From Antedon mediterranea (Eukaryota > Echinodermata > Crinoidea > Comatulida > Antedonidae), in the NCBI RefSeq assembly GCF_964355755.1, contig NC_092674.1:23772001-23836000 (forward strand): 64,000 nucleotides of DNA, in the 5' to 3' direction. The notes under the pieces were generated by a model. The model was not told where the DNA came from. It saw nothing but the letters and a program-made list of their open reading frames with translations, and did no database searches. This document shows, one piece after another, positions 1 through 64,000 of the stretch (positions within the stretch are counted from its first letter, which is position 1; the number at the start of each line of letters is the position of its first letter). The position numbers were made by a program, and so were the translations under genes.

Positions 1-1924
1 CATTTAATGTACTGTATAGTACAGTAGCAATAGTATTATAAAGAACTGATTCAAAAATTAGTTAACAAAATTAGTTATTTCATATTGTAATTTATAATTG
101 TGGAATGCAGTAGATGAGAAAAAAATTCATTAAAAACAATGAAATCATTGTTTATAACAATAACATTTTATTGATGTAGAAACGAATGTAATGTCATAAT
201 TTTCGCCAATGTACTGTACTGTAGCATAGAAAATGCTACATAATACTACCTTGTTGCTACAAATTTTATAAAAGGAAGGATGTACTGTACAATTACTCCA
301 AATTACAGTAAGACTGATCTGCAGTAGTTATTGTTAAATCAATTATTTTAAATGAAACTTTTGTAAAATATCAATATTATTATTATCCCGATTTTTATTC
401 ATAAATATTGTAGCATAATTAATGTTTTATTGTGTAGGAAGGTCAATGATAAAATAATGATTTAGTTTATGGCATTTATTATAATTTAGATTTTAGCATT
501 TTGTTTGTAATTCAGTGGATTTACAATAATCAGTAATATCGGTGGTTCATGTATACTTACCGGTAGTACATGTATTTACTTTGGTGAAAAACTAACTTTT
601 TAAATAATTTTGTATTTTTATCCAGTAACAATATTTAATTTTTGTATATTTTATTTAGTGTTAATTAATTATGGGTGTAAAGCATTTATTTATTTTGGGC
701 TTGTGCCTATTCTTGCTCATGGAAAATTATAAATAATATCGTAACTATTAATATGCACTTCTTGTATTTTGCTGAATAAATATTAAACATACTGTACTAT
801 CTGTAATTCTCTATCTACATTATGTCGAATGAATAAACACATAAAAAAAATCATGCAACATTTTGTTTTTAATTCGGTATGTCAAAGGTACATAATTGAT
901 TGAATGTTCTGTAAATTCTGACACAGAATGAAACTGACTAGCCGGTCTTCTATAACTCATTACCACTATAAAGTACTATTATATTATTATTAGTCACATC
1001 CCCTTCCTGAAAGTGCAAGTCTAGAGAAGAAGTAGTAGGTAAATAATTAATAAATAAGGAAAAATTATTATCTGCATTTGTTCCTATGCAATTAACACAA
1101 TACAATGCTACATTTAATAGACCAATATACCTATATTAACAATCAGATCCTTCGATCAAACATAGTCTAGACAGGTAGGCTCAAGTTAGCTCAAAAAGCT
1201 AGGCCAAGCCTCGATTTTCTCCTCACTCTCTTTACATACAGAAACTTTAATCTCACAATAATTTACATTAAATAAATAAAATTGTGTTCTTCTTCCTCTC
1301 GCTAACCTACTAGAAATTAATTATTATGTTACGTAAGTGAATTAATATATATGTATATAACTTACTTTATATTCTTTCAAGCTAAAATCAATGAATACGT
1401 AGAACTTATTTCACGATCCATTCAATATTTATTGTTGATGGCTTTTCACACCGGCGGACTGGGGACACAAGAGAAGTGTGAACTCGCTGAATTGCACGCC
1501 TCAGAAAAACTGCAAATACTATTCACTAAATTCGCGTCTCTTTAAAATAAATTTCAGACTTTTGTGCAAAATATACATTCAGTAACATGAATCGAGCTCA
1601 CTGGTATTCTGGATTTAAAATTTTAATTAGATTTTAGGCAAAACACGGCGTAAATATCGCTACTTTTTCGATCAAAAGAGCTACGCACATGTCGCCATTG
1701 CCCAGGTAGAGACTGAGCATGCGCGACATAAAAAATACGTCACATAATTAGACTTTAGTCCAGACATAGAAGCCTAACTTTGAAGTTCCTCTGAATATAG
1801 GCTAAGCTTTATAAACCGAACAAAACTAAAGAGGGCAGCAAACAATAATTCAGCATTGTGAGAGGGAAAGGGAGATTGTTTTATACAGTATATCTATTTT
1901 TTTTTTTTTAATTGAATTACTTTT
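1..1924. other. intergenic, no supported gene
   Basis: AT-rich DNA with no exon chain that I can support. An open frame at 1351-1545 (+) starts in AT-rich sequence and shows no recognisable domain. Around 1680-1760 base composition rises and the motif GAGCATGCGC (NRF1-like) is followed by TACGTCAC (CRE-like). This could be a promoter of a gene lying outside the window or of a non-coding transcript, but no linked exon is visible. Confidence 0.4.
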
Positions 1925-2100
1925 CGCGCCGCGGCTCTAGCCAGCTATGTCCCAGGAGGACACATTCATTAATAAGCTGTTTCAATAGCGGTAGCTTTAG
2001 TATCTAAGGCTGACAGTTTTGTGAATTTGGAAACTCGACTATAATTTATAGGTAGCTGCTGGACCCAAAAAACGTCTGGGAGAAGAGAGTCTATATGAAA
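1925..2100. repeat. dispersed repeat, shared with 48807-48985
   Basis: About 175 bp matching a second copy in intron 5 of the M6 gene. Both contain a 'GCTCTAGCC' block, a 'GACAGTTTTG' block, 'ACTATAATTTATAG' and 'GACCCAAAAAACGTCTGGGA', in the same order and spacing. No coding potential. Probably an interspersed element of unknown class. Confidence 0.6.
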
Positions 2101-2812
2101 GCCTTTGCTGATAATACAGTATTATTGAGATGTAGACGGAAATCTGTAAAATCTTGTTCAATAAATAATAACTTCGTTTTTGCTGTCAACCAGGCCGGTA
2201 TTATAATAAGTCACTGTCAAATAATCATTCGATAATGGTCAACACTTTATTTTGGCTCTGTCAACATAAAGGGAGGTATTTACATGACAATGACTTTCTT
2301 TTGACTGTCAATCTAGGCCAATGTTATAATAATACGCCGTCAGATATTAAATCATTGAAACAGTCCTGGTAAATTTTTTTTTTTGGTTATCAGATGCCGT
2401 GTGGGGGTCCAATCAATTATCGTCAGAAGGTGAACAATCAGTCTAGGTAGCAGCAGCAGATTATTATTAACGCCTGCTCCATTAATTAATCCAGAAAAAG
2501 GTTTGTACATTATCTATTTGTTTATTAGCCTTCTGCTAAAACAATTATATTTTCTTTAAAAAAAGGTTTTATAAGTGGTTTCAATATTTATGATAGTAAT
2601 GTCACAGTTCTGTGTCTGGACGCAAGTTCATAGACCTACTAGTTATATTATTCATATTAACTGATACTTACTCTTCATTTACCGTAAAGTTCAGTTTTAA
2701 TGAAATATAATATAAATTGGCTTCGTAACAATTAATTAGTGTTGAAAAGGTTAGTTTTTTGGTGATAGGTGAAAATGACATGTAACTTCGTAATCAATTT
2801 ATTTTTTTTGTA

Positions 2813-3177
2813 TAAAGGCCCAATTACACTATGACGATAACGACGGACGATAAATATATAGCATGCATTTTTTTTACATAAACCAAAAGAAATTAGAAAG
2901 GTTTTCGTTCTAGACCTATAGGATAATCATTTATGCTGTCTTTGATAAAAATAATTTTTTCAAATTCCAATCGAATGACGTCATGATAAATAAAAACAAT
3001 AAAATCGCTGTATTGTCACGATATTATTGGTCTTACTAATCATGACGTCATTTGATTGGACGTGTGAAAATATAATTTTCATCAAAGGAATTGTTTATAT
3101 TTCTTTTGGTTTATGTATTAAAAATGCACATTTGTCTATTTATCGTCGATCGTTATCGTCCTAGTGTATGGGCCTTA
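2813..3177. mobile_element. MITE-like element with long inverted ends
   Basis: The left end reads TAAAGGCCCAATTACACTAT and the right end is its near reverse complement. The inner sequences (GACGATAACGA, ATAAACCAAAAGAAAT, TGACGTCAT) also mirror each other about a centre near 2990. No open frame. This is the structure of a non-autonomous terminal-inverted-repeat DNA transposon. Confidence 0.7.
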
Positions 3178-3207
3178 TGCTGTAGGCCTAAATGTTCAAT
3201 TAATTGA

Positions 3208-3399
3208 TCATTCCGATTTTATTAGTTGGACTCTTGCACAGTTGCTGTCTAATCGTTGTTGTGTAATATCATTTCGAACCATATTAAAATCATAAAGAGA
3301 TTCATATTCCTTAACATGTGGCTGTGCATGGAAGTCAGGTCTACAAAAACTCGGGCCCGGGATCATTGTTATTGGGCCTGAAAGTGTTGGTGAATTCAT
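3208..3399 (-). CDS. hypothetical 63-aa ORF, unrecognised
   Basis: An ATG-to-stop frame of 63 codons whose composition is less AT-rich than its surroundings and rich in Pro, Asp and Gln. It follows the 2813-3177 element closely. No signal peptide, membrane segment or known domain is apparent, and no neighbouring exon joins it convincingly. It may be chance, or an exon or retrocopy fragment. Confidence 0.15.
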   Translation of the reverse strand: MNSPTLSGPITMIPGPSFCRPDFHAQPHVKEYESLYDFNMVRNDITQQRLDSNCARVQLIKSE

Positions 3400-3479
3400 A
3401 ATTATACTTAATATTATATTTATATATATATATAATTATATAATTATACAATTGAAAGCAAAACCCGTTGAATCTCAAA

Positions 3480-4580
3480 TCATTAGGACTAAAAATTTGG
3501 CTTATCAATCAAATAAATACTTTCGTTCAAAATGAATCTCCAACCTCTCTAATCAAAAGATTGAACTCGAAAACGGACCGTTTTTTGAATTGGGTATGTT
3601 GAAACATTTCAATATTCATTTAAAAAAGTACATTAATTATGATATTGATCAGTGGCTATAGAGGCGTAAAAACCCTCGGTGAATATCATGTAAAATGCAC
3701 TGTGGAAGGGTCATTATTAAGACTGCAAAATTGGGCTTATCAACAAATAAATACTTTCGTTCAAAATGTAAAATCAAGGCTGAAAAATTGGGCTTATCAA
3801 CAACAAAATATTTTATTATTAGACGCGATAACATCAAGGATAATCAGTATAATTATTAATATAGCCTCTGTTACTAGTTTTATTCTACATGATAAAGTAA
3901 ATAAAAATCCACTAGAAAACAAACCAGTCTGAATGTTATGCTTATTAGCCATGTTATGTTTGTTACTGTAGGCCTATGATTGTTTGCAATGTCCACATAT
4001 TATTTCCGTGGGCATATCCATAGTGTATCACTCACAAAAAAGACGTGTGAGGTTCTTTCTTTAGATTTTGAAGAATGATTTGTGTTACAGGTTGACACAT
4101 GAGTCAAATGCTCAAGATATCGGCTAACGCCATGGGACCCTTGGCTTATCAATGAATAATAAATACAGTACTACTTTCGTTCAATTGAAATCAGAATCTG
4201 ACCGTTTCATTAAATTGGGTGTGATTAGGCCTAAACATATAATAATTTATTAAAAAGGTACAATAAAAACAAATGCATCAGAGGGGTAAAGAACCCACGG
4301 TCAATATCATGTAAAATGTATATGGTATAAGCACTGTGGAAGGGGTCATTATTATTAAACTGGAAAATTCGGCTTATCAACAAATAAATACTTTCGTTTA
4401 AAATGTAAAATAAGACTGCAAAATTGGGCTTATCAACAAATAAATACTTTCGTTCAAAATGTAAAATAAGACTGCACAATTGGGCTTATCAACAGATAAA
4501 ATACTTTTTTTTCAAAATGTAAAATTAAGACTGGAAAATTGGGCTTATAAACAAATAAATACTTTTTTTCAAAATGTAAG
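3480..4580. repeat. local tandem repeat cluster, unit about 55 bp
   Basis: A unit containing TTGGGCTTATCAACAAATAA then ATACTTTCGTTCAAAATGTA is repeated about every 55 bp, at about 3718-3810 and most clearly as four units at 4358-4578, with degenerate copies at 3485-3540 and 4140-4175. A larger block (gaattgggt... then catgtaaaatg...cactgtggaagg) occurs at 3585-3715 and again at 4205-4350, so the unit was amplified at two scales. Short open frames here are by-products. Confidence 0.75.
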
Positions 4581-4603
4581 AAAACATTTTTTAAATATAA
4601 TCC

Positions 4604-4757
4604 TTAAGCTCTGTCTATACTATCAAACTAAATATGATGTGCCCATATTATATAGACATGACGATGTCATATCACTACGATATTCGGGCATATCACTACC
4701 ATATTTGGGCACATCACACTTTTTTTGTTAAACTAGTTGGGACAGTGTAGACACAGA
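4604..4757. mobile_element. palindromic MITE, family A (copy 1)
   Basis: Starts TTAAGCTCTGTCTATACTAT and ends with the near reverse complement (GACAGTGTAGACACAG). Between the ends lie GATGTGCCCATATTA and GGGCACATCACACTT in inverted orientation. The same element recurs at 15504, 24354, 32230, 33791, 34867, 36550, 50697 and 54199. Confidence 0.8.
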
Positions 4758-5814
4758 ACGAAACATAAATCCGAATTGGACTGACGCGATTGATTTAATT
4801 GGGTATTTTTTATTAATATGTAATGATTCATTAAAAACTATAATACCGATACGCGTTTGGTATTGATCAATGGTGCAAAAAACCCTGAGAAATAATGTTA
4901 TAACGCGATTTGGTGATAGCTTAGCAATAATACTACCCATATACTATTATTATAAATACCTATATTACAAATCCATTCATATAACTTTTCATCGCGAACC
5001 GAAAATGTATAAATGTTATTCTACAGACAGTAATTATATATTCAAAAGCCATATTATTATTATTATCAATACCTAAATGCGATAGTAATAACCACATAAA
5101 CATACATTATTCCCAATACAAGTTTGTGCGTTTAATTCTAGAAAGAAACGACTGTGCTGACAGGCCAATGACATAAATCACAAGTAAGGTCCCAATTGTT
5201 CACTTGCGTTTTGATTGGCCGACCTATTGTATTAGATTAATGAAGACTGTTCTTACAACTGTCCAGTCAAAAAGTTACGCGGCGTTTTTTGTAAGAAATA
5301 TTTCTTGTTAATAGTTGTTTGCAATGCAGTACTTATACTTTTATTACAATTTTAGATAGGACCACAATCGAAATATTTTTTTTTACTCCTTTTTTAAGCT
5401 TCTTTGTAATGTAATCGTAATATATTATGGCTTTGTAAAAGATTTTCGACTGATAAAAAAATCTGACATCAAATCATGGCACACAATTTCATACAACAAA
5501 TCCTGGCCCGAATGTTTGCATACATTGATATACTCATTTAATATTCAATAATTACAGTTTTGTAGTCAGTAATTTTATTACATTAATCAGCAATGCATGG
5601 CAGATTAATCAATTAATCACAAAAATCAAATTTATTGATCATAATATCCACCGGTCAATCGATCACCCAAACAAGACATGGAAGAGCAAAGTGTGTAAGA
5701 TAATACTGGTGGTTCATTCAAAAATATTAAGAAAACATTATCTAGATCCACACATTTTCTTTTTAAACAATCAAAATTTTTAATGTACTGTACTAATAAA
5801 TACAGTATCACCTC
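4758..5814. other. intergenic, nothing recognised
   Basis: AT-rich sequence. Part of 4790-4900 is a degenerate further copy of the 3.5-4.4 kb block (gatattgatcaatgg...aaaaaccct). Otherwise no exon, RNA gene or repeat was recognised. Confidence 0.4.
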
Positions 5815-6188
5815 TCCTTATTAAAGATGTATTATCCCACACAAAAGAATAAAGTTTAATTAAACATGTATTGTCCTCATAAAACATGAAAAATGAAGAT
5901 TAATAAAATTAAACTTGTAATAGGCCATTTTGCAGTTTTAATAAAGTTATTCACTTCTGTAGACAAAAAATAATTATTTCACTTACGAAATAAATGGTAA
6001 ATTCAACCAAATACCCATTGGCTGGCAGCCAACTTGGCTATTCTTTGCTTTAAATTACTATATTTTCAGGTAAATAATTTAATTTTTTTCGATCCAATTT
6101 TTGGTCAAAGTGAATAACTATTATGGAACATCAAAATGGCATATTCAACAACAACACTTTTTTTTTCAGGGGGACAATATATCTTTAA
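5815..6188. repeat. dispersed palindromic repeat, family R
   Basis: Contains 'AAAGATGTATT' near the left end and 'GGGGACAATATATCTTTA' at the right end, in mirror arrangement, with an AT-rich centre carrying TTGGCTGGCAGCCAA. Related copies lie at 29762-29962 and 38690-39065, with partial copies at 19430-19560 and 49190-49330. It looks like a non-autonomous DNA element; no coding sequence. Confidence 0.6.
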
Positions 6189-6278
6189 AGCTTGGTTCCC
6201 AAAAGGACATAAGTGATATATAATCATAGTTTTGTCAATCTATAATGTAAGTCTGATATATCTCAGTGCTGTCAAAAG

Positions 6279-6418
6279 CTTGGTTCCCACTAGGATACAA
6301 AGCAAGTAACTTAATTAATCACAAGAGGTGGTTTATTCAAACTGTGGCTTGTCATTGGTTAACTCGATTGCGTTGCCCTTAAGTCGTTGCGTCGTAGTGA
6401 GAACCAACCTTAAGAAGA
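6279..6418. mobile_element. palindromic MITE, family P (diverged copy)
   Basis: Starts GCTTGGTTCCCACTAGGATA and ends GCGTCGTAGTGAGAACCAAC, with the family's inner TTGTCATTGGTTAA and GCGTTGC blocks. See the better copies at 51700-51884 and 53824-54004. Confidence 0.65.
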
Positions 6419-6846
6419 GCGCACTCACGCATAGTAATTTACAAGTTGGTTACTTCCAAATTTAGCGATAACTAACTGTGCACATGAAACCAACTTGCCC
6501 AGACAAGCCCTACACTATTGAAAATAACTGAAAACAACACAGAAGAAAAGCAATACAATTTTAATAGCATTACCCAAATGATTTCTATTTAGAGGAAAAT
6601 TGCATTAATTAAAATAAAATAATTAAAAACTATTGATTAAATATTTACAAAAATGAAAAAAAAAGATTAGATTATGAACCATATACAATATAATAACCAA
6701 TAATTAACGGTGGGATTTAATTTTATGTGATCATATTATCCCGATTTTATCTGCAATTCTGTTATGTTGCGCCATAAAGGTTCTGTTATATGAAGAAAAC
6801 CATTTAAATACAGTGCTTAGTCAGTGTTTTTCACAGAGGAAAATGA

Positions 6847-7030
6847 TAAGGGTCTTTCACACCATTTTGTTTTCAAGATGCAACACACGGCTCTCACCAA
6901 TCTTGTTATTCGGTGCATGTAATCTGCATGTCGCATCATGGAAACGAAAGATTTCTAATGCTGTACGTGCAATCTGACGTGAACCTGAACGGGAAGCATA
7001 GCGGCTCATAGCAGGTGTGAAAGACCCTTA
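6847..7030. mobile_element. short inverted-repeat element
   Basis: TAAGGGTCTTTCACACC at the left end is the reverse complement of GGTGTGAAAGACCCTTA at the right end, 184 bp apart. No coding sequence. A small non-autonomous DNA transposon is the simplest reading. Confidence 0.7.
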
Positions 7031-8193
7031 AGGCAAGACATACAGGACTGGACATTACGCTACACACTAAACTAGCAATAGAACACTGGTGCTCACAGGT
7101 ATTATACAACCAACTGGCATTTTGATAGCTTCCAGGAATTCAGGATTCACAAACGCTATCACAACAGTCACGAAATGTGCATTTTGCAATTCAACATTAA
7201 GTTGGTGTCAATACAGTTGAACAGCTCTATTAGGACACTCCTATTTAGGGGACATTTTTCCTGAAACAATCAGGGATTGAGAGTATTTAACACACAGCCA
7301 ACACTTGGAAGATTTCTTACAATTTCTTTTACACTCAAAACAAGACACCCAGCAACTTTATTTCATTAAAAATCAGACATTCTTTTTATACTTTAAGAAT
7401 CATGCCAAAATTATACTACTGAAATAACGATATTTTTTGTTACTCTTTAAAATTAAACCTATTTTGCAGTATTTGGCAAGAAATCACTGTTTATTGCTGT
7501 GACTGCCTTTTATCAACTTCTACCCTACTGACGAACTAAAATTGTATACAGTTATTTCAGAAATATAGTTACTGCAGAAATATAGTTGCTGCAGTAGAAT
7601 AATTTTGATCTCTTGAAAATTGAAGAACTGATTGCCTGCATTTTGGAAAGTTGACTGGAAAACCGATTCATTTTTTTTAACGATAAGAGTAAGTTTGTTA
7701 AGTGCATAATTCCTGGTGTAACAAAGAATAAGAGTCAGACCTATGTGATACATCATTAACAAAATAACATATTTATTATTGGCCTAATGTGTGAGTGTAA
7801 TTAATGTATAAAAACTATGTTAGCTTGAAATACTGTTAATTCAAAACATCAAGGCTACTTCTAGTTAGAATAAAAATAACAATTTTGTTGAAAAATTTAT
7901 TAACAAAAATATTTGTTGCTTAATGTCTGTAGACGAACAGTAATACACAAATAGTCACTCATTTAATGGTGCTCTGGTCGAGTTGTAAATACTGGATAAG
8001 TCGAAGCGTGATTACATCTTGTGTTGATGCCACAAAGCATGATCGAAAAGCACACAGTACACAAACAGCGATTGACATCCTTTGACGGCCAAGGGTGGTG
8101 ATCACTAAACAAATTCACAGACTCGCATAATGGTTATGCTCTAAGTATTGTATATGATCCATTTGGTTTTCATTAATTGTTTGGGAGTTCATT
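7031..8193. other. PGRMC 3' UTR side and intergenic spacer
   Basis: No exon was recognised. Going downstream on the minus strand from the PGRMC stop codon, candidate polyadenylation signals (TTTATT on the plus strand) lie at 7896-7901 and 7772-7777, so much of 7770-8193 may be 3' UTR. Which signal is used cannot be decided here. Confidence 0.35.
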
Positions 8194-11100
8194 TTAAATT
8201 GATTTATCCTTTTCACTTTTATCCTCGTTCTTTTCTGCTTCACTTGCTTCGTCGTCAGAATAGTCTGTCGGCTCCTCGCCCGGTTTTAACAATTTTCCTA
8301 TGTATTCATACTTTTCTGAAAAAGTCAATATATAAAATTTGTTATCAATTAGTCTTTACTTTTGTGAATTATTAATGAATATAAATTATGTTGGACGCAG
8401 TACCCCTTCAAAGTGTTCCACTCAGTCTAATATTTTTTGTCTAATATTAAATCCCGTTTTCCACTAGGCGAATTATTTCGCATAAATCAAAAGCGTCATC
8501 TTATATGCATGCGTATTCATGTTTCCATCTTCTGCGACAAATTCTTATTCCAATCTACAAGTTCTTCCATACCCAGCCTAAGGGTTATTTAAAAAGAGCT
8601 TCAACACAGCCTAATTTCAACTTTAACACAGCACCTACTAAAGATACTTTGTGTAAATCAGTCAGTTCAATATTAAGGATGTAATTGGTCTGGGCGGAAC
8701 TGGGGGGGGGGGGAGGGGGGAGACATCCAACTACAAAACTACCCAGCCTCGGGGTTATTGTAAGGCTTTCCAACCAGCCTAATTTTAATACAGTCAGTAA
8801 ACACAAGAAATATGGAAGTACAGTTGACTCTTTCAATACTAGACTGACTCTGAAAACTGGAAACTCTCCCAAAACCATTTGGGAGCTTCAAAAAGGTCTG
8901 AAATTCATTTTCACCATTAGAAATACATTTCGAATACCAGACTTTCCGGAAAACCAAACACATTAGGCCACCCCCAATAGTGTTCGGTATTGAGAGACTT
9001 GACTGTATTATCTTTTCTGACAATTCTCAAAATGTTGCACGTAGTCATTTGTTAATATTAATAATTAAAAATACATAAATAATATTAACAGTAAATAAAT
9101 ATAATGACTTCGTACCAAAAAACTGCATTTCCCACTCTCGCACACTTTCCATCTGCTCTTCATTTAGATCTGATAAATCATCTATTTCATCTTTGAAAGA
9201 ATCTTTATCTAAGCTAAATGTGGCTAAGGCTCGGCTTGCATCGTGTCCAGCGAAGATACCATAAGGCCCATCTGAAAATATACAAAAAAACAACATTATT
9301 TTGAATGATTAGAAATATCAGAAGGAATAAAACTGACCCTCTTTCCAATACTTTCCGTGTTAGTCTTCAAAGCTGCAAATTACTGATCATAAGAAAAATT
9401 AATACTAAATAAAATATTGCAAAGCTAAACCCAAACCGAAGTATGGGGATACGCCCTCGTCGCTAGCCAGGTTTATTTTAATAGTTCTAGTTTAAATCCT
9501 GGCTAGCACCAGTTGCGTCTCGGTCATCCCGGACTCGCTTGCTTTTTGTGTACTTTTTATGAATCTTTGTATTACTACAACCAAATGAATTTCCCCCGAG
9601 TTTGGGATAATTAAGTTTTATTGAATTGAATTGGTTGGGGAAAAAAATCAAATAACAGAAATATTCACCCACTAATAATTATCATACAGTCAATGTATTG
9701 TATAGTTAGTAAGGGATGAACATTATTCTAAACTGCAGTTACTGCAGTAATTACACTTTCTAAAAATGTATTTATTTTTTTCTTGCCTCAGTAAAACAAA
9801 TGTTTTTTTTATTGCTGCTATTTCTAGCACAGCTATGATATTTGATTCCCTGCTAATTGCTATATTTAGATTATTATTGTCAATGCTATTTTTAGAACTG
9901 CATTGATCTTTCAGAACAGCTTTTGATAATTCCTGTATACTGCAATGCTGAATATAATTATCTGATACTACTGCAGAAGTTATCAAAAGTATCTTTAAGG
10001 AAGTCGGACATGTGGTATAATACTGCACATGATTAATTTCTCATGTGCTCTTATGTAAAATATTGAAACACAATACACACACTTGAACTGGGTCCAAGAA
10101 GATTTTTTACGGTTGGTTGCACACATAGATAACTACATTCAGTCATGTAATCACATACAAAAACATTTGATGATTAAAATTGTCATCACTGGGACATTCT
10201 AAACCAAGGATATGTTCTGACAACTTTAAAACCCTGGAAAAAGTTCTAACTGATATTTGCTGGTAGCGTCTGGCAGCTGGGTCCTGATTGAAAGCTCACA
10301 AATGCACATTTTCTCAGTAATCATAAATTCAACACCAGACTGGCTGGTTGGCATAATGGTGTACTAATGTGGTCAGGGATTAAATGGTTGTGGGTGCGAT
10401 TTGATCGCCTAAATTTGATATTGGTTAGCAATTAAATGTATTATGGGCAGATCTTCCTGCAATATGGAGAATTGCCTATCATTAATTTTTATTTGGTCTT
10501 TCTGTCATACTGTACTGTACAGCTGAGTGGAGTAAAATCATAAACTAATCACATTTCCAATACTGTACTATTTAGACTAAAATGAATTGAAATTGAACAA
10601 AAACAAAACTGAAATATTATTTAAATTCATTGTATACTTTTTTATGATAACGAATGATTCATTGAATTTGAAAAGTAATTTTATCTACCATTTTGATTTA
10701 ATAGCCCAGACTAAATAAATGTGATAATTGTAAATGCACAATTATTTATTCAACACAATTAAAATCGGATAGTAAAATACCTTTGCATCTAAATGTTTGA
10801 AAAATGCATATTTTTGCATTTTTATTATGTCATTATATTTGTAAGTCTGATCTGATCGTAGTATGTGGAAGTTTATTTTGTTCAAAATATTAATAAATTC
10901 ACAAAATTGCAAATAAAAAACTCAATTTTAATTTGAAAATGAGAAGGCATTAACAATTTGAGAGTGGGCAGATAAACATGGGCATATTTTACAAGGTGAC
11001 CTTGAAAGCAGATTGTATTAGTGAGTTTTCTTCATTGTTGATTTTTCTACAGGCCTTGTAAAGACCTTAAATCTGGCTGTACTGTATCCCTTGAAATCCT

Positions 11101-12772
11101 GTATTACAATACTACTGTAGCCTAGATTAGATACAAAAAAATTGTCTTTGTATGTTTTTTTATTTGTTGCTTATTCATTCATCAATCAATAAAATATTAC
11201 AACAAACATATACAAAATGACAGAATGAGAGCAAGAGGATAACCCTATAACCTCTACAGCTTTATTCCATAGGGGTCCCCAAAGTCATTTCTCATAAACG
11301 AACAATGGCTCCACAGGCAGGGGTTCGAGGCTCACTCACTCCATGGTTCTGGTGGTAGAACGAGTCTTCTCGGATAAGGACTATAAACCGTAGGTCCAGT
11401 GTACACAACTTGCTCGTGTGCACTTTAAAGAACCTAGTACATCTTTCGAGACGAGTAGGGGGTTACCCTGGTGTACTAGTACATCACAGCCACTGATCAC
11501 CAACTGGGCCCTCTGGGAGATCAGTCTTTGACTGAAGAGGTTACCCAGTATAAAGATAAAACAAACAAAACAAAGGTTTGGGTAAACTGGCCAACATCGT
11601 CGTACAATTTGTTAAAAAATTCAATGTTCAATTACTGCTGAGGTTTTTAACTTAAATCATCCGTCAATAATTAAATAATAATAAATCTTGTTGCCATTGT
11701 TGTTGTTATAGTGAGCTTGTCAAGATTTCTCTGTATATTATAAATATAAGGTATGTCATCACATTTTTTAGGTTCATTACCTTTATTCAATAATGAAAAC
11801 AAAAGTTTAAAATAAAAATGAGACCGCACAAAACATGCGTGTCACGTGTGCATGGAGTAATACAATATAACTTGTCATTGTTTACTGAATGTACACAACA
11901 CAACTGTACAGTTGTACAGACAAGCTTATTTATAGCATTTCAAGTTAGGCCTGTTGTTTGTTTAGGATTTGATAATAAAACACATATTTTATTATTTATC
12001 TAGTGACTGCAGGCGATTTTAATCAAAAGCATTAGAAATATGACGTCCGCATCTTGTTTATTGATACTGTACTTGGTTGTATTACAAACTACTGTTGTTT
12101 GTGTTCTGTTGTTGTACACAGCACCTTTTTAAATAATATTTAATAAGATCAATGCTTTTTGTAACAAACACACAGTAGGAATACAATTTGAGAGAAAACA
12201 AAACACATTATGCAAATTGTTAATAATAATTAAACTGTAAAATTAAAAAGTCACTCAATCAGCAGGGCTCAGCTCACATCCTTTCTCAATAATCACCTAA
12301 ATAAAGTACTTCATTTTGAACAATTTTTTCAAGCAAGCTAGAAATAATAATAATATAACAAAATGCAACACAAGGCTACTTGAAGTCCTGGTAGTAGCAA
12401 TTATGGAGATTAGTAACAAGTTTTAAAACATTAATGTGAGATATCAGAACTAATCTCAAAACGCTAGGCCTAGGCCTACCAGATTGTGTACATACCTGGG
12501 CCATAAAATCGTTTACCACGCGAAACATCGAATACCTTCCCGTTCACCGCGATGAGGATCCTACCGTCATGCTTCACACCATCGTACTGGCCGAGTTCAT
12601 TTAAAGTCATATCCCTCTTCTTCATCTTTTCTAAAACGGGTTCTTTTGGTCCATCTTTTACCCTTGGTGCATTTCCGAATACTATTTTGTACAAAAGATA
12701 AAAGCATGTGGCTAAAAGAACAATGTTTACTGGACTTGTAATAAGCTCAGTTAGTAACTCTTTAACCGCCAT
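8194..12772 (-). CDS. PGRMC1: membrane-associated progesterone receptor component (cytochrome b5-like heme protein)
   Basis: Three coding exons, 12772-12496, 9271-9116 and 8315-8194, join in frame through GT/AG sites to give 184 residues, close to the family's usual 190-220. Residues about 10-33 are one hydrophobic anchor segment. The cytochrome b5-like fold follows: an [15 protein letters not shown] strand, then [20 protein letters not shown], then DDLSDL, and [15 protein letters not shown] near the end. Tyr90, Tyr96 and the Lys146-Tyr147 pair fall where the family has its heme-contact residues, and the acidic tail carries an SDDE motif like the vertebrate casein-kinase site. In the family these are ER-membrane heme proteins that bind heme through a tyrosine and support cytochrome P450s and sterol biology. 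The start has an AAAATGG context. The gene is head-to-head with the large plus-strand gene. PGRMC1 versus PGRMC2 cannot be separated. Confidence 0.93.
8580..8990. repeat. degenerate direct repeats with poly-G tract, PGRMC intron 2
   Basis: Two loosely similar blocks (GGGTTATT...AGCCTAATTT) lie on either side of a 16-base G-rich run near 8701-8720. Overlapping open frames on both strands here have no domain and are treated as chance. Confidence 0.4.
9440..9635 (+). mobile_element. LINE 3' end, PGRMC intron 1
   Basis: The sequence ends in CCCGAGTTTGGGATAATTAA followed by a short ATTGA-type repeat tail, the usual look of a truncated non-LTR retrotransposon 3' UTR. No reverse-transcriptase coding remains. 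The class is inferred from the tail structure only. Confidence 0.45.
9636..11300. other. PGRMC intron 1, nothing further recognised
   Basis: AT-rich intron sequence. The 101-codon minus-strand frame at 9723-10028 is low complexity and shows no domain. Confidence 0.35.
11305..11553 (+). mobile_element. tRNA-derived SINE (head truncated)
   Basis: Contains GGGTTCGAGGCTCACTCACT (B-box-like), then TCTTCTCGGATAAGGACTAT and GAGTAGGGGGTTACCC. It is nearly identical in body to the copy at 32704-33018, which retains the A-box half. Confidence 0.8.
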
Positions 12773-14044
12773 TTTAACGTTTATGAACTTTTTCGGAAAT
12801 CTGTTGTACTATGGAGCGTCAGTGATGACAAATTAATCAAATCGGCGGTATAATAAAATAATATGACTGATTTCTCACGAAAAACAAAATAGCATAAATA
12901 TACTATAGCTATTAAAGAATTATAAAGTCTGATTTTTTTACGTCGGTCGTATAAGACAATTTTATTTGTCGCTTATGCTGACCTTGAATAAATGACGTAG
13001 GCCCTATTAATCTATTTCGGACGAGACATGTACTTGATAGGCTTACAGCTAAAATAAAACACCAACAAATCATGGAGGTATAAAATATTTTTATACCTGC
13101 ATGAACAAATACGAATGTATATACAGTATAAATATTCGGTATTAACACAATCAACCCTAAGAAAATTCCTATTTACAGTCGAGTAGTTAGTTAGGAATGT
13201 TAACAGTTCAGTTCAACCTGTGCGAACACCAATGACCGGCCTACTAAAATATAGTAAAACATTCCATGACGTACGTTAGGCCTAACGAGATGATAAAACT
13301 GATTTACTTAGAATAAAAAGTAAAAAGTTGTTGTAAATTTCCACATTACACAGGTGTATCGTACCCTAAACTGAAAAAAAATGGAACAATCCCAAGCGCC
13401 CAATGGTGATGAGAGTTAACGTGCGCAAGGATAACGAATTTAACATGAATGTGTTATGACTTTTGTTCAACACGTCACGTACGTACAATAACTAAATATG
13501 TATTGATTTCCGTTTTGAATAGTCAAATTAAACTATAAAAGTGCCTTTTATTTTGTAAGGATGGATTGGCGCGGACGTCCTTCTTTACCTTGTGGTTAAA
13601 TTTACCATTCTGTTATTCAATGCAAATTGGCAAAATTCCTTAACCACCTGGAATACTCAACAATTGACTTTAGCGTTCATTGTGTACGTCGTGTAGTGGG
13701 AGGGTAGATTGTTAAGGTGTGTCTTGATAATCGAAAGGAAATATACGTCTTACAGTGCAATAGGCTCAAAGGGGGTAAGTTACCTGATATAGGCCTATTA
13801 GATAATACTTGTAATTACAGTATTACATTTGAACAATATTATGTAATATAATTATATTATATGTTTAGGCCATAATTCAAAAGCAAATTGGCATCCGTCC
13901 TACATTACGAAATTGTACAACTGATTGAGAAGTTTTTATTCGTCAATAACTATCAGGGTGTGCATACTTATTCTTGTAGAATAGAATTAACTTGACAGAA
14001 TAAACTCAATTTTAAGATTTTAAAAATATTTTACATCTTAGAAA
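12773..14044. promoter_or_regulatory. divergent interval between PGRMC and the large secreted-protein gene
   Basis: The two start codons face away from each other across 1.27 kb, so this interval must hold both promoters unless one gene has a distant 5' exon. No convincing TATA or initiator was fixed. Open frames here (for example 12912-13154, minus) have no domain. Confidence 0.4.
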
Positions 14045-14804
14045 ATGGTATTTCTTGCGAGATATCATGTATTGGTTGTATACACATTCACCCTATGTTG
14101 CCTGGTCGCTGTATATTCACAAGGTAAGCCTATGTCTGTGTATTCACGTGTTGCCATAAAGATTGGCCCCTATAAGACGCAACAAAAGGACGGGAGACGC
14201 AACGCACAGACGTAGACGCAACGCAAGGACTGTACGTAGACGAAACTCAAGGACGTTGACTCAACGCAAAGTTGACCAATAGCAAAGAGTTCCATCGCCT
14301 GTGATTGGTCAAAAACTTACGTTGCGCAAACGTTGCGTCTCTGGTGGGAACCAATATTAGTGACAGTTTTGTAGATTAAGTTATCAGCACGGTTGTAACT
14401 TTTTGACAGCCCCCGTTTTGCAACCACACCCCTTTAATTTTCGTAGATACGCCCACAGAGACATGTAAATTAGACTATTTATTTTAAAGTTTTGTTAATG
14501 TTGATCAATATAGGCCTACAAACGTACAGTATTTCTTAAAAGCAGCTACACCGAGGAGGTACAGTTTCTTTATGGTTGGCAATTATAAATAAACCACACA
14601 AAAATAATACATAGTTTATGAAATTTCTTATTACAATACATTTTTAAATAGGAGACTTGTCGGAGTTGCTAGGAAAATATCAGGAACGAGCGGAGGGGAT
14701 GTCATCACGACGTCTAAATCTTATAAAGAAAATAAAGCAGCAGTCTAATCAACATCACAGGGCTAAAAGAGAACTGCCGAATACGTTGACGACCATATCA
14801 AAAG
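14045..14804 (+). other. signal peptide and basic propeptide of the large gene (exons 1-2)
   Basis: Exon 1 encodes Met plus a hydrophobic run (YTFTLCCLVAVYS), a clear signal peptide. Exon 2 (residues 27-77) is charged and rich in Arg, Lys and Gln, and ends its basic stretch with HHRAKR at 61-66, an R-X-K-R furin-type site. Cleavage there would release the mature protein just before the first propeller. ATG at 14045 is chosen because it opens the signal peptide. Confidence 0.75.
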
Positions 14805-17800
14805 GTAGGTCTAATTCACGTCTTGTTTCGGGGCCGTAGACGAACGAACATTATACATACGTCCGTAAATAAATCGAACAAAAAGTCGTCCCCGTGATGG
14901 TCTTCACGATTTTACTAGACATTAAATCATATAGCGGATTAATGTGTTGTATAAAGTATCGCCTTCTTCGAAATCGTCTGAAAATGAAAGCTTAAATTTG
15001 GGAATAGTACTGCGGCGTATCAAAGAGAGAAAGAGAGGGCGGGCTTTGTTGGGCGCATTGATCTTAAACATGTGAAGTGAATACACAGTATAATCTTAGT
15101 TCATCTACATCTGTAGCACATTATAATAAACCATGTCATAACTTTGCTTGTTGTATTTATTTAATAATAAAAAAGTATCACTCTTACAAGTTACAAATAA
15201 AGTTGGCAATTTAATAAGAAAATAATTGTCCTGAGTTATATACTGTAAATAATTCTGTGTACTCTACATATTATTATTTTGACATTTGAAATTGTGAATT
15301 ATCAAAAAGATGTAAAAAAAAAAAAAATGAAAGGATCCTGTCAAAACTGAATCTACTGCAGTTACTGAAGCAACTAAATTTTGTTTGATCTTTAACCTGG
15401 TTACATTATTACAGTGTGAATGCCTAATAAACATCTGTATTACAAACTACTTTAAATCATACATTGAAAAAGGGTAACCTGCAGTAGAATCTATTTCATA
15501 TCTAAAGCTCTGTCTACACTATCAAACTTGATGTGAAAAAAAAAATGTGATGTGCCAATATATGGACACGATGATGTCATATCACTACCATATGGGCACA
15601 TCACACTTTTTTTGTCTGTGCCTGACATTTAAAGTATTCTATTGGACAAATGTGTTGTTGTCTATTGGCACAGTCAACCACACTGATAGAAAACTTTACA
15701 TTAAATGCATGGTCAACCAATAAAAAAAAATACATGCACAGTTGAACATGGTAGATGCCACTATCGTAATAAATTAGTATAGTAATTATGGTTTTGTGGA
15801 TGGTTTTCCATCAACTCCAAGTAATATTTTAAACACCTCAGCACAATCATGTTCTTCTAAAAATTTGAAAAGCATTCCAAGATCCATGTGATAATCTCGT
15901 CCTCCTTTCTCCATGCCATGCGGTTTAAACGCTTTCTCCTCGAACCCGGTAAATTTTCTCAATTCAGCTATTTTCCCATTCTCCAATGGAACATCTTCTC
16001 GATGTTTGCAGGAAATTTTCTTCCAATTCAAACGTCTCAACCTGTGCCAATACTCCTCGCAAGATTCTCTATCGCCCTCTAGACAAATCACACCTGGTTT
16101 GCCTGGTAACGAAAAGCCTGTTACTTTAAATTCTTTTGCCCATTCTAAAATATCCCGCCTTTTGTATTTGCTATATATATGATGGCTGTGTATCCATAAC
16201 CTAGTAAATGTAAAACAATTTTTAGACTTTTTAACCAGTTCTTCTGTGTCCTCTTTTGTTGCTATTATGATATATTTTTGGCTGTTATCCTGAAGCCAAG
16301 TGATTGCTTCCCCAACACAGAGTTCCCCATTTAAAGACTCTTGTATATGCTGCTGTAAATCTTCGTTTAGTTTTCTTTGGGAATCCCGTGAAAATGAACT
16401 TGATCGTACGATTAATTCCGGTGCCTCGGATGGGTAACCATGAGGCAGATCACATATCAATTTTATCTGCAAAAGTATTGTAAAGAATATTATTTATTAA
16501 CAAGAAATAAAGAAATAAAAAAAATATAATATAGACTATATAGTACACTACTTACACCTAAATTTTCCCCTATAATTATATTAACGGCATATGAAATCTG
16601 ACGTAGAATGCTAGGCCTCTGTACTCCTGCAACTTCGTCACATTCATGCGCGCAAAACTCTTTTATGTCCGCGATCACATCTGGGTCATCTATCTCTAGC
16701 TCACCGTCATTGGGGTACATACACTGCATCATTTCAAGCTCCGATACCTGTAGCTCAAACATACTACGCATATTTTCATAAGCCATGATTATTAATTATT
16801 TTTGGTTAAATACAAATAAAACAAAATACAGTATTAGAAACGAATTAGAAGAGGAAAAGGGGGACATAGCGTAAACTTCCCTTCCACGTGTCGAAAATAG
16901 TTGACCTATGTTTTGTAAACAGAAAAGGACGTCCTCAAACTACCCAACTAGTGAGCCCTCTATCTTCCATCTACGCCACAATTTCGCGCGTGACAAAACG
17001 GCGTTGCGGGAAATTTAAAGTTCAATATTAAAATGAAGCAAAAGTCAAATCCTGCTTGGTTATTGGGGGTGTACAGTTAGGACGAAGGTCAACTAAATAA
17101 ACTACCTAGGTCTAGGCTATCTATTCCTGATGTATACCTAGTTACTAATACCTGTACTAGTAATTAGGAATTATGTTGATCACACAGGTGGAGAAGGTTA
17201 CTTTAGGCCTAACAGTCTAATAATATAAGCCTACTACACTAGCTAAACCTAGGCCCATATTATTATAATAAATAAGCTAGCTCCACAGGGATTTATATAC
17301 CTCCCTGCTCAGAGGAGGTCTATTATTATTAGCTAGAGCCTAGTAGTGTAGACTAGCTTGCCTTAGACTAGAGGATGAGGTCACAAAGCAGGGAGCAGCG
17401 GCAAGAAGAATTTTATTTATATTCTATAAAATCAAAACTGAAAATGTAGTTAAGTAATAGAAAATACTGAACTTAGCCTACTGAGCGAGGGATTGGTAGG
17501 CCTACCACCTTTACCTACTACGCCGATGGCTATACTACTAAGCTATAGGCCTATAGCTAGGCTAGTCTATATGATGCCTATTATGTATAACTAATTAAAC
17601 CGTTTAAATGGATTTAATTGTATATATTGTTTTCTAGATTTGGCAGTCTTGGTGAATGTCACTTCTTTGGACAGCGACTTACAGATTTCAAATCCAACAC
17701 ACATGTCAGTGTTTTGTGCAGGAGATGGCACCTTCTATGTTGTTGTTTCTGGAACGGATGGTGTTAATTTGGTAACCAAGGTCTTTGAACATGATGAGGT

Positions 17801-20800
17801 AAAGTTTGCAAGCGAGCGTAAACAAAAGATTGGCCTACATTCATCACCAGCCAATTCCCTGTCATCACTGTACGGTTAAACAATTTGAACCACAGTGTAT
17901 GAGCATAGGCACACTGCCTACTCGACAGTGGTGTAATGGCTATGAGCGCTCACTGGCTAAACCCAGCAGCCCCGGAGCTATTGGAGGCCCCTGAGCAGTG
18001 TCCATAGAATAAAACTGGCATTAAAATATGCCGAATAGCTAGGCTAAAAACGCCTGAGGCCTCCAGCACTGGAACTTGAGGGGCCACTTAGGTTTCCTAA
18101 ACCAGGGGCCTCAGACCTCTGCTTTGCACCTTTGTGCCCACTTTTATCACCACCGTTTTATTGTGATGTTACTAATCTAGGCCGGGTAGGGGATTTAATT
18201 TTCCGATATAAAATTATGTCAAGTATGTTATTAACATGCTTTAGTAGTAAATTTAACTTATTATATTGTTGGACTTTTCATTTGTCTTCACAACGCGTCA
18301 ACAACAACAAAACATCAGACGATCAAAAATAATTTTACGAAAATCGTGTATTGTCAGTTAGTCTAATGAATTGTATCAATTTGTTTATGCTACACTAGGT
18401 TGCGGGAAGATACGATGAGGTCCAGTCATTTATTACCCCTACTTTGAAAGACTTGGAAACGTTGACCATGACACATGGTGACTCCTACATGGTTTTAACT
18501 GAAATAACAGGTTTTGTATATTTTATTGTAATTTTCTCCTCCTCCTGGATAAGAATACTATAATTGATAACCAAGATATAAAGCTACTCAAAAAAGTGAT
18601 TCACCATGCAGAGGTACTCCAAAATATGTTGCAATATTGGCCAATCAAATATCACATGATCAAACCCCTACTCATTCATTTCACAAGATAGTGTCCCCTG
18701 CCCCTCCCACCCCCGGGATATTATAAATATATGATTATGATATAGTAAAAAAAATGTTACATCTTTAGGCCAATTTATACAGTCAAGCGGTAAAGAAATA
18801 AACATTCTATAGTTTTATTACCATTAACTAATCTTATTCCTTATGACCATTTACACACGACTTAAAGCGTATGGGCAGTTTCCGCTCAGGATAGATACAT
18901 ATTCTACATGGGACAAGCTACGCGGTTTTCAGCCTACTGTTGACATTTATAGCCTAAAGGCAAAAATAAACATAATTTAATTGTATGTGTGGCGTTGATT
19001 AATAATAAAAAAAAAATTGATTGGATTTTTCTTATTGCATTCAGTTTGTAGGTTTGTTTCTACATGTACTGTAATCTACAAGTTCAACTTGGCAACCAAA
19101 CAGTTTGAGATTGTGCAGGAGATACCGTCCGCAGGGGCAATAGATTTGGAAGCCTTTGAACTTGATGATGAGTGGTGTCTTGTGGTAATCAACTCCCTAC
19201 CAAGAGTTAATGCTACAGATGAGGGTGTCGTGTATGAGTGGAGAGGTAATTTGCATATTTGTGTACTGTGACATGTGTACTGTATATGCAGAATTCTTAT
19301 TAAGGGGACATCTTCTCTTCAGGACACAACAAAGTTTCTCGTCAATATGCATATATTTCCCCTCATTTATTTCAAGTTGTGTTGTCCGACTGAAAAAACA
19401 ATTCTTACAATTATTTTTTTTTTAATATACCATTTTAATGTTTACATATAATAGTTATCCACTTTGACAAAAAATTGGATCCAAAAAAAAAATTTTCCCT
19501 AAAATTGGTTGAATTTAACCATCTATTGTCAAACATTTTTTTTTTCTTACTAATTAATCTTTAATTAATGTTTTTGGGGGAAAATACATCTTTCACAGGA
19601 AGGTGTTCTCTTAGTAGGGGTGTCCAAGAAGAGAGTTCTACGGTATAAATTATAAAAAAGCATACATCTTAAATTTCCGGTACGCTGCTGCAAAATAAGA
19701 TTTAAGAATATTTTGAATTGATTTTTTTCTTTCAGAGGGTCATTCCATCTCAGATCACCCAATGAGTTAAACCCTACCTCTTCCAATTTTGATGAAATTT
19801 GGTATATGGGTGATTCATAGCAATTAAAGCCAAAATTTCAAATTTTAACTTTATTGGACCAACGGTTTTCGAGATATCGCAATTTCAATTTTCGGTTTTT
19901 ACGCAAAAAAGGGCGCGTCCGCCACGTTTCAAAGAGCTGTATCTCGGGAACTATAGGTTCGATTTTAAAAGCAAAGGTATTTTTGTAAAGGGGAGACCAT
20001 AAGGAATCTAAATATACTAATTGTGTGTGTTTTATGTTAATTTTAAGTTGAATAAAACTTTGACATATATTTTGACCTTGAAATTGACCCCGTGGAACAC
20101 GCCCGTTTTGTTGGTGACTATCATGAAAAATGTAGCCCTACGTGTCAACTACAACATATACAAAAATTGGAGGGGTTTTTTTCTTTGTTTCCATGAAATT
20201 ACAATTTGAAGTTGACATACCTCTTCCTTTTAGTGTATTTTTGGTGTCTGTCCATGCATTACTTCAATGTCAATTTGATGTATTCCAAAATTAATTTTAT
20301 TTACAAACTAAATATTATTATAATGTTACAATTGTCTATGTCTGGCCTTTACTCCTTGTCATCTGGACAATTCAAACAGTATTTAGAAATGTTGTGGCGA
20401 TCATTTTGGGAAATACTGTAATTCCTAGTCGAAGAGGATTTTATAAACGGAGAGGATTTTATAAACGGAGAGGCTATAATACAATGTACATTTGATTCAG
20501 GAATCCAACAACAGTCTTCTTTGGACGGCCAATAAAAGGTTTTCGCTGACCCATGAGGATGCATAAATTTAATTTGAAAATCCCCAAACTCTTCTGAGAG
20601 TGAGACATCCACCACCAAACCAATCCATGGGACACCATCATAACTACAGCACACAAAATTCTGAAGTCTAATAATGGTGGGTTGTGTATCAGCAACAATT
20701 TCATTTTCATCACTGAAAGATTCTTGAATCACTACCACATCCGGAGGGTTTATCTGGGTACTAAGTTTGTAGACCTGCATCTGTGCCAGAGAAACGGGAA

Positions 20801-23800
20801 CAAAGCGATGATATTGTAATGTACCCTTGATGGTCTGGGCGAGGTTGAATCTCGGCTTTATTTCTTTTTCTACAGTAGATACCTCATCTATTCCCACATG
20901 AAAAAAGTTGATGCCTGGAATGTCCATATGAGCGAGTCATATGGCCGAGCGGTTAAGGCAGGGGCGCCGTTTACCGTACCTAAAAGACAACAACATCGGC
21001 AAGGGTTCGAGGCCGACTCGCTCCTCTCTTCAAGTCTTCTCGGATAAGGACTATAAACCATAGTCCAGTGTACACAGTTATAACATGTGTGTACTTTAAA
21101 GGACCCAGTTCATTATTCGAAAAAGAGTAGGGGGTTACCCCGGTGAACTGGTTCACACAATAGCCCCTGTATCAGGGGGATTACCACCTATCTGATAGGA
21201 CAGTGACTAATTCACTATTGATAATCCTTGGCCACATTGCCTAAAGACATAAAATAGAAATAAAAAATTACACAGTAGTCGAACATACTGAGAGATGTGA
21301 TAATATGACATTCAGTCAAACGCTGTAAGCTTCTCTTAGTGACAAGCCTCTTAACTGTTCCACCTATGCCATCACACGCACTCTTGCCATGTGATGTAGC
21401 GAAAAAATTCCACTCGGCGTCTAAACCAAAATCTTCCTGGTAGTGGCAAAGGTTAATAAAGTAATATTTGTTTTTGTATTGGCCGCCACATCCATCTGTG
21501 AAATAATGAACTTTTTTCATGGTTGGTAGTTTTGTTTTTATATAGGGGATGACAACCTTTAAAAAGGCATATACAGTAACTGTTGTATGTTCTCTGCAAT
21601 CACTTATTATGCATATGTTAATGTGCATAATAACATAGTAAGGACACTAAACTATGTGTCAAAATTGATTTGAAAAGTATGTGAGTTACCCAGTATTTCT
21701 CATATCAAAATACATCTACTGTTTAAGTGGGCCTGATGAGAAAGCGTAACAATAAGACACCTTAACAGTTAGTGTTCACACTGTGTATAAGTATAACAAC
21801 ACCAAAAATACACTAAAAGGAAGAGGTATGTCAACTTCAAATTGTAATTTCATGGAAACAAAGAAAAAAACCCCTCCAATTTTTTTATATGTTGTAGTTG
21901 ACACGTAGGGCTACATTTTTCGTGATAGTCACCAACAAATCGGGCGTGTTCCACGGGGTCAATTTCAAGGTCAAAATATATGTCAAAGTTTCAACTTAAA
22001 ATTAACATAAAACAAACACAATTAGTATATTTAGGTTCCTTATGGTCTCCCCTTTACAAAAATACCTTTGTTTTTAAAATCGAACCTATAGTTCCCGAGA
22101 TACAGCTCTTTGAAACGTGGCGGCCGCGCGCTTTTTTGCGTAAAAACCGAAAATTGAAATTGCGATATCTCGAAAACCGTTGGTCCGATAAAGTTAAAAT
22201 TTGAAATGTTGGCTTTAATTGCTATGAATCACCCATATACCAAATTTCATCAAAATTGGAAGAGGTAGGGTTTAAAATTCCATTTTTTTTGGGTGAACTG
22301 AGATGGAATGACCCCAAACACTGGAAGACCTTAGGCCTACATCTCTAGCAATGAACATTGATGCCTGCCAATTTCTTTAACCTTACTTAATTAATTAATT
22401 TGTATTAGGTTACAACTTTGATGAAGTTTGCGATTTTCCCGTTAATCAATTCATCGTTGATGTCTGTTCGTTCACCATTCACAACCTCAAGTTTATCGCA
22501 CTCGCCAGTAATGATCTATACATCAGACGTGTATCGGAAATCCTGAGGTTCAGCCCCAATGCTGAGGATTTTGTCCACCATCAGTATATCTACGTGGAGG
22601 GCGCCCTTGACTTTGAATTCTTCACCTTTGGCGTGGGGATCGATCAAGAATTCTTTCTGGCTTTGGCTATCAATAAGTTGAGATTAGATGGTAAGCAACA
22701 TTAGATTTCCTCATCCTTATTGTTTCATGGTATTGACCAACCCAAACATCTTGAAACCTTCAGAGACAGTTTTTTATATAAAGCTCCGTCTTTGCTGAAT
22801 GCACTACCCATCAAAATTCGTAACTCTCGACTAAAAAAATATCTCACCCCTAAATATGTTAGAGCTAGGCACTGTCCCTGAGGGTTTCAAAATTTTTATA
22901 TATATTCTTTTATATACATAACTTTATTTTTATTATATATATTTATATTTAAGTTGGTCACTTCGTTTGTTTTCCTTTTTCTCGTCTTTTTGTATTTGTT
23001 ATCGTTCCCGTTTTTTAAGTGTTGAGGGCCTTCTGCATGTCAGCCCCGGATGTTTTGAGTCACCCTCATTAAACAAAGTTTAATAAAAAAAAAAAAAACA
23101 TGAAGCAGCACAATACATAATTAACAATCATAGGTTCATGATAAACCCAAATTAACTTTGCAAAATTTGAGAATTTTGTAATATTTTGATATAAAACGCT
23201 GAACTATGAATTCGCCACGAACCATTTCCGAAGCTATGCAAATAGTCGTGACGTAGAGACAATCAAGCAGAAAGCCAAGCGCGAGCTGTCAGCAGGAAAT
23301 GCAATATTAGCTAGCACTAGGATGTCAACATGTATCGTGTACGATTTTGACAGTTTTCAAATTAATTCAATTTCAGTATCATCACGGTTTAGAATTAATT
23401 TTCTGTGCCAGCTGTTTATATATTTATTTGAATAAATTTGTGAGGGTGTTCATTGTTCAGAACAGTTTTTAGGGGGCATTTATCCTTTTGGGTGTAAAAT
23501 GGTAGTATATACTAAAAATAAAACTCTTGATAAAAAAAAAATCACAATTAATATTAAGAAGTGATACTAGATAGTACAAATTTGAGGTTGTTCATTCAAA
23601 GTTGTTTCATCAGTCAGCTACCTAATAATGTTTATATTTTACTTTTATACAGTAGGCCTAAAACTATGCAAACAGGATATATATACTATCATCTTTTCAA
23701 ATACTTTTTATTGGCCTGATATATTGTACCTCAACATTTCTCTCATTCGCATAATAGCCTGTTGTGGTATGTGTTTACAATTTTTTTTTTCTCAACTATT

Positions 23801-26800
23801 AGATGAGCAATCAATTATTTACAAATATTACAAAGGTCGATTTGAGATATTTCAGTACATCAAGGCCAACTTGGCTCGGAAATGGCACACTATCACATCA
23901 CCAGATGGTCAATTTCAGCTACTGGTCCTGTCAAGTAGTTCCACAGCAAGGTTTTTTTTCTATGATGGCTGGTGCTTCCGAGAGGTCACCTACCAACCAT
24001 ATTGGGATCCAATACCAGCCAGCATAATGGATTTCACTTCACATACCATCAATGACACTGTTTATCTGAGCATTGCACGATTCCAAAACAGTATCCATGA
24101 AACAAATGTTTATATGTTGGAATTTGAGCAGGAAAATCCTGTAGAGGACTTGCACAACCGTGCGTTGGCAGCTATCGAAAAGGCAGAACATCTTCTAAAT
24201 GAAAGCAACACTTTAATTGCTAAAGTAGAAGATCAAATGGAAAATCTTGTAATGTTGGATACTTTGGAAGAACAAGTCATTAATAGTTTAAAAACCTTCA
24301 ATGCTTCCGTTAATAGAATTAGATCCCTTGACGCTAATATTTGTAAGTATCTAAACTTTATGTGACAAAAAAAATGTGATGTGCCCATATATGGACATAA
24401 TGATGTCATATCACTGCCATATTTAAGCATATCACTACCACATTTGGGCACATCACACTTTTTTATCAAAATTTTTCTACAGGAGATACTGCAACTCTGT
24501 AATTCTTTAGCAATACAGTTTAATGCAGTGACTGTCTTTCAACAAACTGAATTCATCATACATTACTGGAGTAAAAATGTGTAGTTACTGCAGTAAAATA
24601 ATTATCACTTATTACCGTCAACTCTCCCATTTTCTCAAAAGTTTGCTTTTCAAACAGAAAAAAATAAGAATTTTTTGTTTTAGTTGTTGAGGATAGTTCA
24701 CTATCTCTATGGTTACTACTGAATCTACTCAATAAAAAAAATATTACATTTCAGTGCATGGTTATAGGGGATCAATTTTTAATGAAGATGAAGATGACAT
24801 TTTCAGAGAACTTGCAGATAACTTAACTGAAAGGTGGCCAGAAGTTCAAGAAATTGTCGATCTGTTGCCAACATTTTTAAGGTTGTCTGGAGATGATCAA
24901 TATGTGACAGGTACAGGTCAATTGCATTCTATTCTCAGTACCTATTTAAATGTTAGTGCTCATAAACCCATATCCTCATTGCTAGCCCACTGATTATCAT
25001 CATTAAGCAACAGCTTTTCACTAGCCTACCAGAAAGATGACAGTTATTAGATAGTGTACACCTGGCTTGCAATATTTAAATGAAAACCGAATAAATTTGT
25101 CTCCTTTCAGGACAAAAGAATTTTGAAGCACTAACAGCTGAGACAGTTGTCAGTAGTTCGGTCACGGTAGAATTGGACTTGATCAATGATCACATCAATA
25201 TTTCAGAGCTTGATTCAGACATTGTACAAACTGACAAATCTCTGGTGAGAACTAAAAATAATGATTATGCCAAGTCAAGTGGCTGAGCGGTTAAACATGG
25301 GCACCACAAACATAAAGTACAGGTTCAGGGCTCTTCTAGACCATAGTTCATGTTCCAGGACTGTTTATGTTATCAATTCAAAATACTCACTTTAAATCGG
25401 ACCCAAAAGTTTTTTTTGCTCAAGCACCATTGATTTGAAATCTTCACTTTATTTAGGTTATTGAAGTGCCATTGACAATAATGGGAGAACTGACTGTTGG
25501 TAACCATCTTGATACCTATGGTCTAGTAGATGGAGTATATTTGGATAATCTTGTTTTGAAGGATGAGGATCGAGTCATTAAGGCCACTAAAACATTCACA
25601 AATGGTTTGAACATTCAAGGTAAAATACAATATTTAAAAAACTAAATGACTTCCACTACTGTGGCCCTATTCATCAATCGCACTTAAGTGAGATATTGAA
25701 TCAAACTTAAGTGAGATATTCAATCAAACTTAAGTGAGATATTCAATCAAACTTAAGTGAGATATTCAATCATCAGTAAGTGAAGTACTGTATTTCACTT
25801 AACTCACTAAATAGCATTAACCTTAAATTGTATTCACTTAGATAGGAGTTTTTTCTTAATTTTAAGGGTGGTTAGCCGAAGTGTGAATGGTGAATACGGC
25901 CACTGTTCTCTACTTTAAAAAGGCCACTAATTAGGCCTACTGCTGCTGTAAATGTGTGTCCTGGTCATGGGCCCTGTGTAGCTGTGTATCGTTTAGTGGT
26001 AATATATATATAGCACTGATGAAGGGCTAGCGTTGCCCGAAAGCTCTGCTAACTTTTCTGGCTGTTTTACTTCTCGTTTTGATTTAGCTTTTTGATTTTA
26101 TTTTGTATCTCCATTGAGATCCAGCCACTGATACCCACATCATTGTCATTTTTTCAGTAATTTGCCTTTGGATTTATATATTATATAATATAAATAATAT
26201 TTATTCGGTCACCAATGAAAGAAATTAAATTTTTGTTGACATCGTTCTACAAATTTTTTAGGTGATCTGTGGTCAAATGGAACGGTTGATGGCGTCCACA
26301 TCAGCGATGACGACCTACTACTTATCAATGGTGATCAGCATTTCTCTGGTCACATGACAGTTGATGGCAGTATGTTCTTCTACGATGACGTTGAAGTTGG
26401 GTCGCTTTATGACATTGATCTGGACGAGTTACAAGAATATGCAATCTTCAAAGAGAAATCGAACGACACGTGTATATTTACAGGTATAGTGTTTACTCTA
26501 TTCTGAAAAATAGTCACATGTTGTGTCTGCTTTACCTTGAACACAATCAGTGCAATAGGAGACTAAATAGATAGTGATTAAGTTGGCTTTTTAGGAATCT
26601 TGTCTCTGTCTGGTTTTGTGTGATGTGATGAAACAAAATTTAAGCTACCAATTTTATGTTATTTTAATATGCAATTTAACTGCAAATGTTTGTCCCAAAT
26701 TATCATATTGTAAGAAATATATATAAAGTTATCAAACCTATTTTTTTACCTCTAAGATTAACTTTGTTTCAAATTTTATTTAATACGCATCCAACAGCGA

Positions 26801-29800
26801 GCAACTTGCCAATTATAGGATGGATAACTAATTTATAATTTAACATGCTTATAAACTGTGTCTCATCTGAGGCTTAGAGAGTGGAGTTAAAAGAGTTGTG
26901 AATTACAAATCAATAGCAATAGGTCAGGATTGAACCCCGGACCTTGGGATTTTAAGGCAAGCAGCATGTTAACCGCCAATCTTCAGCTCCACTACTAATC
27001 AAAATCTTACTCAGCAACAACGGTTTTGTTCAATGTTTTTCTCATAAAGACTATAAAGTGTTCCTGGGAGATGCAGTTGCAGAAGATTCTGTTAGTATTT
27101 GGGCAAATCGCACTATTGATGATGTCAACATTCGAGAATTTGAGACCACAACCATGCAACCGGATGTAGAATACAATATAACAGGTGAACAAATATACAC
27201 AGTGGAACCCCTATTAAAGGGACACATTCGGGACAAAATAGTGTCTCCTTCATGGGAGTGTCCCCTGAATAGGGGTTGGCCATAGTGTTAAAACATATAT
27301 TTCCCCTCAATCCTGTCATATGAAAGTGTCCCCGTGATAGGAATGTCACCTGAATAGTGGTGTCCCAAAGGATAGGTTCTATTGAGAACCGAACCCCTAA
27401 ATAAAAGAGACACCTTTAGACCCAACAGTGTCTCTCATGTGTTCTACTATCTATATATTGTTTAACTTGTTTAATTATTAAAGAAATATCTGGCTAACTG
27501 TTAAATGCAAAGTAATAATGAAAATATAGAGTAAAGATAAAATATCAAAAACCTATTATTATTGTTGTTTCAGGGCCAATAATTGTTACTGGCAATATAA
27601 CCGTAGAAGGAGAGCTGTATGTGAATGGTTCTGTTGATGGGCTTAGGATTCCTGAAGATGTTGTGTTTATTAACAGCTCGGAGACCCAACAGCTAGACGG
27701 AAAACTCAACTTTTCTTCCAATGTTTTCATTGATGTTATACATGTATTAAAGAGTATTGATGGTGTACTAAGTAATTTAGGTATCAATTTTAAAATTTGT
27801 GTTTGATGATGTAAGGTGATTTCTTTTGAAATGTTTATGCTACTACTACAGGTAGGGGTCTATACAATGAATGTTTATAAGTGAAATGAAATTATTTATA
27901 CCATTTATTGAGTATAAAACATTATTGGTTTTATAACACGCCTACCTTTAACTAGACCAAGTCATAAAACTATACGAAGAGGCAGCGCTCTAAATTTAGT
28001 AAAACAATTACTACAGGTTGATTGAACGTGATCTGTCAACAACAGCCTAGTGCGTATGATTGCTCACTCTCCGTGTAACAAAAATGAACTCGCAAAACAA
28101 AGTTGCAGTACTCGATTTACATAACAAAGCACACTGGTGCTATATCACATGTAGTTTTATATCATGTTACCACAATCATCCAATCAAATGAATCGAATTG
28201 GGTGTGTTATGCTCAACAATCAACTCAAAGGTTCAGTATTATTTGAGTGAAACAATCGCTATTATACGATTTCCGTTGGCACAGAGTAACAGTAATGTCA
28301 TTAGTGGATAAGTCTGAGGTCAAAGTCAATATAGTGTTTTTCAAGATGGTTGGTCTGCTGAACTCCATTATACAACAATAAAGACTAGGCAACACAATGA
28401 CGAAGAATAATATCTGAATTGATTTCTTTAGGGCAAAATGGAGACGATCTTGACATACTTCTGACAACTGGTGGACAAATAGTCAGCGGTGACCCAGAGT
28501 TTGCAAACGACCTTTTAATCCATGGTAATGTCTCTGTAAGTTATACATTAGGTGGAGTACCAGTAGAATTGCTAGAGGTCGTTGTTACCAATGATGACAT
28601 GCAGATTATACATGGTAAATAAAATATTTATATTTGTTTTCTCCAATTGATTCAATATAATTCAATTCTGGATTTCGTGTGCACTTTAAAGAATCAAGTA
28701 CATCTTCCAGAAAGGTAGTGGGTTACCTGGTGCATTCAAACAAACGGGCACCGCTTGGTGGCAGCACTCGACACGAAGGGACCCATAAGGGAGTAGAAAG
28801 TTGGGATATGTGTCCTCCACACCTGTGTGCAATTCAGCCCAGTAAGCTGCAAGTCGCAGGTTATTCAACCCATTTACATTTACACATTCACAATATAAAT
28901 AACACCTATGCTAGGGACTCAAAAAGCGAGCTCAATCACTTTAGTGTTTTTTGTCAGTCAGTCTGTTACTCCTTTCTTTGGTTTGGGCGGGTTATGGATG
29001 AGGGAGTGTTTTGTTTTATATCATTTATAAAGAAAATAGCCACATTGTTGGTGGAATTGTGTGTGAAACTGCATACCCAATTATAGCACAACACAAGTAT
29101 AGAAAACACCTTTTTTTTTTCTCTTTTGTGGCGTGAACCACCACCTTTATTCTTTCATATCATAATTAAATACATTACAAATAAATCAGTAATATCTGTC
29201 TTCATATGTTCTTTCTTTAATTATATTGTTTTCCGTTAATATTCTACATTTTTCTTTATATTTTTCTGCTCAAAAAAAAATATCAGTAATTTTTGTAAAT
29301 TTTAGTTTTTCACATATTGTTTCCAATATTATCCTCCTGTTTTCATGTTTTCTTATATTTATTCACATTGTACACAGACACCCACAAATACATTAAATAT
29401 ATACATATACATACCGTATTGTTTCATACCTTGGTGTTTTAGTCCATGAATTTACCTTAGGACTTGGATAATGCTGGCCAGACTTGCATGTGAACGTACC
29501 CTTTATGATCGGTGATAATTTATCTTCTTTTTAAGGTGTTAAAACATTTACAAATACCGTAATAATGGAGCAAGATTTATGGGTTTTATTGATTAATGAC
29601 GTTGATATTAAAAATTTGAACAAACTCGCAATGAGAGCAGATGATGACATCATTTCAACAAATGCAAGCATCATTTTTCAAGGCCCAGTAAAGGTAATTT
29701 TATTTGTGTAATTTCATTTCAAGAAATTTCCTAAAATTTTGGAATTTGGTTTGGCCATCATGTTAAAGATGTATTGTCCCCCTGAAAAAAAATAATTCTT

Positions 29801-32800
29801 ACAATTGTTGAAGTCACTTATTTTGTCATTTTATAAGTGAAAACATTATTTTTTCCCAGTTTTTTCTACAGAAGTGATTAACTTTTATAACACTACAAAG
29901 TAACCAATTCAAAGTATGATTTAATTAATTGTTCATGTTTTTAGGGACAATACAGAGATGAAAAAAAATGTCACCTAATTAGCAATATACAGGCTATAAA
30001 ATAATTAGGAATTACGACATGTTTGATTGATCACTAAGTGTATCTGCTCTGTGAAGTTGTTTTTAGGGTCATTTTTATTAAGGGTCATTGTAGTGAATTT
30101 ACTAGCGTCGGTTCCGAGCGTATGCTTTCTCTGGCGTGTTAATCCATGAGACCGTACACAGACTAAAAGTGATTCCACATACAAAATCAGTACAGTATTA
30201 ATACAAAACAACTTTCTACCAGTCTAGACCTTTCATCTCTATACTCTATACGTCTTTCTATGATCTTCTCTTTTCTATACGTCTTTCTACTATGATCTTA
30301 TTTTCTCTTTTCTTCCTTAATATCTATAACATTTACTACTTATACTTGACATGCAAATTAGGGGCTTCTGAGGAGGATCAAATGTTGCTTTCCAAAAGTT
30401 TCCCACCAAAATTATACAATTCTGATTGACTCATAAATTAAGCAGACCTAGTCTGAAACATCCTTTATCAACTACAGGAAATCAGAAACGTACAGTAATA
30501 TTATGACAGTCATTTTTATTAAGGGTCATTTTTATTAAGGGTCATTTTGTTAAGGGTAATGTAGAAATTCATGGTTGATTTTACATTTTTAACAATTAAC
30601 ATAATTTACAATAAATGGAATGAATGTTCTCTGGGCTTTCAGAATTGCGATATGTTACTATTTACTACGTACATTTCAAAGTTTTTCCATTAATTAAAAT
30701 TTGTTAAAGATCTACACTTAACATGTTCAGCTACTGTAGTTTTGACTACTAAAACCAGTAATAATAATAGTTTATTCTTATATAGCACATATAAGCAAGC
30801 TCTCAATGCGCTGCACATTATTACCCCTCATTTTGAATGGAAACATACTCCCATTGTCAGCACAAAGTTGTCTCTTGATCTAACCACTACCCATTTTATA
30901 CATCTGGGTTTAGTTTAGTAAAGTGTCTTGCCTAAGAATAAGCAATGCAGTGAGAGTTGGATTTGAACCACAATCTCATGATCAGTAATCTAACACTGTG
31001 CCCTCACCCTCACTGTAATGCCACGTTTCCCACACTTGTATGCAAAAGACATGCTGATCTTTTAATATCATTATCGAAAATTGATAGATTCTTGAAGATT
31101 TGATAACACATGGATTCCACACTTTTAACGGAAAAGTTCTAGCTGATCTAGTTCATCTCAACAAAAACCGCTTTATTAGCGGTTGGAAAACCTTTGCAGA
31201 CGTTGACAGTACTTCTCATGTGATTGTGGATGGTCTGATTAATGACATCGACCTCTACAATTTATACAAGAGTGCTGTTGTCATGAATGCTTCAGGAACC
31301 GCATACCTTGAGGGCGACATCATATTTACATATGATTTGGATATTTATGGTTCCGTTATTGCACCACCGGAGATCAATGGTATTTAAAAAATTATTGTTT
31401 AAAATTTCTAAATAATAAAATGTCTCTACGTCAGGTTATCTATTTATAGATTTTTTTAACGTTTTGCTTTGCGTTCTGCCAAAGATTTATTTCTAATTTC
31501 TACACTGTTTAGAGCATGTTATTACTTGTGAGCAGGAGAATACGATTCTAAAAAAAAAGCCAACGTAAAGGGTCCACATAAAATCCACATAAAAAAGAAC
31601 CCTCTTAAACCAGTTTCTGTGGATAAATTTTAAGATGCATGTAACTGCGATCTCAATTTGACCTTACCTCAGAGAAACTCATGTCCCTCTATTTCTGTGG
31701 ATGATGTCATATATTAGAAACTGGCTGTACTTATATATATGTACAATACATATATTGCGTTTTTTATTTCTTATTTTTTTTTCCTTTTGTGACATATTAT
31801 ATATATTTGTAACATACTCATGATATAAAGTTTGCGGTACACTACAAATGTAGTTCTGAAAATAACTGTTCAGTGGTATGATCGAAACGTCAAGAAGCTC
31901 AACAGTTCTTTTCAGGAGTACATATTGTACATAGTACAGTACTGTATATCATTATATTGATTTTCGTCATGCCAATCTTCAAACAATATATTTAATAACA
32001 TACTTGCTCCATTCTTTATTTTAACCATTTTATATAGGCATTACTTTGACTGACATTGTAACTACAACAGGATCGCATATAATTACATCAAATGTCGCCT
32101 TCCTTGGAGATCAGACCGTTCTGGAGCTAGTAGTCTTGGGAGACATTTGGGTTGATGGTCTTGTAGATGGGGCTGACATCCAAGACCTTGATGAAAATAC
32201 ATTAAAAATCTATGGTAAAGTGGTCTGTTTTAAGCTCTGTCTACACTATCAAACCATGGAGAAATATATTTCTCCATGATCAAACAAAGAAAGTGTGATG
32301 TACCCAAATATGGTAGTGATGTCATCGTGTCTGCATATCTGCATAAAACTATGAAAAAAAATGGTAGTTTTACTTTACTGTAGTCTTTTTTTCATCCACT
32401 GTGAGGTATTACCTCTTAAAATTGTTGTTATGAAAGAATTTGTTGGATGGAGTCTGAGGTTCTTCATCACACTAAATCACTATAAATTGTAGTAGTTTGT
32501 ATTTCATGTTGAAGTAGCACAAAAAAATACTGCATGTAGAAATCTTGAATGTACTTGTTGTTTTTAAGCTAAGCTTGTTTCTTCTATATATGTAGAGGGT
32601 TGAGGTTGGCCATGCAGCAAAATAGTTTGCCTCAATTATGTTGTCTATTTGGCACAGAGAAACTCTGACATTGGCTTTGCCAATAGTTGCATGTAGTGCT
32701 GCTGACGAGCATGTAGTGCTGGCCGAGCGGTTAAGACAGTGGAACCGTAATTACGTAGCCTTAAACATCGGCAAGGGTTCGAGGCTCACTCACTCCATGG

Positions 32801-35800
32801 TTCTGGTGGTTCGAGTCTTCTCGGATAAGGACTATAAACCGTAGGTCCAGTGTACACAACTAGCTCGTGTGCACTTTAAAGAACCTAGTACATCTTTCGA
32901 GACGAGTAGGGGGTTACCCCGGTGTATTAGTACATCACAGCCACTGATCACCAACTGGGCCCTCTGGGAGATCAGTCTTTGACTGAAGAGGTCACCCAGT
33001 ATAAAAATGAACAAACAAACAAACAAACAAACTGACACTAGTCACATTTTCTTCATTCACAGCCGCATTGATAAATACAGTATTTTCTAATCTTTTTGCA
33101 GGTGATCAGATTGTGATTGGTAAAAAAACATTCTTGCAGAATGTCACCATATTTAGCAACTTAACAGTACTAGAATTAATAGATAACATCGACATAGTGG
33201 CATTAGAGGAAGATGCTGTATTTAGGATGGGTAGATACAACATCTCTGGCAAGAAGACCTTCCTTAATGAAGTACATTTTAATCTTATTTGGGTTTCAGG
33301 TAACGGATATCTCATTTCTTTTGTTGTTTTCTTGTGCTTTGTTTTGTGAACATTGTAATATTAATTAATTGTATGTTGGAAGATCTAGCACAAACCATTA
33401 TACATTAACGGAGTACCTGCAAGTATATGTTGGGAATATAATAATCGAACATCTAATAAATACATTCTTGAAAACATTTTAACTGTTGTCTATGCCGGAG
33501 TTTGTGTTTTATATTTTTTTGTATTCGGATATATGGCAGCTTTTGGGCACCTCATCCACTACTCTCTTTGAAACATTTTTTTCCTTGAAACCAACAACTT
33601 AACATCCTATTCGAAGAATGTTGTGATCAAAAATTCTGCCTACAAAAATTTTGGGTTGAACACAATAATATGTAGATATGTTGCCTATTAAACACTTTAT
33701 CAAAGCACTTCACATTTTAATTTGTAATGCGCTTTATGCAAACAGTATAAAGTGCAGTGGACTATTATGGCATAAAAGTTTCATCTCCCCTAAAGCTCTG
33801 TCTATCAAACTAGTTTGACAAAAATAGTGTGATGTGCCTAAATATGGTAGTGATATTCCAAAATATGATAGTGTGAAGTGCCCATATATGTCCATATATG
33901 GGCACATTCTTTAGGGTCAAGCTTCCATCAAGCACACTCATTTGTGAGTCCATGAGAAAGAAAAAGTTAATATTTGGTTTACATTTCATTCAGGTCTGAT
34001 TGATGGAGTTGACCTGCAGGAGTTAAAGGAATCCGCCATGCTTCAAGGAGCTAGACAGAATATCACAGTTCCTAGTATCCAGTTTACTGGTGATGTGATT
34101 GTCAATAATAACTTAAATGTTGAAGGCCTGGTCAATGGTTTGGATCTTCAATATTTGGATTCTGTCATTATCAGGGTCACAGACGAATTTATTTCAGGTA
34201 TGTTTTAATCATGATTTTGTAATTAAAAAACTCAAACATGAGTATCACTCAATGTGTAGATAGAGGTTGTGGAGGGGAGAGCTGGTCAAAATTTTATATC
34301 AACTTGGAGAAGGGTTTAGTAACAAAGGAAAGCATGTATGAATGATGCAAAAAAGAATGTGCTATATAAATGATTGTCCACTGTGTACTCACCAACTTTG
34401 TTTGTACTTTCATCATTTGCTGAGGAGTCATCAATGCTACTACATCAGACTCCCTAACTTAAAAATGGTTCTTATAGCTGGTTTCGGTTTTTTTTTTTCC
34501 TTTTGTAATTTCTGTTGCACATTTTTGATGTATGTACATTTAACCACATTTAATCTTTTTTTAATTATAGTGGAAGTTGATTTTGAGAATTTGCATTTTT
34601 CAAGCTGTGATGTTGTTGTTGTTGGTTTGGTAGATGGTATAGATCTCAGTGAAGAAGCTTTATTAATTGGTGAACTGGTATGTATACAATACTTACACAA
34701 CATTTGTAAAATCTTAGATCCAATTTACCAGATATGTTTTATATGCAGTAGAGCCTCTATTAAAGGACCACATTTGGGATCCAATAGAGTGTTCAGGGGA
34801 CAGAAATGTCCCCTGAATAGGGGTTAGCCTTAGTGTTAAAACATGTATTGTCTCTTGGGTATGTCCTTAAGCTCTGCCTACACTATCACACTTTATGTGA
34901 CAAACAAATGTGATGTGCCCATATATGGACATGTCATCACTACCATATTTGGAAATATCATATCACTACCATATTTGGAAATATCACTACCATATTTAGG
35001 TACATCACACTTTTGTCAACTAGTTTAATAGTGCAGTGCTTTAATAGGGGTGCCCCTATAAGAGTGTCTCTCCCAAAGGATGCCAGTTTAAAACTAAAAA
35101 AGCTACTGATTGCTTACTCCCTATGTCTTCTGTGGACCATATTCTATCTATGGTGAAAATGTGGTCAAATAAACCAAAGTGATAGCATAAAGTATATCAT
35201 CCTTGTTTGAGGTAATGAATAATGTTTTTGTGTTTTCTATTTTCCAACAGAATCAAGTTATTTATGGTCCCAAAACATTTGAAAATTCTGTTATTGTTGA
35301 CGGTCATATTCTTGATATAGATGTCATCAACAACATAAATTTGACAGAGCTACATGAAACAACAGTTATGTATGGCTCGGACCAAGTGATCACATCACCC
35401 AAACATGTCTTTGGTAATTATTGATTAATCTAAAATAACATTGTTCATATTAATAATAGTTCATTCTTATATAGTGCACATAAGCAAGTTCTGATACAGG
35501 GGCTATTTTGTGAACCAGTTCACCGAGGTAACCCTACTCGTCTCAAATTATGAACTAGGTTCTTTAGTGCACACGAGTTATAACTGTGTACACTGGAACT
35601 ATATATTTTTAGTAATAATTTCCGTAAGTTTCGTAACACTGTTAGTAGTTTAGTTTAATGTTTGTTATTGTATATGTACGTGTTTGTCTGTGTTCCCTCC
35701 TGTAAGTGGTGAACCATGAGCTCACTGTTGGTTGGGAAATGAATAAATAAAAAAAAATGAATAAATAAATAAACTACAGTTTATAGTCCTGAGAAGACTA

Positions 35801-38800
35801 GGAGGACTTTAGGTATGGTACGGCACCTATGCCTTAACCGCTCGACTATTTAACTATAATAGTAAGTTTGTCCAGTAGTTACTTAACTCAACTAGTTTTT
35901 TACCTTTCCAATAATTGAATATGCTTAGTTTTACCAAAAAAAGCTTATTTTGGAAAAATATAAGAAAGTAAGACTAGTAATAAAAATCAAGGTGATATTG
36001 GTCATGGGCCAAATCTAATATTTATCTCAAAATAGCAATTTCATAGCATAACCCGTTACAAGATGCGATACATTGATGGTAGTGCTATTTTCATGGCATT
36101 ACCTATGACTTACACATTTGACTCATGTGCACTTTAAAGAATCCAGTACATCTTTCGGAAGAGTAGGGGGTTACCCCGGTGTACTGGTCCATTCAGCCCC
36201 CTGTTTGGTGACATGAAGGGATCCTTATGGGAGGAGAAAGTTGTGGTATGTCGTCCACACCTGTGTGTAATTCAGCCCAGTAGGTTGCAAGTCACAAGTT
36301 ATTCCCAATTTACATTGACTTGTAAGCAAAGAAATCTATTTCTGACTTATAAAGAGCAAAGTAATCTGTTTGCTGTTTCTCATTTGTAGGTAACCTTACC
36401 GCTGTACAGAACATAACAGTTGATGGATACTTCAACATGTACAAGATTGATGTGTTAGCAAATAGAGTACTACAAAGCACAGATAAGTTTGTTGTATTTA
36501 CCAACAATGTTACCATAGAAACGCTGGAGGTGTACAATGTAAGTAAATGTAAGCTCTGTTTACACTATCACACTAGTTTGACAATAAGTATGGTGGTGAT
36601 ATGCCCAAATATGGTAGTTATACGACATCATTATGTCCATATGTGCACATCACATTTGTTTGTCACATAAAGTTTTGATAGTGTAGACAGAGCTTTATAT
36701 TTAGATGCGCACATACCATAATTAGTAATTATCTATGACTGCTTCAATCCCGTAGCCAGGTTTTACAGAGAGATTTTCTAAAAGAGGGGTAAAAATTGCA
36801 ATATGAAGTTTCGTAAAGGAGTTTTTCCTTTCATTGCTTGCATTGTGCCTACTTTGATGCGTCATACAAGCTTTAGATTACCCATAGCATGCTTTTTTGT
36901 TTTAATAAAGGAATTTGTGATAGAAGATGATGTGTTATGTGGCATAAATCTAACTGATCTGAGGCTTTCATATCTAAGCAAAACCTTATCACAGACAATC
37001 TCAGCTTCCATCCGATTCTCTGATATTGAAGTGGATGACAACCAGTTTCTAAATAATGATATCACCGTGCTAGACTACCAAGGTGTGATTGGTCACTATG
37101 TGAATGGTATTGATTTGTCATTTATGTTGAATCTTACAGAAGAGGGAAGAGACAATCGGATAATAAATAGAACAGTGTCATTTATGTTTGGTCTTGCTGT
37201 AGGTATGTATAAGTCTAGGTAGTACTGTAGTGGTAGAAATGGCGTTTCATATTTGTAATACTGGAATCAATCTAGTATTATGGATCTGTATGCCTGGGTG
37301 GAAAGTGAACAATTTTAATTATTTCTCAGATAGTTAGTGTGTTTTGGAGACACGGGGCAGCAGCTGTATAGACCATAAGTGACTTATTGCCAGAGAGTAG
37401 GCAGGGGTCTCATTTTAGAGTTTTTTAGCTAGACGAGGGATCAGTGAAATTGCATTTTTACTGACCGTCCTCCAGGTTCCACCCATCCCATTCAAACACA
37501 GAATTGGCATTGTAAAATGATATTTGTAGGCCCTACCATGTGGGCTATCACGGGTGTCAATGGAATTATATGAGATCACATATATGATGTAATAGGCCTA
37601 CTATTTTTATGAGCTGAATTAAAACATTACTATTCAATTTGTCAGAACATATAACTGTAGAAGGAACCATCAATGGCATGGACATTCCAGGAGATGTTAT
37701 GCTGATTGCAGCCGACAACGTAGTCACTGCAACAAAGACCTTTTTTGACCCTGTATATATCAACAATGATCTGCAGATGTCAAACTACGGGACAATCGAT
37801 GGAGTTGATATTTCAGAATGGGCTTCAACCGTCACACTTACCAGTGATGATGCAGTAATACTTGTTACTGTGAATTTTAATAGAAGTCTTAATTTCCTTC
37901 AAGATTTAACGTAAGTTAAATTTCTGTTTAAAGGGTGGTAGGCCTACAAAAGCTCCTTCTAAACAACAAGCCCAACTAAGTCCTATCAAAATTAACCAAG
38001 CACTACCAGTAAAACGTGTAAATTATACCAAATAGAATCAATTTAGAATGTCAATTGCATTTTCATCTATAAAATTATACGATTTTGTCATCAAAAAAAC
38101 TTGAAATCTATATTTTAACAATTGACATTCTATTTGCCGACACACTAGTTGACTCAATACAGAAATTATTAAAGCAAATTATTTAATAATAATCCAATAA
38201 CATTGAAGTATGTGTTGGCATAGGAATGAACAGTTTGGGTATAATCCGAACTCCTAAAATCTTGAATGATGTTTTTTATAGCCGACTTCTATCGTAAACG
38301 TCAATTAGTCTTACATTCATCTGAATGATGACTTAGCCAGGACTGTTTAAAGCACCTTTGTCTGGTCCCAACATTGACCAAGGGCTTCTCTCGTCCAGTG
38401 ACAACCTTAACCAGAGGAGAAGCATAAGCCAATACGTCTGAGGCAGATACTAGATGCAGGGGCTGCCATTAGAGTCAGCAGTGCTGATTCCAAATGCCTA
38501 ATGGGACCCCAGCTCCATATACAGCACCCGGTATTCCCAGATGGTCTCCCATCCAAGCTTTAACCGGGCCCAACGTTGCTTTACTTCGGTGATCTGATGA
38601 GAACCGGTGTTTCAAAGTGGTAAGGCCGTACTGAATGATGTGTACCGCAGTAGAACCCTCCTTTGCAACATCTCTATTCAGGGATGTTCATATCAAGGCA
38701 ACATTTTCTCATTAAACAAACAATATGTTTAACACTATGGTCAATCCCTATTAAGGGAACACATTAATAATTGGTTTCTACTATTGTAGTACTATTCATC

Positions 38801-41800
38801 TATATATTCACTTTGACCAAAAATGGGATTAAAAAAAAACATTATTTACCTAAAAAAACTGTAATTTAAAGCAAATAATAGTCAAATTAGCTGCCAGCCA
38901 ATGGGTTTTGGTTGAATTTAACCATTTATTTGGTTTTTTCATAAGTGAAAACATTATTTTTATTTTTTTTAAAGTGATTAACTTTATTAAAACTACAAAA
39001 TAACAATTCGGGTCTGATTTAATTTATATTCATTTTTCATGTTTTTTGGGGACAATACATAGTTAAATTTATAGTTATTTAATTTATCGACAAGACACGT
39101 TGTCATATCCACTGTAAATATACGTGTGTCTTTACAGTGTTATTGGTTCAATTGATAGTGTACGCATACAATACGATAGCATTCTTTTGACCTGGGGAGA
39201 TCAGTTCATTAATGTACCTGTGACATTTGCGAGTGACCTTGCCTTCTATACAATATATCTTGATGGACTTTTCAATGGATTTGATGTTGATGACGTGTAT
39301 TATAATACGGTAAGATAACATACTGTACTTGGTATAACAATGAGAAAAAGTTAAAAAATTTATGTTAAACGTTAAGAAATGTTCAATACACTGATATTGG
39401 AAGGGCATTCCAATTAGAAATGGATAAACGGAAGGAAAATTTGAACATATTTCTTTGCAATGTCTTGTATTTTTTATATATGATATTTTATGTTCAACTT
39501 CAATTTATGTAATGATAAATAAGTTCAAGTTCAAATTTGTCAGGCGTAATAAACTTTTCTCATGTCTTATATCTTTTAGCTTTATGATGAAGGACATCGG
39601 TCCCTTACGGGTACAACATACACTGGAGAACCTACATTTACAAACATCACATTGTATGGACTGATTAATGACGTAGATCTTTTAAACTTGCTTGAAAACC
39701 TTGAGAATACCGTGTTCTTTGATGTATTCGCTGATAGCGTGGAGGATCGGTGTGAAGCTATTGATCAGCTGCACAAAACTCAGGAAAGTATGTACAAATA
39801 TTGAATATGTATGAGTTTAATGAGCTCATAGTAAACAAATAATGAATATGTATGAGTTTAATGAGCTCATGAAGTAAACAAATAATGAATATGTATGAGT
39901 TTAATGAGCTCATGAAGTAAACAAATAATGAATATTTAATAAGCTCAGGATAGAAAGTATACAAATAATGAATATTTATGAATTGAATGAGCTCAGCAAA
40001 TTAAGTATAGAAATAGAATTAAGAAAGTAATTTTCCAAATAATAAATATTTATAAATTTAGTGAACTTAGCAAAGTATAGAAGTAATGATATTTTCAAGT
40101 TGAATATATGGCCTGATGTACGTGTAGACTTAATGCAAGCAAAAATATTTTAATCTCAACGATTATAAGCAACATCTTAGTTAAGTCGAAGATGCTCTCC
40201 AGATGGAATGCCATCCTGAGATGGTAGTAGTAATTTTGTTTATTTTATTTATTTCATTTATATGTAATTTACTTTCTATGGACCAGAGTTTCCGAAATAA
40301 AAGATCGAATGAATGAATGAGAATACGATTTAAATGAATATTTAATGAGCTCAGAATAGATAGTATATACAATAAAATAAAATACTGAGTGTATGGATGA
40401 GCTCATTAACAGAGAGCAAGTATTTACACTATTTGCAAAAAAAAAATATATTGGCAATGTTTAAAAACAAAGCATGATAATATCAAGTAATTGTTAATTA
40501 TTAACATATTCAAGATTATTCTTGAATTTGGATGAAATGTAAACTTGTAACAAACTTACTTGTTTTAAATGTGTAGATCGTGCAGTACTAATCGAATGTA
40601 CCAAAGTTCTAAAGAAAATCTCAACGACTGGTTCTGTTAGTTGGCATTCTTTCGTCCTTGAACATAATCAATTACTATTAATTGGAACAGCAGGAAATGG
40701 CACCAGTGCTTGTAATCCAACAACTTTATACTGGTGGAATAAAAGAAGGGGTAATTATGAAGAAGTAGTGGTACGTAAAAATCTATGTTTGACAGGAAAG
40801 TTCTGTATCCCCTGTTGTCCCTGAATATGGATGGGTGTCCCAAACAAGAAGTGTCCCAAATGAGCGGTTCTACTATAAGTATCTAAATATTGTCCCCTTA
40901 ATTGATCTTGGCCATACTGTACTGTTGGTGTCCCAAAGGAAGTGTGTCCCAAAGGAAAAGGTGTCCCAAAGGAAATTGTGTCCCAAAGGAAAAGGTGTCC
41001 CAAAGGAAAAGGTGTCCCAAAGGAAATTGTGTCCCAAAGAAAATTGTGTCCCAATGGGAAGTGTGTCCCAATGGGAAGTGTGTCCCAATGGGAAGTGTGT
41101 CCCAATGGGAAGTGTGTCCCAATGGGAAGTGTGTCCCAAGGGAAGGGTGTTCCAAGGGAAGGGTGCCCCAAAGGAAAAGGTGTCCCAAAGGAAAAGGTGT
41201 CCCAAGGGAAGTGTGTCCCAAGGGGAAGGGTGTCCCAAGGGGAAGGGTGTCCCAAAGGAAAGGGTGTCCCAAAGGAAAGGGTGTCCCAAAGGAAAGTGTC
41301 CCAATGGAAGTGTGTCCCAATGGAAGTGTGTCCTAAAGGAAAGGGTGTCCCAAGGGAAAGGGTGTCCCAAAGGAAAGGGTGTCCCAAAGGAAAGGGTGTC
41401 CCAAAGGAAAGTGTGTCCCAAGGGAAGGGTGTCCCAAGGGAAGGGTCTCTTTCAAAGGAAGTGTTCCACTGTACAGAAAATTTAACTAAAACGATATTAT
41501 GTATTTGTATGTCTACCTTTTTACTGTATACTATAGGCACTGTCCAGTACCAAACAACTGTTTACTACAGACTAAAGAGCAAATATCACTGAACAAAAAC
41601 AAAATGTTTATACAAATTATGTTGCTCCTCACCTTTATAATGATTAATATTGTAAAATGCAGCCACTAATTTATACATTTAATCATATTGTTGATTTATT
41701 GTGTCTATTTTAATTCAGTTATGAATTAGCATTTTTAATTTCTTGCATTTGATTGATTTATACATACCTTTTGACATTAATTTCATATTGATTGCAATAT

Positions 41801-44800
41801 TTTTAATTCATTGATAATATTGAGGTATTGGTAAATCTAATTTTGTCTTTCATTAGACAATGTATCCTTCAAGAGCAGATGATGTGAGTGCATTTTTATT
41901 TGAATACATCCAATTTATGGTCATAGCCAGTCAGGGAGACTACTTGGAGGAGTGTTCATTTGATGTACATCCCACGTTAGATTATATTCCTATAACTAAT
42001 TGTGAGTATATTCGAGAGAGTGGTACAGGTACTGGGCTTGGTGGTTGACATGCTTGCTTACCAATCCCATGGTCCTTGGTTCAAATCCATTCTTTTTTTC
42101 GTCTACTACAGTGCCACTACCTTGTACTATAAGACCTTTATTTAGTCTGTATTGCTATTGGATGGTGTGGAAACTTTTTTTTTAAATGGTTCTATTATGC
42201 CAATCAAGAGACTAAACCATTGCTGACCCCAATGTGGACCATTCCATTCATTATTGGATGGTATAATTTATCTACCACCTAGAATGAAAGATCGAAATTG
42301 TAACACATTCAAAGATTTCTATTCTATTTGTACAGTACAGTATGTATAAATGTGTTGTATTTTTTAGCATCTTCTGGATGTGTGTGGGTTCTATATCTAA
42401 AATACGATACAGCTTATTTCTATCAAAAGATCAATTTTGACAATGCAGCAGATGTGGAAGTCTTTGTAAACCCTCTCACGAGAGAGAATTGCATGACAAT
42501 CATAGAGGCAGCAGAGGTCAATGCTCGGATATACACTACAAATTCTTTAGCTGCTGTGTATTGTATGAAGTATTATAAATCAGGATTTGTGCAAGTAACA
42601 ACCATTCCAACTCGTGGTGCAGTGAAGGTAAGTCATGTTAAAGCTCGGGTACAGGCATGAATTTTAAATATAATATCTGGTTAATTAAATTAATCAAATA
42701 TTTGTAATAGAAATCAAGACGAAAAAACATGAATTTCCCTTAAAATGGTCAAATAAAAACCAAGAAAACTTTTTTTCAGTAGTTAGGTAGTTTAACCTAA
42801 TGTAATGATATGTCTGGTGACTCCCTAGAAGGTGAAAAAAGATGGTGGATATACGGTGGATAAGTTTTGCTATAGCATGAAAATAAAACTCTGAAGTTGA
42901 ATAAAAATAGAAGAAAACTAGAAATGTAAAATTCAAGTTATATTACCTATATTTAGTCATCTGATAACATTTTTTACCACACCGTTCATTTTTCATAGTT
43001 TTTAAAAAATGCCTCTCTATTTACAACATTTGTGTACAAAAGAACAAAGATTTTACTGTGTAATTTGAACTATCCCCCCACTGATAAGAAAGTGCTTATT
43101 TTCAACAAGCTGGTGGAACACAAATAAAATCCCAAAAATTATGAAACATAGGGGAAACTATAGATCGATAATTATTGGAATGTATGATCAATAGAAATGT
43201 AAGGAATCTTTGTACTGTTTTACTGTTTCCACTTGGATGCAAAAACATTATCGCAATCTGACAATCACAATCGATTCATTATTTGAATAGTTGCGTGTCA
43301 TTGGTGAATTCGCTTGCGTTACGCTTTCAATCTTTGTGCTACGTCCTATTGGGGACCACTTGGCTCACTAAAAAATTTGCCGCAAACTGTGATCGCGTTC
43401 TATCAGACGCACACTAAACGATTCTGATTGGATAATTAATTACTTCGCTATACGGCACTCCCTGACATACTATAATAAATCAGAACATGTCATGAGCAGT
43501 GGAATTTTTTAGTGAGCTATCTGCTAACGTTCGGCGCACACACTTGAGTAAAATGACACGGGTGCCAACAAATATTAAACACGATATATATTTTCCTCAG
43601 CGGCATGCGTGGCTGATTCCTTACGAAATACCCGGCGCACACCGTTAGTTAAGTGTTACTCGTGCCAGTTGGCTCAGCCGAAGGCTCTAGTGTGAGCCGG
43701 GCTTTAGGAAACATAACAATTGTTTTTATTGTGCCTTTCTTTTGATTACCAAAGCAAATGAGTATCATAAAAGCCACTTTTAATATTGTTTTATATGTTT
43801 GATGGTTTTTAAAATAAAGATATGGATATATAAATGCCAAACTGCACTGTTCTAAATGCACTGCTACTCAAGTTTAGAACAATTTTAATTCTGGGATTTC
43901 CATTTGCTATTTTCAACCAGTTGTTAAATATGTAAATATTTTTACCAGTTTTATTTTACAATTGTATTTTAGGAATTTTCCCTTTTAGACTATGTTTTAC
44001 TATATTTGTAAACATGTTCTGAACAATTCATTTTTATATTTCCCTTTTATTTTCTCTCCTTTTTAACATTGTAAATTTTGTCTGTCTTTGTATTGTGATT
44101 TTAAAGGTTTAGGCTTTTGCAAGTTTTTTTTTTAATGCCTTTCATGAATGTTTTTAATCTATTAATATCTCTCCTTTTTATCCTGTCTCAATATGTTTTA
44201 AATAAAAATAAAAATTTACCTATAATATATGTTACAGATTACCCATTTTTTTGTTGATGGTATACTTCACCTGGCGATTGCTAACTTCCTTGATTCTTAC
44301 ATATCGTCTGTGGCGACCACCTCAGAAGTTTGGATCCAGTCTGACAACTATACCTTTACGAAAGTTGCTGAAGCAGACTCTTTTGCTGCCATGGATATTT
44401 TAGAAATGGAGATAAATGAGCAATATTATATAGTCATTGCCAATGGTTTTCAGGGAGCATTGACGGATTGTAATTTTGATGTTCCAGTACAGGTGTTTGA
44501 GTGAGTTATTTTTTTTCCTAGAACTAGATGAACTCATAATTTCTAAAGTTTTTGGTATTTGTCAAAAATCCTGTGATTTTATTCACCAATCACACTTTTT
44601 AAAATTTCAATAGCTAATATAATTATCTCCGCCTAAGAGCTTATGTTTTGACCCCTGTAAGTTTGTCAGTGTACAGGCTTGAGGCCACAGTTTTATCCAA
44701 AACTTTTCCACATAGTAGTAGTTCAATTATTTGGGGTGGCTAGGAAAGTGCCTTCTAACTTATTACACTAACACAAACTGTTTTTGTACTGTAGGTATAC

Positions 44801-46252
44801 TATGGGGTCACCAAATCTTGAGTGGAGGCAAGACTTGACTGCATACGGTGCATTAGATCTGGATTCGCACAGTGTGAATTCAAAACATTTACTCTTTGTG
44901 CTCGATAGGACAGACACTGTGACAGTTTACAAATACCAAGGGTCGTTATTGATGTTTGTCCGCATTAAAATTCTACCGGTAGAAGGTAATTCAATTAAAT
45001 TCAATTTATTTCAGACAAACTGTCCATATGAAACATATACATACAATAAAAAAGAAATACGAAGAATTATGTGACAACCGTCATGGAGAGGGAGGACCAA
45101 GAATTATTTAAAGTGCCTCTCTCCACTTGAAATACATTTTGGAATAAAAAATGAACAATTCATATACATATTTTGTTTTTGCTTTTCATAATTGTGGAAA
45201 GAAAACTATAAATTGTTAGCCTAAAAAATTCATAAAAAGATGGAACATTATTATCCACAAACAGATTTCTTGCATTGAGATATCGGGGTTGATTGATTGA
45301 TATCCTTTTGAAATAATTAGACCTAAAGGAGAACAATACATATTAATACAATACGATCTAAACAAGTAACACTTGATTGATTCGGAGAAGTAGAAAGGTA
45401 TTATACAGTATACCACAGTATATCAACATGATTAGTTTTTAGGTCTGCCTGCGTTTTTCAACCACACTAACATGAATGCATTCCTTTTCAGGAGCCCAAA
45501 CCTTGCACGTATTCTCTCTACATGGTACTAGTTACATACACGCTGGTGTCGGAGCCTACGATCTTGAAGATCGTTTCTTCTCAGATCAGGAAGTATTGCC
45601 TATACCAATTAACTCCCAAATCCTTCAAGCTAGAATTGACCAAACAGGTAATTTTTTTAAAGCAAAATTCAGTGTACAGTTTAGAATATATATCCAATTC
45701 TCAGTACAGCATCTGTAATTAAACCAGTATCTAGGAAAATTCTGTCATACACTGTCACATAGATATACCGTATCTAGACTTATTACTTACTTAATTTGTT
45801 GTTGGGCTTAAAGCAAGTGCTTAATTATGTCCCTCTGGATGTTCCTTCCTACGTTCTCCTATATGGATGCGTGAAATAGCAAAATTTGTACAACGAGCAG
45901 AGTCTTCCTGTTTCAATTTTTGCCTTGAAAATAGTTTCTCAGCTGAAGTATTATACGTATGAAACGCCATGTATGCCAAAATATTTATTTTTCGCCACTC
46001 AGACTGTGTGTTTAATACATATATAATGGGTATGACAAATTGTATTGGGAATGGCCCTAGATGCTGATGTATTATGTAAAATTGTAAATACAGTAATAAT
46101 ACTTCATAATCATATACAGAGAAACTAGAAAATGTACATGCCAATGATTGTTATATATTTATATATTGTCATTATATTTATATTATTTTGTTAGTTTTGT
46201 AATTCAATTTTCTTTTTTTTTTTTAGAATTCGAGACTCAAAGCTGTTCTTAA
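14045..46252 (+). CDS. large secreted protein: EAR propeller - coiled coil - about 20 beta repeats - EAR propeller
   Basis: Thirty-three exons join with GT/AG sites into one 2,115-codon frame: 14045-14123, 14652-14804, 17638-17798, 18399-18510, 19045-19245, 22409-22690, 23803-24342, 24755-24910, 25111-25244, 25457-25619, 26262-26483, 27050-27184, 27574-27780, 28432-28614, 29536-29693, 31088-31379, 32038-32214, 33102-33299, 33994-34197, 34571-34677, 35251-35413, 36390-36538, 36911-37202, 37646-37910, 39138-39309, 39580-39787, 40577-40770, 41857-42001, 42368-42627, 44238-44500, 44795-44985, 45492-45647, 46227-46252. Lengths sum to 6,348 nt. Residues 1-26 are a signal peptide; no later membrane segment is seen, so secretion is inferred. 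Asn-X-Ser/Thr sequons are common. EAR/EPTP repeats are known from LGI, TSPEAR and VLGR1 and mediate extracellular binding; the function here is unknown. The weakest junctions are the exon 4 donor (gttttg) and the tiny last exon. Confidence 0.88.
14159..14352. mobile_element. palindromic MITE, family P, intron 1
   Basis: GACGCAAC / GTTGCGTC blocks mirror one another and the right end reads GCGTCTCTGGTGGGAACCAA. The inner TTGACCAATAGC and GTGATTGGTCAA are the family's inverted CCAAT-like pair. Confidence 0.65.
15504..15625. mobile_element. palindromic MITE, family A (truncated right end)
   Basis: Starts AAAGCTCTGTCTACACTATC and contains the inverted GATGTGCC / GGGCACATCACACTTTTT pair, but loses the terminal repeat on the right. 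Confidence 0.75.
15786..16786 (-). CDS. RWDD2: RWD domain-containing protein 2
   Basis: Two exons, 16786-16556 and 16466-15786, join in phase 0 to 303 residues, the normal size for RWDD2A/RWDD2B. Residues about 10-125 form the RWD fold, with ELEMMQCMYP at the start and a LPHGYPSEAPEL loop, the family's YP..P hallmark. The remainder (about 150-300) matches the family's C-terminal DUF1115 region: LWIHSHHIYSKYKRRDILEWA, then GKPGVICLEG and EYWHRLRRLNWKKI. The biochemical role of RWDD2 is not established; RWD domains usually bind proteins. The gene lies wholly within intron 2 of the large plus-strand gene, antisense to it. Its own upstream DNA (16790-17040) holds CACGTG and GCGGGAAA, possible E-box and E2F sites (inference). 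A or B subtype cannot be assigned. Confidence 0.93.
20349..21628 (-). pseudogene. transposase remnant split by a SINE
   Basis: Two minus-strand frames, 21628-21215 then 20927-20349, look like parts of one protein. The first carries FTDGCGGQYKNK, FINLCHYQEDFG and FFATSHGKSACDGIGGTVKR, and the second carries PWIGLVVDVS, IKFMHPHG and CCWIPESNV. I know such blocks from uncharacterised transposase-like proteins that are multicopy in invertebrate genomes; the catalytic family is uncertain. The N-terminal part is missing and a SINE sits between the halves, so this copy is dead. Confidence 0.6.
20930..21238 (+). mobile_element. tRNA-derived SINE inserted in the transposase
   Basis: The head ATGGCCGAGCGGTTAAGGC (A-box-like, tRNA-Leu/Ser type) and GGGTTCGAGGCCGACTCGCT (B-box-like) are spaced as in a tRNA. 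The body TCTTCTCGGATAAGGACTAT and GAGTAGGGGGTTACCCCGGT is shared with the other SINE copies in the window. Confidence 0.85.
22724..23099 (+). mobile_element. LINE 3' fragment with poly-A tail, intron 6
   Basis: The plus strand codes the end of a reverse-transcriptase-type ORF, with SLLNALPIKIRNSRLKKYL and a stop near 22880, matching the 'LWN.LP..IR...' C-terminus common in LINE ORF2. A 3' UTR containing GTCAGCCCCGGATGTTTTGA and an A-run at 23085-23099 follow. It is 5'-truncated. Confidence 0.8.
23100..23802. other. rest of intron 6, nothing recognised
   Basis: A moderately GC-rich stretch (23210-23330) has no open exon or known element that I can identify. The remainder is AT-rich up to the exon 7 acceptor. 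Confidence 0.3.
24354..24473. mobile_element. MITE family A (internal part), just after exon 7
   Basis: The GTGATGTGCCCATATATGGA / GGGCACATCACACTTTTTT inverted pair is present, with the outer ends worn. It starts about 12 bases after the exon 7 splice donor. Confidence 0.7.
25272..25400 (+). mobile_element. tRNA-derived SINE head, intron 9
   Basis: AAGTGGCTGAGCGGTTAAAC is the A-box-like half, followed by a diverged body ending before exon 10. Confidence 0.5.
25679..25775. repeat. tandem repeat, unit about 24 bp, intron 10
   Basis: AATCAAACTTAAGTGAGATA is repeated about four times (TTC linker), followed by a diverged copy. Simple local amplification. Confidence 0.85.
25985..26110 (+). mobile_element. 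retroelement 3'-type fragment, intron 10
   Basis: TGATGAAGGGCTAGCGTTGC followed by CCGAAAGCTCTGCTAAC is a motif I associate with 3' ends of Penelope-like or related retroelements in deuterostome genomes. The class assignment is from memory of that motif only. Confidence 0.35.
27199..27400. repeat. dispersed repeat built on AGGGG/CCCCT inverted motifs, intron 12
   Basis: GGAACCCCTATTAAAGGGAC and CCCCTGAATAGGGGTTGGCC alternate in inverted orientation. Related blocks flank the MITE at 34750-35080 and the minisatellite at 40805-41480. Probably a MITE family. Confidence 0.55.
27781..28431. other. intron 13, nothing recognised
   Basis: No exon or known repeat was recognised. The antisense frame at 28225-28467 overlaps exon 14 and has no domain. 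Confidence 0.3.
28676..28870 (+). mobile_element. SINE body fragment, intron 14
   Basis: GTGCACTTTAAAGAATCAAG and TGGGTTACCTGGTGCATTCA match the body of the tRNA-derived SINEs. The tRNA head is absent. The 135-codon frame spanning it is incidental. Confidence 0.65.
29762..29962. repeat. dispersed palindromic repeat, family R, intron 15
   Basis: AAAGATGTATTGTCCCCCTG at the left and TTTTTAGGGACAATACA at the right are mirrored, as in 5815-6188. Confidence 0.65.
30480..30990. repeat. small tandem repeat and SINE-like block, intron 15
   Basis: GGGTCATTTTTATTAA is repeated at 30513-30550 (with one more copy near 30065). From 30757 the block TAATAATAGTTTATTCTTAT then ATATAGCACATATAAGCAAG matches 35450-35480, pointing to a dispersed retroelement tail. 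Confidence 0.45.
31380..32037. other. intron 16, possible retroelement remnant
   Basis: GTATGATCGAAACGTCAAGA near 31876 resembles retroelement 3' motifs; nothing coding was seen. Confidence 0.3.
32230..32345. mobile_element. MITE family A, 15 bases after the exon 17 donor
   Basis: Starts TTAAGCTCTGTCTACACTAT and carries GTGTGATGTACCCAAATATG. The right end is worn. Confidence 0.75.
32704..33018 (+). mobile_element. tRNA-derived SINE, near full length, intron 17
   Basis: A-box-like GTGCTGGCCGAGCGGTTAAG, B-box-like AAGGGTTCGAGGCTCACTCA, the body GTGCACTTTAAAGAACCTAG, and a tail of AAAC repeats at about 33008-33030. It is the best copy in the window. Confidence 0.88.
33300..33993. mobile_element. 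intron 18 with MITE family A at 33791-33915
   Basis: TAAAGCTCTGTCTATCAAAC and GTGTGATGTGCCTAAATATG mark a worn copy of family A. Other parts of the intron hold nothing recognised. Confidence 0.6.
34750..35085. mobile_element. MITE family A (34867-35044) nested in an AGGGG-type repeat, intron 20
   Basis: Outer sequence CCTCTATTAAAGGACCACAT and CCCCTGAATAGGGGTTAGCC belongs to the repeat also seen at 27199. It is interrupted by a full family A copy from TTAAGCTCTGCCTACACTAT to ACTAGTTTAATAGTGCAGTG, then resumes as AGGGGTGCCCCTATAAGAG. The order of insertion is therefore clear. Confidence 0.75.
35450..35850 (-). mobile_element. SINE on the minus strand interrupted by a second retroelement tail, intron 21
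   Basis: The SINE body (CCGAGGTAACCCTACTCGTC, TTATAGTCCTGAGAAGAC) ends with GCCTTAACCGCTCGAC, the reversed A-box. At about 35600-35775 it is split by a foreign block ending in ATAAATAAATAAA-type tail sequence, so that retroelement inserted later. Confidence 0.65.
36118..36300 (+). mobile_element. SINE body fragment, intron 21
   Basis: GTGCACTTTAAAGAATCCAG and GAGTAGGGGGTTACCCCGGT match the SINE body; the head is missing. Confidence 0.7.
36550..36697. mobile_element. MITE family A, complete, 11 bases after the exon 22 donor
   Basis: Starts TAAGCTCTGTTTACACTATC and ends TTGATAGTGTAGACAGAGCT, with inverted inner blocks. It makes up about 40% of this 372-base intron. Confidence 0.85.
38331..38630 (-). 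mobile_element. 5S-rRNA-derived SINE (SINE3 type)
   Basis: On the minus strand the element begins TACGGCCTTACCAC and runs on through GCTTGGATGGGAGACC and GGGAATACCGGGTGCTGTA, the 5S rRNA order of blocks including the internal control region. A non-5S body follows. The 300 bp element is bracketed by a perfect CTGAATGATG direct repeat at 38321-38330 and 38631-38640, the target-site duplication. Substitutions in the 5S part make it a retroposon rather than a working 5S gene. Confidence 0.85.
38690..39065. repeat. dispersed palindromic repeat, family R, intron 24
   Basis: Contains the family's TTAGCTGCCAGCCAATGGGT centre and ends with TTTTTTGGGGACAATACATA. Confidence 0.6.
39790..40410. repeat. 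tandem repeat, unit about 43 bp, plus LINE tail, intron 26
   Basis: AATGAATATGTATGAGTTTA then ATGAGCTCATGAAGTAAACA is repeated about three times nearly exactly and then decays to 40085, with stray units at 40330-40410. Between them, 40235-40320 ends TTACTTTCTATGGACCAGAG plus a GAATGAATGA tail, a LINE-type 3' end also seen at 54465-54530. Confidence 0.7.
40922..41465. repeat. GTGTCCCAAAGGAAA minisatellite, intron 27
   Basis: About thirty units of 16-18 bp, GTGTCCCAAAGGAAAGG with variants CCCAATGGGAA and CCCAAGGGAA, are clustered by variant type. Units of 18 bp keep all frames open on both strands, giving spurious frames up to 261 codons. The flanks contain TGTCCCTGAATATGG and GTGTCCCAAAC, so the array seems to have grown out of the repeat family at 27199. 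Confidence 0.9.
42028..42260 (+). mobile_element. tRNA-like SINE, second family, intron 28
   Basis: TGGGCTTGGTGGTTGACATG and CATGGTCCTTGGTTCAAATC sit as A- and B-box-like blocks. A related element is at 49625-49835. It starts 27 bases after the exon 28 donor. Confidence 0.5.
42628..44237. other. intron 29, repeats of unknown class
   Basis: 42640-42760 matches 54610-54760 (ACAGGCATGAATTTTAAATA and ATGAATTTCCCTTAAAATGG), a dispersed repeat. 43228-43365 is a strongly diverged family P MITE (TTGCGTGTCATTGGTGAATT). 43970-44215 is T-rich and ends in an AATAAAAATAAA run, like a LINE 3' end. No exon was recognised. Confidence 0.45.
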
Positions 46253-48219
46253 GCCGATCAAGTCTGGGGTAGGAAAATCGATCACACTATATTTATATAG
46301 AATATATTTTGACAAGAAATAGAAATTATAAAATTAAAAAAAAAAAGATTAAATCAAATATAACACTATTAGTAAAACGTGTCTATATATTTATATGTAT
46401 ATTATATATAAATATATATGTATATAATATACAATATTTTCTATGCTGTATAAGGTTATAATAATGTAATTCAAATTATGCAACAATTGATTTCCTCATC
46501 ATTTGTTTAAGTGTGAAAATCATCTTTTCACAGTCTTAAATACTAAACAGTATATTTGCCTGTTTTGATACATAACTAAGGAAAACATATCTTGTTTGTA
46601 TAGTTGCATCTCCGCAGCACTACTAGTACACTAATAAAATCTTTAATCGTTTTCAAAAGCTGGAAGTTCAATTTATTTTTTAAACTTTTTTCTTCTGCAG
46701 ATAAAGTACTGTATTATTTAAAAATATTGTACAATGTTGTTCAGGACTGTAAATTTTGTTTATAAACTCACATATTTTTTAAACAATGAAAATTTGTAAT
46801 TCAGATCATTTTGCATATCATTGTTTAAATTTAGCAACTTGGGGGTTACATTCAGGCCAAATGAAAGTTGACAACAATAACAATGACGTTAGTTTACAAA
46901 TCGGTTGAGAAGTTGTAATACAGATCGTTTTGCATATCATTGTTTAAAGTTAGCAACTTAGGGGTTACTTTCAGATCTTCAGCAACTTGGGGGTTACTTT
47001 CAGATTATTTACAGGAACATAAAATTGTCTTGCAGTTTTTAATTACGAAATAAACAGTACAGTAAATTCTCAATTACAGACACGATTTTGTGGTTTCAAG
47101 CGAGGATAAATGAGTGTAGAACCGTTCAAACTAATTTCGAATTTCATAGACCTACAGAATGTACGTATAAACGAAGTTTGGAAACTCGTTGTTTGCAAAC
47201 TGGTTTTCAGTAGTTTGTCGACTGGTCTATACACTAGCAGATAGACAACTTTGCTTGACAAACTTTGCTTAATTAAAAAAAATATACGGTCACGCTGAAT
47301 CTGAGCTCAGTGTGAACGTAGTTTAAGCATAATCCGAGGTGAGCACAGGGAACATTTTCGCCAGTGTAGCGTAGCAAAAAGCTATACAAAACAACCTTAT
47401 TGCTACACATTTTGAAAATTGTGTAGCAAAAAATACAATACAAAACTATGTTTTTGGACTTAAAAATCAGTTTGATTAGCAATATTGCTAAACAAAATTT
47501 TTAAATGAAAATTTTCCCTGGAGCAGAACTCTCCTCCGTGTCGTTAACTATGGTAGTATAACTCCTGGTTTGAACGCAAAACAGATTAAATCGCAGTATT
47601 TACTAATTTAATTCCGGTAAAGAAAAAAGACAATTAAACATAGCTCAATAATTATGTGTATGATAAACGCTATTTGCGTTTTGTTGATGTGAAATTTAAA
47701 CAAAATCATTCGTACTGTATACTCTATTGAATAACAATGGGTCTAGTAACACAGTTTAATATTAAAGCATCCGATCCGACTCTGTTCATTTGATACCATC
47801 ACTTCACGGTATAATTACATAACGTCCAAGGTCTGTTTATACTCAATGTTTTGTAACAGTTCTGTGCCCATCAAACATGTTAAGCTTGGTTCCCACTACA
47901 CTAGCAACGCAACCACCTACGAAACGTAGCAAAATGCCCTTCTAATAATGAGTTTTCCCCCGCCTGCGTGAAACCAAACCTGCGATGTTTGCATCACTGT
48001 TGCGTCGTCTGGTTCCGACTTGAGATTACGCAATACAACACTTTGCGTCAATACGAAGCTTCGTCGCGTTGCAAGTGGGCGGAACCATGCTTCAGGGCTA
48101 TAGCCAAATGGTCTTGAGTATTAGAGAAATCGGCTTCTCCTGTGTTAAAACAATAACTAATAATAATAGAATCTGAATCTGCCAAAAAATCCACTATTAC
48201 AAAACTGCTGTGCGTGATC
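46253..48219. other. convergent intergenic region
   Basis: Holds the 3' UTR of the large gene (candidate AATAAA at 46632) and the 3' side of the minus-strand M6 gene. A 120 bp direct repeat (TTTTGCATATCATTGTTTAA, GCAACTTGGGGGTTAC) occurs at 46793-46860 and 46913-46975 with a fragment at 46980. AT palindromes lie at 46380-46435. 47340-47430 resembles 190-260 (TTTCGCCA...TTGCTACA). 47882-48092 is a family P MITE. Confidence 0.5.
47882..48092. mobile_element. MITE family P, long subtype
   Basis: AAGCTTGGTTCCCACTACAC at the left, GGCGGAACCATGCTT at the right, and inner CGCCTGCGTGAAACCAAACC. The same long subtype occurs at 51909, 53619 and 55967. Confidence 0.75.
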
Positions 48220-51200
48220 TCAGAAATAAGGTGTTGTAGCTAGCCTTTCGGTTGATTTGTTCATCGTTAAATGGAACAGCTCCTGTTCCTCCATATTTCG
48301 TTTCCTTTCGTAGTCTTGTCGTTTCATCCCGTCCCTCAGATGTCCACCGTTTGCAGCTAAGCACATTAGAAAATTTATCTTTAAGATATAAAATTTCAAT
48401 AATAACAATATAAATTATGAAAGTTTTTTTTTTTGGTAATTTTTAATATTTATTACTGCAGTAAGTTTTCTTTTTCTTTTCTAGTTTCTTTAGTTTTTTT
48501 AATGTGAAGTTTGAGGCATTCACTGTAAGAAATAGGGACGACGCGTGAATATAGTTACTGCAGTAACTGAAGTAGAATGATTCTGACAACCGAAACCTAA
48601 TCTGATCTTGCTAATGTTTAAAATAAAAACAAACCAAAATCTTAAAAAATATTAATAGATCATCGGAAATTCTTTTCTCTTTAAATAAAATACTAATAAC
48701 ATCTCCACCTACCATTCCGAGTGTAGCCAATCCAGCAGATCCAAATGACACTACAAAAAGTACAAAGGATTTCTCGGCCTGAAATTAGAGAAAGATATTC
48801 ATTTTTCCCGCTGCTGCTCTAGCCCGCTACGTCCCATTAGGACTACTCAATCAGAAGCTAAAGCGAGCAGCAGTTATAGTTCTAAGGACGACAGTTTTGC
48901 GAAAATGGAAACTTCACTATAATTTATAGATTTCCAGCTGCTACTGTAGACCCAAAAAACGTCTGGGAAAAGAGTCTATTCGGACATGTCATGCTAAAAT
49001 TACAAATCCCAAAGCATTTCTGGTATTTATGACTTTTGAATGTAATTCACTGTTAGATATTCATTGAATTATTATCCAAACAGTCCATTAAAGTTTGTGT
49101 TTGTTATAGGATATTTCACACTTGAAATATCTAGGGTGATGAAGTGACCCCCAGACTTGACCTTAGTAATAAAATTAACTAAAGTGACAGAAATTGAGTA
49201 TTCACTTCTGTAACAAAAAAATAATATTTATTCACATATTTGTTGCTTTAAATTACATTTTTTCAGGTAAAATAACTATTAGGCCTATGTGACAATAAAA
49301 TGACACATTCAAAAACATTGGAAATAAAAAATATTTTTCAATAAGCAAGCATCGTTTTAAGAAATATTTCTTGTTTATTTATAGGCCTTATCCACGAAAT
49401 CTGAATCACACATGGATTTTCCATATTTGAACATGAAATGCCTATATTTATAATTTTCCTAAAATGTACATCATTACCAGGACAAATCATTGTTAATGGT
49501 TTTCCCAAATGGGGTTCTAGCCCTCATGCCGAGTTATCCATTGAAAATCAATTATCTATGTACCATACGGGGTGCCAATCGCGACATTAAAAAAAATAGT
49601 AACTAGTAGTAATTTAATTAGTAGAGCTGTAGCTTGGTGATTCAGCCTTTCAATCCCAAGGTCCAGGGTTCAATCTTGACCTATTACCAGGGTTTGTAAC
49701 TCACGACTCTTTCAACCCAACTCCTCATACCTCAACTGAGACTCAAATGATGCATTATTAAATAGCCTGTATTTGGTGATTTACTCGTTGTTGGATGCGT
49801 ATAGCCTAAAGAAAAATTGCCACTGTTGACTATTTAATCCCCAATCAGATACCTTTAACTACTGGAAAAGTATCCTTGTGCGTGGTGTCGGATCTTATAT
49901 AGGCCTAATTGTAAATGTATTTTCCAACCTAGTCGATTCCTGTGTCAAAGACAAGCTTTGTAACCATTTGAAAGTAATTGAATTCGAACTGGAAACCTTA
50001 TCATGGTTAATATAATAATAAGTTAAACAAATCGTATAGACTGCGCTAAATAACAGCATGGAGGTACCTCCATGATAACAGTAACTACCACGATAACTTA
50101 TTGATACTGCCCCTAGACAATTTCGCCTCTTAAGGCGCCCCGTAGTTACCTGTTGGCAATAGTTTAATAGATCATCGTCACAGATCGCACTTGATATTCC
50201 GCCGTTTCCAAGCCCTGTAGTTAAAACGAACAAACAAGTAATTTGCGTCAATGGTTCCCATGTCGCAAACTAAATTTATATTTGATTGGCACATATGGTT
50301 CAGTTTAGGGTAGACTGGTAGAAGAAAACAAGTCTAATTGTTCAGATACATAGTTTGGTGCATGCAATACAAGAAAAGTTGAAAACGTCCTTGTCGTCAT
50401 GATGTTTCTACTAGGCTTAGGCCTACACTTCCGTAAACTCAGATGGACGTTTATTAGTTTTGTTTGGCGTAATCATCAGTGACTATATGTAAAGATATAA
50501 AGGTACACCTACATCCTTTTTAAAAATAAAAAGCAGACAATATTTCCCTTGTTCTTTCTGCCATTTATAGCGTTCAGCCAATTTCATTTTGAATAGTAGG
50601 TGTGTAGTCTTCCATTTACGCGTATTTGGGATATACTCATCATAAATTGAGGATATGGTATGCTAAGGGAGATTAATGTAAATGTGAGGGAAAGTCTTAA
50701 GCTCTGTCTACACTATCAAACTAGTTTGAAAAAAAAGTTGGATGTGCCCAAATATGGTAGTGATATGCTCAAATATGGTAGTAATATGACAGTTCGATAG
50801 TGTCGACAAGGCTTTAAAGTATTTGACGGGCACAACTTCGGTCGTCTGTCCCTGTCCACAACTTCCGATATCTAGAGTGATAGAAATGTAGGCACTAATA
50901 ATGAATGCAATACTAACTAGACCTAATTAAGTTACCTACTTACCGTACCACGTCAAATTTATACAAGCATTTGGGTCGACTGCATCATTTTCGTCAATAA
51001 TTCCGTCACTATAACAATATCCCGTTGTCATTTTCATGAACATGGTGGGGATGACTAAAACGCACAATATGAACAACCACACAAGCAGCATAAAATAAGT
51101 AAAAATTGTAGCCTAGAAAAAAAATTGGAAGCTGTATATTTTTACCAACATCAGTTACATAATGTCACAATGCTGCTGTTTTTAACGTACGAACAGCGTT

Positions 51201-54200
51201 GTGCAATAGTGTGCCAAGTGAACATGTGCATTTCGAGAAGCATGCCTTTCGATATGGAAGGTATAGGTCTTAACCCATGACTCATTATAGATCTAATATT
51301 TTAGGTTCCAAATATCTATATCGTCTATTTAATCCATCCGCCTTATGGTTTTATGTTTTGTATATTTAATTTTCTCTAAAAGAACCTGAGAAATATGATC
51401 AGAATATTTCTCATGCACTGGTAGGCCTAAGCATACGGTTGCGTAAGTAAGTTGAATTGTAGAGGAATTATTTCCTCCTCTATGGTTGAATATGTTACAT
51501 TGCTTTTAATCGCTATCCGTATGCTTGGTTCCCACTAGAGACATAGGCGCAACGCAACGCAAGTGATTTAACCAATCATAACCAATGGATTATTCGAACT
51601 GTCGCTTGTGGTCAAATACACGTCAACACGTTTACGTCCTTGCGTTGAGTCCTAGTGGGAACCATGCTTACATTATTTGACCTGGTTCGTAGGCATATGT
51701 AAAGCGTGGTTCCCACTAGCGACGCAACGCAAGGACGTAACGCAACGCAAGTGAATTGACCAATCACAAGCGATGGCTTATTCGCTTGTGATTGCTAACT
51801 GTCTATAACTTCGCTTGTCATTGGTTAAACGCTTGCGTTGCGTTTAAGTCCTTGCGTTGCGTCGCTAGTGAGAACCACGCTTTACATAGGCCTACGAACC
51901 AATGATGTAACCGTGGTTCCCACTAGAACGCAACGCAACGTGACGCCGTGACGTATCGACGCAAAGGGCTGTATTGCGTAATCACAAGTGGGAACCGACG
52001 ACGCAATAGTGCAACAAAAATCTCAGGTTTGATTTCACGCAGGCGGGGGCAAACAAAATTATTGGAAGGGCATTTTGTTACGTTGCGTCGGTTGCGTTAC
52101 GTTGCGTCGCTAGTGGGAATCATACGGTGGCCTATAAGTGTCACGGCAACTTTCAAAAAATATCACGGCAATTTTTTCAAAAAAAGCCACGGCAATTTGA
52201 AAAAAGCCACGGCAATTTGAAAAAAGCCACGGCAAATTAAAAATAAAACATCACGGCAAATTAAAAATAAAACATCGCGGCAATTTAACAAAAATACCAG
52301 GGTAACTTAAAAATGAAACACCACGGCAAATTAGTATTGAAACACCACGGCAAATTAATAGTGAAACACCACGGCAAATTACAGAATGCCACGGCGGAAG
52401 TGAGTTACCACGGCGGAAGTGAAACCTTTGGAACCTTCGATTTTTTCTGAGGTAAGTAATTATTTGTGCTTTGATGTAAATATTATATTAATTTATTTAA
52501 CTGCAGCAGTTTACGTGTTTATTGCACTCTTCTTGAACTTTCTAGGCCGGGCTAGACCATAGGCCTTATTACAAGGTAGGCCTAGGCCCTATAACATTCT
52601 ACAATGTTTTAATATATTTACAGTAATCTGTTTTTTATATAACAAGTTGTTTTTACAGTAGACCTAGCTACTACTGTAGGCCTAAGGCCTAGGGCTAGTA
52701 GTAGGCATAGCTAGGCCTAGTGCAATAAACACGTAAATGCTGTAGTTAAATATAATAAATTAATATAATAATATTTACTTCAATGCACAAATAATTACTT
52801 ACCTCAGAAAAAATCGAAGATTCCAAAGGTTTCACTTCCGCCGTGGTAACTCACTTCCGCCGTGGCATTCTGTAATTTGCCGTGGTGTTTCATTACTAAT
52901 TTTCCGTGGTGTTTTAATACTAATTTGCCGTGGTGTTTCATTTTTAAGTTGCCGTGGTATTTTTGTTAAATTGCCGCGATGTTTATTTTTAATTTGCCGT
53001 GATGTTTTATTTTTAATTTGCCGTGGCTTTTTTCAAATTGCCGTGGCTTTTTTCAAATTGCCGTGGCTTTTTTTTAAAGTTGCCGTGATCTTTTTTGAAA
53101 GTTGCCGTGACACTTATAGGCCACCGTAGAATCACGCTTCACGCGAAGAATTGAACCACTGGAACGCGTACTTCAAGCATATTAATAACGTCACGGGGCA
53201 CATAGTTATGTTTTACTTACACTATTCATACAGCATTTTCCATTGAATGTAATTTCGTTTGTACTGTAAACTTGCTTCTTAGCTTGTCCAGTAGCGACAA
53301 ATCCAATGAAAAGCAAAAGTAACGAATAGACGGCGAAAACTGCTGCTATTCCGTATATTACGTACCGCAATGCCTCAAGACTAGTAAATAAAAACAAGTT
53401 GTTATAGTAGGTCATAAAGTATAAAGAATGTTAAAAAACTTCTCGGTTTCAGATGGTCTCATAATAATAATTTAAGTTTCCTTTATTTATACCCCTTATT
53501 TAAGTGTACACTGAATAACGGTTTTCCAAAGGAGGGGTTACATACATAATAGAAAGAGAACCAAAATATTCTTCATACGATATAGTTGACATTTTAACAA
53601 ACATGAAACCAGACTACTGTAAAGCGTGGTTCCTACTAGAACGCAACGCAGCGACGTATTGACGCAAAGTGCCGGCCGTATTGCGTAATCACAAGTGGGA
53701 ACCAACGACGCAACAGTGCTGCAAACATCGCAGGTTTGATTTCACGCAGGCGGGGGCAAACACAATTATTGGAAGGGCATTTGCTTATATTGCGTAGGTT
53801 GTGTTACGTTGCGTCGCTAGTGGAAGCTTGGTTCCCACTAGAACGTAACGCAAGGACGTAAACGCAACGCAAGCGTTTTAACCAATGACAAGCGAAGTTA
53901 TAGACAGTTAGCAATCACAAGCGAATAAGCCATCGCTTGTGATTGGTCAATTCATTTGTGTTGCGTTACGTCCTTGCGTTGCGTCGCTAGTGGGAACCAA
54001 GCTTAAGAACGGTTACGACGTAATGTATAAAGTACGATGTATACGTGATTCCCATTGTTCATTGCTGGTACCGGTGGATGGCTATGGCTGTTCAAGTAGG
54101 CCCTACGAATGAGTTGAGAAACTTGAGAATACTATGCTACTACTAAATATACTAGGCCTATGCTGTTCAGTATTCCCACGTACGACAAACTTGTGGGTTT

Positions 54201-57200
54201 AAGCTCTGTCTACACTATCAAACGTTATGTGACGAAACAAACGTGATGTGCCCATGGACATGATGATGTCATATCACTACCATATTTAAACATATCACAC
54301 TACCATATTTGGGCACATCACACTTTATTTGTCGAACTAGTTTGATAGTGCAGACGAAGCTTTATACAGGCTGATCTTATAATTATTCATTCATTCATTT
54401 CTCTGTATTTTGGACTTAATATCCATAAAATAAACACTACTACATAATTAGTATTGTTTAATTTTTAATTCATTTATTTGTAATTTTACTTTTCACGGAC
54501 CAGAGATTGAATTGAATAAACAAACGTTACTCAACAATCTGACAACAGTTTGAATTTGAATTTGAATCTGAAATTTCGATTCCGCTAGAAAATTGACAGA
54601 ACGCACTAGTGGGTTAATAAAGCTCAGGTACAGGCATGAATTTTAAATATAATATTTTGTTAATTGTACAATCCATAAATCAAATATATGTGTAACATAA
54701 ATCATGACGAAAAAATATGAATTTCCCTTAAAATGGCAAAATTTGCTTCTGGGCTGTTAAAAATCAAATATACATAGGCCCTACAGGGGTGAAAACATGT
54801 CTGTATTCGTTGAAATGGTGAAAATATTTCATTCGTTGAAATTGAAATATTGACTGCGTAACCTCTGATGTATAGATTTCCAAATCGAAAAAGTGGGCAA
54901 TTTAAAAAAAAATAGTTGATTACCGTCTATACCGTAGTATACTTAGGACACTGAATCTGACGGGAATAATTCGGCATGCGACTTGTTCTTGGGGGAACCA
55001 CTAACCCAAACAGTGAATTATAGTAAAAAGGGGGTGAGGGAGATAACTAAACGTTTAACGAACAATATAAATAGGCCTACACTACTGTACTGACAAGTAA
55101 CTAGAGATACCTGTACTTGTGTGCACAGTACATCCATTATTACCAGGTGTCGGCTGCATAATTTATGAGGCCACTCATCTAAACACGCTTTTTGATGAAA
55201 TCGTGTTAGCAATACGGGTTTCAAATCTCATAACAAGACTGGTGGTTGCTAAGCTCTTAGGCCAAAGGGTAATCTGTTTTGCTACGCTAATATACACAAA
55301 CACTGCTGTACAAAACATTTTAAAATGCAATTAGGAAAGCAGATGGACGAGTAGTTGGATAAGAACATACGGTATTACACATTTAATAGATAGAATTACT
55401 ATTGTAACTATCAATAGACAAAAACTTGAGAATAAACTTAACTAAACATTGTTTTTAGTACTGTACTGTAATTTATGAGAAATAATATATAGTTTTCATA
55501 CATTAATTTCTAATAAGTATCGATCTATAGTTTCCACAATGTTTCATAATTGAGAAAAGAAAAACATTTGCTGATGATAAATATTGAGATGCATGTAGAC
55601 GGTAGTTAACGTGAGATGAACGGCGTTTTTTTTGTAAGAAATATTGCTTGTTATATTTAGTACTGTATATGCAATAATTATAGTGGCGATAAGATGTATT
55701 TGAACACGGTTCGTGTTGGTGGTCATCCACAATCCGATAAATCACACTAAGCGGTTGATAAGAACGCTAAGTTAACCGCACTTCTGTTAAAAGGTTATCA
55801 ATAACACTCCTAACAACATATTTGAACTTTCATTATGATTATATTTAAAGATAAAACTCGACAAAATATTATGTTAATCATATTGCTTAAATTCTCCTGA
55901 TAACAATACATAATGGGCGCGCCTGTTCAATGCTCAGTTATATACCCGTAGTTGATTATAGATTGGTTCCCACTAGATACGCAATGTAGCGCAAACTACG
56001 CAATGTAAGAAAATGCCCTTCTTAAACGCAGATTTGATTTCACGCAGGCGGGGGCAAACATAATTAGGTTGCGTTACGTTGCGTCGCTACTGGGAAAAGA
56101 ACAATTATCCGCTAACGTTGGTGGGTACCAAGCGTGGTTCCCACTAGCGACGCAACACAAGGACGTAACGCAACGCAAGTGAATTGACCAATCACAAGCG
56201 ATGGCTTATTTGCTTGTGATTGCTAACTGTCTATAACTTCGCTTGTCATTGGTTAAAACGCTTGCGTTGCGTTTACGTCCCTGCGTTACGTTCTAGTGGG
56301 AACCAAGCTTCAAGTCACATACGTCCCAATGATTTCAAATCCTAGGAGTGTCCAATGACTCAAAGGTGATAAATGACATACAGGAATTGTTTACTCAGCT
56401 GATTAAAATCAATATGTTTAACACCACCACAATAATATTAATGAAAATAGATCATCGATCGATTGGTAATCAGAAACACAAACACTATATACTACGATTA
56501 TTGATTTGTGTAAACTGGTATAATAATACTCATAATTCCGCCCTTTGTTTATCCCATATTTCATCAAACTTTCAGCCTTTTCGATTAAAATGTAAAGTCC
56601 ATACGATATGTAGTATCCCTAATTATTATATCCAACTACCTGTATTATTACTATGATGTCATCATATTGATATAAACACGTAACTAAACAATGACGTTAT
56701 CACTGGTTATATATTAATTAACGTGTATTAGTACTGCCATTGTTATGTTTTTAGCGTTTGATAATGAATACAGCATCGTATGGTGTAATAATCATGACAA
56801 CTGAATTCGAGACTATGCTATTGGGTCCTTGAGATGGTGGTACATTATATGACGTATTAGGCCTACGACGTCATAAATTTCAGTCGATCGTATCATAACT
56901 TGTGGTGAATGTTTAATTGTCGGACCTAATTCCCAGATTTCTAAGATCATGATCGGGATGAGATGACGTAGTTTATTTCTTGCTTTCAGCATCTTCTTCT
57001 TCCCCACCTCCGTCAGTTAACTTCTGAGCAACATATATCCTTATATTAATTATCAGTACTGTATATAGATTTGCAATAGTTCATTGTACTAATGCAATAG
57101 TTGTTGTATTCGAATGACTGGAGCCCATGTAGGCCTAATTTAGATTTTTCTTTTCCCGACTAGAATTACACAGGCCTCTGTTTAAATAATGTGTTTCTGA

Positions 57201-57640
57201 ATGTGATCTGAATGTGAAAATACAAAAAAAATGGAAGCGAAAAATAATCCAAAAAATCTATCATATATAATCTTATAAAAAAGGAATAATATATTCTTAC
57301 TTACAATTTGTGCATATCGTCCTCTATAGATGTATTCTCAAACATATCTTGTGTTTCTGATATGCCAACGAGCGAAGCACCAGTAAAGATGCCAACGCCA
57401 GTGCACAGAAGAACGGTAGCGAATAGAGATCCATAAGGAATTCCTGTCCCACATTCGTCCCGATGAACTTTTAAACAACAAAATAAAATGTACAAAAATG
57501 AAATATTAGTTTAGGCGAATGTGGTATCTTATACTGTATACGCCAGAACTGCCAATTCTCTGTAACCTAAAACCTATAAACTATTCGAATGAGTGAAACG
57601 TTATATCGCCGTCGTTTCCACACTGACCATACTTACCCAT
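48220..57640 (-). CDS. M6: M6 / myelin proteolipid family tetraspan protein
   Basis: Seven exons join in frame: 57640-57637 (ATGG only), 57467-57305, 53380-53221, 51112-50944, 50214-50150, 48778-48713, 48378-48220; 786 nt, 261 residues, near the usual 240-280. Four membrane segments: about 12-37 (GIPYGSLFATVLLCTGVGIF), 57-86 (LRYVIYGIAAVFAVYSLLLL), 110-134 (IFTYFMLLVWLFILCVLVIP) and 191-220. The second extracellular loop holds four cysteines (GYC, NAC, AIC, NYC), as expected for the family's two disulfides, and an NLT sequon. The tail MEEQELFHLT...STERL resembles the M6 C-terminus. The 4-nt first coding exon and seven-exon plan match vertebrate PLP1. Family members sit in the plasma membrane of neurons and epithelia and shape membrane and junctions. 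Introns are packed with MITEs. Exons 1-2 are duplicated at 62628-62963. Confidence 0.93.
48807..48985. repeat. dispersed repeat, second copy of 1925-2100
   Basis: Shares the ordered blocks listed for 1925-2100, ending GACCCAAAAAACGTCTGGGA. M6 intron 5. Confidence 0.6.
49625..49835 (+). mobile_element. tRNA-like SINE, second family
   Basis: GTAGCTTGGTGATTCAGCCT and AAGGTCCAGGGTTCAATCTT are A/B-box-like blocks, related to 42028-42260. M6 intron 5. Confidence 0.5.
50697..50817. mobile_element. MITE family A, M6 intron 4
   Basis: TTAAGCTCTGTCTACACTAT at the left and GATAGTGTCGACAAGGCTTTAA at the right (20-base core GATAGTGTCGACAAGGCTTT). A short copy with one inner half lost. Confidence 0.75.
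51522..51669. mobile_element. MITE family P
   Basis: TGCTTGGTTCCCACTAGAGA to CTAGTGGGAACCATGCTTA, with the inner ACGCAACGCAAGTG / ACGTCCTTGCGTTG pair. M6 intron 3. Confidence 0.8.
51700..51884. mobile_element. MITE family P, complete reference copy
   Basis: TAAAGCGTGGTTCCCACTAG at the left and GTGAGAACCACGCTTTA at the right. Nearly the whole 185 bp can fold on itself, including CCAATCACAAGCG / CGCTTGTCATTGG. M6 intron 3. Confidence 0.88.
51909..53139. mobile_element. MITE family P (long subtype) split by a foldback element
   Basis: The left part, 51909-52112, runs from CCGTGGTTCCCACTAGAACG to GCGTCGCTAGTGGGAATCA. The expected terminal bases GAATCACGCTT follow only after the 1,016 bp foldback, at 53129-53139. 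GAATCA is present on both sides and is the insertion duplication. Confidence 0.85.
52113..53128. mobile_element. foldback element with iterated CACGGCAA motifs
   Basis: Ends are TACGGTGGCCTATAAGTGTC and its exact reverse complement. Arms of about 415 bp (52113-52530 and 52715-53128) mirror each other with few changes. Each arm holds about ten spaced copies of CACGGCAA-type blocks separated by A/T-rich spacers of 8-16 bases, then GGCGGAAGTG twice. The centre is about 185 bp. No open frame. GAATCA flanks it directly (52107-52112, 53129-53134). Confidence 0.9.
53619..54004. mobile_element. two adjoining MITE family P copies, M6 intron 2
   Basis: A long-subtype copy (53619-53825, AAAGCGTGGTTCCTACTAGA to GCGTCGCTAGTGGAAGCTT) runs directly into a short-subtype copy (53824-54004, AAGCTTGGTTCCCACTAGAA to CTAGTGGGAACCAAGCTT). 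One seems to have inserted at or recombined with the end of the other. Confidence 0.8.
54199..54364. mobile_element. MITE family A, complete, M6 intron 2
   Basis: TTAAGCTCTGTCTACACTAT to TTTGATAGTGCAGACGAAGC. Full-length copy usable as family reference. Confidence 0.85.
54420..55960. other. M6 intron 2, mixed remnants
   Basis: 54465-54530 is a LINE-type tail (ACTTTTCACGGACCAGAGAT). 54610-54760 is the dispersed repeat shared with 42640-42760. The rest, including open frames near 55018-55334 and 55503-55745, shows no domain. Confidence 0.4.
55967..56311. mobile_element. two MITE family P copies, M6 intron 2
   Basis: A long-subtype copy 55967-56098 (shortened) and a short-subtype copy 56131-56310, the latter AGCGTGGTTCCCACTAGCGA to CTAGTGGGAACCAAGCTT. 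Confidence 0.8.
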
Positions 57641-58060
57641 TTTAACTCCCTGTTTTCGGCTTTCAGTTTAATAACAATGATGTTACTTATTCCGTATCTT
57701 TCAAAAACACGACATTGAAAACTTGCTGATATAGACACAGTTTGTTTATCTTTCAAGTAAAGTACTGTATTTAAACGAACTCATGCAATGCCTATTTAAT
57801 TTAAGAACATGCCTTGTTAACAGGTCTTAATGCTGTGAAATCAGGAAGGCTACTGGATGGTGGTGATAGTTTAGTTCAGATGTATCACAAAGTTAGCTTG
57901 TACTTTTAATGGGGGCGCCCTCTAATTTTAAGTTAAGTTTAACCATTGGCAGGTAGGAGTAAATGTTCAGTTTTTAGTCTACAGCTCAGTCGGTTGGTTG
58001 GCCGGTCAGTCGGTCGGTCGGTCGGTAAACACTAACTGAAATTTGAGCGCACGACTACAG
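57641..58060 (-). promoter_or_regulatory. M6 5' UTR / promoter side with GGTC repeats
   Basis: Upstream of the M6 ATG. A run of GTCGGTCGGTCGGTCGGTAA at 58006-58025 and neighbouring GGTTGGCCGGTCAG form a tetranucleotide tract, retained in copy 2 near 63310-63350. No TATA box was fixed. The minus-strand M6 promoter must be in or above this stretch. Confidence 0.4.
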
Positions 58061-58195
58061 CCATGTTTATATAGAACGGTATGTTTAATAAATATTTCGA
58101 CAAAATTTTTCAAATCCGTACACGGCATTGTTGATTATGTGGCACAGCTATATATATATATATAAATCAATGATGTTGCGTAGCACTGTGTAAAT

Positions 58196-59430
<1,235 letters not shown>

Positions 59431-60396
59431 ATGTCCTATGCTGACAATTTCACCCGTGATAATCACACAGAGAATGGGTTTTGTGAGACGACTAAATGTG
59501 TAAAGCTGGGAAGTTATACTGCTAAGCAAGTTGTATCACCCTTACTATTGTCTATACTATCTATCGATATTCTGACTAATGGACTTGTTTTTCTAACTAT
59601 AATACTATTAGGAAATCTACGGACGAGAAATAACATTTTTCTGTGTAACATCAACTTTTCCGAGATACTTCGATGTACTGTTATAGGATTATTTATTATT
59701 TTCCATCATGGTGGCGAATCAAAATATGAAGAAAGGAAAGCCTTTAAACAAAGCGATATGTTCAGATCTGTGACTAATTATACAAGTACAGAAAACATTG
59801 CAGACCGTGTACAGTACTGGGTTTATATATCAAAAGAGACGACCCTTCTGGTCACGCAAATGATCATTCTCAGTATGTCAGTAGAAAGATACATTGCCGT
59901 CGTCAAAGCTCCAATAAGATACAAACTAATCTACACAAAAACATTTTACTGGAAAATAGTATTAGCAATTTGGATCGCCAGTGTCTGTATTTCTTGTGCT
60001 ACAGTAGTTCTACGAAAGAGAATTGATTGTCGTTTTCGTTATCTACAATGTGTGATTATTCTACTAATTATTAGTAATTTCATTATTGTCATGATAATTG
60101 TTCGTGCTATAAGATCGAGTTATATAATATGTACATCTGGACGGAAGAATCGTATATTTAAACATAGTTACCGAATAGCTAAACTTAACCTGATGAGAAA
60201 CGCTATATTTACAACTATGATGCTGATTATCTATTCTGTACATGTAATGTGTCTGTTTTACCCTCTTTTAAATCTAGTGTTGTCGCTTGATTCTTTCTTT
60301 ACCCCATTTTTAGTTTGGAAGTTTCATCCTAGCTTTAAAAAAGAAGTTTATAAATATATAGGAACTGAAAAGAAGAAGATTAGAACACAATCTTAA
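59431..60396 (+). CDS. intronless rhodopsin-like GPCR, orphan
   Basis: A single-exon frame of 321 residues from ATG at 59431 (the frame is open upstream, but this is the first Met). The N-terminus has NFT and NHT sequons. Segments: TM1 about 35-60, TM2 with NNIFLCNINFSEIL (compare NxFLxNLAxAD), TM3 ending SMSVERYIAVVKAPIRY (an E-R-Y form of the DRY motif), TM4 with WIASVCI, TM5 LQCVIILLIISNFIIVMIIV, TM6 MMLIIYSVHVMCLF, and TM7 ending TPFLVWKFHPSFKKEV. The usual TM6 CWxP is missing and NPxxY is replaced by TPFLV. TM6 and TM7 are almost continuous with little loop. Ligand unknown. It looks like a member of a lineage-specific expansion, as its partner at 61853 suggests. Confidence 0.82.
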   Translation: MSYADNFTRDNHTENGFCETTKCVKLGSYTAKQVVSPLLLSILSIDILTNGLVFLTIILLGNLRTRNNIFLCNINFSEILRCTVIGLFIIFHHGGESKYEERKAFKQSDMFRSVTNYTSTENIADRVQYWVYISKETTLLVTQMIILSMSVERYIAVVKAPIRYKLIYTKTFYWKIVLAIWIASVCISCATVVLRKRIDCRFRYLQCVIILLIISNFIIVMIIVRAIRSSYIICTSGRKNRIFKHSYRIAKLNLMRNAIFTTMMLIIYSVHVMCLFYPLLNLVLSLDSFFTPFLVWKFHPSFKKEVYKYIGTEKKKIRTQS

Positions 60397-60460
60397 TCTG
60401 CGTGTGCGGGAGGAGAAGCTATGCAGATTGTGAATTCGCATGTAGATCTTTCTAAATATA

Positions 60461-60959
60461 ATCAAAGAACTTATAACACAAGAATCTCCTGTTCTTCAAT
60501 TTGCATTCAAAACACAGTATCGGAAGTACAGGGTTAAAAGGTCAAACTGGGCGACGCCATTTCACAGCATGGAGCAGCGCCCCCTCCAAACTAGGAAGTC
60601 AATTACTCTACCCCCCTAGAGCATTAGCAGAACCCCTCTATGATTTTGACTTTCTAATTTGATGCGGGCGCCCTACTCCTCAGTCAATTACTCTATACCA
60701 CCTAGAGCATTAGCAGAACCCCTCTATGATTTTGACTTTCTAATTTGATGCGGGCGCCCTACTCCTCAGTCAATTACTCTATACCCCCTAGAGCATTAGC
60801 AGAACCCCTCTATGATTTTGACTTTCTAATTTGATGCGGGCGCCCTACTCCATGGCTCACAATGGCGCCACCCATAGCTCTATTCTATCCCACAATGCCT
60901 TTCGAAATTGTTACGCGCTTCGGACGAACAGGAGATTCTTGTGTTATAAGTTCTTTGAT
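60461..60959. mobile_element. inverted-repeat element holding three 85 bp direct repeats
   Basis: ATCAAAGAACTTATAACACA... (34 bp) at 60461-60494 is exactly reverse-complemented at 60926-60959. Inside, a unit with AATTACTCTA, CTAGAGCATTAGCAGAACCC and TTTGATGCGGGCGCCCTACT occurs three times with a period of 85-86 bp from 60601 to about 60852. No open frame of note. Confidence 0.85.
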
Positions 60960-61852
60960 ATAATTCTGGAGCGTTGGAAGCGACATAAAACTATCAATGC
61001 AAAAGATAGGACATAGTACAATTTATTTTACATTTTTTAGGCTCGTCCCCCTATTTCAAAATCCTGGATCCATTACTGCGTAGTTTAGTGTTGAGGCGTT
61101 TGAGATTATAGACTACATGTCTTCCTTCGGGGCTGTCGACAAGGATGAAGCATTTGTTATTGTCTTTTGGTAAGGAACTTCTTGCTTCTGATTTAACATA
61201 ACATACGCCAATGTACCACCATAGGCCTTCGATCCCATACTTCACTTTTAGTTCCTTTTGACATTTCGATGTATCAATTGTTACTAAATATCGTTACCTG
61301 ATTTTGTATATATGCTTTTGAAAGAAGACATCATTATTTATCGATGCACCAAAAATGTAACAATTTATGTAAATATTCTGGGCCAGAGGCCTATAATATA
61401 GTATAAAAAAAGGACAGAACAGTAAAATGTTATGTGTTGTATGCTGTTGATGTAGGTCTACTTTGTTGTAGGCATTTGGCTGCTTGTTTGTCAGTGACAA
61501 TTTTATATATATTGTTCAGAATAGTGTATAGCTGATTGGAGAATGTGGCCTACTACGGTACTCAAAGTAGAAAGACATAGTTTTAATTATGTTTTGATCG
61601 TTGAATATTAAAGTATTGATGCATGGTAATATTTAATTCATCATTCTAAATTAAACACCAGGGCACTGACTTGGTAAATACTAAATTATACATGTTTCGT
61701 ATGCGTATCAGTTTCACGTTCGGAAAAAAGAATACATCGCTCAGTTCTCCGCATACGGAATTACAGTTTTACAGTGTTGATATAGTTTAAACTAACAGAC
61801 TGGTGGGATTATTGAAAATTGTATACCAGTTTAAAGAGTCTAATACAAAGTT
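60960..61852. other. spacer between the two GPCR loci
   Basis: No exon was recognised. Frames at 61051-61245 and 61294-61500 (minus) have no domain. Confidence 0.35.
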
Positions 61853-62188
61853 ATGGCAGGCAAATGTAGACTTGACTTTATTGAGATTGTGAATAATATG
61901 TTAAGCTTAGCACCCTCGTCTGTAGATATATTGACGAATGGTCTAGTCTTTTTAACTGTCATATTGTTAAAAGATCTGCGGAAGAGGAATAACATTTTTC
62001 TGTGTAACATCACTTTAGCTGAGGTACTTCGGTGTACTGCTATCATGTGTATTGTTCTTTATTTGACATTTAAAAATAAAATGCCAGAAAAGTCGGACAA
62101 TTTTAATGGTACCAATGATGCAGCAGCAAACAATACGAGACTATGCTATTGGGTCCTTGAGATGGTGGTACATTATATGACGTATTAG
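61853..62188 (+). pseudogene. GPCR paralogue truncated at the duplication junction
   Basis: Residues 22-66 closely parallel the intact GPCR: SSVDILTNGLVFLTVILL, RKRNNIFLCNITLAEVLRCT. So TM1 and TM2 are present. The frame runs on to NTRLCYWV and then, from 62136, passes into the start of the second duplication copy, adding unrelated codons and a stop at 62186-62188. TM3-TM7 are lost. If translated it could not be a seven-helix receptor. Confidence 0.8.
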
Positions 62189-64000
62189 GCCTACGACGTC
62201 ATAAATTTCAGTCGATCGTATCATAACTTGTGGTGAATGTTTAATTGTCGGACCTAATTCCCAGATTTCTAAGATCATGATCGGGATGAGATGACGTAGT
62301 TTATTTCTTGCTTTCAGCATCTTCTTCTTCCCCACCTCCGTCAATTAACTTCTGAGCAACATATATCCTTATATTAATTATCAGTATATAGATTTGCAAT
62401 AGTTCATTGTACTAATGCAATAGTTGTTGTATTCGAATGACTGGAGCCCATGTAGGCCTAATTTAGATTTTTCTTTTCCTGACTAGAATTACACAGGCCT
62501 CTGTTTAAATAATGTGTTTCTGAATGTGATCTGAATGTGAAAATACAAAAAAAATGGAAGCGAAAAATAATCCCAAAAATCTATCATATATAATCTTATA
62601 AAAAAGGAATAATATATTCTTACTTACAATTTGTGCATATCGTCCTCTATAGATGTATTCTCAAACATATCTTGTGTTTCTGATATGCCAACGAGTGAAG
62701 CACCAGTAAAGAAGCCAACGCCAGTGCACAGAAGAACGGTAGCGAATAGAGATCCATAAGGAATTCCTGTCCCACATTCGTCCCGATGAACTTTTAAACA
62801 ACAAAATAAAATGTACAAAAATGAAATATTAGTTTAGGCGAATGTGGTATCTTATACTGTATACGCCAGAACTGCCAATTCTCTGTAACCTAAAACCTAT
62901 CAACTATTCGAATGAGTGAAACGTTATATCGCCGTCGTTTCCACACTGACCATACTTACCCATTTTAACTCCCTGTTTTCGGCTTTCAGTTTAATAACAA
63001 TGATGTTACTTATTCCGTATCTTTCAAAAACACGACATTGAAAACTTGCTGATATAGACACAGTTTGTTTATCTTTCAAGTAAAGTACTGTATTTAAACG
63101 AACTCATGCAATGCCTATTTAATTTAAGAACATGCCTTGTTAACAGGTCTTAATGCTGTGAAATCAGGAAGGCTACTGGATGGTGGTGATAGTTTAGTTC
63201 AGATGTATCATAAAGTTAGCTTGTACTTTTAATAGGGGCGCCCTCTAATTTTAAGTTAAGTTTAACCATTGGCAGGTAGGAGTAAATGTTCAGTTTTTAG
63301 TCTACAGCTCAGTCGGTTGGTTGGCCGGTCAGTCGGTCGGTCGGTCGGTAAACACTAACGGAAATTTGAGCGCACGACTACAGCCATGTTTATATAGAAC
63401 GGTATGTTTAATAAGTATTTCGACATACTTTTTCAAATCCGTACACGGCATTGTTGATTATGTGGCACAGCTATATTTATAAACACACACATATATATAT
63501 ACAGTATATATATATATATATATTATATATATATATGACAATGGACTGTAGATTTATATATATAGATTCAGAGCCTAACACCTGAAGATTGAGGATGTAT
63601 TTTTATCTCTCTCGTGAAACAGTCTGTAGTGTTAATAAATATGTTTTTAATATTAACCTGAGTCTTAATTTTTCATTTATATTGCTCTGCCTCTGTATCG
63701 AGGACTCTTATCCCGACTCTTATTCATGATCTGGATCAAGTCTACCACGCAGATTAGCTACATTGGTATACATTTAATTTAAGACAATGTGTGTATACTA
63801 TTAGTGATGAAAGTGATGCAAACAGGACAGGGACTCTTTAAAATGGCCACCGTATCGGCTCAAAATACTATGTTATATAAATAACCTAAAATACCATGAA
63901 GAGTAGTCTGTTCCAGACGGAGTTTGTTTTAATATTAGTAAAAAGATAAATATGTTGGCACATATGGCGTTTCATACGTATACTACTTGAGTTTCGATAG
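62136..64000. repeat. tandem duplication unit, copy 2 (cut by the window end)
   Basis: Collinear with 56808 to about 58841. It lacks the 102 bp palindrome and has a shorter TA tract. It continues past the window edge. Confidence 0.93.
62628..62963 (-). CDS. duplicate M6 exons 1-2 (partial gene or alternative 5' exons)
   Basis: ATGG at 62963-62960 with donor GTAAGT and the 163-base exon at 62790-62628 with donor GTAAGT are both intact. The predicted protein differs from copy 1 by one residue in TM1 (GVGIF becomes GVGFF). No copy of exons 3-7 lies between here and exon 3 at 53380. These exons could splice past copy 1 into the shared downstream exons, could belong to a dead fragment, or could be an assembly duplicate. 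Confidence 0.7.

Follow-up and report, generated by a model that had tools for sequence, protein, structure and literature searches.

Most of what is known about the EAR (EPTP) family comes from genes linked to epilepsy, deafness and teeth. LGI proteins join leucine-rich repeats to a single propeller, and in LGI1, which is secreted, the EPTP domain does the binding to ADAM22. In TSPEAR, a single EAR region is accompanied by a domain of laminin-G type, and ADGRV1 (VLGR1) carries EAR repeats together with Calx-beta repeats and a seven-transmembrane (7TM) domain. Here we describe a gene of the crinoid Antedon mediterranea, found in a stretch of 64,000 nucleotides that was analysed as a whole (hereafter the window). 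Its predicted product shares with TSPEAR and ADGRV1 the placement of EAR repeats in an extracellular protein, and with LGI1 a secreted EAR/EPTP propeller, but it differs from LGI proteins in having two propellers and a long shaft of beta repeats. A Pfam scan of the protein in four pieces, at E up to 10, returned no leucine-rich repeat family, no laminin-G/thrombospondin-N type domain, and neither Calx-beta repeats nor a 7TM domain. An earlier note on this DNA had set the protein apart from LGI, TSPEAR and VLGR1, and the absence of their partner domains from the Pfam matches agrees with this. Among the literature matches listed, we found no two-propeller EAR protein.

We refer to the gene at 14045-46252 of the window (plus strand) and to its product as the C5 gene and the C5 protein. 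Re-derived from the DNA, the gene comprises 33 exons that form one closed frame of 6,348 nt, encoding 2,115 amino acids with no internal stop. All 32 introns have GT-AG borders. The exon number, the length, the single frame and the stop at 46250 match the figures of the earlier note exactly, and the order that it had proposed, from signal peptide and basic cleavage site through an EAR propeller, a coil and beta repeats to a second EAR propeller, proved right. The features of the gene are as follows.

14045..14123, plus strand: exon 1, with the start codon and the predicted signal peptide, residues 1-26 (reading frame; hydropathy)
14652..14804, plus strand: exon 2, with the putative propeptide and the RAKR cleavage site at 14759-14770 (residues 63-66)
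17638..24134, plus strand: N-terminal EAR propeller, residues 78-440, exons 3-7 (part) (Pfam EPTP; LGI1 profile match)
24135..24894, plus strand: helix-favouring, heptad-bearing region, residues 441-556, exons 7-8 (crude heptad and helix-propensity scan)
24895..39690, plus strand: 26-unit shaft (each unit about 42 residues long), residues 557-1672, exons 8-26 (repeat profile, hexads, sequons)
39691..40617, plus strand: short helix-favouring stretch with Cys 1693 and Cys 1712, residues 1673-1718, exons 26-27
40618..46228, plus strand: C-terminal EAR propeller, residues 1719-2108, exons 27-33 (Pfam EPTP; LGI1 profile match)
46250..46252, plus strand: stop codon TAA (reading frame)

The model was curated by hand, with weak extra exons removed and junctions corrected; a naive automatic model had started at 41 exons. 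When the automatic procedure was rerun with parameters taken from the C5 model, 25, 26 and 27 of the 33 exons were recovered exactly at three intron penalties, in models that hold 69, 44 and 34 exons in total. As a control of the reading frame, a codon table trained solely on the intronless paralog C6 (see below) was applied to the C5 exons. The frame of the model scored best in 31 of 33 exons, where a third would be expected by chance, both with stops penalised and with stop codons left out; the latter is the fairer form of the control, because the exons had been picked for openness. The two exceptions are exon 2 and exon 33, the latter of 26 nt, and another stop-free frame exists in just three of the 33 exons. 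Searching the window by tblastn (E up to 10) with the proteins of two paralogs, C6 and C2, placed 45 of 50 matching pieces for C6 and 42 of 49 for C2 within exons of the model on the plus strand. The exons so covered, most of them in the repeats, number only 15 (C6) and 13 (C2) of the 33. That the model is wrong, or joins two neighbouring genes by eye, is a reading to which we give next to no credence and which we reject, since, although the first automatic model differed from the final one, the C6 paralog carries the entire order in one uninterrupted frame and the codon control favours the frame of the model in 31 of 33 exons. Exon joining cannot have produced the domain order as an artefact, given that C6 lacks introns, and because two paralogs share order and length, the C5 locus is almost certainly one gene.

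Several further elements lie in the introns of the C5 gene and beside it. Intron 2 holds, on the opposite strand, a frame with RWD (1.8e-12) and Prp3_C (5.2e-16) matches (15786-16493, minus) and a probable upstream exon of it without a Pfam match (16490-16795, minus). An element in intron 5 (19767-22275) has long inverted arms of 286 and 193 nt, each 98% complementary, and minus-strand open frames without a Pfam match; intron 27 contains a 17-bp minisatellite of about 31 copies (40927-41446). A frame that resembles a cytochrome-b5-like haem/steroid-binding protein lies at 12476-12808 on the minus strand (Cyt-b5 1.3e-4, at 22.3 bits just below the cut-off of 23.7). Towards the end of the window, stretches at 56804-58842 and 62132-64000 are repeated at 98-99%, about 5.15-5.33 kb apart, and near them lies a rhodopsin-type GPCR frame (59401-60396; 7tm_1 2.7e-9), to which a second frame at 61844 looks similar.

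The architecture, which the earlier note had called unfamiliar, does differ from the three described ones in its partner domains; it is not a one-off, however, as two more genes in the genome have it. The C6 paralog is an intronless frame of 2,061 amino acids from its first methionine (L037:3642-9824, minus; C6:19991642-19997824) with the same order, signal peptide through C-terminal propeller. The C2 paralog, first found by its EPTP match, is a 33-exon model of 2,083 amino acids in the same order (C2:12717321-12732474, minus). Identity in global alignments is 21.4% between C5 and C6 and 22.9% both between C5 and C2 and between C6 and C2, and in blastp the C5 protein aligns with C2 in a single collinear match over residues 231-2068 (3e-39). 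Genome searches with the C5 protein (E up to 1) matched itself and C6, those with C6 matched itself and one C5 exon, and those with C2 (E up to 0.1) recovered all three members. The family thus has at least three genes in the genome, a lower bound, given that only one of the three whole-protein searches recovered every known member and the other two each lacked one. On an alignment of only 21-23% identity, just 2 of 32 intron sites of C5 and C2 coincide in column and phase, and five introns in each gene fall at an equal place of the repeat unit. As a side reading, the intronless C6 gene is what an old intron loss, or a retrocopy with its frame kept, would leave.

At the N-terminus, the top hydropathy window of the C5 protein begins at residue 9, which fits the signal peptide predicted earlier, and the tops of C6 and C2 are likewise N-terminal. 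The furin-type site that had been claimed is present as RAKR at residues 63-66; C2 has RQKR at a comparable place, and C6 has only KR.

Both ends of the C5 protein match EPTP above the curated Pfam cut-off of 21 bits, the N-terminal propeller in two stretches (1.3e-11, 44.8 bits) and the C-terminal one at 1.2e-9 (38.5 bits), so that the search proposed by the earlier note found EAR at either end. In C2, the matches are 6.9e-12 and 2.9e-11, one per end and both above the cut-off; the C6 propellers fall below it (N-terminal E 0.1, C-terminal E 0.0015). A profile built from five of the six propellers matched four LGI1 sequences among PDB chains, the best being 5y2z at 1.4e-11, and no PDB chain other than LGI1 at E up to 1. 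PDB searches with single sequences of the shaft and the propellers were uninformative at E up to 1, so that useful matches came from profiles only. Seven EAR units had been claimed, and seven blades per propeller can be counted by eye; a local EAR profile marks five (N) and six (C) in C5, and since it was seeded partly with C5, its E-values are circular. EPTP matches also occur in a tandem cluster of EAR proteins elsewhere in the genome (C3:33798001-33848000; L039-L043), with an architecture unlike that of the C5 gene. By eye, we take this cluster to carry EGF-like, WSC-like and MAM-like pieces as well.

Between the propellers, a repeat profile marks units of about 42 residues, 26 each in C5 and C6 and 27 in C2, not counting one match outside the shaft in each of C5 (residues 487-500) and C2; the C5 match is possibly a degenerate first unit. 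Unit spacing in C5 is mostly 38-48 residues. Of the earlier claim of about 20 beta repeats, the beta-repeat core thus stands and the count rises. The profile was seeded with 11 units (six from C5, five from C6), and its final form was trained on all these proteins; the first round gave 22 matches in C2 at iE<1, with no C2 unit among the seeds. The computed consensus of the unit in this DQVITGNKTFTGDVTVDGDLTVDG repeat is DQVITGNKTFTGDVTVDGDLTVDGLINGVDISEL. In unit columns 4-26, leaving aside four glycine columns, hydrophobic residues fill 562 of 625 cells at even columns and 261 of 855 at odd ones, and glycine takes 139 of 294 cells in columns 6, 12, 18 and 24 against 19 of 1480 in the others, counts that are descriptive rather than tests, because the columns were picked after the pattern had been seen and the units are related. 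Such a hexad pattern is a sequence signature predictive of a beta-helix or beta-prism.

The shaft is also rich in N-glycan sites: 25 in C5, 31 in C6 and 38 in C2, against shuffle means of 11.6, 15.9 and 14.9. The excess is 2.1-, 2.0- and 2.6-fold, respectively, and for each protein, none of 2000 shuffles reached the observed count. Within unit columns 4-26, 48 of 50 sequons start at odd columns, as expected if the asparagine sits on the polar face. The C5 shaft is acidic (174 D+E, 49 K+R).

No Pfam model matches the 42-residue repeat above cut-off. When 40 single units were searched, BppL_N matched one of them (0.0045) and three more families one each, at 0.068 or weaker; a PHROGs scan of the shaft returned nothing below 0.18, and Reo_sigma1 reached 0.0021, below its cut-off, in the C-terminal piece of C6. 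The pattern hydrophobic-x-hydrophobic-x-Gly-x is one that the shaft shares with bactofilin and further proteins of the hexad beta-helix type; bactofilin matches the C5 protein at 0.062, below cut-off. The shaft differs from these proteins in its units, in which hexads fill about 30 residues and a linker makes up the rest. A short stretch, DETIAGKKTFTGNVEVNGSLTL, of the receptor-binding necks and spikes of phages (TP901-1 BPP; gp021 of 9ndy) resembles the shaft consensus. In PDB searches with the repeat profiles, phage fibre and spike proteins ranked high, though with weak scores: the TP901-1 receptor-binding protein matched in this stretch at E 0.03-0.07, gp021 of 9ndy at 0.0086 and a structural protein of 5e7t at 0.35-0.44, with the uncharacterised protein 5ird ranking between phage matches in one list (0.12). 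Searching for the computed consensus confirmed 8 loci of 61 pattern matches in viruses, where the hits have in common a short DVTVDGDL-type piece for which the patterns themselves had in part selected, and 0 of 274 stretches in genomes of bacteria and archaea. In a phage collection, the repeat consensus found no match by tblastn. The phage fibres, being viral rather than animal, have one such stretch rather than 26, match weakly when taken singly and lack an EAR domain. We take the link to phages to be a probable likeness of fibre design, not descent.

The earlier note had placed one coiled coil between the first propeller and the repeats. A coil is supported, although a crude scan marks more than one helix-favouring stretch. 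Helix and heptad marks follow the N-terminal propeller (C5 426-499, C6 405-454, C2 472-506) and precede the main run of units (C5 516-553, C6 489-520, C2 534-575). Before the C-terminal propeller, they occur at C5 1668-1721 (propensity only), C6 1637-1688 (heptads only) and C2 1691-1719 (both). The scan marks further stretches too, and the best heptad score of C5 lies inside the shaft (residue 1234). In the stretch before the C-terminal propeller, Cys 1693 of C5 aligns with Cys 1657 of C6 and Cys 1710 of C2.

We propose, with a probability of about 0.6, that the C5 protein is a secreted, oligomeric and glycosylated rod that bridges an extracellular coat, with a fibre shaft and binding propellers. 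The signal peptide would direct secretion, and cleavage at the basic site would remove a short propeptide. Helices next to the propellers might hold identical chains together in a bundle, which a disulfide through the cysteine common to all three proteins, ahead of the C-terminal propeller, could lock; both of these steps are guesses. The 26 hexad units would fold into a stiff beta-helical or beta-prism fibre, whose polar face would bear N-glycans at the sites observed. The EAR propellers at both ends would act as binding heads that join rods to one another or to receptors, and in this way the rods would bridge and build the coat. Among coats, the egg's is the likeliest, a weaker suggestion; nothing in the C5 sequence favours the egg over another coat. 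Against the proposal as a whole stand the C6 propellers, which lie under the Pfam cut-off, the C6 cleavage site, which is only KR, and the crudeness of the helix scan, with its top C5 heptad score in the shaft.

A special case of the bridging rod, rather than an exclusive alternative, is that the C5 protein belongs to the ARIS family of starfish, which forms the protein core of the substance in egg jelly by which the acrosome reaction of sperm is triggered. In that case, ARIS1, ARIS2 and ARIS3 would have their counterparts in the three paralogs, and the conserved ARIS domains at the N- and C-termini would be the propellers. ARIS1-3 are encoded by three genes and have conserved N- and C-terminal domains with a repeated middle; Naruse and colleagues are said to have described, in 2011, conserved ARIS domains in invertebrates. 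They are large secreted glycoproteins of echinoderms, as the products of the C5 family are predicted to be; no description of the ARIS domains was found among the literature matches listed. In favour of the identification, the three known paralogs agree in length and order and fit ARIS1-3 as known, although three is only a lower bound, and the genome carries bindin, with a core exon (PF02084, 2.3e-28) on the minus strand of C1 (L060:4810-5058). To our knowledge, bindin is known from echinoderms only. A lysine-rich repetitive long frame (5136-7145) adjoins this exon (C1, L060:4810-7145, minus). Reviews describe starfish ARIS as an egg-jelly glycoprotein of high molecular weight that is sulphated and heavily glycosylated. 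Its active glycans are O-linked, whereas the excess in the C5 family is of N-glycan sites; the same review describes a further chain of Man, GalNAc and GlcNAc that is unneeded for activity, so that the N-glycan sites do not clearly favour or disfavour ARIS. We regard ARIS1-3 as the leading named candidate, which may be the same family, and rate the identification at somewhat under an even chance; that the earlier note did not know the architecture therefore need not make it new to science. Nasrat, Polehole and Closca, insect eggshell proteins considered for their size and coat role, are a lead as possible relatives of the C5 family.

The same rod could instead serve as a general fibre of the extracellular matrix or cuticle, unrelated to gametes, with propellers that bind matrix partners. 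The acidic, sequon-rich shaft of a protein of secreted type would suit such a role, and a coral skeletal proteome lists a protein annotated as TSPEAR, but nothing points to a particular tissue, and we hold this reading as tentative, giving it about one chance in three.

A bolder version of the egg-coat proposal draws on the phage comparison. Here, an egg-coat family would be built like a phage fibre, with a self-assembling, perhaps trimeric, glycan-bearing shaft of 26 hexad units and EAR propellers at both ends that contact partners on the sperm surface and thereby present the acrosome-triggering glycans. By analogy to LGI1 and ADAM22, these partners would perhaps be ADAM-type proteins. We consider this combination unlikely. 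Still more doubtful is an LGI-like neural linker, in which each propeller would bind an ADAM22/23-type receptor and the rod would span the synaptic cleft: LGI1, which binds ADAM22, is the closest solved relative, but the C5 protein has no leucine-rich repeats among its Pfam matches and its shaft of about 1,100 residues seems long for the cleft.

The C5 protein is a real and coherent new arrangement of a known domain family, more widespread than the earlier note supposed, with a bridging rod as its inferred function. The EAR family gains a two-propeller architecture joined to a 42-residue beta-repeat shaft, and the intronless C6 paralog offers a ready single-exon construct. If the C5 family proves to be an egg-coat protein, whether the ARIS core or a different one, the domain map would allow a test of which end is for sperm binding and which for building the coat; and should the phage-fibre-like egg coat prove true, it would supply a molecular architecture for the protein core of starfish ARIS and its invertebrate relatives.
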